Below, piece after piece: positions 1 through 64,000 of a stretch of 64,000 nucleotides of DNA. The notes beneath the pieces were generated by a model. The model saw only the letters and a program-made list of their open reading frames with translations, searched no databases and had not been told where the DNA came from. Both the position numbers and the translations under genes were made by a program. Each line of letters begins with the position of its first letter. Positions within the stretch are counted from its first letter, which is position 1. Location of the stretch: positions 32,675 through 96,674 of the forward strand of contig UZAN01040020.1 in assembly GCA_900618425.1 (NCBI GenBank), written 5' to 3'. This DNA comes from Echinostoma caproni. Its lineage: Eukaryota; Platyhelminthes; Trematoda; Plagiorchiida; Echinostomatidae.

Positions 1-665
1 CCACACACCGATCGTGTGTCTAAGGGGACTTCTGTCAAAACCCAAGGAGGCAACAATGGAGAAGGACAAGAGCAGGGTCATCTACAAAATAAACTGCAAG
101 AACTGTTCAAAAAACTATATCGGACAAACTGGGAGAAAACTGTCAACAAGGATCCGTGAACACAAATCGGCAGTCAGGAGGCATGACTCACTATCGTTAA
201 TTTCCCTCCACGAAGATCAAGAAGGACATCAATTTGACTTCGAATCAGTGAGAGTTATCGACCAAGCCCGGTCAAAACACGCCAGAGAATTTCTCGATGC
301 CTGGTACTCTTCAGTCAACTCAATAAACAGGCACATCAAACTGGATCACGTGTTCACGCCAATCCAACTGAAGTACCAAATGACGTAACAAAGGTCACGC
401 CGTGACCTGAGAACAGAAGGAAACCGCAATCGGGACGAAAGGAAAACTTCCTCCCATCCCACCCTCACCTGCTGGAAGCAGTTCAACGGTGGACCGAGTC
501 GAACACAATGAGAACAGAGGACGAAAATAGTCGGTGGAGAAGAACGCATATATAAACGAACGGGTATAGGTAGAACACTGCCAATTCACAAACACTGATG
601 ATGTCACCTGGGCTGGTGATGAAACGTTTGCAAACAAATTGCCAAGTTCGGCGAACAGGCGAAGT
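1..665 (+). mobile_element. Penelope-like element, 3' part with GIY-YIG domain (copy PLE-A)
   Basis: An open frame at 14-388 encodes the C-terminal endonuclease part of a PLE polyprotein. Visible marks are VIYKINCKNC followed by NYIGQTGRKLSTRIREHK, the GIY-YIG core with its Arg helix, and then an HEDQEGHQF segment and a DQARSK segment. The reverse transcriptase part lies left of the window or is lost. About 275 bp of 3' non-coding sequence follows and ends in a conserved block at 565-650 that also occurs at 17700-17800. That block carries a hammerhead-ribozyme-like CTGATGA...GAAAC pair. The copy belongs to a different PLE group from the elements at 25, 42 and 4 kb, which have a CxCxARYIGHTTRRL-type core. 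Confidence 0.85.
595..650 (+). ncRNA. Hammerhead-ribozyme-like motif in PLE 3' end
   Basis: CTGATGA (595-601) and GAAAC (621-625) flank a hairpin TCACC/GGTGA with loop TGGGCT (604-619). This resembles the hammerhead core CUGANGA, stem II, GAAA. A self-complementary GTTTGCAAAC follows at 625-635. PLEs of many animals are known to carry hammerhead motifs in their terminal repeats. Pairing next to the core is imperfect (an extra T at 602), and I cannot place a convincing NUH cleavage site, so activity is doubtful. Confidence 0.4.
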
Positions 666-778
666 GGAAGGCTACTTTGTTTTACAAGGCATTTAGCAGG
701 ACACGTCGGTTAAACACTACCAAATTTAAAATGTTCGTAATTTGGGTAAACCAAAGCAAGTCTTCCCCGAGATTAATT

Positions 779-2170
779 TCAGAACAGAATACCGTGATGC
801 AATATTGCACGATTTATTTTCAGGACGACTTCACAGCACCTCAACATGCTGTGTATTGCAGTAAATACAATATCTATGCATTGGAAAAAAGCAAGGTGAA
901 GTAGAATAAAACAGACGGAAGATAAAAGCAGGAGGAGTAAGAGAACTACGTCACCGTGGTGGGGACAGACGAACACAAAGTACTTTCTGTTGACACAAGA
1001 AGGCGTTCGTCCATTACTAACAATCGCCTCAGCAATCCTTAACAATCTTGCTACTCGTGACTTGTAAAGAATTCGAAACATTGTGCTTTGGTTGATCTGA
1101 TGTTGCTTCATCAGCGGATATCGAGCAATGGCTAAGGATGAGGTCTCGTAGTTTAGATCGGCACCTCTATGCAACGGACCTGACCTCGATTGAGCCATCT
1201 GATTTTGGACCCAATTGGAATATATTCCAACACTCGATTGCGTCATTATTGCTCTGTTCTGCCCCCGCAGGTCACTCTGCAACCAAATTGGAATCGGTAG
1301 ATCAGGTTAGAGTTAGCGTACAGAGGCAGGTATTCGTTTTCCGGGGGTGTGGGTGTCCTGGTTGTCAGGGTAAGCTGCACAGTCGGTTCGATCGATCACT
1401 CACATTAGTCGTTTGTTGAGCAGGGGGCTTACATCATCACCTTTGAATTGGAGTTACATTGTGACCCGAAATTTGGGAACTGACGCAACAGTTTCTTTCA
1501 CAACTCTCGGTTTGCTATACTTAATAACAAACGCTTCGGGTTCAGCGTTTTTTGCCAACAATTCCCGAAGGTTTTGTAGTTCTTGCATATTTCTGTCTTC
1601 CCTGCATATTCACCTTGTTTTGTCAAACAAGGTCTGAGCAAGACCAAGTTTGTTCTCCAGGGGAATAAAGCTCTCGAAGTGTAAATATTGGTCTGTCCAA
1701 ACTTTCTTTCGATAAACGGATCGAGCGATTTTTTCATCTTCTATTATGGTTACGCCAATGTCAAGGAAATGGAGTGTGTTGTTGAATGCATATTCTATTG
1801 TCATCTATATGTGTGGATAAGGTCTCTTGAGTTCATCTATAACTATCGTAGCTTCTTCCAAACTTTCTGTTATAACCAGGTTGTCGTCGACGTATCTTTA
1901 GTACAGGATAGCACGCTCAATAATATTAGTTCTCTCCATGTGTCAACAAAAATAATTTTATGTTAGTCTGTCTCTACCCCGGTGTCATGGTTCTTTTACC
2001 CCTTCCGCTTTTGTCTTTCGTCTGTTTCATTGTCCTACTTTGTTTCAATGCTAAAGCCTAATACAGACATTGTATTTTCTGTGATATACAGCATTTTGAG
2101 ATGCTGTGAAATCGTCCTGGACATAAATCGTGTAATATTGCAATATGGCCTTTTCTTTTGGAAAGTTCAT
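779..2170 (-). mobile_element. Penelope-like element, decayed, with inverted 3' end at its head (PLE-B)
   Basis: Read on the - strand, the reverse transcriptase palm motif YVDDNLVI lies near 1880-1900. It is followed by NNTLHFLDIGVTI and a VWTDQYLHFESFIPLENK segment (1804-1610), a typical PLE RT order (YVDD, LxFLDxxI, YxKPTxTxxYLxFxS). Frameshifts and stops break the frame, and the GIY-YIG part is not recognisable. The + strand sequence at about 785-930 reappears inverted at about 2008-2165. The translation LRCCEV/I-VLxINR is shared by both arms. The element is therefore 5'-truncated and flanked by inverted copies of its 3' end. It is not functional. Confidence 0.8.
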
Positions 2171-2874
2171 AATGCCAAATAAATTTGAAAGGGGTGAGGC
2201 AGAATTTTCAAAGTTATTATACGAATAACATAACAGATCCTGAGGTGTTTTACCTGAAAATCCGGCAACAGCCACCAACTAATTGCATCTGTTCTTATTG
2301 ACGGCAAATGGCATTCCTAGCAGACCGCGTTGCTTCGTCAAGCCTACATTGTTTTACTTGGTAACCGCGTCTAAACTGAGCAGAAAATCACACACAATCT
2401 AAAGAAACCGGGTTCATTTCAGATCGGCTCCAAAAAGTACGCTCTTTGTTTTTGAAACTCCCTTGAAAGACAAGATTATGCAAAACAACAGTGGAGTTCT
2501 TTGAATTTGCTTCTAGCACCGTGGAGTAGAACTCATTGATCATCGGAAGCCACTGGATTTCACAATATTCCAAACAACAACATTTCGGTACTGATCGATT
2601 TCACCGAACATCCTCAAAGTCATACGAATATTCCCAGCCATTCCGTCGTGAAAATCAATAAAAGCAAAACACCTTCCACTTGTAAATTTGGCGGTTTGAG
2701 AAGGGAACAAAAACGTTTCCACACGAGAGACAAGGTAATAAAAAACAAAAGACGGCAGCTGCATTTACAGTCAGATCAAACTGTTAATAAACGTTCGTTT
2801 TATACCTCGGTCCCACCGCGACAGGCATCAATAACTTCACAAGAACCACTGGGACGGTTAAATGATGTTGAATT

Positions 2875-4523
2875 ATCAAAAGACCAACAATGAAGCGAAC
2901 AAGCTGGTTTTCGTCACTTCGTCTTCACTCATTTACAGTTATGTGCGTGTCTGTTCATATCTAATGTAGAAATAAATGTGATTGGTCATTTGAGATTAAG
3001 TGTGAAAATACAACAAGGTCTGACAGGTTTACTCAGAGCGAGTGGAGAAAGTGGGGCAAAGGGCGAAGGTGGACTAAGGTCAATTGTGGAAATGTCTTCT
3101 CGATCTAGTGGAGGAAGAACTAAAATTCGTCAAATCTGCACTCCTGAATAACGGATACCCAGAGCTTTTCATCGAGAAGAACTTCATAGAAACAACGAGT
3201 GCGATTATATCCCACCTCACCGATGCTGGGCATCACCCAAACAAGGATGCATTTAAAGTCATTTACAAAGTGCCCCAAAATAAGTCGAAGTACGTTCGGA
3301 AACGTCATTTGGCAACGGCAAAGGCTGTAGCAATCAGAATCATGAACCCACCACTTTGCAAACAGAATAAAATATTTGCCGTANNNNNNNNNNNNNNNNN
3401 NNNNNNNNNNNNNNNNNNNNNNNNNNNNNNNNNNNNNNNNNNNNNNNNNNNNNNNNNNNNNNNNNNNNNNNNNNNNNNNNNNNNNNNNNNNNNNNNNNNN
3501 NNNNNNNNNNNNNNNNNNNNNNNNNNNNNNNNNNNNNNNNNNNNNNNNNNNNNNNNNNNNNNNNNNNNNNNNNNNNNNNNNNNNNNNNNNNNNNNNNNNN
3601 NNNNNNNNNNNNNNNNNNNNNNNNNNNNNNNNNNNNNNNNNNNNNNNNNNNNNNNNNNNNNNNNNNNNNNNNNNNNNNNNNNNNNNNNNNNNNNNNNNNN
3701 NNNNNNNNNNNNNNNNNNNNNNNNNNNNNNNNNNNNNNNNNNNNNNNNNNNNNNNNNNNNNNNNNNNNNNNNNNNNNNNNNNNNNNNNNNNNNNNNNNNN
3801 NNNNNNNNNNNNNNNNNNNNNNNNNNNNNNNNNNNNNNNNNNNNNNNNNNNNNNNNNNNNNNNNNNNNNNNNNNNNNNNNNNNNNNNTCGCACTCGTTGT
3901 TTTTTCTCTTCCAACCAGTGCTAAGCCAAGCCAGTTTATGCTTTCCGATCGTTCGTTCTACATTAACCGCCGAATATGTGAAATTGAAGGAATATGTAAT
4001 CCTGTATGAGGAGAGGATGAACTGGTTGTCCATGGGGTTTCTGCAGAGCTCTGGTCGACCTGTAAATATTACACGTAGAACGGCGGCTGGATATGTGCGT
4101 GCAATTGCTTTTTCCAGATGTCTTCTTCGTAGATGGCCACTCGTATCGCCTTTAAACGGGATCCGCAAGAATTTTTGGTCACGATTGGTTTAGGCGGTGT
4201 CGGTATTTCTATGAAGTTCTTCTCGATGAAAAGCTCTGGGTATCCGTTATTCAGGAGTGCAGATTTGACGAATTTTAGTTCTTCCTCCACTAGATCGAGA
4301 AGACATTTCCACAATTGACCTTAGTCCACCTTCGCCCTTTGCCCCACTTTCTCCACTCGCTCTGAGTAAACCTGTCAGACCTTGTTGTATTTTCACACTT
4401 AATCTCAAATGACCAATCACATTTATTTCTACATTAGATATGAACAGACACACACATAACTGTAAATGAGTGAAGACGAAGTGACGAAAACCAGCTTGTT
4501 CGCTTCATTGTTGGTCCTTTGAT
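2875..4523. mobile_element. Two facing Penelope-like fragments with 318-bp inverted arms around a gap (PLE-C)
   Basis: 2875-3192 and 4206-4523 are near-identical inverted repeats. Each carries the start of the same coding segment (LVEEELKFVKSALLNNGYPE, then LFIEKNFIE). The right copy reads on the - strand and continues through IPFKGDTSGHLRRRHLEKAI and a decayed GIY-YIG core into the gap. The left copy jumps straight from NFIE to the GIY-YIG C-terminal part (AIISHLTDAGHHPN, then AKAVAIRIMNPPLCKQ), so about 300 bp of the middle is deleted. The right copy meets the gap in the same sequence (aacaacgagtgcga) at which the left copy resumes. Both are dead copies. Confidence 0.8.
3384..3887. other. 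Assembly gap (504 N)
   Basis: Run of N between the two facing PLE fragments. The palindromic surroundings probably defeated assembly. Any protein read through it is meaningless. Confidence 1.
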
Positions 4524-5071
4524 ATTTCTTTAGGTGTTGAAACAGTTTGTTCGTATTTCAACTAGACTTTAAAGTGTTTTGCAAACGTCTCGCCTAAGAG
4601 CGAAAAGCCTACTCTTCCTCAGTAATGAAATATGATAGATTTTGATAGTGTTTACTGAATTCTAAAGAATTATAGTTTGTTAACCGAATAATTATCCACC
4701 TTCGAGTAGATAATCCTTTTTCATGAATTGAATTCGGAAAAACTTTTAGGCAGAGTTTTTAAATCGATGGATACGGCTAACTGGGAAGGAAAACTTTTTA
4801 TGAATTGGATACCGAGTTCCGTTACATACAGAGTAATAAACAAATGCTTTCAATTAAACGTTAGCGGAAGTTGCATATCCTTGACGATGAATACTCTGAA
4901 AACACTGTTTTTCCGTCACAAATTGGAATTTAGACGTCAGTAACATGGGTTGGTACAATGTTTCCCTAGGGTCATTTTCCTGCATCTGTTCACGTGCATA
5001 TTTCAGTCACAATGGTTTTTTTTAGTTCGTGAGATGAAAACACGATCGCTAATTACAACGGACAACCTGAC
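4524..5071. other. Unassigned AT-rich DNA
   Basis: No coding pattern, RNA gene or recognisable repeat was seen here. Short open frames lack exon signals. Confidence 0.5.
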
Positions 5072-5560
5072 TTACTTTACTTCCTTTACTGTGGCTGGGT
5101 TCTTGGAAAGGATAACCCGGCTCCACAAGTGACAATGGCCATGAAGTTACCTGAAGTTTGGTACAAAAGACACCCCCAGCATCACACAGCTTTTTTATTT
5201 TGAGGGCACGCCTCAAGCCTTTGCACAACCTTGTGAGAACTGCAAGGCAGCAGGAAATGATCCCTCGCCTCGGAAGTGTGGGGATCAATGACTGTAATTA
5301 TAGAAGGCCAGTCACATCGATCTGTGTCACCGCACTGTCATTGGGCTTATGTGGTTTTAAACAGAAGTCAGGTGACCAGCCTGAAGCACACCATACCCTT
5401 GTAGTGCCCCGCTGTTTGCTCGCTACTGCTTATTTGTTGCGGTATGCCACAACTTATTCACAGTTAACCTTCAATGAAGGTGTCTCCCTATCCACAACCT
5501 GGGGACGCACCTGGTGGCATTCCGCTCTGCTTAACCCGAGGGTATCCAGTTCATTGACTT
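5072..5560 (+). repeat. Dispersed ~490-bp repeat, copy 1
   Basis: The stretch is clearly related, in the same orientation, to 48158-48640. Shared landmarks are the head 'cttggaaaggataaccc(c/g)gctcc', the middle 'gaactgcaaggcagcagga' followed by 'gatccctcgcctc', and the tail 'ctgtttgctcgctactgctta'. There is no long conserved frame and no terminal repeats, so it is probably a non-autonomous element or the tail of a longer retroelement. Confidence 0.75.
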
Positions 5561-5615
5561 ACGTTCTTCCTAATCCGGAGAGTACAGTTATAATAGATGT
5601 CATGATCAGTAATGA

Positions 5616-7202
5616 AATATGAACGGATTATATCGGGTTGAACTGTGAAACCATTTTATACACACACACGCACCAGTTCATAGCTTGACGACAATGCCCA
5701 TCAGACAGGGTAGAAAATAAACATTGTTAATATGTATACTGACTACCAGTTAATTAATGTGCGTGACTGGTTGACACTCACGAAGAAGAATGTCGGAAAC
5801 AATGCACTGGCAGCTGCTGTTTATAGTTGGATTTTTTCATTCGATGCTAATGATACTTAATGTAAGCATGCATGAACTAGAGAACCACCTGTGCAGAGGA
5901 CAAATTTCATTTCGCTAATCAAATCGTAATCTGTTATTTCTACCGGCCAAGAATATCACCAGTAATTCCCTGTCAGTCATCATCCTACAGCAGAATACAG
6001 TGAACTAATCCTCACCGAGTACTGCACAACTCACAATACACATAGAAGGATAGTAAGAATAGGTAAACTGGTCGGATATGAGGCCTATTTTCAGGGAGAA
6101 GAAAAGAACGTTTATCGTCAACACGGAAAGTTGCAGTTCGGGTGCGCATACATACTTTTTCAAGCATTCTGGTCTGATCAAAAGTATTGACAAGCACGCC
6201 AGTGTTGCCGGTTTCAGTAGGCACGACTACAGAATAGCGAAATTCAGTAACCATATACCGTGTAAGTGGAGAGATTTCGGGTATATTCAGATAACAAAGC
6301 CGCTACAAGTTGGATACACAGTCCAACCCTAATGTCTGACTAAAACAGGCAAAAATGAAGATTTGTTCGCCACTTATGCATTTCGCCTTATTAATTCTAA
6401 GGACACATGTATAAAAAGCCATATTTAGAGTGTTTAGGCTAAGACAACCCAAAATGGTGGTTCGTTACATTAGACGCACTTTGGTCAAGCCTCCGTTCGC
6501 TATCGTTTTTGCTTACTCCGGACATATGAGTGCTTGTTTATGTCACGTGAAATACGATCAAAATAATCGAATTTACCGCTCCGCGTCTCATACGAAACAC
6601 GACAACGGCTCCTGCATTTGATTAATATGTCTCCAATTGTACTCATAACAATTTCGTATTAATCTAAGAGCACTCGTTACTTAGTCTAATTTTAAAGATT
6701 TTCTGCCGAGGCTAGAATGGCAGACCTGAGAGATTTTAGTAACATCATCCTCATGATAAATGTGAATAAAGCTTATTCAATCCCACCCACAGCATTATTT
6801 TGTAACAAGCAACATGCTTGTCGCTAGTCGAGACAAGCCCAAAGAAAACAGTTCACACCTCTCAAGTGTCCCCAAAGCAAACGAGAGACTTGCCCAGAGA
6901 ACTTTGTCCAACAAACTGAAAAGGTATCGAGTAGGTGAGCTACGGACTATCTGATAATTTGAAAGAACCAAGCAACAAAAACGCTTTATGCCTGTGAATT
7001 TACGTTCACAGTACACAAAAGGGCATGTGTAGTGCTTTCACTTGACTTCGTGACAAAAATAGTCTCTTGCAACGCCTTCATGTATGTTTGAAAGTTCAGA
7101 ATGCTCACAATGTATGTCAGAAAATCATTCAACAATGGACCAACCCAAAAATTCGTCGTGAAAACGAAGTGTGAGCTAGGAATCACTGTATAGCTGTTTC
7201 CA
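5616..7202. other. Unassigned DNA
   Basis: I see no supported gene. A short open frame at 6078-6332 (+) lacks family hallmarks and splice context. Confidence 0.45.
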
Positions 7203-7290
7203 CTTTGGTGGGTCTTACCAGTACCGTCGCCTTAACTGGAGATCGAACTCGGGACCTCACACGAAGAATGCAACAATACCACCCACCATA
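7203..7290 (-). repeat. tRNA-like SINE head
   Basis: On the - strand the ends GGTGGGT and ACCCACC can pair like an acceptor stem. An internal GAGTTCGATCTCC resembles a pol III B box. The arms between do not give a normal cloverleaf, so this is taken as a tRNA-derived SINE fragment, not a working tRNA. Confidence 0.45.
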
Positions 7291-9154
7291 ATATAGGGAA
7301 ACCGATCGGAAGTTTCGTATTCCACCTTTCGACGAAATACAGTCAATCTCCTGATTTGTGGTGCTTGTAAGATGTCTCGTTTTCTAACAGGTTCCCACGT
7401 TTTAGCAAACGCAAACCAACCGTATGCACAACAATGTAGTACTGACCGTGCAATGTCGCCCCCGCAGTGTGTGGCACTTCCTGCTACTTACCTACTTGGT
7501 CGCTGACCGATATACAGCATGACCATTGACCAACCAACATGCGATATCGCATTCAGCTAATGACTTCTAATCTAGTGTGACGCACACCCACGTATGTGTT
7601 CACTCATTGGATAGTTCTTGTGAGAAATGCGCATAGATGCCGGCCTTCCAAGACGTAACAGTACATAAGCGCCTGTTTGGCAGAGAGAAGTCGAATGTGT
7701 TGAAAATGTCCAGTGTGCCAGGTGCACCTCAGAGATAGGTAGCAAATTTACTTGGTATTTCAGTGAAAAGTTTTTATAGTGTTACATCCTATCGGACGAT
7801 TATCGGTGAATTTGTCAACTCCAGTTCATCTCAGGAAAGATGCCGCCTGAAAACGAACAAATTCGAAGCAGTTGATGATGCGAAACTCGGCATGGTTTAC
7901 CGCTGTGGGGGAAATGCATGGCGAATTTCCACTGATGGAGGGCATTCTTTAGAATGTGACTGAATTGGCACAAAAATTCCACAGTGTAACTTCAAGTCGT
8001 CCCAGTTTGATTTCGCTCATGGTTAAATCCATGTGCCATCCAGCACTAGAAAATCAGAAGCTATCAAAGTCTGGCAACAATACACGATGCGATAAACTAA
8101 TTTCGAGGGGTTGACCGCAGTTGATATGCCGATGGTGTGGTTTTCAACGATCATGGGACAGTTTCATATTACAAGCAGCTCCCTAAAGGATCAATAAATT
8201 TCGAATGACAAACAGCTTCTTTAGTCAAGGCAAGGAATAACTTTACTGCGTTGTTCAAACATGACTGGAGAACCGTTATCGCAGATCTGTCGTTATTCGA
8301 AATTTGATTGTCCGATATCAACCGCAATAAGGTTTTCAAAGGACGCTCTATTTAGTTTTGTTATCGATAACGGCCCTGAACATAACAAAACCGTAACAAT
8401 CTCGACCCTGAAATTACCACGATTCCTCCAAACTATCCATCATTGTTACCCCGAAATGGTTTTAAAGTGTTCATTCTCCACATAGTTACCGGAATGCATT
8501 TGTTTGCGGTAGAAGCTAAGCGATCTCCCTTAAAATCCGATATGGGCAAACAATCTTGGATGCCCGTTCATCCTTAAGCATCGATGAATTGTTTTATTAC
8601 ATCTGGGTTCAAACCCAAATTGATTCAGCTGGGAATCTATGAGACGAATATTGCCATGCGATGGAAGATTTGACGCATTGCGTATCTGCTTACGTGCGTC
8701 GTATTGAAATAGTAATCGCCTAATTAGAACTTTTTCGACGAACAATTGGGTTATTTAAAAATGTCGTATCAAAGCTCAGCCTTGTTATTCAGCTGAAATC
8801 GCATTGAAATAAACAAAGCGTTGTAAAGAAGAACATGGATTAGTGAATCCGCCAGAAATTATCTCAATAAGACAAGCACAACATTAGTCAGTCGTTTGTA
8901 TTTGTTTGCTGTGGGAAATTTTGGGCGCATTACTGGTCCGTTTAAATAACGTAAACAGCACATTTGTTGACTTCCAGCGGAGACCCAAGCTAAACGAACC
9001 GACGATTCATGATTCCGCGACAAATAAATCTCCGCATTCTATATCGATTTCTTCTGAAATACCATGAGAAAATTGGAATGTATTGAACAATTTTTGTTCG
9101 TGTAATCACTAGGGGCACGACTATGTTGGCGTCCATGCAATGATAGAGTTCGAG
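7291..9154. other. Unassigned DNA
   Basis: No gene is supported. Open frames at 8261-8485 (+) and 8530-8745 (-) have no recognisable domain or exon borders. Confidence 0.45.
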
Positions 9155-9893
9155 TGGTTCAACGTTTCCCATCTTCTCGTTCTGCTCACCCGTGACCTTA
9201 TGCAAGTAAATTCCCTCTGACCCCTAATGCGATCTGATTGGATCATATTCCGCGATATACAGCGCTTAAAATCTCTCATACCAACACGAGACTGTCTGAT
9301 TACCGGCTTGTACGTTTGTATGCTCTCCGAGTGCTGATGGCACTCTTGCCACATAGTCGAAGTTCACTGAGCCTGCCTGAGACTCACAGCTGTAAAAATG
9401 GTGTGGTTTCTCGCTTGGGTTAGCTCGGCAAGCACCAGATCCCTTGTTGCGGCTGAACTATTCGACCGATCGATAAATGAACCCGATCGATTGTGTGATT
9501 TTCGGGCCGGCACAGGAGGAGGATGTGTTCCGAATCCGATGCAGCCTGTGTTGGTAGAGAATCACCCCAAGAGCATCAGTTGTGGAGAGGTGCACCGTGT
9601 GGGAAATTCCGAATGAAAAATGCTTGAACGATTATGACACTGGATCAAGGTTTAACTAGTCTAAGATACACGCACTACTTTTCGAAGCGGGTTCGGTAAA
9701 CAGATAATCATATTAAAACTCTGAACTTGTCTTAATAACGGACAACTATATCCCCTAATGTAGGCCCACGCAAAACTCTTCTTGATTTTTTTGCAACTGG
9801 TTGCTTTTGCGTTGAACGATCTCGCTAACTACCTCGGAGACAGAATTTCGAAAGAAAGAAAGAACAAATATTACGGGAATAATTATGTTCATA

Positions 9894-10131
9894 TCATAAA
9901 AGATGTTCCACATGTTTTCCATTCTGCTACTTGCATAGTAAAATCCGGTGAAGATAGTTTTCTTCCACCTTCAGAATGGTAGCAGTTGGAATACGTTCAC
10001 ACCTCGCCACAATGCTCTATTTAAGTTCCTCGATAGTTCTCGGCTTTCGAGAATAAACCGTTTGGTTCAGATATCCTTACAGAAAGAAATACAATGGGGA
10101 CAGATCAGGTGACCTTGGAGGACGTAGAAAT
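9894..10131 (-). pseudogene. mariner-family transposase C-terminal remnant
   Basis: The - strand translation contains PPRSPDLSPLYFFL followed, after an in-frame stop, by GYLNQTVYSRKPRTIEELK. Further on come CERIPTATI and a tail NGKHVEHLL before a stop. These match the end of Tc1/mariner-type transposases (PxSPDLxPxDFFLWGxLK, xRPxTxEELK, G-HxEHLL). In-frame stops (after FFL and after EELK) and loss of the catalytic Asp of SPDLxPxD make it inactive. The upstream catalytic domain was not seen. It sits in the loop of the fold-back structure. Confidence 0.75.
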
Positions 10132-10176
10132 TGTTTGTGTTGCTGTGCATATGTAGGGGTACTATGAGCAATACAG

Positions 10177-10374
10177 TAAGAGGTGTATGAGAGTTCAAAT
10201 CATTCTGTAAATAACATTTGTACTGTGGAATGCATCAGATGCACAAACCGTTTGACACTTAGTTGATAACCGGCTTTATCTCGCCCTAGTGTCAGGGTAA
10301 ATCCAGAGCTCTGACTGACTGGATACCATGAACATTACATTAAGAGGTGTATGAGAGTTCAAATCACTCTGTAA
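10177..10374 (+). repeat. Pair of 34-bp direct repeats
   Basis: The unit 'taagaggtgtatgagagttc' followed by 'aaatca(t/c)tctgtaa' occurs at 10177-10210 and 10341-10374 with one mismatch. Both lie inside the loop of the fold-back structure. Confidence 0.8.
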
Positions 10375-10898
10375 TTCATTGTGCATTCGAGAACACGACC
10401 ACAGTTGGCTTAGTCGCGGATTGACGAGAACCGGGGATAAGGCAATCACGGCTCATTTGATCGAATCCGACCCGCATTGTGCGTGAATACAAGTCAATGA
10501 TTTACAGGCTGCATCGGATTCGGAACACATCCTCCTCCTGTGCCGGCCCGAAAATCACACAATCGATCGGGTTCATTTATCGATCGGTCGAATAGTTCAG
10601 CCGCAACAAGGGATCTGGTGCTTGCCGAGCTAACCCAAGCGAGAAACCACACCATTTTTACAGCTGTGAGTCTCAGGCAGGCTCAGTGAACTTCGACTAT
10701 GTGGCAAGAGTGCCATCAGCACTCGGAGAGCATACAAACGTACAAGCCGGTAATCAGACAGTCTCGTGTTGGTATGAGAGATTTTAAGCGCTGTATATCG
10801 CGGAATATGATCCAATCAGATCGCATTAGGGGTCAGAGGGAATTTACTTGCATAAGGTCACGGGTGAGCAGAACGAGAAGATGGGAAACGATGAACCA

Positions 10899-12355
10899 TT
10901 CGCCCTGTCGCACTATCGTAGCTGCGCAAGCAGGATAGTTGCGATTGACCTAACTGGTCCTGCATTGTTTGAATAGGATGCTAGGACTGCAATCGATCGA
11001 TGACCGCCGTCGCACTGACACCCCTGTGTTAAACGCTAATTACTGACGAAGTTTGACAGCTCAAATAGATTAAGGTCATTTTAGCCCGAGTCTAACCCGC
11101 GGTGCCCTTCTATTTCGTGAATCACGTGTTGAGCCTAATCAGTGACTGTAATCGTTTTCAATAATGGATGCACTGATGCAGACTGACCGTGGCCATAATC
11201 AATGTATCGATCGATTTCAGTAAGCTTCAGCAACAAGAAACCGGAAGGACGAACGAAAAGATATTTATATACAACAAGGTACATATTTTGAACCAAGAAG
11301 GCATGGAAAAATCGCGTAGCGAACACTGGGAGCTTAGTACATGGATAAGAAATCAACTAAAGATAAAGCAAAATGGGTTTCACTTGTTTTTGATAACTTG
11401 GTTTCTCTGAAAAGTGTTTTTGCCAACAAATTCCACATCAAATTAAGTAGGTATGAACTAATCTGAATCGTGATTTGTTCACCCGATGGTCACCCTTACA
11501 TTACGACTCAATGGAACAAAATTTGGCATTGAAATTCGGGAACTGAGTTAGAAAAAGCTTCCAAAGAAAATTTAAGCAGTTTCAGGATAAATAGTAACTT
11601 GAAACTGAAAAACGGCTACATTTCGAGTTCACTGGTCAAGCCTTAGGTCGGGGTCTTCAGAGCACACTGAAATTTATGCGACACTCTGAGACTACGCTAT
11701 ACGGTCTATTGGATTTGCACGTTAAGCGAGAAACAAGCGATAATTAAAAGGGGGGAGGACATTAGCGTATTTATCATCAATACTTTTTATTTTGTCACCA
11801 ATAACCAAATTCACATTTCATACTACTTGAAATCGTATACTAGTGACCGACATGATACGTCACTGGAATTTTTTCACTTCTTTAAAGTCTTCTTCAATGG
11901 TGATTGACTATAACACAGGTCGGAGTCGAAAAGTTGGTCTGAACGATTTTGTCACCGAGCTGTTTAAATGGCATCGGGATAACAAAATGTCCAGCAGGTA
12001 ATTTGATGGGTCAAGTAATTGAGGTAAATTAATGGTAGCGCACGGGTTGGGAAGAATATACGTTTCGCTCCGTAACTTTTCAACATCAGTTTGTGCTCCA
12101 CTTGCGCTTCTACACTTCTAAACGTGGCAAGTTCTCCGGTCGTCACATGTTACCTAATCGTTCAGTTCCACCGAAATTCCATTCAAATGGAATGAAGTTC
12201 GCCCCACACGGACAAAATTTTGTGAGTGAACGAACACGAATGGGGATTGTGATGAGAATTTACAACTGGTACCACCAAGGGACCACTATATCCTTGAACA
12301 CTGTGATCAAGTAAGCTTCGTACGAGAGTGAATGAATAAATGAACCCGTAGGTAA
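10899..12355. other. Unassigned DNA
   Basis: No supported gene, RNA or repeat family was recognised. Confidence 0.45.
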
Positions 12356-12545
12356 ATGGCTTCTGTCTTGGTGGTGGTGGTGGTGGTGGTGGTGGTGGCC
12401 CGGCTGTACCGTCACCAAATTCTCACCNCACCACCACCGCCTCACCTTCCCCCTTTGTGTATTGAATGGCAGCCCTTTAATTGGTCATTTCCCTCTTCCT
12501 GAAAATTGTATCTCCACGTATTCAATAAAAGGAATGAAAAAATTA
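12356..12545 (+). repeat. SINE-like copy with (GGT)n expansion
   Basis: A GGT microsatellite (about 12370-12397) replaces the tRNA-like head. The body (caccaaatt(c/a)tcacc, then a 'ctcttcctgaaaatt' segment and a 'tcaataaaagga' tail) matches the element at 15785-15960. It contains one N at 12427. Confidence 0.6.
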
Positions 12546-12893
12546 AAAAAGAAAAATATAAGAAAACAAATCGCATGAACCGACCAATAAGCTGTTTGAC
12601 ACACTGTTAACACACATACAACTTCCATGGGATGGGTCGGGGATTCAATGCCTGGACGGGACAGCAGATATGCACTACTGACAAGATCTTATAAGGGCGA
12701 AACTCGAGTCCAGGGATTTCGGGTGTACGGTTGGTCATTCAAACTGAGGATTGCACGTGTAGGTAAAGTCTGAAAAATGATGAGTTTAAATCAATAAGGA
12801 TATAACTTAGTTGCTCATATTACAAGTCAAACTCACTCCATCCACGCATTCACTTTGTTACGACAAAACTGGATAGCACACGAAGTTTTTGAT

Positions 12894-13060
12894 GGGTGAT
12901 TAATGCGGTGGGGATTGAGGCCGTCAAAATAATGACCGGAAGATTCTGAGTTCGAATCCCAACGCCAATCTTCGTCATTGTTGTGTTTCCCCCGGGTATC
13001 CTCCGGATGGTGATGGTCCCCCTCACGTTGGTCTATTCATTAATCCACAAAGGAAGTAGA
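12894..13060 (+). repeat. tRNA-like SINE fragment
   Basis: GAGTTCGAATCCCAACGCC near 12947-12965 resembles a B box followed by an acceptor-like end pairing with GGTGGGGATTG upstream. It is related in layout to 15785-15960 and lacks a proper anticodon arm. Confidence 0.45.
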
Positions 13061-13183
13061 AATATATTTATTTTTTGTCAAACCATTAGATTCCTTGGAA
13101 TGTATGAAGAGTTACAATATTGTTTCTTCTTCTTATTCAGACGATCGTTGAAAAACACTTTAAATTCCTAAAAAGCAATACCA

Positions 13184-14255
13184 TTGGATGACGATTATCT
13201 ATGCAATAGAACCACCCCCAATGTAGGAGAACTTATCCGGGAGGCTAGCTTATATCTACTCACCTCCAAGTTTTCGCTTATGGCGGAGCTTGATGATGAC
13301 ATAGTAGCTGGTGATTCATCTCACAACAACAACCCTTCAAATAATCCCCTTCAATCAGCCATAATTTCCATTTCTGAATGGTCCGATGGTGTTAACCTTT
13401 CTTTTAACCCCAATAAATGCATTGAAGTTTTGTTTTCCATTGACCGTAGGCCCGATCAACTGTTCCCAATAGCTTGATCAATAAATTAAAAGTTGAAGGA
13501 TCAAAACACTTCAAATATCTCGAATGTTTCCTGTCTGTTGACCTCAAATGATCCTATCACGTAGAACAAATACTTTTTAAAGCCAGAAAGTTGTCCGTTT
13601 ATATTTCACGCCTTCGACATCTGAGTGTGTTATTGTACATCATCTTCAAATTTAATTTCTCATGCGTTTTGTACCATTGGACCTATTGTTCTCCCGTTAT
13701 CCTTCCCGGCCTACTGTCTAAGGATTTCATATTAATTAGGGGCTCTCTGAAAAGTATCTTTAAAAACGGAGCTACATCTTATGAGGAGCTGGTTGATTCC
13801 ATTGTCAACTAACACCTGAATACTTGTGACCGTGTGTGACTCGATCTTGTCCCATCTTATCCCATTCCTCACACACAACTCTATCTAGCTCCATTTCAAC
13901 TTGTGTCACTCGGAATAAATTTAAAACTTTATATGCACGCACGACTGCTTTGCACAACTCCGTTGTACTTTATCTTTCACGTGTGTTGGCTTCTAGAAAG
14001 CGAATATCAACCGAACTTATACACAGTCTAATGTATATTTCCACGTTGACTTTTTCCTTATGTTTTACGCGTTCTCGGTGTCAGATTCATTACCATCTCA
14101 GTAACTATTTTTCATATCTTAAAGCTCATTTTTGATAGCGTGCAATACCAATGCAAAAGCAATAACATTCTTTTCACTGAAAATTCTGTCCACACTGGAT
14201 GAATAAAGGGTACTCCTGACTTGAATTGAATTGACATGACTCGACTTACTTTATA
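13184..14255 (+). mobile_element. CR1/Jockey-like LINE, 3' reverse transcriptase remnant
   Basis: The frame at 13184-13477 contains DDDIVAGDSSHNNN, a decayed form of the RT palm motif (F/Y)ADDIV, followed by ISEWSDGVNLSFNPNKC, the usual RT thumb-region pattern (W....L.LN..KC). After a frameshift the frame at 13591-13812 continues with ARKLSVYISRLRH-like sequence and RSVL-type residues, ending at a stop. A ~400-bp tail follows and ends in a TTGAATTGAATTGACATGAC short-repeat tract near 14219-14243, a typical 3' tail of such elements. Frameshifts and stops make it dead. Its 5' end and endonuclease are absent. Confidence 0.7.
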
Positions 14256-14259
14256 ACAA

Positions 14260-15780
14260 CAAACCGATGGAGTGGCACCGGTTGGTCAAATTACACCCGT
14301 TGTAGCAAACGCTTTCAAGGATAAATTTGAAAACGGACGAGTAGGATTACATCAATACTACAAGGTATGTGGTGGGGGTAAAAGCATGCATTGAGGAAGT
14401 AGAAGTTGGTGAACAACCTTAAATATTTCATAAGCCCTTCAATGGAAATGCAGTAAATAGTTAGAGAATCCTGAAGACGGAGTTGGGGGCAACTAATAGT
14501 ATTTTTATTCTGATTACTCCCAAAATGTGAAGATGAAGATTACAACAGCGATCAATCTGAACGAGAGCAAAACAGTTTGTTTCAAACAAAAGTTGACAAA
14601 TAAAGAAACACGTAGATCAACAGGATAGTAAATCTGGGCACGCTTTGGCGGGACTTTCGAATTGAAACTGTGTCATCTTGTCTAGATATGTTATCGACTC
14701 CATACATTCAGTTTTCAAGGTCAAATGCTGTGCGATCAATAGATGCATCGGAATGTGCGGCGGATCTACTATAAGTCACAACAGATTCAAATTAAGTTAC
14801 AACGGTGTTGAAAAGAAAGGGTCATAAAATCTTTGACAGTGGATTCGATTATTTACTCCACCAATGCGTGATATGGTCATCTTCCGGTCATTCAATTTTG
14901 ATGGCCCAGACCAGTGCATTCAGGAAAACAATATTGCCCTCAGAAAGCAGACTATGATTGTCTCCGCGGTTTCCTCACATTTTACTGCATACAACCTTGA
15001 TTGTATTTTATGAGACCGAATGGACCACACTAAATGTTCAATTATCATCTTTCAGGCTCCCACTCTCTGTCAGATGTGAAACAATCGAAATTGAGATAAC
15101 CGCGATCCCCGTTACATCTAAGCCACACAGGTTGATGTTCCATGGTGTGTTTAGACAATTAACTCTAATCGGCAGATTAGCATTCACGAGGTCAACATGC
15201 GTAACAGGGGCCTGTTCTGACATCGGATGATGAGTGATGCCGAGAACACTTACCTCAGTTTGACAGCACTGAACGTTTCGTGAACTGTGGTACCCAGGAC
15301 TGCGGCGATTCTTTCAACTCCTGGATGGCCGTGAAAGGGTCGTTTAGTGAATAAATATTTACTTCTTATTCAGTTAAGGACAGATATCTGTTTAGATTAG
15401 TTGAGGGCAAACCTTTTTATTCAAGCTAGCCATTTATGAACGGCCTTTCATAAGACCCTTAATTCCGTTTTCATTTTGTTCTTGTATCAGAAGTGTCTTC
15501 ATATAAATATAATCTTGGCGGGTGATAAAATTATCTGCAAGAAATGGCCCTGTGAGTCATCCCATGGCGACCCCGTGACGAGCAATCTGGAGGTCCGCAT
15601 CAAACTTCCTGAAAATTTAACCGTTGTTTATCCCATAAAGATATTTAGAAGAATGTAGGATAAGTAGACGAAACAAATAAAACCGGGATGGTCATTTTTT
15701 ATCGTAACTGACTATTGATTATTCGAGGACGTCAAATAAGATACCCGCGGTTATTTTCTCCCACGTGACGAATTCGCAGA
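14260..15780. other. Unassigned DNA
   Basis: No supported gene. The 90-codon frame at 14958-15230 has no exon signals or familiar motif. Confidence 0.45.
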
Positions 15781-15784
15781 AGGT

Positions 15785-15960
15785 GGGTGGGTGGTGAAGG
15801 TCACCAAATTATCACCCCGAAGAGTGTGCGTTCGAAATCCCACCAGCACCGACTGATCTTCCACATTAAGTGATCTAAATCAGCCTTTGACTGGCTGCCT
15901 TCTCCTTTCTGAAAATTACATCATTCTATATCAGATAAAAGGAGGTAAAGACTGAATTAG
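15785..15960 (+). repeat. tRNA-like SINE copy
   Basis: GGTGGTGAAGGTCACCAAATT and 'gcgttcgaaatcccacc' give A/B-box-like spacing. The 3' body shared with 12356-12545 (tgaaaattacatc, then atcagataaaaggag) shows a dispersed family. Confidence 0.6.
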
Positions 15961-15964
15961 ATGA

Positions 15965-17110
15965 AGTCCATCATCCGGGGTCAAATTATACAGGTTACTA
16001 TGGATACAACATCAAAGAAGATCAGTTTCCCGCTATCAGGTTCGCATAGCATTTATAAGTGTTAAGCGGCATCGTGGTGCATTTTACCAGTTTCTTGTGT
16101 TCTGGTTTGAGGAGGTCTACTAATAATTAGATGATCGTGTGATAGGCTGCCTTTATGCGTACTAAGGAACACAGAGGTAGTCTGGGGTTGTGTAATGGTT
16201 ATTCTGTCAGGTGATGTTGCTTTTCTGTGCTTGGATCCAGTGGCACTTTATGCTCCTCCATGTTCTTGGGATCGGATGAAGCCAATTGAAGCGCGTAAAC
16301 CAAGCAGGTTTTGGGTCCATCAAGCGAGTGACAATTGTTTCAGCCATCCGGACCCACACCGTCTTTATAGATCAAGTGTTATGCGATATGCAACGCTGAA
16401 CGCTTTCCGCTTCCCTTTGTTATCGGTGTATATCAGATGGCCCGCGAATACGTTCGTAATATATCGATATTGCTGTTCTTTCCCCCTAAGGATTGCGGGT
16501 TGCTCTAATCGGCGTAATAAAAGAAACCTCATGTCATTCGATCTATGTAACAGGCTACTCCAATAAATTTATATAGTCGGTTGTAGCAGTTTGTCTTTCA
16601 CTAGCACTTGCATCACATGCGTTTTAGATTGAAATTAAACTATCTCAATTGCGCTTGGAATTCAGTAACGCTGAGACCCGAGCTTCTCTAGGATTCCTTT
16701 GTGTCACACAGAGGAACAGGACCAATTGGTAATCCAGTGTCCCATGTTGCTCAAAGATATCGCTCGCTCACTGCGTGCTATGTTCCTCCTCCTCCTCCTC
16801 TTCCTCCTCAGATTTTGTGTTTGATTGATTTGCATTGANGCATTGACTTTTATATTCCACATATTTTCATCTGTTTTTAGTCATCTGATCCGTATGCATT
16901 TTGTTCAGATGAGCCTGCCTCCCAGTATACTATGATATTGAAAATCATATGAGTGCAATTTTATTCTAAACCACCAGTGTGCTCCCAATATCTAATATAT
17001 CATCTATTTTTATCATCCTGAAACCGAAGAATAGTCTTGCGCAAATGATAGTATTTAAAGTTGAAAAAGTATTGAAAATCAGTTCCCGCAGCTCGGGTCA
17101 ACTGAATTCT
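15965..17110. other. Unassigned DNA with (CTC)n microsatellite
   Basis: A CTC/CCT tract at about 16781-16811 is the only clear feature. The 123-codon frame at 16195-16566 has no recognisable domain. One N is at 16839. Confidence 0.5.
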
Positions 17111-17111
17111 A

Positions 17112-17811
17112 TTTCGCCTGTTCACCGAGCTTGGCAATATCTGTGCAAACTTTTCATCACCAGTCGACGTGACGTTAGCAGTGCTTATGAAATGGCAGTG
17201 TTGTGCTTGACCCGGTCGTTGATATATGTGATCTTCGCCAAACGAGAGAACAATCAACAGGAACAAGATCAGCGTTATCTACAAAATAAACTGCAAGAAC
17301 TGCCGGAAACACTATACCGTACAAAGTGGAAGAAAACTGTCTACAAGGATCCGTGAACACCAGCCGGCAGTCAGGAAAAGTGATCCACTATCGCTCATTT
17401 TCCTGCACGAAGATCAAGCGGGACATCAATTTGGCATCAAATTAACGAAAATTATCGACCAAGCCCGGTCAAAGCAGGGCGGAGACTCTCTCGGGGCTTG
17501 ACACTCTTCAAACAACTCTGTAAACAGCCACATGGAACTGGATCACATGTACACGCCAATGCAACTCATGGATCAAACGAGCCAATAAAAAAGGTCACAC
17601 CGGGACCTGGGGACAGACCGAAACTGCAATCAGAATAGAAGGACAATCAAGCAGAGAACAAGGGACAAAATCTGTCGATGGAGAAAAGCACATAAATAAA
17701 CGAACGGGTCAAGCACAACACTGCCATTTGACAAGCACTGCTGACGTCACCTCGGCTAGTGATGCAAAGTTTGCAAACAAACTGCCAAGCTCGGAGAACA
17801 GACGAGAAAGA
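17112..17811 (+). mobile_element. Penelope-like element, 5'-truncated, with inverted 3' end at its head (PLE-D)
   Basis: The same family as PLE-A. The coding part (about 17240-17580) translates as KISVIYKINCKNC...GRKLSTRIREHQPAV...LHEDQAGHQF...DQARSK with frameshifts and a stop. The 3' end at 17689-17811 is repeated inverted at 17112-17231, with the ALCLTRS(L/F)IYV frame visible from both arms. Both arms retain a degenerate hammerhead-like block. The arrangement matches PLE-B, PLE-E and PLE-G although this is a different PLE group. Confidence 0.8.
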
Positions 17812-18500
17812 TTTACAAGTTACACGTGGTGCTGCTTCATGTGGCGCAGCTTTGGGATACTTAGTCAAAGTGGGTTTGAATACGGTTGTCTGTAATAACA
17901 AAGATAATGTGTTAATAAAAGCATTCAATGGTAATTCATGATGCAGCAATTGGATGGGTTGACTTAAAAGGACGATGACGAAGCACATTTGTTATTTTAG
18001 TAACCTATGCAACTGGGCTTTGGAAAAACACCATAGAAATCGCATCATGTATTGTTTTTCATTGCTCCAATAGACGAACTGTATTCACATGTGCAAAACA
18101 CCACCGTCGAGGATGATTTAGGACACCAGAACTTGATCATTACCTCAAAGTGCGCATGTATGAACAAGGATGAAAACAGAGTGTCATTGGTAACTTGTCG
18201 CCCCTCCCCCCTCCCAAGCGTGTTGCTGATTACACACGCGAACACCCTTTGCAACTTCTTCTGTTGGACGTCAATTCACTGTGAATCCGTTTCAGTGAGA
18301 ACAAANAAAGTCATTCATCATTACCTGTGGCATGACTGTTAAACAACTCGGGTTTTGGTTGACTCAGGGTAGTGATTCATCGAATCCCATGCACAAGTCT
18401 ATTCCTGCCAATCGTGCGAACTTAAAATCGACTAAAAGCATACGGCATTATGGGACAAGTTTGATCAGGGTGACATTGATTTCCTTTGTGTCAATGCAAA

Positions 18501-18508
18501 TATATAAG
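18501..18508 (+). promoter_or_regulatory. Probable TATA box of gene A
   Basis: TATATAAG lies 57 bp upstream of the ATG of the signal-peptide exon. With usual TATA spacing, transcription would start near 18530. The assignment is inferred from position alone. Confidence 0.45.
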
Positions 18509-18557
18509 TAGATATAGATGGCTAAACGGTTTGATAGTGAAGTGTTTTTTGAACACA

Positions 18558-18600
18558 ATGATCTTCCAGCTGAGTGTATCTTTCATCCTATCTTTGGCAT
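18558..18600 (+). CDS. Gene A exon 1: signal peptide
   Basis: ATG-initiated, encoding MIFQLSVSFILSLA, a short hydrophobic signal peptide. It ends in phase 1 at T, before the donor gtaagt at 18601. The TATA-like box upstream supports this start. Confidence 0.75.
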
Positions 18601-21600
18601 GTAAGTCTTAAGCTCACATAATTATTTGTTTCAACGTAAGCACTATGAATTTGGTATACTACTCAACTGCAAAAAATGGTGCCTAATGAAAGAGGTTCGT
18701 ATATCTGGCACACATAAACCAATTCAAAGTCCACATCCTGCCAAAATAGACCATTTTGATTTTCAAGTAATGTTTCGAATTGCACAGATATGCTGATCCA
18801 AAATAGGCACTAATTTTCTGTCTATCGAGGTCATAGGTATTTGTTAACTAACTGAAAAAAAACCGTGAGCGTTCAATCAATCACAAGTCAAGGTGAAAAC
18901 ATTAGTCCCGAATTAAAAGGATTTCGCGATACACAAAACTATTGCCCCGGGCATGTTATAGAGGTTTTGAAAAACCCGGACAAACAAAAATTAATTACTA
19001 TTTAAACCTTTTGATTGCCAGGTCGTTATTCATTCCTATGACGTCACAGTTCACATGACATTCTGAGAGTATACGAGCACGTGTTCACATCCAAATCACT
19101 GCTCAATTTTACGAACTGATTAGAAGCACGTAAAATCGGTTGTTTCTTCCATCCCATTTATCCCCTTTTATCAGATGTTCAAGCACAATATGGTAATTCA
19201 ACTAATTGAATGCTGCTTCCATCTCCTGTTTGTGATAATTCTAACCCCATTATCGTTCTGACTGTGTCTCACGTAACGACAGCTGCGGTCATGAAACCAC
19301 ATCAATGTGTTTTTTCACTAAGAGTTATTTCTTTTTTACACTCCAGGCTATCCTAACTATTCAAGTGAGTTCACTTGCCGGTTAGTTTTGGTGTGGAGAA
19401 GTGCCATTGTGAAAAATAACTTATTGCAATGTATTTATTTAAGTAATTAATTTAATTAATATGAGCAAGCCATACACTGTATTATAACCAATTCATTGAT
19501 TGTGTTCACAGCATCTCTAATTCATTTAGAAACGTACTTTTGCGCAGCGTGCTCAACGGTCACTTCAGTGTTTGGCACGACGTGTTTTGTCGTATTGCTC
19601 TCATTATATTACATTAGGCTTATAGTCAACTATGATAAAAAAGGAACAAATTGGCATACACAATCTCTCTTCCTTTTCTTTATTTCTGTAAGATCCCCAC
19701 GGGTCGTACAACCAGTATCCAGGTATGTCACTCAACGATATGTATTTTTGCTTTGCGTAAATGACAATAGAATTTAAAAGCTAGAAATTCGTTTCGTTCA
19801 ATCAAAATTGTATGGTAACCTCAACTTCAGTGTATTTGTGCTTAGTTGTATGAGATCATTAATACTGCTTTTGATTTGACTATCATTTATTTAGGTCTTG
19901 CTTATTTCTGAGAACCGAAAGACTGCAGATTACTTGAGGCAGCCTCTTGACAATCTCCAGTAGGTTATTTTGATCAGTCACTTTTGGAGGTCGTACAAAA
20001 ACACAAGCTTTCATTAGAAATTTCCTGTATCCCGATCCAAGAATAGTTCGTAAGTCTGAGTACCGTGGACACGCCATGAGAAGTACGAACCGAGGAAGGC
20101 CAGCGCTTTTCGAATGAACGCTCTATGGGCTTACCTGAGAACTGGGGCCGTATTTTTACTGCAAATCAACTTCAATCATCCAACGATAGTCTTCCAGCAA
20201 AATAAAACCCGATTGCCAAAAATGTTTAGTATTGATCAGAATGCAGATTGCCATCATTCTATTTATACCGATATTACCAACGGTTTTAAACATAACAGTA
20301 AAATAATTTATGCTTAATTCATGTGTTTTTCGATCTAAACCCATCGGAGCAAAAGCTTATACTGTGGCTAGCTTTCACGCTCACTTTTATAAACATGATG
20401 GTACCGGCAGCGTGTTTGCTGAACTCCCGTTTGTTATGTGCACGTAAATATCCTTGTTCGTTTCACTTGAATCTGTGATGTTACGGTTATGGCGTATTTC
20501 CGATCACTTTTTGTTGAAACATTCTTATTGTCATAAACATTACTCCAACAAATTCCGAAATTAATATGTTTTTCTGTATATTGATTTAGGCTATTACGGA
20601 AACGGAAGTGAGTATCTGAGATGAATTATTGTGTCATATAGTTCGGTCTAAATCTGAATCATTTCACAGCTTATCAAGGTCAACTTAAACACAATGTAGC
20701 TTTTCACACATCGGGATGTGTGGTGAAACCAGCAGATTAATTCACGTGACCCGATTGAATAACGCATTTCCTCCTGACTAGTAGCACGAAACCGCAAAGG
20801 CTATTTGTTGCTTAAACGGAGTTGAAGCACAGGGAGCTTAATGGAGTTCGATGAGAAAAGAATGACGAGTAATGAAAAGATTTTCCCTTACAACCAAGCT
20901 GTCTTTATGTGGATAGTTGTTTGAAGATTTATCTTGGGATTTGCACATTTCACCTTGTCTCAAATGTTCATTCGATGAACCTTGGTGACATCTAGGAAAA
21001 TCCTGTCGGGGCAGTCAGCTGACATGCTAACTAATGGATGCCACATGCCTCTGTAATTTGGATGGGTAATTCGAATTTGAAAAGATCAGTGCTATCGGTG
21101 TGGCCTCGTAGCTCAGCTGGTAGAGCATGCGCGTAAGGAGTGTGGGCGGTGTCCATGCGTGGGTTCGAATCCCACCGAGGCTGCTGAATTTTTCACAATC
21201 CCAACCTAAATCTTCAATCTGCCAAACAACCATTTGCCCAATTTCTATTGTAAATCAACTTGGGGCATATGGAACCAATCAACTTTCAGGTGTTTGAGAT
21301 GATTTAGATTAACCAAACAAATTTATTTTTTGTGGAATCAAACTAGGATTAATCAGGTTCAATCCCAAAACACTATAGTCATATTGAATGAAGGATAGGA
21401 ACAATCAATGTTTTCCCTCTCGAAATACCCGGAGTATGCGGTTCAGATGGATGCCATACTGTAGACATTTAGCTTTAGGGTTTAAAATGTCTGGACGACA
21501 TTGTTTGTCTGAAATCTACCAAGAATTTTGAGGTTCATTTCGGAATTGACCATTTATTTGCCGTAAATCAACAATTAATTGAATGAGCTATGGAAAACAA

Positions 21601-24600
21601 AAATCAGTCATTGGAACTGGTATGGTTTTCTACGGGTGCGTGCATTGGTCTTTTTGGATAGCCATGATTGTCTTAATCTCTACCAGTGCACGTTTTACTT
21701 CTGGATAGCTGATTTGCCTGCTAAAACGATATTGCTAATTATCTAACTTATGTGATCAAATAGGTTTCGCTTGAGTGTTTTCGGGCAATGAATAACATGC
21801 TTGCCATAGGAAATAGCAGTTCGGTGTTTGCTTGGAAATGCATCAACAAAGTCATTCATCTAAACACAACTGTCGTTGAAACAATGCATCAGTCAAAGTG
21901 TTATTTTACCCAAGTCCAGGGGAAAAACGTTCATCACAGTAGTACTAGTAGTCAAGGTCACATCTTGAGAGACATATTATACACACGGGGTGATGAGGGC
22001 AGTGGATTTCGCTGACCTAAAATCCGCATCAAATCTCGTAGATCTAATATGGAACAGGTAGATATACACTGTCTTAGAAGAGGGAAAGGTTTTCCGATCC
22101 ACATTAACACAAAAGAAGTGATGTTTGGCTACAACACCAGCGTATAGATAAACATTTTATGGAAAACTAAAAACGAAATATATTTGTGATGAAAATATCA
22201 CATTTATTGAAATAACTTTGACCGAAATTTGATTGGCTCTTTTTTTGTGTGAATCAAGCGCGGAATGACTTTAGCAAGAGAGTGCTTTGACATCCCACCG
22301 CTGGTCGCCAGATCAGATTTGATGAATGATGAGCGGTGTATTTCTTGACACATTTTACCATCCTTAGATTACCGCATATAGCCACAACGGTCATAAATTG
22401 TCTGATTCCTACATTTATACTTATTCACGAAATCTTTGTCAAGAAATACCGTAAAAACCGTCAATATTTGTTCTATTGCGTCACATGGCAATAATTAACT
22501 GAAGTTGCACTTTACAGGTTACGGAGGATACCCAAGTGAGTTTATTTGGACAGAATTAACGTTTTCAAAATGTTCTATGAATAACTGGTCGTTTCTGTAA
22601 ATGGTACACACAAGAAAACCGCAACCGAAAATCACATACAGAACAGTTTCCGGTTTCCTGCATAAGTTAAGAGATCTGTCACAAAAATCAAAATGTTTTG
22701 ACTTGTACAATTTACATTTAGTCAATGTAACATTTTTGTTCTGTTCTATTCTGGTGAAAAATTCTAAAATAATCGTGTGCTTCAAACCGTGGCATTTTCA
22801 TGTCTGTCCAATTTGGAGTTAATCATGGACCATTAATCGGGAACAAGTCATTTATATTGCTGTATTTTGTAAGCAGCCAAACATATCATTGATTTAAGTG
22901 ATTGAAAAAACCTGAACAACGAAACAAACGGTGCATTCATGTTCCCCTAGTGAGATGGAAAACCATGGCTATGATGAATACGCATCACTTGATGATAGAT
23001 GTGTTTCCAAAATATTATCAATATGCTTCTTGCTAAGATTAATTTTTTTTTTACACTCAGGCTATCCAGGCTATTCAAATGAGTTTGATGGCTGGTTAGT
23101 TTATTTTGTGCAGAAAAGCGGAGTTGTGCAAACCCTCTTGAATAAAAATATTCATCTTGTATGAAACAAGTATACCCGATAATAAAACCAAGTCACCGAG
23201 TACTCCCTAGTCATTTCAGTGTCTACTATCGAAAGTTTTATAGTTCTGCTACCTCTGCTTTTACCAAGTGTTTAGTTATTTGGCAATTGGTTAATTAGGC
23301 TGACTCATTTGTAAGAAAAAGCAGCTGAAGTTGAACCTTGCAGTGGAATAAACGAATTTAAATGCTCGACCCTCCATCCTCTTCTTTATTTCCCTAAGAT
23401 CCTCCCGGGAATTACCCGCAGTATCCAAGTAAGTTCATTTTTAAAGAGAGAATGTATATTTTCAATAACGTCCATCATTGCAGAAAATGTGATTTTATTA
23501 GTGTGTATTAAAGTGTTGCTCACGATATGGAATTGTGGTTACGTGGAATAAACGAACCTTATTTGGGTTATATCACTGTTTAAGTCATTACCAGGACATG
23601 GCAGACATTTAAACAGTTTTCCGTCAATTCTTCCAGTCAACCAGTGTGTGTGTGCGCGGTTTGGCGCTTGAGTACTGCAAGCTTTATATGCAAAGCTTCG
23701 AACCAATTAGGGAATGTTTACTATGGATCTGCTTCGAGCGACGCGGAACGCAAATTGAGTGCTTTTTGAGAGTACTATATATCTGAGAGGAACGAAACAT
23801 TCTGTTTTAGGCATAAGTTTGCTTTATTCTCATCTCTAGTCAACCTCATTCAAGCGATGCACATCATTTTAGATATCATATACATTGATTTTGAGCGATT
23901 ATAAACAATTGCGTAAGACCCTTTCTACTTTGGAATATGTTCTCCAAATGTACCGTGTAGGTCAACCCAAGTAGTTGCCCCCTACCCCGCCAGAAACTGA
24001 GTGTTTCTGAACCGGAAAAATTAATAGAGACGGTCAATGAGTCCCAGTGAGAGCAGAACACCTCTCGTTGGTCACGCATCGAATATTTTATTCCTCAAGT
24101 AACTGAATCGTTGAAGAAGCCCACCCAATTCCACTGCATCTAAAACCTTGTTCGGCCTATAGAACACAGTGAAAACGAAACCCGATATTCCCATTTCACC
24201 GAAACCATAGTGTACTGTCTGAAACAGTTCAAATGTTATGCTACGAAATTGAGTTAGTTAGTAATATCCGAATGGGATATTTATGAAAATCACAGTTGCG
24301 TTATTTGCGTTTGTGAATGAATGTAAAATTTAAGAACTTTGCAATATTATACCTTTATACTCTGTTTCAAATCAGGCTCAAACAAAAGTAAGTCCATATG
24401 TTGAGGTAATGAACTCGATCAATATTTTTAATGCCTAACTGATGTGGTTTTTAAGAGAAATTTCACAATTCCATAGATACAACAACTTTGTGGTCACCTT
24501 ATTCATTTTCATTTATTATTAAAATCTAACTAAATAATGTGATATTTAAATCTGATGGATTTCGTTTTCCAAGATGCCCCTATTTGTACTTGATTAGTAT

Positions 24601-27600
24601 ATGGTAACCAATATAGCAATGTAATATTTTATCAACTACTCATTAACAGGCCCACAAGATGAAATCGTTTTGAGACCCACACACACCGTGTTGTCATCTA
24701 AAAACCAATGACATCGTTGTGTTTCTCATTTTATTGATCACAGATAACAGTGGTTCATACTATCGTAAGTTTTTTTTTCTCAAATCGTAAAATATTCCCA
24801 TTGACGCATGAAAACAAAGTCAAAACGCGAAGAAATTTCTTTTCGATATCTCGCTTCAGGTATTGACATATATAGTTTGATTAGTCAGTAGATTAATACA
24901 AGGCCTAGGCTGATGTTGAATCAATGTCTGTGTGCAAAGTTATCTGTTGACAACAAGCTGTGGGATCACGATAATTGACATTGGACATTGGTCTTCGTCG
25001 TATGGAGGATGGTCACATCGAACGAAGAATATGCCGTAAGTGCACGTGGATTGGACAGTACACAGATTTTCAAAGCTTTGTCCCACTGAGATACAAATGG
25101 CATTAAGGGAACTGTTTAGCATGCAGGGCAAAGAGAATTTGTAGTCCGGAGACTCTGACCGAAGAGTTGACCTATACAAAAGACATCCTCAAGAAGAACG
25201 GATACACAGAGGCGTCTATTCGATGACATATGGAATCGAAACCAACTGATGCAAAAGTACAATTGGCAAGAAAGGTGTTTGCCAACGTTCCCTTCAAAGG
25301 AGACAAGGAATTAGAAATCCTGGAATATCGGTTATCCAAAGCCATTTCCAAATGTTTTCCCGCGGCGTATTTAAGACTCCCATCCAGGACTAAGCCATTC
25401 ATTGTTCAACAACTTAAAGATAAATTGCCCCATCAGTCCCAATCCTTTGTTCTATATCAGTTCACGAGCACTTGTAGTGCTCGTTATATCGGACACACAA
25501 CGAGACGTTTGTCTAAGAGAATATCTGAACACTGTCCGACCGCCCTTCGAAAAGGAACAGTGAGAAGCCTAAACAGCTCAATTCTGCAACATTTAGGCGA
25601 CAGTGGACACAGGATTGACCCAGAAACATCATTTACAAATTTCTTCACTGCACCTAAGAATCACGCCAAAGGATTACGTAGAAAGATCCTGACAACTGTG
25701 AAAGCCATAACAATTACGATCATGAAACCGGATTTGAGTAAGCAACGTTATCTGGTTCAGGCCCTGATGTTACCATGTTACCCGTATCCCTATGTGACAC
25801 CTATCCTCTCTCTTCCATTTCCCCCAATCCCCATTCGCTATCATTTTCTAAAACGTTCACACCTGTTTTATTCACTCTGGACTAACACATTTCATATCAT
25901 CACCAGTTCACAAATTTTTCATTCCACTTTTCTCTATCCAATTATCGTGATCCCATTGCTTGTTGTCAACAGATAACTTTGCACACATACATCCAATCAA
26001 CATCTGCCTAGGCTTTGTATTATTCAACCGACTAATCGAACTATATATGTAAATGTCTGAAGCGAGATATCGAAAATAAATTTTTTTCGCGTTTCCACTT
26101 TGTTCGTATCGTAAGTTTATACAACCAATGTGTTGATGTAAATTCTCTACTGAAATGATATCATTGTCGGATAAACTTTATCAAATCTTGAGTTTTTGGT
26201 TTTATGAACCTTGACATTTTCTGGCACTATTAATCTTATAAATCAATCATGAAAGAAGAAGGGCAGGTCTTGACAAGCCAGTGCGTAGGAACGTTACAAG
26301 GTCAATCGAATACAGCGTCATGGTGCAAAAAACAACCTGGCAATGTTTCACCGAATATTTTGTGACTTCATGAGTTATGCCCAAACAAACTGCAAGCCAT
26401 CCACGAAAGCTCCGTGGTTGCTCCAGTCATGTTGTTGTCACGTCTATTTACTGGAGTAGGGAGGTCACTAAGATTTATTTTCTGGGAACGCGAGTAGTGA
26501 TCTGCGTGCGTATTGGAAATTTCTGATAGTACCCTGATTGGAATGTCTATTCGGTCAAGCTAACCGATCGATATTAAGCAACAGGGAAACTCACAAGTTA
26601 GCAGGTCACGATTCGGATAAATAGTGGACGATGAAAATTGGCCTGACATGCAAGGCTTTCAGAATGAAGTTATCTGTGGCCGCTGATAATTTTGTTCTCC
26701 TGCAGGAACGTGAGCATTATGTAGTTGTTTTCTGATAAACTTCTTGATTACTGAGATTCGGTTCCCTGGGTTCGAGTTACACAGGCAAGCTCTAGCAGAG
26801 TGAATGCAGCTGGTCAGAGATAGACCCAACAGTGCAGCACTTAAGAGGGCGCTTTTGTTTAATCATTGAATACTGGGATATAACAGAGTCTGCGACTAAG
26901 ACAGATCACCTAGTATGACTTATATTGCAACAATAGGTGAGGTGTTTGGCATATCAAGATAAAGCCTTGCTTTTGAGGCAAAGACTGATTGTTGAGAAAA
27001 TTTTATTTATTCAGTCTTGCCGAAATGTCATATGTTTAAGTGGATTGTAACATAGTAGGTTACCATAAAATCCAAACGTTGCTTTTCTTCCGGCCTTCGC
27101 AAAATACATCACAGTGTCTACCCTTACATTTCGATACCATTATCTTTATTTGGCTTTTGCTGCAGCGAAACATTGATGTTCAGTTCAAATCAAACCGGAA
27201 AAGTAGTTTTGATTCATGACGTAAAAAGAAGTAATCGATACAACAATTAATTTAAAACAACCACTTATTCCTCCTGTTACATCATGGAAAATATGCAAAA
27301 TAACGTTTCGATGCATTCAATTTGTCATTTGATATTTCGCTATTCTTTCCTTTATTGTTGAATCTTCCTAAAACAATCGATCAATCATATGGCAATATGA
27401 TATCGAGATATCAATCGGCTCCCAAACACACACTGTTCTTATGCATCGGCCAGGAAATTCCACTTTGTAATCTATTGCATGTGGCAATTCGCCAACTGGT
27501 AAACTGGGGGTGAATCAGATTTCGTTGACTGCACCCAGTTGGAGTGCATAATGTTTCAGGCACCGTTTTCCATCGGAACAATATGTGGATACATTGATGA

Positions 27601-30600
27601 ATGTGGCGAATGTGATTGGAAAATCGACAAAATATCAGGTCTTCGGGGAAAAACGTCCATTCCATAAAAGAAAACGTTGTTTTTTGTTCATTTGAAGTTT
27701 GTGACAACTAGTAGATACGATGTTCAATATACATGCAATATGCTATATGGTTCAATCAGTTAATAAAGACCTACTACCTTGAACAAAAAAGAAAGCAGTG
27801 ACCTTTTGCAGACGTTATGCACAAGATTTATAACGCATCTTTTTCTCACTCGTTTCTTCATTCCATGGAAACCGCGCCTTCGTAGCTAACACAGTCCTAT
27901 GTGAGTTTTGACATTTTAACCTTTTTTGTGGATTTCTTGTGTTTTTCATCCCCAATCAAATAATGCCCACTGAAAGATAAAATGCATTGTTCATAGTGGA
28001 GCCGTCTGTTATCAGTCGTCATACCATGGTTTAAAAATATGAGTCCAAGTAATCGAAACACGAACGTCTCCACAGACTGGAACATCTGCGGTTTTATTAA
28101 TTGTTGAGAATTCGTGATGTGAATCACAAATGCGTCTTTTCCATCAAACTGAATGAACCACTGTGGTGCGACTGGAAACGACACCGGCATTGTGATAATC
28201 TGATTCCTTTTAANTAGTCTACTTGTTTGAAGCGCGGCTCCAGAAATGCGGTTAAAAATACCCTATCCCCGAAAGATTCGAAGGATATAATCTTGAGTCT
28301 CAGTTTCCATGCTTTGTTTGATGTGCTAATTATATTAAACTAGTTATTTCTGAACAAAAGATAGGTTTGTTTCTTCGAATTTCTCCCAATTAGGAATTAA
28401 ACTGAACAAAATGCACTATTTTATTCATCCACCAAGTGCGCAGAACCAGCATACAAATAAATTTAAACCAGCACTTTTTATTGGAATATGTTTTAGCTGT
28501 ATGAACAGGTACACAAAGCCCAATTCAAACAAAACATGAACTGGTGAAAATATTCGTTCTTAGTTGTTTAAAATCATACCATCACATCGCAATCATTTGT
28601 TCATTCGTCATCCGATGAGGAGAAAAAGCGATCTTGGGAAAGAGAGCATTCCACATCTAAGAAAAGTAGGATTGGTTTTATAATGATGTCGGGGATAAAA
28701 CCCACGCAGCTGATTATTTTGGTCTCAAGATGAAAACAAACCTATTCATAATAATGTCTCCGTAATTATATATATATGTATATATATATAGTGCTTTGCT
28801 TGCTAGCGTTGGTGGTCCGGTGGCAAAGATCATCAAATTATCAACCCCGAATGACGGAGGTTCGAAACACGTTTAATCAACATTGTATCACGGTCTATGC
28901 GTTAAAAAAAAGAAAACGAAGAAAAAATTTGATTACAAAACACTGAAAAAGAAGCTGAATTACCGATCTGAAACGTTTTATGATTTCCAAATATGATCTA
29001 CTGATCCCAGTTTACTTCGTCACAACACTACTGATGTTGGCTTTATTCAATATTTAAAAGCATCTTACCGTCATTCCGTTTCACTTAGTCTCTTGGTATT
29101 CTCAAATAACCACTAAGCCAATCACTTCTAACGATTTGGCTGCATGCGGTAGCAAACCGTCTGCCCTACCGATTGTGTTTTTGTCATGTTCGTGCTTATT
29201 GAAGACAATTTTGCTCTAACAGAACGCACGTTATCAATCCTTTATACTGTACTTTGATAAGCGTTTTATAATTAACATTGCATCTTTCAGTGGTTTATGT
29301 TACCGGAAAACCATATTTCAACAAACATTCCGTGTCAATCACTAGTGAAATGAAAAGAGTGGGTTCAACCGCATATGTGAAACTACAAACCGAATTATGT
29401 CAGACCGTAAGTACAACATATTGCATTGTGAAACAAATGGGAGTTTGTTTGGATGTTTACAAATATGTATAACAAAAGGGAGTATTTTCTACTGACTATA
29501 GAAAATTCATTAGTTCAGAACTAACTCGTACATAATGAAAATATGTTAATCAAGATATACGTTTTCTGAACGGTTTTGATAAGATCCTTCTGGGATAAAT
29601 CTACCTTCTTTGCGCCAAACAATGATTACTTCACTACACCCTAGTGATTTGCATATACATGTCGGTTCATTACTACCCCTCTATAACTTCGTAATCATAC
29701 TGCCCCGTGTCGTTCGTGTTTCAAAACACCAGTAGTTTGTGCAGAAATAACCTACTGGTATTTGGTAACAGAAGTAACACTTGTACAGACTGGCCCTGAG
29801 CTTTCTCGGGGAGCCATATCACTTTGTTTCCATAGAAAAACAGAAGTTCTTCAATGACGGTACGGTTTCGAAATGTTGCATAAACACATTCGCTTAGTTT
29901 CCCCATAAGTCCAAAAGACTACTGAAGAGATTTTTATCACCAGTCATCTTAAATCCTACACATAGTTCTCAGTAACAGGTTTCATTGAATGAAACTATTC
30001 CTGTGAGACAGAAAGCACGATGTTCGGCAAGTAGGTCAGCGGGGGGTTGTTGATTTTGACGAGAAATAACTCCAAAACGTGGTTTAATTTAGTTAACAAA
30101 CATTGAGCTGACCGTAAACTGATGGAACTAATCTTGCCACAACTTATTCCCATGCTTTTTTCCTTTTTGTAGGTGGCCTATGGGGTTTCATCGGACTCGG
30201 CTCTGTCGAAGAGTTATTCGTCTTGCCAAATCTCTCGAGTTTTATCGGAGAATGTTGAAACACGCCTCGGGTTCAATGGATACGCTTTGAAACAACAGAA
30301 ATTGGATATCAGATCATCGACATTCTCCAGTCGGCTGAAAAAGGCTATTCTCAGTTATGCACCTTCCAGTTTCTACTACTATGGTGTTATAACAAAAATC
30401 AATGGTAAGGGTCTGTTGAAAGAAGGCTTATTGCGAGCAGTACGATGTTTTACGAAGAGCATTATGATAGACGAACGTTTTCAGCTTTATAAACAACTTG
30501 AGTCCTTTTTCATTTATCCTTGATTTATAACAGGTGTAGATCGTAATTGTTTCAACTCCATTTTGAGCAGTGGTCTAATTCTCGTGCTGACAGTTTTCGG

Positions 30601-30616
30601 AAGGACTACGTTCTAA
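18558..30616 (+). CDS. Gene A: micro-exon gene encoding a secreted or surface SEA-like protein (~206 aa, spliced)
   Basis: Proposed coding exons are 18558-18600, 19347-19364, 19693-19722, 20590-20607, 22518-22535, 23399-23428, 24376-24387, 24744-24764, 29291-29406, 30173-30404 and 30534-30616. Each has an AG acceptor and GT donor, and joined they give 621 nt with no internal stop. The order is a signal peptide, seven micro-exons encoding Tyr/Gly/Pro/Ser/Asn-rich tracts, then two larger exons. The larger exons begin VYVTGKPYFN and contain a conserved Cys pair and a YYYG strand near the end, laid out like a SEA domain. The last exon has a hydrophobic stretch (LILVLTVFG) before the stop, fitting a GPI-anchor signal or a membrane tail. 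Gene B, 7 kb downstream, is a clear paralogue with the same exon phases. The architecture is that of flatworm micro-exon genes, but I cannot name a specific MEG. No role beyond a secreted or surface protein is claimed. Confidence 0.75.
19347..19364 (+). CDS. Gene A micro-exon a (18 nt)
   Basis: Acceptor cttttttacactccag, donor gtgagt. Phase 1-1, encoding (x)YPNYS. Its surroundings are duplicated at 23061-23078. Confidence 0.7.
19693..19722 (+). CDS. Gene A micro-exon b (30 nt)
   Basis: Pyrimidine-rich acceptor ending ctgtaag, donor gtatgt. Phase 1-1, encoding (N)PHGSYNQYP. Paralogous to the micro-exon at 23399-23428. Confidence 0.7.
20590..20607 (+). CDS. Gene A micro-exon c (18 nt)
   Basis: Acceptor ctgtatattgatttag, donor gtgagt. 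Phase 1-1, encoding (G)YYGNG. Confidence 0.65.
21103..21181 (+). repeat. tRNA-like sequence (SINE head or tRNA pseudogene) in a gene A intron
   Basis: Acceptor-like ends GCCTCG/CGAGGC, a D arm GCTC-AGCTGGTA-GAGC, and a T arm GTGGG-TTCGAAT-CCCAC are all present. The 31 nt between the D and T arms cannot form a normal 5-bp anticodon stem and 7-nt loop, so it is unlikely to be a working tRNA. Intact A and B boxes suggest a tRNA-derived SINE or pseudogene. Confidence 0.6.
22518..22535 (+). CDS. Gene A micro-exon d (18 nt)
   Basis: Acceptor gcactttacag, donor gtgagt. Phase 1-1, encoding (S)YGGYP. Confidence 0.65.
23061..23078 (+). pseudogene. Gene A relic micro-exon e with broken donor
   Basis: A strong acceptor (ttttttttttacactcag) precedes GCTATCCAGGCTATTCAA, the counterpart of micro-exon a. 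The donor reads atgagt where the paralogue has gtgagt, so the invariant GT is lost. The following intron sequence also matches that after micro-exon a (gagtt...ggttagttt). It is probably skipped, since joining d to f keeps the frame. Confidence 0.65.
23399..23428 (+). CDS. Gene A micro-exon f (30 nt)
   Basis: Acceptor cttctttatttccctaag, donor gtaagt. Phase 1-1, encoding (N)PPGNYPQYP, paralogous to micro-exon b. Confidence 0.7.
24376..24387 (+). CDS. Gene A micro-exon g (12 nt)
   Basis: Acceptor ctctgtttcaaatcag, donor gtaagt. Phase 1-1, encoding (S)SNK. At 12 nt it is the shortest proposed exon. Confidence 0.55.
24744..24764 (+). CDS. Gene A micro-exon h (21 nt), at a PLE insertion
   Basis: Acceptor ctcattttattgatcacag, donor gtaagt. 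Phase 1-1, encoding (N)NSGSYY. A PLE sits immediately downstream, and TATCGTAAGTTT (24761-24772), which spans the end of this exon and its donor, is repeated at 26107-26118. Confidence 0.65.
24761..26118 (+). mobile_element. Penelope-like element inside gene A, best-preserved GIY-YIG copy (PLE-E)
   Basis: The longest frame (25230-25976, 248 codons) carries the RT end (VPFKGDKELEILEYRLSKAI, then PAAYLRLPSR) and a GIY-YIG endonuclease core. Its marks are SFVLYQFTSTCSARYIGHTT, RRLSKRISEH and a C-terminal IMKPDLSKQ. The RT palm is missing, so the element is 5'-truncated. A single stop separates an upstream in-frame piece (about 25158-25226, EELTYTKDILKKNGYTEASI). The 3' end at 25939-26106 is repeated inverted at about 24809-24977, shown by VIP(L/Q)LVVNR read from both arms. 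About 36 extra nt lie between the left arm and the proposed target duplication TATCGTAAGTTT. Confidence 0.85.
27889..27903 (+). CDS. Possible additional gene A micro-exon (15 nt)
   Basis: CTAACACAGTCCTAT lies between a cgtag acceptor and a gtgagt donor and would keep frame and phase (PNTVL). The pyrimidine tract is some distance away and no paralogue exists in gene B, so this is only a candidate and is not counted in the ~206 aa. Confidence 0.25.
28765..28790. repeat. (TA)n microsatellite
   Basis: Alternating TA tract interrupted by one TG, about 26 bp, in the intron before the 116-nt exon. Confidence 0.8.
28803..28875 (+). repeat. tRNA-like SINE fragment in gene A intron
   Basis: GGTGGTCCGGTGGCAAAGATC followed by 'gaggttcgaaac' gives A- and B-box-like spacing and matches the 15785 and 52184 elements in layout. 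Confidence 0.5.
29291..29406 (+). CDS. Gene A exon: first half of SEA-like domain (116 nt)
   Basis: Acceptor catctttcag, donor gtaagt, phase 1 to 0. It encodes VYVTGKPYFN, then MKRVGSTAYVKLQTELCQT. The gene B exon at 40146-40261 has the same length and phases and shares V-x-TG-x-PY, SI, the Met, SxxY and the Cys. Confidence 0.8.
30173..30404 (+). CDS. Gene A exon: second half of SEA-like domain (232 nt)
   Basis: Acceptor cctttttgtag, donor gtaagg, phase 0 to 1. It includes SYSSCQISRV, then SRLKKAILSYAPSSFYYYG and ITKING. Paralogous to 41666-41900. The Cys near residue 15 is conserved and may pair with the Cys at the end of the preceding exon. Confidence 0.8.
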
Positions 30617-30625
30617 ATCCAAGTG
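30534..30625 (+). CDS. Gene A terminal coding exon with hydrophobic C-terminus
   Basis: Acceptor gatttataacag. It encodes VDRNCFNSILSSG, then LILVLTVFGRTTF and a stop at 30614-30616. A donor gtaagc begins at 30626, exactly 9 nt after the stop, as in gene B. A 3' UTR exon may begin near 30745 after tcgtttttcag. Small residues followed by a hydrophobic end suggest a GPI-anchor signal. Confidence 0.65.
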
Positions 30626-31722
30626 GTAAGCCGACGGATGTGTATGCGTTCTAAATATCGTCTGGACTTATAAATTATATCATTCAAGAATTTACATATG
30701 GTTGTGGAGTTCATTATCTTCAACATTTTCTTGTCGTTTTTCAGAAACCAAGCACAACAGGATAATACGAAATGCGGAATAGGTTTTCTACTTCAAATGA
30801 AATATATTGTCAAAAAAATATATATGTTCCATTCGAATCTTTGTTTTTCTTCTTTCAGTCAAAGTCACCATGTAAACAAATATTCACTTATTTACCTGTC
30901 GGATAAAATTTTATTTATCAGCATGTCTTGAAATTTTCAACGTTTGCACTAGTTAACCTGCAACTTGAAAATTTAGGGTATCGAATTCTGAAGACGTTGT
31001 AATGAAATCATTGCTTGGAAAGCATCAAGAGCCATAAATCTTGTCTAAATTCATATCGGGTGACAAAAGTCACATTATTAAAATAGAAAACCTCATAAAA
31101 TACCTAAATATATTTGAATAGGTTAGTTCACACGTATACAAAATAAACCAATAGTAGCACCAGTATTGTGCGTTACTACTCACCTTAGTGGGTAATATGT
31201 AAAATAATGCAGCTGGCGGTTTCTTTCAACGATCAAAAATGAACAAGACCGCTTGGACCGATTTACTGTGTTCAAAATAGTAACCACGTTTTGTCCCATT
31301 CACTCATACTGTGTACTTCCGAGAATTGTGAAGACGTGTTTTAAATGAGATGTCATTTTATACGTATGTCAAATTATCGATATCGTAATTGTAATCTGCA
31401 ATAATCAACTCTCCTCGACCAAGCACCCTCTTTATTTTACTGGACTATTTGCGTCAACGCACAATGAAGCCAAACTGGCGTATCTCCAAGTGATCATAAC
31501 ACCTAGGCATTGAAGACTACAACGACGTGCCTTTTATCATTTGAAACCTAGCATTATTTCCTTTGAATCCAATAACATCACTTTCTGGATGACAACAAGT
31601 TTATGCATACCAGTAGTATAATATCACACACTGGGAGCAAAAATGTGTAGGGAAACACGTTCCGTTTTCCCTACGTACATGCGGACCAGAGGTTTGCACA
31701 TCACCGTAAAATAAAGACCAGA

Positions 31723-31825
31723 CCTGACAGGAACACAAAAAGTACGCACTGCTGACGAGTTCCAAACAGGACAAAACAGCTGTCCAGTGCTCTTTGTCGG
31801 TCATCACAGACATTTCCATTCCATT
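31723..31825 (+). repeat. tRNA-derived SINE, partial copy
   Basis: Matches the body of the 51672-51955 element (gacaggaacac, aagtacgca-tgctgacgag, acagctgtccagtgc, tttgtcggt-atca). The tRNA-like head is missing or decayed. Confidence 0.7.
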
Positions 31826-33014
31826 AAATAAATCATTTCTTCCGATTATTCCGGTTTCAATAAAGCAAAGCAGATTAAATGAACGACAGACATTTCTTTG
31901 ATTCCCTTTTTACGTGAAACAGTTACTCTCAAATATAATAATGAGATCAATACTAGTGTAATCCATCGTGTCCTCTTCGATCAGTCTGAAGTGGAAAGGG
32001 CAGAAACTCAAAGGAAACCAACTCATAAATAGGATCAATATTCCTGCATAATTCATTTTTAAGCAAACAATTCAGTCACCCAAGCTATCGGGATTTGCGA
32101 GTGTGATGCGGAAAGTTGAATTCTACAGAGGATGATAAATCAACTCACTATCAGCTTTCAGCTATCACTACTCATAAGTAAACGTGAGACAAATATTAGT
32201 TGTATTGATGCCAGCTTAGTAGCTTTGTTGCCAGCCCGCCAGCCAGCCCAAACCTGCATGGAATATCTGTTATAAGTATTTGGAAGCTCTAGCTTTAAAT
32301 CCATCTTCAGTCAAAGACCTGCTTTCGCTGCTATCAGGATAAAACTGAACCAACTGACTACCACTGACGAGGATGCCGGTACAAACTTGAAACTGGGAAC
32401 TTTTGTCAGAACTGGTATGAGCTGGTAGGTACGGGGAGAGAATACACACCTATTTTGCAATAGGTTTGGAGTTCAGAGGGTGAACCGGAGCCCAGTGTTT
32501 CCCGACCGTAGAGTTAACTGAAAACTCACAGACTTTTGCGTGAAAATGAAGTCCGATGGACACTCACGCGGAAGTATCAGTCATGACCTTGTTAATCCTT
32601 TTGTGAGCACTAGTCACGTGAGTTTCATATTACGACTGCCCCGTTGTTTCCTACAAACCAATGAATTTTGCAAGTTGTTTGATTCAAACCTAACTCTGGA
32701 AGGAACTTCATTAATTGCAATAGGTTTGCAGCTTCCTTTGTGAATGAAGTTTTCTATCAACATTCAAAGCGTCTTGATTTGATGTCTAGCATTTCAGCAT
32801 TCGGCTTAAGTGAGGTTCCTGGCATAAATTCACGATAGTGAGCAAGAGGTGACTGATGCTCAGCGGGTTACTCTTATCGGTTCTTGCAACTACCTAGACA
32901 GATTATACTCAAGTTGTGCAATAGTTTTCATTTGAGAACTCGGTTACCACAACGCTGCGATCAAGCTGTGATGCGTCATTCGTGCAATTGATTTTCGGCC
33001 ACGGCCAATCTCGT

Positions 33015-33230
33015 TTGTGCACATAGATTGGATTTGAACAAACAAATACCGATCGCTTCCGCAGTGGATAAGATGTACAGACGTAGCGACTAGGATGGGG
33101 GAAGGCTGATTCAGGTTTCACTTGGTGATCCGAGTTTGGTAGGTGAGCGAGAATAGCGCTTCCTGTGACACCTTTTCCACCGCGTTGAAGACAGTGGGGA
33201 CAATACTCTTCAATCCGTTGAGAGAGTTAC
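33015..33230. repeat. Dispersed repeat, copy 1 (related to 45885-46105)
   Basis: Shared landmarks are gcacatagattgg/gcacatagacaag, aacaaa(t)accgatcgcttcc and cagtgg(a/c)ta(a/g)gatgt, then tttcacttggt. The two copies have the same orientation and moderate divergence, and the family is unknown. Confidence 0.6.
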
Positions 33231-33839
33231 CTCGTCGTTCGGTCATTGTAGGATGTGTTACAAATGCAGCTGAAGGAATATATAATGATAGATGAGGCCA
33301 GTGTAGGTGAACTGTCTTATCGAATGTTCTTATTATTGGTGAACCTGTGAAAACGCATGACAACCTGGCTGCATTGAACGTTCCTCTCATACCATTTTGC
33401 ACAGTAGTTCCGCAAAAGTCATGATAGAACTGGATCCCCGAAGCTCTTCCTTGCAAGTGAACTACAGTGTCATGGCAGAAAGAACCAGACAACAATTGTC
33501 TAACATAAAATTCATATTTAACTCGCTGAAATTCGCGCAAATAGCTGCGCTGGCTTAGAACAAGCGCTCGGATTTCTTTTTTCATAAAGTTAAACATAAA
33601 ACTAGTCAAAGTGGAGGTTCAGTTGATTGTTTTGAATTCAAAGAAATAACGGGTTGATAGAATACAATTCCCTTTGAGTCAGTTTTCGTTCTGTTTCTGG
33701 CACTAAACAAACACTGAATCACATTATCTGAAACCAGTTCAACTGCCATAAAATCAGTCGTAATCAGGTTTCGCGATTGATTTTAACCATACTAATTGAC
33801 TCCTAATAATAATTTAGAGTATCAAGATTGGGTTACCTC

Positions 33840-34130
33840 ATTCAATTTTTTGGAGGTACCAGGCACTCTTGATGGTCTTGGGTGTGAATTTCACTCTTTG
33901 GCAGATCGTTCATTCCCCAAAAGTTCACGTATTTACATGCGATAAAAATGTTTGTGATAACCGACTAATAACATAGGATAGTTGTTCCGTCCTGTTTGGG
34001 GGACTTGGTTGCAGTGGAGGTACTGTTTTTGTGTCCCTGTCAGGATTCGAACCGCGAACTTTCGGGTTAGGACTTCAGACCCTTATCCGTGAGCTACACA
34101 CGGTTGCGTATAGACGCATTCAACTAGTGA
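33840..34130 (-). repeat. tRNA-derived SINE, near full length
   Basis: On the - strand the head has TAGCTCACGGATAAGGG (A-box-like), then GGTTCGAATCC (B box). The body has gacagggacac, aggacggaac, gtcggttatcacaaacatt and the tail gaccatcaagagtgcctggt. The same order is found at 44495-44757 (-) and 51672-51955 (+). Confidence 0.75.
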
Positions 34131-36825
34131 GGACACATCGACTATATAAGGAATGAAATCCTCAACCAAGACCATCAACCGTACCTGGTGCCCGTAAAAA
34201 ATTGAATGGATCAATTCAAATTTACTGCTTCAAAACTTTGGAATAATGATGAAATAATGAGAATGTTTGACTTGATTTATTTGGGCATTTGATTGTGTAC
34301 AAAACGAGCTAAGCAAAGCTATCGCGTGAAACAGCAAAGTATGAGCTTAGGCTGATACTTAAACGTAACCGAAAATTCTCGGGGACAATGTTGGCCAATA
34401 CCCGTCAATCAATTGTATGTGTTGAGTTAATTTGCTGTACATCTGGAAGACTGATTTAAAAGCTGAACAGATGAGGTAATTCTTCATGGCAGAAATCGCT
34501 TCCCAGTTAAGTTATTGAAAAGGGTTACAGCTCACAGGACCCAATTTCGACACCATGAATCAAATTGCTTACAATGTGTTTTAGTGTGTCGCAAGTGTGT
34601 AAACCTGGGACAGTAATAACCAAATTAATCTCCAGGCAGGCGTTATTGGCCCTAACGCGAACTCCAACAGCTTTACGTTGCCTGAGCGTCAAACACATTT
34701 CACCACAAGACAAAATTCATATGAAGCAAAGGTAGTGCATACAATCTTGTAGGTCAGCAAATCAAGTAATCGATCCGAAATTCACTAAAGATCCAAATCC
34801 CAAGTTAAGTGGATGAGCAGTAGTTGAACGAGAGAAGCAAAGGCACGGAAACGTTTTCAGCAACTTAACTTGCTCTTAGTTGTTTTCGAATTGCCTCTTT
34901 ATGCTAACCGAGCAACGCACTATGTATAATCTGTTGTTAAAACGGAACAATGAAGCAACGCATTAGCTGGTTAACAACATACACAGACTACATGTACGGA
35001 CTTGTTCGGAAGTCGACCAGTCGATTGCCAAATGAGAAACTATGGACAAAACAAGTGGTATGAGCTTGTGTGTGTGATTTGTTTGACGAGAGAGCAACAG
35101 CAACAAAACAATGGGTAGGCAAACGTGATGATACTCACAACATCATACAAGAGCGAGAGAGAAAACATTCGTGATCCTAGACACGTTTGATGACACGGTG
35201 ACCATAGTCTTCTCCAACGAGGATGCACTTTGAAATGATAGACGTAAATGAGTCTCGCTAACGTCACAGTTGGCTATCTGAGTCACCGTGAAACTGATAT
35301 GCAGCTGCACGAGATGGAAATAGACTGATTCAACTGCACCTCACCCTACCCTGCTCACTTTCACTTTCCGGTTCAACACAGCTCTCTCTCTATACGTAGC
35401 ACAAGTTGACGCCTTGGTCGACTGGAACAAAACATCTGCTGAAAATATGGCAGACATATCAATAGGTGTCATTCGTTGGTCATCCCGATGAGGACAGATG
35501 GAAAAGAGAAAAGCATTGAATCGCTTGATTTTGTTCACCAGAGGAGATCAGGAACTTGATGAAATGCAATAGGTTGCAAGATAACCGTCATGATAGGTTA
35601 CAGAGAATAGCAAACCAAGAGCAATCACTTATCAGTGCAGCAAACGAATGTTGCTGATGGTCCTAAAATCTCAGCCGCCTTAAACCTTCAGCAGACGTTC
35701 TTCTCAACACCTCGCGGATCTTGTAAAAGGCAACAGCAAGCTTGCTTAACACATGAACTGTGATTTAAGTTTTTTCTCATCACCATCTTTGCATTAGTTA
35801 TAATACATTAATGACGTGAGAAGGTCAAGGTATCAAAAACCTTTGGGGTTCTCAGTGAAATGCATTTGATTGTATCGATGTTGGGGAATGAATTAACTGT
35901 CAAAAATATTTATGTCTACCAAAGTAAAACAATAACAACACCTTGCTCGTAATTTAATGGGACAAAATAGAGCGCATCTCATGAAGGGGATAACATTTTC
36001 CAGTTTTAATAATTACTTAGGCGAAGCTGTCTAGCCATTCGTAAAGGAGATGACAAATGTGGATGGCACTACTTCCAGACTTGGTTCACTAACAGGAATA
36101 GTTCTGATGAACCTATAGCTTCGCGGACATTTGGTCCGTGTCAAAGTCTGCTGTATGAGAAAGGCTAAGATGACTCATTTTGTCGATGAAGACAAGCCCA
36201 AATGGCAGTATTTCTTGAAAGTGTCATTTACTTTGTTCAGGAATGTGTCACTTGGGATGAAGGGTGTACAGAAACGCCGACAAAAGTGTTTCTGTAGGTG
36301 AACATAAGCAGAATTGATGAATAAAAAGGGATCCAATTGCAGACGATCTTGTTAGGGTAATTGCCTTTAAATGTGAATTTTAATTTTGGTCTATCACGCT
36401 AGTTTGAGTCTGACAGGGCCTAGAAAAGAGCAAGTACATGTCTATCACAGGGTTCTACATTTTCTGGTGTCCCTTTATCAAACGTGTATTCTACAAATAA
36501 TGTTTGATTTCAACTGTTTTACTTCAAACTCATATTTACACATAACTTCTGTTTTGGGGTCAGATTATTGATGAAAAGCCGGCTGAGAAACGTACCATCA
36601 ATTTCGAGTTCGCTCCGCATAGTGTTCAAATGAGAATGAACAGTGTACAATCGATAAAAGGCTTCAGAATGTCAAAATTCAAGAATTTTGTTCGCCAACC
36701 AGGGGGTCGAGCACGCTCGATTGTAAATAACATGCGGTCCTCTGAATAGTATCGATTTGTAAGTCATAATTATCAAATGTGTTTTCAATGAAAACCTTCT
36801 AAGATGGCAAATGTTTCCACCAGCC

Positions 36826-36905
36826 TATTCGATTTTTCATAGGCACCAGGCACTGCTGACGATCTTCGATGTGCGTTTCACCTCCTTGGGAGATCGTTCA
36901 GCCCT
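36826..36905 (-). repeat. tRNA-derived SINE, 3' fragment
   Basis: Matches the tail of the family (aggcaccaggcact...gtttcac...ttgggagatcgtt on +). The tRNA-like head is absent. Confidence 0.65.
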
Positions 36906-37478
36906 CAGTTCTTCGCTTGATTTTTTGGAGATATTTTTGTAACGGGCTTTTCATGCTTTGACACATTTCTATAACACATGGATGCTATAACGTCAAAAAA
37001 GGCTGCAAATCAGTCCTGCCGCTCAACCTCGATGCGATTGAACAGCGAAACCTTTCCAGAGGGAACAATACGCATGAAAATTTTCATATTTCTACGCAAT
37101 TCACGTCCCCTAATCTGGCGGTTGAAATGTAAAAATCCGGACTGCTGACATTTTTATGCCTCTCGGCAAAATACAGGCAAGAATAATTGAACCATTCACG
37201 TCTGGACTTGACGGACGGAAAACACTCGACAGTTTTCCAGCTGTTAGATTCATCAAATCTGTCTATGTTTAGAGGTTAGGATATCGCTGGCACAGCAAGG
37301 TATCACACAAACAGTATATTTGAATAATGCATACAGTTCACTTAGCCCATAATTGTCAATTAACTTAAAAATCCCGTTCATACTTGCTTTTATCACCACA
37401 GGTATTTTAATTATCAGTGTAAATAAATAGCATGACGGTCAGAACTCAGTTTTAGTTGGCGAAACAACGTGTAACATA

Positions 37479-37536
37479 ATGGTCAACATGCTTCACCTAC
37501 TTCCGCTTGTCCTGTTAGCTACCTCGGAAACGGCAG
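37479..37536 (+). CDS. Gene B exon 1: signal peptide
   Basis: Encodes MVNMLHLLPLVLLATSETA, with a likely cleavage site at the end of the exon. Phase 1 donor gtaatt. The ATG is the first in frame. Confidence 0.75.
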
Positions 37537-40500
37537 GTAATTCCGATATTTACGAACGTGGTTCAAATTTCCAGTGCATAGTTTTGGGGAGCAATCTTTG
37601 CAGATATACTGGTTTTTATACTAACAAAACGTTATTTTACTTGGAATGTTTTTATTCAAGTTAATGACAACGTTTTATACATTGTTCATGTACACAACTT
37701 TGTGGCTAACTGTGGAAGTTGTGTTCACTCCAGTACGAATGTGGGGTTTGCATTTCATATTACTGACAAAAAAATTAAAATATGAGAAAATATATAAATA
37801 TGTCTACACATCCGATAAGTCTGCTTTGATTGGTACTCACAATTTCAAAACTATTTGATTTCAAATTGTTGGAAACCTAATAATTGTGATTTGTTTGTAA
37901 TACGAATACCCGAGTGCGAATAGTGAATTCATAGACTTTATCTTCACATACCCATCCACACAGGAGGCTTGCTGTAGACTGGGATTATCCTTCTTCTGCC
38001 ATTCAAGTCCATGGTGTAATGGAATGACGCTGGATTGTGGAAGGTTGAGGCTGAAGGGGAATTATTGGCAATCCCTTACACGTATCTAGCCATAATTTCT
38101 AACAGTAGACGACACTAATATATCCTAACATTATCAGGTGACTTTCAGTGAGTAATGGAGCCGAGAGATTACCGTAGAGACTCTCAAATCAGAGAAAAAT
38201 CGGCGAAAATTTCCACGCAAGCTTTATGAGTTAGTGATTGATGCCCGATTTGACGGCTAAAGAATACTTTTAAATAGAGATCTTTTCGTGGAAGGAAACA
38301 CGAAAGTTACTGGTACCAATGTTATTGCTCTGAGGCATTCTTTGCCCTGCTCATTGACCTAAGCCAGATTAAATGGGCGAGAAATGAAGCAGCTCGTCTT
38401 ATGTCTCTTTTTCAGTAATTCATCTATCCAATTGTTAATTGGACGAGTAACTGTGGATTATACTGGAGCTGGATATCCAATAGCTTTAGATGTGACTCTT
38501 AAATGAGCCAGTGGAAATTAAGTTCGTACGAACTCTCCAGCTGTGTGGCAATAGATATAAGGATTGCGCGTACGCGATAGCATAATGAACAATATTTCAA
38601 CCCTAGAAGTGAATAATCACTTATCCTAATACCATGAAAAAGGTAATACAGGGAGGTTCACCAAAGTAAATGTCCTCAAACTTATTCTACAATGCACCCA
38701 AATTCTGGAGTGCTGCTGCTTCTAGTCAATGTTTAACAAAGTCCATTCACAATTCCGTTAATTTTAAGATATGAGAAATAACATATTTGAGTTTATGTAC
38801 CAAATTGATTGATGGAACTTATCTGTTCTACTTTTCTCTCTCAAACAGCTTACGGTTATTATTCGAGTGAGTTCGTAGTTTCCGTGTGCTAAAGTGTTTA
38901 TCATTCGTCGGTTGCTCTTTCAGCTTACATCAATAGGCTACCGTTAAATTTTCCCTCAGCAATTTCTCCGTTCCCGCCATTTGCCTCCTACAAATTTGAT
39001 TACGTGGTAATTGACACAATCCTGGCTGTTTTTTACAACCTTTATACCTTTGCTTGGCAGCTGATTGTAAATTGTAATACACAAGGCAGCCAGAACTACA
39101 GACCATCATTGCTCAATGTCGCGCCAACGTTCCCCGGGCAAAATTCAAGTTTTCATTTTATTTATCCACATTCTGTAAGGCTCAAGCTATTTATCTCAGA
39201 GGACTTGGACGCTGCTATATGTTGGCATAGCAACTTGGATATGGATTATATAACAAACCAAATGAAATCTATCCGATGGAGTTATGATCTGAAACCTCGA
39301 TATCTTCGAAAATGAAATTTTCATTACAAGCATCATGCTGGATAGAAAACACAATAAATAAATATAGAGAGTTTCATTTTTATTCTCAAACATCACTACT
39401 CCTTTGGAAGAACGAATACTGCTGTGCATCAGGCCACTTTAAATGTCATTTCCCAAGTGAAACTAAGATCCAATTTCCCCACTCGTTATGCAGCTTCCTT
39501 GGGTTTGTAATTCCGCCAGATGCACAGACCGGGCTCCCTAAGCTCAAAGTTCTAACAACTGATAGTTCAGAATTCCGAAAATTATTGACCTTTTGTAATA
39601 AATCTAATTTCAGACTCTTCCACATCTACCGGTGGTTTACCTGCAACATCGAGTAAGTTTTTTTGTTTTGTCTCAATTTTCATTTCCTTTAGCATTAATT
39701 TTAGAGCAAATAAATATTGATTAACACATTTTTTATAGTCAAATAGAAAATGTTACCAGCCTTATAACCATTTTGATTGTGTTTATCACAAAGCATGACT
39801 TGACATCTAGCTTGCACAACCGTATAGCACGTAGACCAGTTCATGTGCAACCTCCTTCAGTAAACTTGAACTGCTCTAAAGGGTAGTTATTAGGTGCGAC
39901 TGGTTATCAGCAATCATGTTTGAGTAATTTGCGTTGGTCATTTGATGTACGCATAAATGTGTACGGTAGAAAACAATGATAATGATGCACATTAGTGTTT
40001 GTTCATTCAGTTATTAAAAGTGTCCAATGAAGTCAACATCAAGTAAACAGCTGCAGGAAGATTTGCCGCATCTTTTATTTGCTGGTCCAGATTTCCATAA
40101 CGGCTATCTGATCTAATTTTACCCCATTCCTCCCTTCCCAATTAGTTGTGCGTCTTACTGGAGTGCCTTATCAGAATGGGAAACAAACAAGCATTTCAAG
40201 TGATATGCGAAAAGTGAACAGTAAGGAATACTTGCTGTTAGTCGATCAAATATGCGCGAGTGTAAGTTCCTATTTCCACTGGATCTCTTTGGTACATGTT
40301 GAAGGGTAAACTGTGACTAACGGTTTGTTCCAAGCCCTCCTAATACAGCTGAATTTAATTTAGAGTAAGGTATAGCTCTATCAAAAGCGTAACTTTATAC
40401 GCTATCTCCTGCAGAGAGTAGAGCTCATCTGTTCAGACGACACATTAAAGGACGAACTTGAACTATAGTGAGAAGACCCTTACTGGAAAATGACTATCCT

Positions 40501-43500
40501 GAGACGTTTATCGACCGCAATTCGACTGCCCACAGAAGCCAATAAAAATGCAGCAAGCAAAGAAGAAAATGCTTTTTATAAAACTACCATTCAAAGGTTA
40601 TGTCACCACTGAGAGGGTCAGTAGAGTTTCATCCACAGCTGTAAAATCTACATTTAATGCTGCTTAACTAAGATGTGTGTTCTCTACGTCATCAAGCCTC
40701 TAATGCTACAACAAAGATAAACTGTCTAGGTTGACCTTATCTGTGATTGTCTACCCATTCAAGTGCACCTGTGATACGACTTATGTAAGTCGAACGATAA
40801 GGCGCTTGGAATCGCAATTATGTGTGCAAAACAAATTTGTGACGCAACTGTTGTTTCCGTGGTAGTGAGGATCTCACACTTGATACCACTCTACCATAAC
40901 ATGACATGACATGACATGACCTCCACCTCCCTCAACGATCACAACGTTCGGATCAGTTCACCTCCATACCAAATGTTGACCTCACTTCCTAAACAAACAC
41001 AGAAAATCGTCTGTTCATACGACCGTGACCTACCGCCATGATGTAACGACTTTTGTTATGTGATCCAAACAACGCACAACTTTGGAGTTCTCTATGGCTC
41101 ATTGCCACACTTGATTCGTGAAAAAGAATTCAACAAAAAATATGTTTGCCTGTATTGTGTTCTTGATTTATTTCAATGATATGTAGGTTACTGCACGCTA
41201 AAATGATTTACACTCTGTATCTCCCACTTAGTATCTCAGTAATGAAGAGCAATACGCTTCGTCTGGAAATATGCACATCAGTTAATCAAAGGTTTGACAA
41301 ATAGGCAGCATTTTATCTACACAACATATCTACATGCATGAAAGTACTATGTGTCTTCAAAGAGAACAAGTCTATAGTGCCAACAGTAATTTTACTAAGG
41401 CCGCAGATAAAAAATCATTGCCCGAGGTGTTTCCCGCGTTCAAAAAAGTTCTACATTTTTGAAAATTGTGCAGCTTTTTCGTGTATGCTATTATATTTCA
41501 TGAGATTTTCTCAAAATTTTGATTCCCATCATTTCGATCAATAGGGTAGGGGGTGCACTCTAAGCATTTATGCCTTGGAATGTGGTGGGTTTTCTCTTGT
41601 GATTCAGTTTAATCAACCCCGATGAATACTGGAGTGTTTCATTTCCTGTCTTCTTCCAAATGTAGACAAAATTGGCTTTCAGTGCAAATACTGGAATTAC
41701 CAAATCGTGGAGGTTTTGCAAAGGAACGCGAGTAGGACTGGATCACGTGGACACTGAAGTGCATATGGACAGTAGAACACTGTTGGCATACAACATGAAT
41801 CCGCGTACATCTTTATTTCTGAAAACTTTCGAAACAACCCTGGAAAGCTATTCACCAACCAATTACTTCTACTACTACGGGAAAATAACGCAAATTGCAA
41901 GTAAGCTCATTCTCTTACCCCTTTTTCCTTATACCGTGATACTGCGCATTAACTTAGATGTATCTCTCTGATTCAGTGTTAAACCTATGAAGTCCGTATA
42001 ACCCGGGTATTTGCCTTATACATATTTCCAGAAACTACCTCAGCTATTTGGCTTGTTTCAATTGTCCGAATATACGATCCATGCCCATTGTGAAAAAACA
42101 AAAAGTAGCGAACAAGCTCCTTTGCGGTGATTCTTCTATAGGCTAATATATCACAATTTACATCAAACTGTTTGACAGGGGGGAGAGATCAATACAAGTT
42201 GGAAAGAGATAATCAACATTCCAGTTCCATGACCGGATGTCATTCACACTTTGGTCCTCACACATGCCCACTTGTGCTTTGTCAATAATAGTGTGCATCT
42301 GTCAAGACTCTTGAAAGTATTTAATTCAGCTCATCTAAAGATTAAGTATACTCTAGATAACCAAGAGAATGAGCACCTTGCATTTCTGGACGTTCTCCTA
42401 AGCCGTCGATCAGACGGAACTATCCAACGCGCCATCCATCGTACAACAATCAGTGTATCCATTTCAAAAGCTATGTGCCTTTTGGAACGTAAAAGAAACC
42501 TGATTGATTCCCTCGCTCCCATGGCGCGAAGAAAATGTACGGATGATACCATTGATGCAGAACTGAGGTTTATTCGAGATGTTTTCCTTCAAAACGGATA
42601 CCCCGTGCGATTTGTGGACAATATTCTGTGTCGTCATCAGTTGCCAAATAAGACCATTACTGCGGAGAAAAAAGCGGTTTACATATCGCTACCTTTCAAG
42701 GGCGACACGACTGCCGATATGGTGAAGCGTAAGCTCAGTACAGTTGTAGAAAAAGAATGATCTGCAACAAAACCGTGTAATGTGTTCAACTCCAGGCCAC
42801 TTCTGTGCTTTCAAAGATAAATTGCCTGTTTCTGCCGTCTCTTTCTGTGTATACCTATTCACCTGTTCCTGTGGGGCAAGATGCATTGACCGCACAAGCA
42901 GACGTTTATCCAAACGGGTCCGTGAGCATCACCCGGCCTGGTTGAACAGTGGAGTAATTAGGGCCATTAACAGCTGAATCGTTTCACACCTAGTGAAATC
43001 AAACCACGTAATGAATGTGGTCGAGGCGTTTGGNNNNNNNNNNNNNNNNNNNNNNNNNNNNNNNNNNNNNNNNNNNNNNNNNNNNNNNNNNNNNNNNNNN
43101 NNNNNNNNNNNNNNNNNNNNNNNNNNNNNNNNNNNNNNNNNNNNNNNNNNNNNNNNNNNNNNNNNNNNNNNNNNNNNNNNNNNNNNNNNNNNNNNNNNNN
43201 NNNNNNNNNNNNNNNNNNNNNNNNNNNNNNNNNNNNNNNNNNNNNNNNNNNNNNNNNNNNNNNNNNNNNNNNNNNNNNNNNNNNNNNNNNNNNNNNNNNN
43301 NNNNNNNNNNNNNNNNNNNNNNNNNNNNNNNNNNNNNNNNNNNNNNNNNNNNNNNNNNNNNNNNNNNNNNNNNNNNNNNNNNNNNNNNNNNNNNNNNNNN
43401 NNNNNNNNNNNNNNNNNNNNNNNNNNNNNNNNNNNNNNNNNNNNNNNNNNNNNNNNNNNNNNNNNNNNNNNNNNNNNNNNNNNNNNNNNNNNNNNNNNNN

Positions 43501-44280
43501 NNNNNNNNNNNNNNNNNNNNNNNNNNNNNNNNNNNNNNNNNNNNNNNNNNNNNNNNNNNNNNNNNNNNNNNNNNNNNNNNNNNNNNNNNNNNNNNNNNNN
43601 NNNNNNNNNNNNNNNNNNNNNNNNNNNNNNNNNNNNNNNNNNNNNNNNNNNNNNNNNNNNNNNNNNNNNNNNNNNNNNNNNNNNNNNNNNNNNNNNNNNN
43701 NNNNNNNNNNNNNNNNNNNNNNNNNNNNNNNNNNAACATCATACACGACACATCCATCTCTAATGACCCAAACCAGTGTGCACGTGTGAGGACCAAAGTG
43801 TGAGTGACATCCGGTCATGGAACTGGAATGTTGATTATCTCTTTCCAACTTGTCTTGACCTCTACCCCCCCCACTGCCAAACAGTTTGATGTAAATTGCG
43901 ATGTATTAGCCTATAGAAGAATCACCGCCAAGGATCTTGTTCGCTACTTTATGTTTTCTCACAATACCTCAGCTCCATCATATTAAAAATTACAATATTT
44001 GTGAAACGTTGCTGTTTTCTTTGACTGACTACTTTGTTTCACAGTTTAAGAAACACCAAAATGAACATGAGGTGTTTGAACCAAATCCACGCACATGTAT
44101 GTCAACTCTCACTTACTCCCTCGTACTGGCCCGATGCTCTCTGATGGGGAAGGCTAGAGAATCGATTTCTAAACTTTCTCAATTTTTGCTACTTCAGATA
44201 AAGCCCCAAACAAAGGCGCCGGGGGTTTCACACTTCTGTCAGTGTTGGTTTCTCTAATCACACTGGTCCGATTATCGTAA
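37479..44280 (+). CDS. Gene B: paralogous micro-exon gene encoding a secreted or surface SEA-like protein (~182 aa, spliced)
   Basis: Proposed coding exons are 37479-37536, 38849-38866, 39614-39652, 40146-40261, 41666-41900 and 44198-44280. All borders are AG/GT, and joined they give 549 nt with no internal stop. The signal peptide is followed by one Tyr-rich micro-exon (AYGYYS), one Ser/Thr-rich exon, the two-exon SEA-like ectodomain, and a C-terminus with APNKGAGG then FTLLSVLVSLITLV, which fits a GPI-anchor signal or a single membrane segment. The last four exon phases and the sequence of the two large exons match gene A, so the genes are tandem duplicates. Gene B has two micro-exons where gene A has at least seven. 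PLE copies occupy its last two introns. Its specific function is unknown. Confidence 0.75.
38849..38866 (+). CDS. Gene B micro-exon (18 nt)
   Basis: Acceptor cttttctctctcaaacag, donor gtgagt. Phase 1-1, encoding (A)YGYYS, of the same kind as the gene A micro-exons. Confidence 0.7.
39614..39652 (+). CDS. Gene B small exon (39 nt), Ser/Thr-rich
   Basis: Acceptor aaatctaatttcag, donor gtaagt. Phase 1-1, encoding (N)SSTSTGGLPATS, a likely O-glycosylated linker before the SEA-like domain. Confidence 0.65.
40146..40261 (+). CDS. Gene B exon: first half of SEA-like domain (116 nt)
   Basis: Acceptor cccattcctcccttcccaattag, donor gtaagt. It encodes VRLTGVPYQN, then MRKVNSKEYLLLVDQICAS, with length and phases identical to gene A 29291-29406. 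Confidence 0.8.
40380..40890 (+). mobile_element. Penelope-like element fragment in a gene B intron (PLE-F)
   Basis: Broken frames give ETFIDRN, KLPFKGYVTTERVSR, AVKSTFNAA and PFKCTCDTTYVSRTIRRLE. The order is that of the RT end and GIY-YIG core in PLE-E and PLE-G. Frameshifts are frequent. It ends near an (ACATG)n microsatellite (about 40899-40920). Confidence 0.7.
41666..41900 (+). CDS. Gene B exon: second half of SEA-like domain (235 nt)
   Basis: Acceptor cttccaaatgtag, donor gtaagc, phase 0 to 1. It includes WRFCKGTRVGLDHVDTEVHM, with the KGxRV...V strand pattern of SEA domains, then FLKTFETTLES and FYYYGKITQI. Paralogous to 30173-30404. Confidence 0.8.
42087..43965 (+). mobile_element. 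Penelope-like element in the last intron of gene B, inverted arms, gap inside (PLE-G)
   Basis: Coding (42251-42760) begins just past the RT palm: HLSRLLKVFNSAHLKIKYTL, LAFLDVLLSR, LRFIRDVFLQNGYP and SLPFKGDTTADMVKRKL. After a frameshift the GIY-YIG core SFCVYLFTCSCGARCIDRTS, then RRLSKRVREHHPAWLNSG, follows to 42977. The canonical YIG reads CID, so the nuclease is damaged. 42087-42275 is repeated inverted at 43777-43965. The element is 5'-truncated, headed by an inverted 3' end, and dead. Confidence 0.85.
43034..43734. other. Assembly gap (701 N)
   Basis: Gap inside PLE-G, between its GIY-YIG part and its 3' inverted arm. Confidence 1.
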
Positions 44281-44289
44281 CTTTCACAG
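44198..44289 (+). CDS. Gene B terminal coding exon with hydrophobic C-terminus
   Basis: Acceptor tttttgctacttcag. It encodes KAPNKGAGG, then FTLLSVLVSLITLVRLS and a stop at 44278-44280. A perfect donor CAG/gtaagt follows 9 nt after the stop, the same spacing as gene A, implying a 3' UTR intron. The downstream UTR exon was not located. Confidence 0.7.
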
Positions 44290-44494
44290 GTAAGTTCTTG
44301 TTTTACACTCCTTCGTTTTATCATTTTAACTTCGTGCCCACTGAACACGTATGCAGTTTAAAACAGTGAGCTTTTTCTGTACTACTGGGATCAAATTCAG
44401 CACAGGCTGTTGCAAAACTGATTCCGAAAAATACAGCATATAATTGACTTATTTGTTAGATCATGTAAGAGTAACAAGGTTGGATTAGCTCAGT

Positions 44495-44757
44495 CGATTA
44501 TTACGAGGCACCAGGCATTCTTGATGGTCTTGGGTATGGGTTTCACTGCTTGGGAGATCGTTAATTCCCGTAATTTCACGCAGTTGCATGCCATGTAAAT
44601 GTTTGTGATAACCGAAAAATAGCACTGGACAGTTGTTTCGTCCTATTTCGGGGACTCGGTAGCAGTGGAGGTACTGTTCTGTGTCCCTGTCAGGACTCAA
44701 ACCGCGAACTTTCGGGTTAGGATCTCAAACCCTTAGTCCTGAGCTACAAGGTCTTGT
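44495..44757 (-). repeat. tRNA-derived SINE, near full length
   Basis: Same order as 33840-34130: TAGCTCAGGACTAAGGG-type A box, a weakened B box (GGTTTGAGTCC), gacagggacac, then the gtttgtgataacc body and caccaggca tail (on +). Confidence 0.75.
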
Positions 44758-45884
44758 AGTTTAGGTTGTTAAATCATTATTCATGTGGACGAAGTCTGTA
44801 ATTTCGCACAGCTTAAACTAAACGCGCTGGATCACGAGACCAAATCGATTATCACACATTCCAATCACCAAACCAACCGAAAGAGGCAAATGCTATTTAG
44901 CAGTTACCCTGTTTAATGTAACAGGTTTCCTTTAGAATTCAACGAATGTACTTTGTGGCTCCGTTGTTTGTTTAAATTTTGTTATACTGGCCAAAGATAA
45001 ACTACATTGTTCTCAAATTTCGAATTTGTTTTAGGTTGTTTCAGTATATGTATAATTCTGCGAGAAATAAAACGTACCAATCCGTATATCTTCATCATAA
45101 ATAGAGTTTCTGACAATTGCCCATAGGCTGGTAATTTCAGATTATTAGATTTCAGTGCTTAAATGATCCGTAGTACACGACTACAAACTAAGTAGTGAGA
45201 TTTACAAACAGATGTACAGCAAATGTACAACAATAGAAATCAAGATCTGTCCAATATGATATACTGATTCTAATCCCCAGGTGCATCGGAATGTGATGCC
45301 AGACTCCGTTGTTTACATAAATACTCATCTTCAAATGTAGAAATCACTATAGTAATTTACGACTACACGACAAAATCCTTTACTGGAACCATACCTCACT
45401 GTCTGCTTAGCGACCCAAATCAGAGAGAGGAAGACGAAACACCTAAACACGAAGAACATTTCAAACATACATCATACTGAAGAGATCGATTTAATAAATA
45501 CATAATGATTATTTTGTGAAGCGTGAATTAGAAAAATATACAGACTTCATGTTAGTTCTTCACATTAGAAAGACTACGGTTTTATTACAAATGTGAAATT
45601 TGTTGGAACTTTGTGGACTGTGACCACACAACTGTTGAACCTCAACCCATAAACCCTTCTTTATGCGGATCTAGATCCAAAAAGTGACAAATTTCTTTTA
45701 GTTGGTTAGCTCACTTTGACGAAAGCCAACAATACTTCATCTGACGGTGAAAGCTGTGGTGGAAACTGTGGCTACCAAGATCAATGAAGTCTCTGTAGAA
45801 GTTGCTTAGTAATTTTTCTACTCAGATAATTATCGTTCACCATTTCCGCCTTTTGCGTTTTATGTGAATATTTCTTTTCGCGCA

Positions 45885-46105
45885 CATAGACAAGCTTTGA
45901 ATAAACAAATGCCGATCGCTTCCACAGTGGCTAGGATGTGGAAGCACAGCGACTGGGATAAGTGAGGTGGAACTCAGTAGATAACTCCCTATAATGTCAA
46001 TTAAAGTTTCACTTGGTTACATTAATCCGTTATAAGGTAAAAACAGCGCCGGCTGCGAGACCTTGTCTTACCGTGTCGAAGCCAAGTTGAGCATAGCTAT
46101 TTTAT
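45885..46105. repeat. Dispersed repeat, copy 2 (related to 33015-33230)
   Basis: Matches the 33 kb copy through 'gccgatcgcttccacagtgg' and 'gtttcacttggt'. Family unknown. Confidence 0.6.
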
Positions 46106-46257
46106 TCGACGGTAAATTTGCCGCTCACCTCGGTCAATGAAAATCTTGTTTTTGGGTTCTTTCGGTGAACCTTTCAGAGTATCCGTTCCCCTGACCTATT
46201 GGTGAAAACCAGGTCGCTCAACTTACCCCACATCGAAACTCTAAAACCCTATTTACA

Positions 46258-46350
46258 TTATATATATATATACATATATATATATGTGACTTGATGGTCT
46301 TCGTAGAATATTTGATAATAAGTAATATATATATATNNNTATATATGTCG
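46258..46350. repeat. (TA)n microsatellites with a 3-N gap
   Basis: Two TA tracts (about 46258-46286 and 46324-46348). The second is interrupted by NNN, marking an unresolved tract length. Confidence 0.85.
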
Positions 46351-48157
46351 TCTTCAATCACCTACAAGTATTGTTTACAGCCCCCCTTGATGGAGCGTGT
46401 GGCTTGGTCATTTGACCGAAATAAGCCAGTGCAACAGGAGCCCGAAAATTTTACTCAACAGCTCTGAAAGAGCTGTCTATCCAGTGGTTACTCGGNCCCG
46501 GGTATAAGTATATGAATGAACTGACAGAAGATTACCGGATACGCATGCCTGACGAGCGGCAAGAACCGCGAAACCGGTCGTGTGCTTCCAGGAAAATTTT
46601 GTCCAGACATTCACGTACTACTCATTATGAAATATATACATATATATCAAATCCCAGAAAGTAAAACACATGATTTACGGTAGAGTGAACATTTAGTAAG
46701 AGATAGAATAAAACTTCTAGTGGTTCTCCACAATGCAATCTGCGTCTATTCTCTGTCCACGCCTTTGAAGATCAGGAATACATTTGACAACAGTTGAGCT
46801 GGCTTGCTTGTTCCATTAGATAATCGATTTTTGCATCAACCTGAACGCCCAAAAATCATTTCTACCTTTAAGGAAACAAATTGAAGCTGCTGTCCACGGA
46901 AATACCCCGAATTTGACTAAGAACAGCTTCTTGAACTTTGAAGGATTCACGGATGCATGAAGTATGAGCCCAATGCTAATTTAGTTCGTTGACAGTCATT
47001 AAAACATGGACACATCAACAACTTCAGATGTGTGACGGAATAGCCTAGTCAGAAAAATGAAGAGAATGATTTATGAATAAGTAGTATTTCTCAATCATCG
47101 TCATTTGTGATTTTGGTCGGTACATGGGCAAATTTAGAGAGTTTTAACGCAATACGTTTTGAAAATTTAATTTTTCATGTTGATTTTTCTAAATTGTTTT
47201 AGATATCCCGATTCTGAACTGAACAAACGAACGCTTGTTCATTCGATTGCAACTGAATTTGGCAGGAATAGTATTCTCGTTCTTGGAACCACAATAAATC
47301 AATTTACTTACGTCGTTGCTTTTTTTGCAACTCAATCTCGAGTAGATAGATGATGTGACGAAAGATAAAAAACGCTTCAAGGATAAAGAACAGTAGATAA
47401 TGGAAACCTCCGTCGTTCACAGGGCAAACGAAGCGCCAATTGAAACTCTAGGAAGCATTGGACGCTTATTCCTACCAGGTCAGGTCTCCAAAGCAGCCCG
47501 AATCTTTTGACCGTATTCAGAATCGATCCCGGGAACTCATAAGTAGAACTATTTACTTCCCCTATTGACGGATTGCTTTTTATTTTGAATGTACTTGATA
47601 CAGCACAACAAACGATCTTTGTCAACTTTGTACAAGCATCAACCTTTGCGTATCCCACAACTGGCTCTGGGGGATCTGCGAATTTTTACCACTCCATGAT
47701 CAATAGTTAGTCTTACAATTTTTCGATCGGTATTTACTTCCAAGTTAAAATGAAGCATTTGAGCAGAGAAAGGTTTGTTCAACATTCTGCATCGCATACG
47801 AATGAAGAGTTGTTGCATTGGATACAGATTCTTCCTATTAAATAAGGTGGAGAAATCACAGTGTTAGGCATGTCATAGCAACAGCTCGAAAAATGAAAAT
47901 GTGAAGGGAAATTATAAATGTATATAGAGAAATGGAGAGACCCCATTTACCAGGTTACGTGTATTTGGTTCAAAACAATCTGCTGAAACAGCACACCTAG
48001 GGATCGATAATATGGTTCAATGTTTTGTAGAGGAGCTTGATGCTACCAGCTACTAAAAGCCTGATTCGACTAGTTTACCAGGTTATTTCAAAATAATCAG
48101 TTTCCGGAATTGCTGGAAGACATCCTCGGGAGGCAACTAGCCCAATTANCCCAATTA

Positions 48158-48640
48158 CTTACTTACTAACTTTACTGGAAATGGCTTCTTGGAAAGGATA
48201 ACCCCGCTCCAGACATGATCGTGATCATGATCATCAAGTTCCTTAGGAAGTTGGTACGAGAGACGTCCCCAGTGTCACTCGGCGTTGTGTATTTTGAGGG
48301 TGCACCTCTGGCCTTTGAACAACCAAGTGCGAACTGCAAGGCAGCAGGAAGTGATCCCTCGCCTCAGAAGTGTGGGGATCAATGACTTTAGTTATAAAAG
48401 GTCAGTCACATCGACCTGTGTCACNGGGCTAACGTGGCTTTTAAACAGGAGTCAGGTGATCAGCCTGAAACACACTCACCCTTCTAGTGCCGCCGCTGTT
48501 TGTTCGCTACTGCTTATTTCTTGCGGTATGCCGCAACTTATTCACAGCTAACCTTCTTTGATGAAGATATTGCCCTATCCACAACCCGGGGACACGTCTG
48601 GTGGCATTTCGCTCCGCTTAACTCAAAAGTATCCAGGACG
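48158..48640 (+). repeat. Dispersed ~490-bp repeat, copy 2
   Basis: Same orientation and order as 5072-5560 with moderate divergence and one internal N. It has an extra local tatcatgatcat-type insertion (gatcgtgatcatgatcatc) near 48217-48237 that is absent from copy 1. Confidence 0.75.
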
Positions 48641-50992
48641 ACACAACGTTAATTCATAATAGTGAAAAATAACTGGTTCAAATCGACAGCTCCGGTTCAA
48701 CACAATAATCCCGGAATAGCAAATAACTTGTAACAAAAACGCTCTTTACAGGATGAAAGTATCTGAATAACTCGAGTGGATACCACCGGATAAGCAGGGC
48801 TGACGCGTGACAAACACTGCGAAACTGGTCGTTTGCTTCAAAGGATGTTGCATGCGGTCATTCAGGGGATAGTTATTCTACATACATCATACTATGTAAT
48901 ATATCTAAACAACGTACGATATATGCAGTTTTAATATAAATATGTATATTCAGTTCTTTTGCAATACAATTGTATTGCCAGTGTTTATGTCCCTTAACCA
49001 TTGCTCCTGTGATAGAATTATCCATATTTCGGAATTATGGAATCATATATGTTCAAATATAAAGGGATATAATGTGTTTCAGCCTTGAGAATACCTCAGC
49101 AAAGTTATGAAGCACGTTGATTGTGTTTATCAGAACTCGCACGTTAAAAGCAGAGCAGCAGGAAACCGATCAAGGATGAGCATATGAAGTCTACAGCTTC
49201 TACAGCTGCATACCCGCAGTGTTTTGATGTACCTTTAACTATTTATGGGGAGAATAATGAGCGATTCCAGTCATGCTAATGCGCAATCTGAACTAAGTGA
49301 AACTTGACCAAAATGCACTAGTTTACAGCGATTCAGCACCATCCCAGTTGGGGAAAAGTGGCTACTACGGGGTTGCACTTACACTGATTTACTAGTGTTT
49401 TCTGGCATACACAGCAACTATGGCTAACGCTAACGCTATATTTCCAAAGCAATCTGATTGAACGTTCGCACCCAACAAAACTCGTCAACGCAGTCAAAAC
49501 CCTTAAATAAATTATTTTTCTTATCACACCCGTTAAACACTCCAACTGCTGCAATCGTTCTTCCCGAAAGACCGACTAAAAATCTTGGAGGTATACTCTC
49601 GAAACCAATGGGACCGGTTCCTCGTGTGAATAAATCTCGAATCTGTTGATCTGCTTTCTTCTTCCGTGCTACCTCACGCAATGAACGGCTTTAAATCCCA
49701 AGACACAAATGCACGTGAACTGAATTAAGCAGCCCCCCATTGTTTTGCATCGGTGGCCGAAAGTATCTACTTCTATTCCATCGTTTCATGTATCTCATAT
49801 CAATGTCTAAGAGCATCCCGTTATTTGTGAAACCAGAAGTGCGACTAATGAAAAAGACAGTCGGTAAGAAAAGACATAGATACTATAGGAATAAACAATT
49901 CAGTGTAGATCACACAGGTTATTTCTTTTTAGATGATTGATGGCTTTACCAAGTTCCCTCATCTGTTGGCTGAATACGCAATGGTATTCTAGAAAAAAGT
50001 ACATCTCTGCATTTCCGTATTGGTCAGTATTATTTTTCACGTGACTTGCCTCATGATTTCACGGAAGCGTTCCTGGAAGCGGCTAACAGGTCCCGATCTC
50101 ACAAATGACCTACTTAAATAAATCACCAATGTATCTTTAGGGAAACATCAGACCACCAGATCAAATCACCAAATTTTGAAATGAAGCATTTATCTACCTC
50201 AGAGTTGGGTTCCCAAACACCTCATAATCACTGACTTCGCATTGCTTTTATTGCTAGAAATGATTGCGAAAAACCATCGATAATCATTGAACATAACATA
50301 TATATAAACCAATGAACATTTTAAGCCCTTACAGACTGCTTATTTGAGTCCCTCTGGGTTCCCGAGCCAAAACGTAGCTTCAAGAATCATTGCCGATCTA
50401 AAGAAAAATGTTCAGTCCTATCTACGCTGTTTGGCTAACATTATTATGAATGCAGCTTGGCGCTTTGTACATATATCTTGTTGGGCAACTATTTGTTTAG
50501 ACATGTAGGGCAATTCGTCCACACGCTGTAGAATCTCCAGTTCCTTTAGCGGTCTCTACGCTGCAGTTAATTGGATTCCATGATAAATCTGTAAGGCAAA
50601 TGAGCCAACCTATTGATTAGCCATCTGATTTTGCTTGCCATAACAGATCAATAACCCCATTGAATTTGCGATTTCAGTTTATTGTAGTTCATTGTCGGAT
50701 TCACTTTTATAGTCATTTTAATTTAAGCATCACTGGTTTCAGCTTTGAGGCTGAAGGTTTGAAGACTGGAGCCGATAGTATTGATACTATCAACATCAAT
50801 CGATATTATATAGCATATTAAGCTCGTAGAAAGCTTACGTTGCAGAATATAGAGTTAGATCCACAGTGAATACTCATGACGTTTATAAACCAGCCCTTCA
50901 TGGGTATTCCACTTGGTATAAATGGTAGGCGTTTTTTTCAACAAATGAGGAATTTTTTAGTGAAAGATTATGTTAGATGGTGAATGTTTGCA

Positions 50993-51200
50993 TTAGCCCT
51001 TTCGGTTTTTCACAGGCACCAGGCACTGTTGATGATGTTCCATGTGGGTTTCAATCCTTGGGAGATCGCCAATCCCCGACTGTTTGTTTGCATTTTCGTG
51101 CGATGGAAGTGGTTGTGATAAGCAACAAAGAGCACTGGACAGCTGTTTTCATTCATTCCAAACCAAAAGACACCGTCAACATCCGAACCGGATTTTGACC
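50993..51200 (-). repeat. tRNA-derived SINE, partial copy
   Basis: On + it reads tttttcacaggcaccaggca, tgggagatcg, gtgataagcaacaaagagca, ctggacagctgtttt: the tail and body of the family without its tRNA-like head. Confidence 0.7.
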
Positions 51201-51519
51201 AGATGAACACAACGTGACTGACCTTAGCTCACACTGGCAAATGGCTATCACCCTGACCCAAAAGCTTGTAATCGGGCCAACAGGGAATGAGACTGAATGC
51301 CATTGCTTTCCTTCCCCTAGGTTGAACAAACGAGGCAAAATGTCGTGTTCTAAAAGATGGTTTCCTACGAGACAGTTCAAATGTTAGAACAGGTATTCAT
51401 TCAACAGTACTTCTTTAGGTGAACACATGGCGTAATCTACCACTTAGTTGATTGATTCCATTGAACGTCAACGTGTATTCCGAATTCTATCTTCAAACAG
51501 TAAACACGTAAATGAGTTA

Positions 51520-51640
51520 ACATGCTTTTAAATGCTGTGGAAATGCTTGCGATAACCAACAAAGAGCACTGGACAGCTATTTCGTCCTGTGTCTGGTGCC
51601 TGTGAAAAACCGAATGGGCTAATCCACACACATTCACCAT
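51520..51640. repeat. Rearranged SINE fragment
   Basis: A - strand body piece (gataaccaacaaagagcact) is joined directly to a + strand tail piece (ggtgcctgtgaaaaaccgaa), so two fragments of the same family lie head to head. Confidence 0.6.
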
Positions 51641-51671
51641 CTACAGTGATTGAGCTATTCGTACAAGGTGA

Positions 51672-51955
51672 TAACCGTCGACCGTATAGCTCATAGATAA
51701 GGGTTTGAAGTCCTGACCCAAATGTTCGCAGTTAGAGTCCTGACTGGGACATTAAAAGTACGCACAGCTGACGAGTCCCAAACAGAACAAAACAGCTGTC
51801 CAGTGCCCTTTGTCGGTTATCATAAACATTTGCATCGTATTTGAATGCATAAACCTCGTGAGGAATTAACAATATCCCATGGAGTGAAATCCATACCGAA
51901 CATCGTTAACAGTGCCTGGCGCCTGTGAAAAACCGAACGGGCTAATCCAAACAAT
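51672..51955 (+). repeat. tRNA-derived SINE, near full-length + strand copy
   Basis: TATAGCTCATAGATAAGGG (A-box-like) is followed by a decayed B box (agttagagtcc), gactgggacat, acagctgtccagtgc, tgtcggttatcataaacatt and the tail cagtgcctggcgcctgtgaa. This is the clearest + strand reading of the family. Confidence 0.75.
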
Positions 51956-52183
51956 GGCCATTAAAATAGAGTTAACATGCTCCCTTAAAATATAAGACCT
52001 GCCAGGAAAACGAATCCAACTCGGATTGATTCGGGTTTCCAACCAGATAGCTAAATGTTTCCAAATGTATTTTTTTTAATTTTTATTTTTTTTTATTAAT
52101 TGAATATACAAATGTGTGCCATACAAAGACTGCCTGAGAAAATACAGAAATGCGGAAGATAGTAAGCGGTCGAATGGTTCGAA

Positions 52184-52252
52184 CCCGGGAATTCCTGGTC
52201 GACATTTTGATGACCTTAACCACTTGATCACCACCGCCCTAGCTAATCAGAA
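52184..52252 (-). repeat. tRNA-like SINE head (second family)
   Basis: On - the sequence GGTGGTGATCAAGTGGTTAAGG (A-box-like), then GGGTTCGAACC (B box). This is the best-kept head of the GGTGGT family also seen at 12.4, 15.8, 28.8 and 54.6 kb. Confidence 0.6.
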
Positions 52253-52999
52253 TATCCCACACCCCGCCAAACAGAGGAATCAATGGTGATTTAAATATGT
52301 TATTTTCATAACTCCAAATTTATTCTTATACAAACACAATTTGATATAATATATTGTGGTTCTTTCACACACAGTTTCGAGAGTACTCAATGAGTATTTA
52401 TTGAACCTGACACCGATGAGGTTATGATGCACTTGATCCAACAATATTCGTACTATGTAGTGACTCAGTCGCTCTCGACATTCATATTTATCCTAAACAA
52501 GTTTTACACTTGGGTGGTAGCTAGTCCAGTTTTCTTAGTTAGGATTATTGAACAAGAACCGTTATGAGCAGTTCATAACGTAAGTTATGATTTCCTGTCC
52601 ACCCGACAGTGAATACTCGCTAGCGTCGGATGTCAGACTATTTTGAACTGAAATGCTTCATGTATATCAGCTGTATAGTGAGAGGTTCATGGGAATTAGG
52701 CACCTCAAGCTCATTGATAACTTTACCCATTTTAGTACAATTTCTGTTGAAGGAGATATTTCAACTATCTCAGAGACTCGCGTGAAAGAGAATCCATTTT
52801 TTGTTAACCCCGGGGGAGACTAACAATCGCATTTCGGTAAAACCCCGATTATTAGTTGAGACCTTAAATTATTTCAACTGGAAGCACACAATGCAAAGTT
52901 GATCAAAACTCCTCGAGGTGAAATATGACTAAGAATTTTAGGTAAAATAGTTTAAAAGTGGAAATTCGTCGTGTATATAGCAAATGCAGCGTGAACTGA

Positions 53000-53370
53000 A
53001 AAGCTCCGAGGCACTGGACAGCTGTTTCGACCTGGTTGGGTCTCATCAGTAGTGCAAATCCATCGACCCAACTGGGGATAGAATTTCCTCTTTGAAATTG
53101 AATCCAATCCTCCATTCCTCACATGAAACAGTTTACTCGGGATCGAGAAGCTGGTCCCTGAACCACCTAGTTCACGGATAGGAGTTTTGGCTCCCAACCC
53201 GAAGCTTCGTTGTTCAAGTTCTGATAGAGTCAAGCAGGAATTAAGGGTTTCTAGCTCAAGATGCTCAAGATGATATACTCTTCGCTCTCTTACATACACC
53301 CTGCTATTTTACATGTGGAGAATGATTAAACCCTCTAGGAATTACCATATGGCGAAATTATACGCAGTAC
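53000..53370. repeat. Scrambled SINE fragments
   Basis: Pieces cactggacagctgtttcg, tagttcacggataggag and cagtacctggtgcc belong to the family of 51672-51955. They are interrupted by unrelated sequence and partly reoriented. Confidence 0.5.
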
Positions 53371-54089
53371 CTGGTGCCGACTCGTTCACATTTAAAACAG
53401 TCCATTTGTTTTCCCGAGACAAGTGCTTGAATCAGAAGTGAAACCAAATTGCACATATGACCAAAAAAAGATAACCTCAAGCTTTTCTCAACAGTTTCAA
53501 TTGAATTTATATTTACTGCCCGTGTATACGATTGATGTTCATCTTTTTTTCTTCACAACCTTTTTTTGGACAGACAATACTTTGCAAGCATATCACTCTA
53601 CATTTCGATCAAAGATCTGTCCATCGGGTTCAACACGATGCGTGAAATAATATGAAATGTGAATTGATTGATTCGAGCGCTCCCCCATTTGAACCGCAAT
53701 TCACCCGTCAGTTTGTTTAAGTCGTGGCACCAGGCGCGCGCGTGCCCGCGAGGTGACTCGTTTGTTCACTAACGGTAGCATATTGCTAGGTCTACAGTAT
53801 GAACTTCTAAAGACAAATTTTCACACGAGATCGCACACTGAGAAATAAAAACTTACAAAACCACCTTATCGCGGATGCATGTTTGTGACAAACCTCACCA
53901 CAGCAGAAAATCGCAAATCATACAGAGTGATTTAGCAAACTGATGAACTGAAAAAGTTTGGTATTTCGAATACGAATTAGAATGGGTTTGGTCCTTATTG
54001 GATTGAATACTTCCGATTGTCCTCGCTCTATGTATATGCATATATATATATATATCATATTAAAATTTAAACATGTTCTTATCTTACAT

Positions 54090-54325
54090 GGGACAAAAAT
54101 GTTTGTGATAACCGACAAAGAGTACTGGAGGGCTGTTTCGTCCTATTTGTGACTCGAACCCTCACCCCTGAGCTACACGGTCGACGGTAATCACCTTGTG
54201 CGAATGGCTGGATCAATTTACGGTATCAAGCTTGAATTAGCTCATTCGATTGTTAGGAAGCACCAGGCACTTTTAATGGTCTTAGTTGTGGGTTTCACTC
54301 CTTGTGCCTTGTGCCACTTTACAAT
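54090..54325 (-). repeat. tRNA-derived SINE, broken copy
   Basis: On + it reads aaatgtttgtgataaccgac, ctggagggctgtttcgtcct, a shortened tRNA-like head (cctgagctaca), and then a separate tail piece with agcaccaggcac. Confidence 0.65.
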
Positions 54326-54565
54326 CGAATGGGCTAATCCAAGAGTGCTACCGTAAAAGCTTCTTATCTTATTGAATCTATATTCTACGCAGGTTTAGTT
54401 CCCAACTTTAGGCCGGATTAAGCCGACCCACGGTTTGTTTGTGTTCATGATGCTGGAGCACCCTATGCATTCGCAAACGGGCCGTTGGCCTTCCGTAGTG
54501 GACCAGAAAGGCAGCGGAATGTTACGAGAAAACAGAATTTCATTTCGACTCGAACTCTGGCGCGG

Positions 54566-54650
54566 GTAGTGGTGGTGCAGTGATTTAGTCGCCATCAACG
54601 GCGTGCCTTAGACCCTGTTGTCCGAGGTTCGAGTCCCGCCACCACTATCC
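54566..54650 (+). repeat. tRNA-like SINE head (second family)
   Basis: AGTGGTGG and CCACCACT pair like an acceptor stem. GAGGTTCGAGTCC is a good B box and GCAGTGATTTAGTCGCC an A-box-like start. The anticodon arm is abnormal, so it is not taken as a tRNA gene. Confidence 0.55.
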
Positions 54651-55342
54651 AACATTTTTGGTAGACAGCTTTGCTGTCGCCCGATTCAATACCACCCCTG
54701 ACCTATCGAGGCTTCATTTGGTTCATCACTCCAAGTCCCGTGGGACTTAGGTTACCGGTTACCATCAATGAACAGCAGGTTTTCTTGACTATGGAGTTCC
54801 ACTTCATCTGCTGCCCATCACACACCGGCGTGTAGTAAAAAAGTCTAATTACAGCATCTGTTGTTCCATGGCTTGAAATAGATCTGACTGTCGTAAATTG
54901 CATCCACTATATAGTGCCCAGTCTAGCAGAACTTATAAGACAATTCAAGCCAGAAACTTCATGCAAACTTTGTTCACTGATTTGCATATTGCCTCACAGA
55001 CTTCATTAGAGTACTGCAATTCAACGCTATTTATCAAATTGTTTTTCTCACATCAGCGGTGCGCGCACACACACACGCAGGCACACCCGTCATGTGACAG
55101 CGGCTTACCGGAAATCATGGCAGCTCCAACTATGCACCACATCTTACTGGTTCGTAGTAAGGCAAATGATCGGACTGGAACGAGAGACACAAGTTGAAAA
55201 TTGTCAGTTTTCAGGGTTTTTCACTTGAAAAAGTGCATGGCGGAGATCAATTCTGTTGCTAGGAGCGACCGATATGAAATGTAAATCTGGTGGATCTCTG
55301 CGTAATTTTTTTCCATTCACTTATCTTACCCTTCTCCGACAG

Positions 55343-55871
55343 GATTTCGAACATTGGTCCAGAACGATGTGTGGTCCGTGAGTGGCAACGCCAAGAAGTC
55401 TATTTTTAATTTATTCACACCTAGGAGTGAGAAATGGAAGCCTATTCTGTCTAAACACATTTTCGGGAATGTTGAACTGTTCCGTCGATTGAATTTTCTA
55501 CATCCGATTTACCCAGCCTTGTAATCACAGTAAAATTAGTGTTTATTCTAGACAGTTTAACTACAAAGCAGAAAACAACTCATATTGGACTGGAAAAGAT
55601 GGGATCGAGCATGTAATCACCCTTGGTGTGTCTTGCGCAGAACAATCTGGAATTCGTAAACGTAACCCACAGTCAAATAGAGCTTAAAACAACTAATTAC
55701 AAATATGAATTTCCGCTGGAAATTCCTGCTTTTTGCAGGAAAACAACACTGGACAACTATTTATTTTTTGGTATCTTATCAAGACCGAAAGAAGACATTT
55801 ATCGCGAGATGTTACCACTTCGTTTAATCTTTTCAATCACATTTATAGCATATTGGATTTGTAAATCCTAG
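55343..55871 (+). CDS. Unrecognised gene, three 3' exons with two very short introns
   Basis: Exons 55343-55520, 55552-55612 and 55641-55871 join in frame across GT-AG introns of 31 and 28 nt to give about 156 residues and a stop. The reading starts FRTLVQNDVWSVSGNAKKSI, passes PILSKHIFGNVELF, FNYKAENNSYWTGKDG and EFPLEIPAFC, and ends with a hydrophobic tail (LRLIFSITFIAYWI). The first exon opens in phase 1 after a good acceptor (cttacccttctccgacag), so upstream exons exist but were not found. A donor gtaaat at 55861 could replace the stop and extend the protein past the membrane-like segment. I do not recognise the family. Sustained open reading across both joins is the main support. Confidence 0.5.
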
Positions 55872-58800
55872 TGAACGGACATGTACAGTTAGGCAGGGGC
55901 TATTAGAATTTAAAAACAGAGGTCACCTCCACGAGAAGTGTACTGATTGGATCAACAACTTGTGGGCGCATAGAAATGTGAACATCTCGTGATATATGTC
56001 TTCTTTCGGTCTTGATACGATGGATAAAGGGGATCAATTGTTTCAAATATTCTTTGTTGTATCTGATCAGCTGTGTGTGTGCACTTGATGCGTTCCCGCG
56101 AGGAGAATCCCGAAAATCGCTCACAGGGGCAAATGCCTATCATAAACCAAATGGGTTGATCCACGCTTCACATTCCGAACTACCAAGAATATAGATGAGA
56201 GTAATTTCATTAGGCTTTGAACCCTTCTTCGATTCGTATTGTTTGACATGTGTGTGTGCGGACGTAAGTATCAGGTGCATGACTTTATGTTTGAATTTCA
56301 TTATATACGTACTGTTACACCAATTTTTTGGAGGCACTCGAACCGGTATCTTTAAGGTGAGATATGGATTTTCAATTGAATTGGGTTTAGTCCATCCGAG
56401 TTTCCCCTCTCCGAATCGTTTCACTCGGACCGGCTTTTCTGATACAACATGATTCTACCCAGGAGGGAATAAACTGGAGCAATTTGGACCTTTTCAGCGT
56501 TATCTCATCGCACACCATTATGAGAATTTGTAATTTAAGCCCCGGGAATTGGAACGAGAAAGCATTTCCCGGCCCAATCCGAATATGCCCGGTATCAGAC
56601 CGGATTCCAGTGCATCCGCCTGCCACGAGACTTGTGATAATTGAGCCAAACTCGCACACCTTAAATTGGATTGGTCTGTGACAGATGTGACAAGTCAGTT
56701 CTGATCGATGGTAACCCTGATTCTACCAGATAATTTTAGCGATCTCTGAGCTTGTATTTCATTTTAAAGGTTACAGTGAACATGAATATTGAAAGTTGGT
56801 CTGATGAATCAGATGAGGAAAAAAACATTAGTATTTCCTGATATTTTAGGTCCATTTTTCTCACCTATGTGAATTAGTTCTTCATTTGTATGCTCTCACG
56901 GAGTTACTGCTGAAAGTCCATCATTAACTCAAATAAACTTACAGAAAATATTCCACAAATTTTGCATCATTTGTGACAGTCTCTCTGTCCTACAAATCGG
57001 AAGGAGGCATAAAGGATAATTTTGTAGTTGATCGACTATTATAAAGAGATGATATATATGTATATACAGAAGTAATCTCAGTAATCTCACGCTTGGATTC
57101 ATTTAACCCGTGCCTTGGAAAAAACAACTACAAATCAGATAATCAATGTCTGCTCGTTTGACCTTATTCGCGTAAGCTTTCCTTTCAAATTTGATGATTA
57201 TTTCGGTTCTTTATTGTCTCAACTGGACATGAATAAAAGAGGAATTAAGTGTTGGTTCATGTGAAATTTTCAATATCTTTTCGGATACAACTTGTGAGAG
57301 TAACTAACAAAAACTCCATAATCGTATTATACTGAATTAACAGTAACAGTGTCATAAAAACATGTTTAGCTCTGTGAATTCGGCTTTTTATAAACCCCAA
57401 ACCCATTATTCGTTGGATTGGTGTTCACATGGAAACGAAATGTCAGTGTAAACCAAACAATTGTTTTCAATTTATTTTAACTATCCACTACGTTTTGCAT
57501 TGATCTTTTCCGATTGGTCTAAGGCGATTGTCAAAACGCCTATTGATACATACTAGTACTGCAGAGTTTGTCCGCTCATTTGCATGTACGCATGCAGTTA
57601 CAAACATTTTCTCCTAATAGGAGCATCCGATAGAAATGTAGAAACACAATCATAAGCATAAACTTGTATCTGTATAAGAGTCGAACAACTGCAAGCAGAT
57701 TCTTTTTATTCGCTGCTATGAAACTGCTGACATTTTGTACAACTGTTTTCCCAAGGGGTACCGAAAACAAGCGGATCGGTCCGCTAAAGCGTTTCGGCGG
57801 TAACTCTAAACCCAAGCTCCACCCACGTTTGTCATCAGATTACATTCGACTCCACATGGAGTATACCGCTCAATCGTGAAATCCATAGCGGAAACGTGAT
57901 CCTAGGATAACCACCAAGATGTGTAATGGACTGCATTCCAAGAACTATGTGAAGAGACTACATTCACAGAGTCTGTTCTCCACCCAGTATCATCAAATTC
58001 GAGGAGACTTAATTGTGGTGTACCATTAATCACATACATCCATGTCATTTACTGTTCACCTTTTCGCCCAAATGCCCTCAGGAGGCATTGATTCAACTTA
58101 ATACTCAACAATTGTTGACTAGAATTAACAAACTCATTCCTTTGCCCTCAGGAGGTATAGGATTTGGAATTCCCCACCGGTTGACGTTGTTTCTGCGCCC
58201 GCAGTCGATTGTTTTAAGCAGAAACTGGTTGAATCGTTATCATGTCTTAAATTTCGGCAACCATAGCAACAGGCAAAACAGTGAAACTTTATGACATTCC
58301 TCAGTTCTCTTTGGTTTGTCGATCGATCGATCCATTTGTGTCGAAAACACTATGAGACAAGAAAAGCCACTGCTTGCATTTCCCATAATAATGCTTTGGT
58401 CTTGGCTTTGGCACAATAGGCAGATATATACATCTGTTTGCATAGATTAATTTATGTAACTCTGTTCAAGGGTGATACACTGTGAGAAAAAGTAACCGCA
58501 ACGACCACAAAACAAAAGTTTGCATTTACATGTAACTAATCAACCGACAATAGTTCAACGCATGAAATATATACCATTTTTTGTCCAGCAGTAGTAGGAA
58601 GGCTAAATATAAAGTGAACCGACTCAGTAGAGGGGCTTGATAACGCCCATCTTTACGATTAAGAGCTAGCGCAACTCGTTCAACTTTTCGGCATCAATCC
58701 GTGGAAGGAGAACATTTGATGATAACTACCTGTCCGAACGTGGACTAACTTTTGTCTCAAAATCCACATTGATGCTGGTATCAGCCGTGAATAATAATAA

Positions 58801-59007
58801 TAATGAAAATAGTGAAATAGTTAAAGAAATTTGTTATTTGGAAAACAAAAACACATCATTAGAGATGTATGATGCAACTTTCAAACACAATCCGCTGTAC
58901 ACCGAAATATTTATTATCGCAGATTTACCAATTCAGAAACTTCTCGTTTGGATAAAAACTGATCAGATAACGCACCAAGATTGTGGTTTGTCCCCATGTG
59001 CTCTCAC
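55872..59007. other. Unassigned DNA
   Basis: Later exons of the UNC-93-like gene would be expected here on the - strand, but I could not find any with the family motifs. A 90-codon - strand frame at 56387-56659 has no recognisable domain. Confidence 0.45.
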
Positions 59008-61818
59008 ATCCTCCTCCTGGTCTCCTGTTTCTTGTCTCTTTGGATCAATTGGATTGTCAGAGGTGCGCACCGGGGACCGTAAAATCAGCATGAGTAACGC
59101 CCCCAGTAAACAACAACCGAGCAAACCGCCGTACAGCTGTAACCGCATGGTACGATCAATCTCAGCACTTCTGGTCAGCGAAAAGTAGGCATACAACCCA
59201 CCGACTATCAAGCTGGTTCGATGATTGGGATCGGATGAAGTTTATAATGAAAACCAAAACAATTTGAAAAAATTAATAGAAAAAAAATGGAAAAGCGATT
59301 GGTAATTCAACCCTTCAATCCATCCCCTTACGCAAAAATGAGTAGATATAATTAGGGAAAGGATGTGATTTTTTGATTAAAATTGTGAGATAAATTTTGG
59401 TCCCTCCAGTGCTTTATTTTATATTGTTAAGCGTTAATTGTGACCCCATTCTGAAAGTCATCTGATTTATTGACTGACTTGCTAGCAGCTTGTACGTTAA
59501 TTATGATCCAAGCACCGTGTTCAAGCAATTCATTGAATACACGATTTGTTTTAAAAATTCTGTGAATAGATTTTCTTTCTACGGGTCGAATTTATGTTGC
59601 TCCAATGCCACCTTGTGATGAGATTTCATGCAATCAGTTCCATTCAACACTTTTATGAGAACAAGAAGAAGGATCACAAGACTTTTTAAATTCGTGGTAA
59701 TCGCATCAGCTATGTACATATTTCAGATCACGTTTGGTAAAAAGAATGACAGGTTTGGGGAAAAGCATCACTGTCCATTTCCACCTCACCCCCTCCATCC
59801 TGCAGTAATTGCGCTCTCTTCCCCTATGCCCAATCCTGTTCGAATTAGAGACCTTTGACCTTTTTNGATTGATTTCTCTTCCCCGTATGTGTGTTCGCCT
59901 GTCCCCAAAACTGTCACTCTTTTGACCGAACGTGAACTGAATGTATGTACAAAGTTGATGAGATTACCACGAACTATAGTTGAATTCAACACAATCTTGC
60001 TCTCAAAAAAACTTTTGTGATAACGGCCTCAATTGGTACACGAAACTATATAAGTTCCTATTACTTTTGACTTAATACCTCCTGGTTTCATCCTTAGGCA
60101 CCTTGTCTATCTATCATACACTTCTCGACTATCCGATTTGAGTTTCGTTTTCAATGACTGAATGATACTGAGAATTGCGTATACACGTAGATAAACAATC
60201 TGTGAGCATTATGAATTACTCATCTCCCACCATTGATCTCACTGAGTACCCAATGAACAGTCTACTTGGTATTAGTAACAATAAATCGTATTACGTAACG
60301 TGCATGAGATGCTCGACAATTGCCAAGAAACGTGAATACAACGAAACGAGTGAGCCGATTTACACCCCGTGTAATAGTGAAATGCAAATATCAATAAAAG
60401 TATACAGTTTTCGGACAGGAGTTAACAATTACTAAATTTATGAATGTATTTGTAGTAGCTACGGATAGCTTTTTCAAATCAAAGATGATTTTTTCAACTC
60501 GCGTTACACTCACGAACTTTGAAAAGTTCCCCAAAATATGCCAAAATGTTTGTTCACATTGGTTTCATCCGAACACAGAGCGATAAAAAGTCCCTGACCG
60601 GTCCAAAATACTAAAAAGGAAAAACGTTGTATTTTTTGTGTATAACTTTTGCAAGCACTAGAGCTCACATTTCAATTAGAAAATCATATACGCTAACCAT
60701 CGCAATGTACATAATAAACGGTGAGAAAAGTTTTCACAGGCATGAACACATTCATAATCCAAGGTTAACAAAAAGTTCACTTATTGTTCACTCTCCGTTT
60801 ATGAGTAGACGACCAAGATACGGTATAGGTGAATTGCGGTAAGCGTTAATTCGAGATGTAACTTTGCGGAATTGGGAGCGTGTGGAATGGTGGGAATGAC
60901 GAAGTGTCAGTTCTGCGTGCAATGGGTGGACCGGATCTGTGAGAATCCTTTCAGCAAATTTCACACAGGAAGTGACATGATACTCTGAAAGCCTTAAATC
61001 TAACTCATTCACAGGAATAGAAGAGACACGACTAGTAATGGTTAGACTGCGGCGTAAGACCTTGAAATCCTGTTTGAGTAAGCCAGGAAAAATAACTGGG
61101 GAACAGTAAAAGAAGATGGGGAAAACATACTGACAAACAAAGGTAGAAACATTGACTGGGATGCGTGAAACTACATGAGCTTTTGTATTTGAAATGATGG
61201 CGGCTGCAATTTATCAATGCAGTTGTGGATGTGGGTTGACTAATGAAGATTGCAATCTATGGTTACACTGAGAATGCTGCAGTCGAAAAAAACCCATCAC
61301 TCAGTTGGCTTACATGAAGCACCGAATCCGTTCAACCAAGAAGTCAGGTACAGACTCCAAGCCCTCGGTTGCATGAGAGCGGCAACAAATGTGCTACGAT
61401 GTTTTGCGATGATTAGAACACAAATTGAAAGGATTCGAACTTACGCGTAGCACAACGCTCCCAAGAACATACCATACTTTGGGGTTAGAAGTAATACAAA
61501 TATGGGTGCTATCCAATTGACCGCGGCAAACGTGCCGTACAAAATCGCCAGGCTGAAATAGGAGAGCATGCCATTTGTAGCCCGAATTTATTGGCCAACC
61601 TGACGTAACCATTTCCCACGTATTCAGTCGTTTCTTGCTGAGCTGCTTCAAGGGCGTTTTGCTACACAAAAACAATGCAGTTCCATGCCTAATTGATATT
61701 GTATGTATGACTTACCGAAGCTAGCGTAGCCGTTTGAAAAGCCACGTAAACAAAATCGAACGAGAGTCCGGTAATGATAACATTGTACAAATTGGTGTTA
61801 AACCTCATTTTTGGTTCT
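59008..61818 (-). CDS. UNC-93/MFSD11-like membrane protein, N-terminal six exons
   Basis: Exons on the - strand are 61716-61818 (ATG at 61806-61808), 61600-61661, 61445-61552, 61314-61393, 60514-60610 and 59008-59212. All borders are AG/GT and join in frame to about 215 residues. The order matches the first half of UNC-93/MFSD11 transporter-like proteins: LYNVIITGLSF...AFQTATLAS (TM1), GYVSLAILYGTFAAVNWIAP (TM2), LLTPKYGMFLGALCYA (TM3), WSLYLTSWLNGFGAS (TM4), LFWTGQGLFIALCSDE, then HFGIFWGTFQSSLIVGGLYA (TM5), LYGGLLGCCLLGALLMLIL (TM6) and an acidic loop QETGDQEED. The intron at 61553-61599 is only 47 nt. An acceptor just before the ATG (exon start 61818, giving EPK ahead of the Met) allows an upstream exon, so the start is not certain. 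The C-terminal half was not found. Family members are poorly characterised multi-pass membrane proteins. Confidence 0.8.
60788..61015 (-). mobile_element. CR1/Jockey-like LINE, extreme C-terminal remnant
   Basis: On the - strand the frame contains CVKFAERILTDPVHPLH and ends RNSPIPYLGRLLINGE plus a stop. This is the usual end of CR1/Jockey-type ORF2 proteins (CxKFA...L.NP.HP...; RY.NS.IPYL.RLLN). It lies in the intron between 60611 and 61313 of the UNC-93-like gene and has the same orientation. Confidence 0.6.
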
Positions 61819-63637
61819 CTGCAAGAAAAGATGTGTGTACTATTTCAGTACCAGTGTGTCTATCAATTCGAGAGATAGATGGGAAGAGAGAAGAGCCTCA
61901 CAGATGGCTCTAAATTTTAATCTTGATGATTTTTGCTCGGTACTAAATAGTTCTGTACTCGGCAATAGCCACTTCGACTTTTGGCAGAGAAGAAAAATCA
62001 AAGCTACAATGGAAACTCGCCAACAACTTCTGTAATATAACCCCCAAGTAGGAAGTGGATTAAAGGTATTTTGCGAGAAAGAAAGTCATTATTTTCGTTC
62101 TTTTTCTGTCATTTGAATTCACCAGTGGCATATTGGTGTCGCATCCTGAACCTGGTCATTTCTACTCACCAAACGTGAGTCTCTTTCTCCCTAGCGTCTA
62201 TCGTTGTAAAACAGAAAACCACTCTTTTCAGGAATTGGTTTAATTTTTAAAGAAAACTATCCAATGACCAATAATTTAACCGTAAGCACCTACTTCGGAT
62301 AGGCATGTCTCATCAGTTTGTTATGCCACCGTTTCATACCTGGACTTACATTGTCACTCTGTACGTCTCGCTAACATCGTTATCACGTTATAGAGAATCT
62401 TGGAAATATTTTATTCTCTATTGGCGTGAGTTTTTATTGAAAACCAACCCGGATTTCACTGAAATTGGTTTCCTTTGAAACTGACCAATATTGCTTACTC
62501 TGTATTACGTCGTGGAGCACAACAGTTACGCAAACTAAAATCGTATATCTTTGCTAGCACTGAATTTTCTAACCGATTTCCATAGACAAACCCAAAGCAC
62601 ATTGCTCTAATTCAAAGAAAATCATGAGTTCAGTCAACAGTAGTTTCTACAAAAGCATCAGCTGGTAAAAGAGAATGCTTTTTTCCGCGAATCTTGCCCT
62701 GTTTGCCAATTGGTCCGCCAAAAATAATTCCGGAGTCTAATGGCAGATGTTTACGCGAGATATTCTGGAACAGTCTGTGGTCTTTTTTGTATCGAACGAC
62801 TTGCGGTTTGTTTCATCCGGCGCATTTCAAGACCAGCAAGTACCCAGTTGGAGATAAGTCCCTAATTCCATCACAGTCCTGTTTGTTCTCCATGGTAGCA
62901 AATGAAGCGCTTAACCACATTCTATCAATCCCAATAGCCAGCCATGACCGTTCCATCAAAGGAGAGAGAAGCATCAGATACGCCTTGATCATGTGCAAAG
63001 TATAACTGGTAAATTTTACGGGGAGAAGCAAAGTGAGAGAAAAAATAATCGAACGAATTATGAGGTATTTTCAGACGAAGAAAGCCAAAAGTATTGGGCT
63101 CAAAAAACGTTTGGCTTATAAAACCAAAAACAAATCAAGGATTAAACTCAAATTGGGCTGCATAGTTTGCAGACGTTATCTGTTGACGTGGGCTCAATTA
63201 GAGACGCAAAATAATTTCCGAGAGTACCGCGAAAAAATGTTTCCTTCGTTACATCCGGCGCAATGTGTACATGAATAACAATACCGGTTTTCCAAAAATC
63301 AGTCTTGAAAACCAATTGATCGGCTTTAGCTCTAAACCTTTGCATTAATCCCCTAAAGGCAAGAAGAATTGCACCAAGCAGTATATTCTTTGAAATTCGA
63401 TAATTTCTTTACGTCTCAATTTTGCTTTCTTTCGCGCTACGTCTGTTTCCAATTTCAACTTTTCCCTCAAACGCTTCAAAGGGATTCGCGAGTGAGCACC
63501 AGGATACTACCGAACAACTCGATCACTGTCCATCCATGCAGACCCCTAAGGCTTTTTTCTAACTATTTGAATTCAAGTAATTTTCAATTGAATAAGTCAC
63601 TGAAAATTCCCATTGTGACATTGAGAGAACAACACGA
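61819..63637. other. Unassigned DNA upstream of the UNC-93-like gene
   Basis: No promoter or further exon could be assigned. The frames at 62694-63005 and 63033-63278 (+) have no familiar motif or splice borders. Confidence 0.45.
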
Positions 63638-64000
63638 GTAGCGAACAAGCTCGTTTTCGATAACTTCATCCTCTGGCTAATACAGTTATATACATTTAGT
63701 GAATAAACGTGCAACAAATAATGTCAGAACGAAAATGCGTTGATTGGACGGCAAAGGAGTGGTGAGAAGTGGTTGGGAAAGAGGTGAAAACCAAAAAACA
63801 AAAACAAAAAAAAGAGTTGTTGATCCGTGGTTCTAGAATGGGGAATCGTGAAAACAGAGAAAGAAGAGGGAGGGGTAAGAGGGATGAAACAGGAAGGCAG
63901 AGGTCACACATTTAGGTCAAAGGGTCATGGGTTGATTGATGTTGAGTGTCGGGTCTGGGCCAGGGTAACTGTAGGGCTTTGACGAATTGTTTTTGTGAGC
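63638..64000 (+). mobile_element. Penelope-like element terminus running off the window
   Basis: The stretch gtagcgaacaagctcgtttt, then ataact-tcatcctctggctaatac, matches the outer arm of PLE-G (from 42104) and resembles that of PLE-C (from 2893, gcgaacaagctggttttcg). An element is expected to continue to the right. No coding part is visible yet. Confidence 0.6.

Follow-up and report, generated by a model that had tools for sequence, protein, structure and literature searches.

MUC1 and MUC16 combine a variable extracellular N-terminal part with a membrane-near SEA domain and a hydrophobic anchor. Micro-exon genes (MEGs), known only from platyhelminths (PMC4350168), are defined by a central coding portion consisting mostly of micro-exons under 36 bp (PMC4671649), and those of schistosomes were said in 2014 to be without any known domain (PMC4413821). 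In S. japonicum, SjCP3842, SjCP1084 and SjCP1531 represent a multi-gene family of SEA-domain surface proteins with repeated exons and alternative splicing, as described in PMC3886910 and PMC3434034. For this family, PMC3434034 lists 27 UniGene entries, one alternatively spliced locus in which the similar exons 5 and 6 form five tandem repeats, and six signal peptides of the MRIINLV...LLQTKS type (Table 1); it reports no homologue in any other organism and considers that the family possibly arose de novo. Our literature search for 'micro-exon' and 'SEA domain' together found no paper.

Here we analysed two split genes, A and B, in a window of 64,000 nt from Echinostoma caproni (contig UZAN01040020.1). 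We propose, with a probability of roughly 0.7, that they are two of at least 11 paralogues encoding small surface proteins of mucin-like type, each with a stalk variable by splicing, an SEA-type domain and a GPI- or TM-type tail. Somewhat short of even odds, they could belong to an ordinary set of the SjCP3842-type SEA family, whose exon repeats are described without the word micro-exon. The 27 UniGene entries, the fivefold repetition of exons 5 and 6 and the alternative splicing in PMC3434034 would agree with this, but the six SjCP signal peptides listed there differ by eye from the signal exons of A, B and five paralogues (P, Q, R, S and T), the same paper gives no homologue outside S. japonicum, and the likeness is one of descriptions. 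Since that SEA surface family, with its repeated and alternatively spliced exons, is known from PMC3886910 and PMC3434034, the suggestion in the initial annotation that the present genes are undescribed is not fully supported.

Exon anatomy and splicing potential

Exon borders of both genes were re-derived with AG/GT sites and phases (window positions):

18558-30616, + strand: gene A, whole; split gene
18558..18600, + strand: gene A exon 1, 43 nt; start codon, predicted signal peptide MIFQLSVSFILSLA; ends in phase 1
19347..19364, + strand: gene A micro-exon, 18 nt, phase 1-1, YPNYS
19693..19722, + strand: gene A micro-exon, 30 nt, phase 1-1, PHGSYNQYP
20590..20607, + strand: gene A micro-exon, 18 nt, phase 1-1, YYGNG
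22518..22535, + strand: gene A micro-exon, 18 nt, phase 1-1, YGGYP
23061..23078, + strand: copy of the 19347 micro-exon within the block duplication; no GT donor, excluded from the model
23399..23428, + strand: gene A micro-exon, 30 nt, phase 1-1, PPGNYPQYP; duplicate of the 19693 exon
24376..24387, + strand: gene A micro-exon, 12 nt, phase 1-1
24744..24764, + strand: gene A micro-exon, 21 nt, phase 1-1, NSGSYY
29291..29406, + strand: gene A 116-nt exon, phase 1 to 0; SEA-like domain, first part
30173..30404, + strand: gene A 232-nt exon, phase 0 to 1; SEA-like domain, second part
30534..30616, + strand: gene A terminal exon, 83 nt including stop; hydrophobic tail
37479-44280, + strand: gene B, whole; split gene with exons of 58, 18, 39, 116, 235 and 83 nt
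37479..37536, + strand: gene B exon 1, 58 nt; start codon, predicted signal peptide; ends in phase 1
38849..38866, + strand: gene B micro-exon, 18 nt, phase 1-1, YGYYS
39614..39652, + strand: gene B small exon, 39 nt, phase 1-1, SSTSTGGLPATS; under the composition cut
40146..40261, + strand: gene B 116-nt exon, phase 1 to 0; ectodomain, first part
41666..41900, + strand: gene B 235-nt exon, phase 0 to 1; ectodomain, second part
44198..44280, + strand: gene B terminal exon, 83 nt including stop; hydrophobic tail following NKGAGG

The models of A and B are open to the stop (206 and 182 aa, respectively) and follow a common plan of signal exon, small phase-1 exons, 116-nt exon, 232- or 235-nt exon and 83-nt hydrophobic terminal exon. 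Because both models are open and have AG/GT sites, a pseudogene reading was ruled out. The equal-length 116-nt exon (phases 1 to 0), the 232/235-nt exon (phases 0 to 1) and the hydrophobic terminal exon of the initial annotation were all recovered in both genes; as a correction to that annotation, the coding part of gene B ends at 44280. Exon 1 of gene B was missed by the exon-1 scan, whose donor filter it fails.

Gene A has seven small exons (12-30 nt) and gene B two (18 and 39 nt). We scanned for open, symmetric units of 12-39 nt in which Y/G/P/S/N make up at least 65%, a cut set after the exons had been seen. This returned seven units in the 10.7 kb of gene A, against a mean of 0.23 and a maximum of 2 in 200 dinucleotide shuffles, and none in seven control stretches totalling 107.5 kb; in gene B only one exon clears the cut. 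The small exons of A and B, nine in all, have lengths divisible by three and lie in phase 1-1. The micro-exon architecture with frame-neutral exons, as initially claimed, holds after re-derivation of borders and phases and goes beyond shuffles and controls. Since the signal exon, all micro-exons and the domain exon join in phase 1, any subset of micro-exons (128 possible in A, 4 in B) is skippable with the domain unchanged. Judged from the gene sequence, splicing could vary the stalk and leave the rest of the protein intact.

Gene A further contains a block duplication, seen as two aligned stretches with 78% identity; at least once, duplication of such a short exon-intron block multiplied micro-exons. 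As a correction to the initial annotation, a further copy of the 19347 micro-exon at 23061 has no GT donor and was excluded from the model. A tentative alternative, clearly below even odds, is that the genes are constitutive, with the small exons always included and a fixed Tyr/Gly/Pro-rich stalk, which would suit the mere two small exons of gene B and the fact that skipping is here read from the gene. All nine small exons are frame-neutral, which speaks against constitutive inclusion, though frame-neutrality alone does not equal skipping, and the donor-less duplicate implies that the number of exons can change in evolution, though this is again different from skipping.

A paralogue family split by the cleavage motif

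When only the A and B proteins are compared with each other, they match with an E-value of 3e-22 and are 31% identical across 134 residues. Including them, the genome holds at least 11 family members on seven contigs, six of them besides the window's. A third family gene on the window's contig ends 1.2 kb left of the window and shows its own series of S/Y/P/G-rich phase-1 micro-exon candidates. What had been called a tandem pair is correct insofar as A and B are homologous neighbours, but the contig carries at least three such genes in a row. Paralogues on the six other contigs have exon phases identical to those of A and B, and the first domain exon is 116 nt long in eight of the nine genes where it was found and 95 nt in the ninth; it was not found for W2 within about 3.8 kb scanned upstream or for W1 within about 0.8 kb. 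Hydropathy indicates hydrophobic tails in all six terminal exons found, a count that excludes T, V, W1 and W2. The signal exon of Z and the terminal exon of R were searched for and not found. For P, Q and S there were several candidates for the signal and the terminal exon; a length of 83 nt was part of the choice of the terminal exons, and their agreement in length is therefore not independent. The small exons of P, Q, R, S and T are likewise candidates. Weak exon matches at C8011 and C10573 were inspected and dropped, the latter containing a stop. A comparison of R and T in their second domain exons gives a dN of 0.147 and a dS of 0.564, which means purifying selection. For A-B, A-Z and P-S, dS was inestimable, and consequently no selection estimate is given for the window genes.

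The motif G-S-V-[LI]-A occupies the SEA cleavage position in five of 11 members (R, T, V, W1 and W2), while G-S-V is absent from A and B, and a branch supported at 95/95 separates its carriers from the other members. Both family cysteines occur in eight of nine ectodomains and V is without both; being retained or lost together, they show the pattern expected of a disulphide pair. The G-S-V sub-family could self-cleave into a shed, two-chain protein, and the window's sub-family (A, B), without this motif, should stay whole.

Relationship of the ectodomain to SEA

The Pfam SEA profile (PF01390; curated cut-off 26.4 bits, control MUC1 50.5 bits) matches five of nine whole ectodomains, namely V (E 3e-5, with the best score of 24.5 bits), R (3.4e-5, 24.3 bits), T (2.3e-4), P (0.0042) and A (0.032, 14.8 bits). 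The five share one register, with protein residue 12-16 onward lying on profile position 10-13 onward. None of the nine reaches the curated cut-off, B, Z, Q and S have no Pfam SEA match, and six second domain exons scanned singly gave none either. The whole gene A protein matches SEA with an E-value of 0.09, and for its ectodomain YaiO, a family at chance level, outscores SEA (0.0037). Among PDB sequences (E up to 10), the family profile A7 found no SEA chain, its best match being a dynein roadblock light chain (E 0.11), alignment A4 found dynein roadblock chains only (best E 0.78), and neither the B ectodomain nor alignment A3 found a match; matches of alignment A6 and member V in the same search were taken as chance. 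In the protein database, 0 of 76 candidates matched the whole B protein (E up to 10), as did 0 of 353 and 0 of 203 for alignments A3 and A7, respectively (E up to 1). A PF01390 family search of the own genome returned none and is uninformative, because control genomes gave none too.

The profile matches support an SEA relationship at family level, where five of nine members agree in register, and the SEA-like ectodomain of the initial annotation can be kept at this level, but B on its own has no Pfam match. It is quite improbable that the ectodomain is another small alpha/beta domain, SEA-like by convergence: sub-threshold Pfam scores, PDB sequence matches without an SEA chain and the weak roadblock light chain match would fit, but five distant members match SEA in one register, and in five the cleavage position is occupied by G-S-V.

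Proposed product and comparison with known systems

In our model of an SEA-type surface protein, the product would be small, extracellular and probably membrane-anchored, opening with a signal peptide and continuing with a short Tyr/Gly/Pro/Ser/Asn-rich stalk from phase-1 cassette micro-exons. A domain of about 116 aa from two exons, SEA-type with a putative ferredoxin-like fold and probably disulphide-held, would follow, and then a hydrophobic C-terminal tail, either of GPI type or a TM segment that hardly extends into the cytosol. Signal peptide and tail were assigned by hydropathy only, which indicates hydrophobic N-termini and C-terminal tails in A and B.

A family joining phase-matched micro-exons to an SEA-type domain would offer a testable structural basis for MEGs and the S. 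japonicum SEA family. Its stalk would vary by splicing with the domain fixed, and its two natural sub-families, one carrying the cleavage motif and the other not, would allow a direct comparison of shedding versus retention. We consider it conceivable, though unlikely, that MEGs and fluke SEA tegument and gut proteins form one old lineage, in which a surface protein with a cleavable SEA domain acquired cassette micro-exons between signal peptide and SEA domain and one branch lost the cleavage site, leading to splice-variable mucin-like coat proteins. If true, such genes would combine micro-exon status with a recognised domain, something MEGs were said not to have.

Like MUC1 and MUC16, the family would have a variable N-terminal part, an SEA domain near the membrane and a hydrophobic anchor, with the G-S-V motif in R, T, V, W1 and W2. 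Unlike them, it has a short stalk coded by cassette micro-exons, no sizeable cytosolic tail and, in A and B, no cleavage motif; sequence likeness is at sub-threshold profile level only.

With schistosome MEGs (PMC4671649, PMC4350168, PMC4413821), A and B share central symmetric exons mostly under 36 nt (all nine are symmetric) and possible exon skipping without frame shift; a putative signal peptide in the 5' exon and secreted or membrane-anchored products, as hydropathy would suggest, may be further common features. A cox1 query bearing on the restriction of MEGs to platyhelminths found no match. Unlike in MEGs, micro-exons supply the smaller part of the coding sequence, with seven of 11 exons and 24% in A and two of six exons (one of 39 nt) and 10% in B. 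Strict status as a (new) MEG family, as initially suggested, is for this reason not fully supported; micro-exons make up most of the central portion only if central means between signal exon and domain.

As described in PMC3886910 and PMC3434034, the SjCP family is likewise multi-gene, with a signal sequence (predicted here), an SEA-like domain of about 120 aa whose sequence hardly resembles that of other SEA domains, and two conserved cysteines (eight of nine ectodomains here). It also has a G/S cleavage site, though this is missing in A and B, a C-terminal TM in some members and, at one locus, alternatively spliced exons repeated in tandem. The term micro-exon is absent from the main text of PMC3434034, in which the two differ. 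Our family resembles both the SjCP3842 SEA family, compared by description, and schistosome MEGs.

Anatomy and micro-exons of the two genes

Within the window, the initial annotation had placed a tandem pair of micro-exon genes encoding secreted or surface proteins with a SEA-like ectodomain. Both split genes are present, as seen from their exon borders, splice sites, phases and the alignment of their conceptual proteins (206 aa for A, 182 aa for B), which are 31% identical over 134 aligned residues (E 3e-22, one-against-one comparison).

18558-30616, + strand: gene A, 11 coding exons of 43, 18, 30, 18, 18, 30, 12, 21, 116, 232 and 83 nt
37479-44280, + strand: gene B, 6 coding exons of 58, 18, 39, 116, 235 and 83 nt

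In both models the introns carry GT donors and AG acceptors. All junctions from the signal exon through the micro-exons to the 116-nt exon are in phase 1. The junction between the 116-nt and 232/235-nt exons is in phase 0, and the latter exon ends in phase 1. The hydrophobic C-terminal end comprises 26-27 residues, with 3-9 residues beyond the best hydrophobic stretch.

The micro-exons were compared with chance by scanning for symmetric units of acceptor, exon and donor, 12-39 nt long, with an open phase-1 frame and a Y/G/P/S/N content of at least 65%, a composition cut-off fixed after the exons were known. Gene A (10.7 kb) yielded 7 units, compared with an average of 0.23 and never more than 2 across 200 dinucleotide shuffles, and gene Z, a third gene left of the window, yielded 8 (shuffle mean 0.215, maximum 2), two of which have a common donor while one is just 12 nt long with a weak donor. 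Seven control stretches, scanned on both strands (107.5 kb in total), gave 0 units; in gene B one exon meets the composition cut-off. Segments 19301-19400 and 19671-19728, holding the micro-exons at 19347 and 19693, are repeated with 78% identity at 23017-23115 and 23377-23434, where the second copy of the 19347 micro-exon has no GT donor and was excluded from the gene A model.

Several further elements were observed in and around the two genes:

21102-21183, + strand: tRNA-type match (48.1 bits) within a gene A intron
24830-26086: in the long intron of gene A, 148-nt inverted-repeat arms (89%) enclosing an open reading frame that weakly matches GIY-YIG (E 0.007, under the cut-off), possibly a Penelope-type element fragment
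42087-43965: inverted-repeat arms (92-93%) in the last intron of gene B, which holds an open frame of 175 aa (42233-42760) with no Pfam match and an N gap (43034-43734)
31746-31790 (+), 51762-51806 (+) and 53011-53055 (-): three type I hammerhead ribozymes (46.9-48.3 bits, over the Rfam cut-off), one about 1.1 kb downstream of the gene A stop
33816-34098 and 44468-44748: copies of a dispersed repeat with 82-88% similarity across several segments, one starting about 190 nt past the gene B stop; a shorter relative lies at 36822-36881

Paralogues in the E. caproni genome

Single-exon searches of the 426.5 Mb genome extended the family to at least 11 members on 7 contigs. Gene Z, on the contig of the window (C1077), ends 1.2 kb to its left.

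C1077:28412-28506 (95 nt) and 29898-30129 (232 nt): domain exons of gene Z
C1077, end at 31506: terminal exon of gene Z, 80 nt
C1706: members P and Q
C4626: member S
C8487: member R
C9584: member T
C11908:6633-6748 and 7519-7762 (loci L047 and L051): member V
C4759: members W1 and W2

Upstream of the gene Z domain exons, the phase-1 micro-exon candidates include SSSNKAPYP, GSSSYPTG, GSIKYPSYT and DSDYFPSYS; its signal exon was not found, and C1077:1-8335 consists of N. Of the 9 genes in which the first domain exon was located, 8 have one of 116 nt, Z being the exception. The second domain exon measures 232-244 nt, with a conserved cysteine column at residue 18 across the 11 aligned exons; for R, where two acceptors are possible, the one that gives this length was taken. 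A, B, P, Q and S have terminal exons of 83 nt and Z one of 80 nt, the agreement of P, Q and S not being independent, since theirs were picked from several candidates. P, Q, R, S and T carry candidate phase-1 small exons (21-39 nt, not compared with chance), which are fewer and less Tyr/Gly-rich.

Evidence for a proposed SEA-type ectodomain

The SEA-like reading of the ectodomain is supported at family level, below the curated cut-off, and found no profile match in B on its own. Among nine whole ectodomains, five matched Pfam SEA (V 3e-5, R 3.4e-5, T 2.3e-4, P 0.0042, A 0.032), all under the curated 26.4 bits and all in a single common register, while B, Z, Q and S gave no SEA match. The whole gene A protein reached E 0.09, with the MUC1 control at 2.4e-13. 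Since YaiO (0.0037) outranks SEA for the gene A ectodomain, a single SEA match at such a level carries little weight, and it is the repeated register, rather than any one match, that counts for SEA. The six second domain exons, out of 11, that were scanned by themselves against Pfam gave no SEA match, and profile searches of PDB sequences returned no SEA chain, the top match being a dynein roadblock light chain (E 0.11).

The best evidence for a SEA domain is the motif G-S-V-[LI]-A, present at the SEA self-cleavage position in R and T (WAKHGSVLAHS) and in V, W1 and W2 (WLKPGSVIASV, WAKPGSVIAQT and WAASGSVLAQA). Self-cleaving SEA domains are described as carrying G-S-V-V-V or G-S-I-V-A in the loop that joins strands 2 and 3 (PMC6954182). 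The other six of the 11 members have two residues fewer at this site, without G-S-V, and the two groups are separated by a branch with 95/95 support. For the second domain exons of R and T, dN was 0.147 and dS 0.564 (81 codons), indicating purifying selection on the domain in this pair; dS is not estimable for the genes of the window.

Two cysteines, one in each domain exon, occur in 8 of the 9 ectodomains, and their joint absence from V fits a disulphide between them. Member V, without the family cysteines, yet retains the G-S-V motif and has the best SEA score.

Proposed architecture and relation to known systems

We propose a model in which the signal exon directs secretion, a string of small Tyr/Gly/Pro/Ser blocks forms a stalk, and a SEA-type domain adjoins a hydrophobic end resembling a GPI signal or a transmembrane segment without cytosolic tail. 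Such a protein would be a miniature membrane mucin, possibly anchored at the surface, in which splicing could set stalk length and sequence: the 7 micro-exons of A allow 128 subsets, each keeping the domain in frame. Members with G-S-V might self-cleave and be shed; A and B should not. The sequences show the exon structure, the paralogy and the split by motif, and the fold, the disulphide, the anchoring, the splicing and the surface role are inferred.

The closest protein family, judged by its published description, is SjCP3842 and its kin from S. japonicum, for which a signal sequence, a SEA domain of about 120 aa identified by modelling, two cysteines, a G/S site, a C-terminal transmembrane segment in some members, a location on tegument and gastrodermis, and glycosaminoglycan and heme binding are described (PMC3886910). 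The paper on the genes of this family lists 27 UniGene entries, alternative splicing, one locus with similar exons tandemly repeated and no homologue in other organisms; 'micro-exon' is absent from its main text (PMC3434034). In juvenile Fasciola, too, proteins with a SEA domain have been noted (PMC9203882, PMC9518905). A literature search found no paper joining 'micro-exon', in this hyphenated spelling, with 'SEA domain'.

MEGs are reported as confined to platyhelminths (PMC4350168), and a review describes them as seemingly present in tapeworms too, with a known domain in none (PMC4413821). Relatives of MEG-4, 8 and 9 are reported from Trichobilharzia but not from Fasciolidae, Opisthorchiidae or cestode transcripts (PMC5825161). 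Genes A and B have the MEG plan in common but differ in the proportion of micro-exons, which make up 24% of the coding sequence in A and 10% in B.
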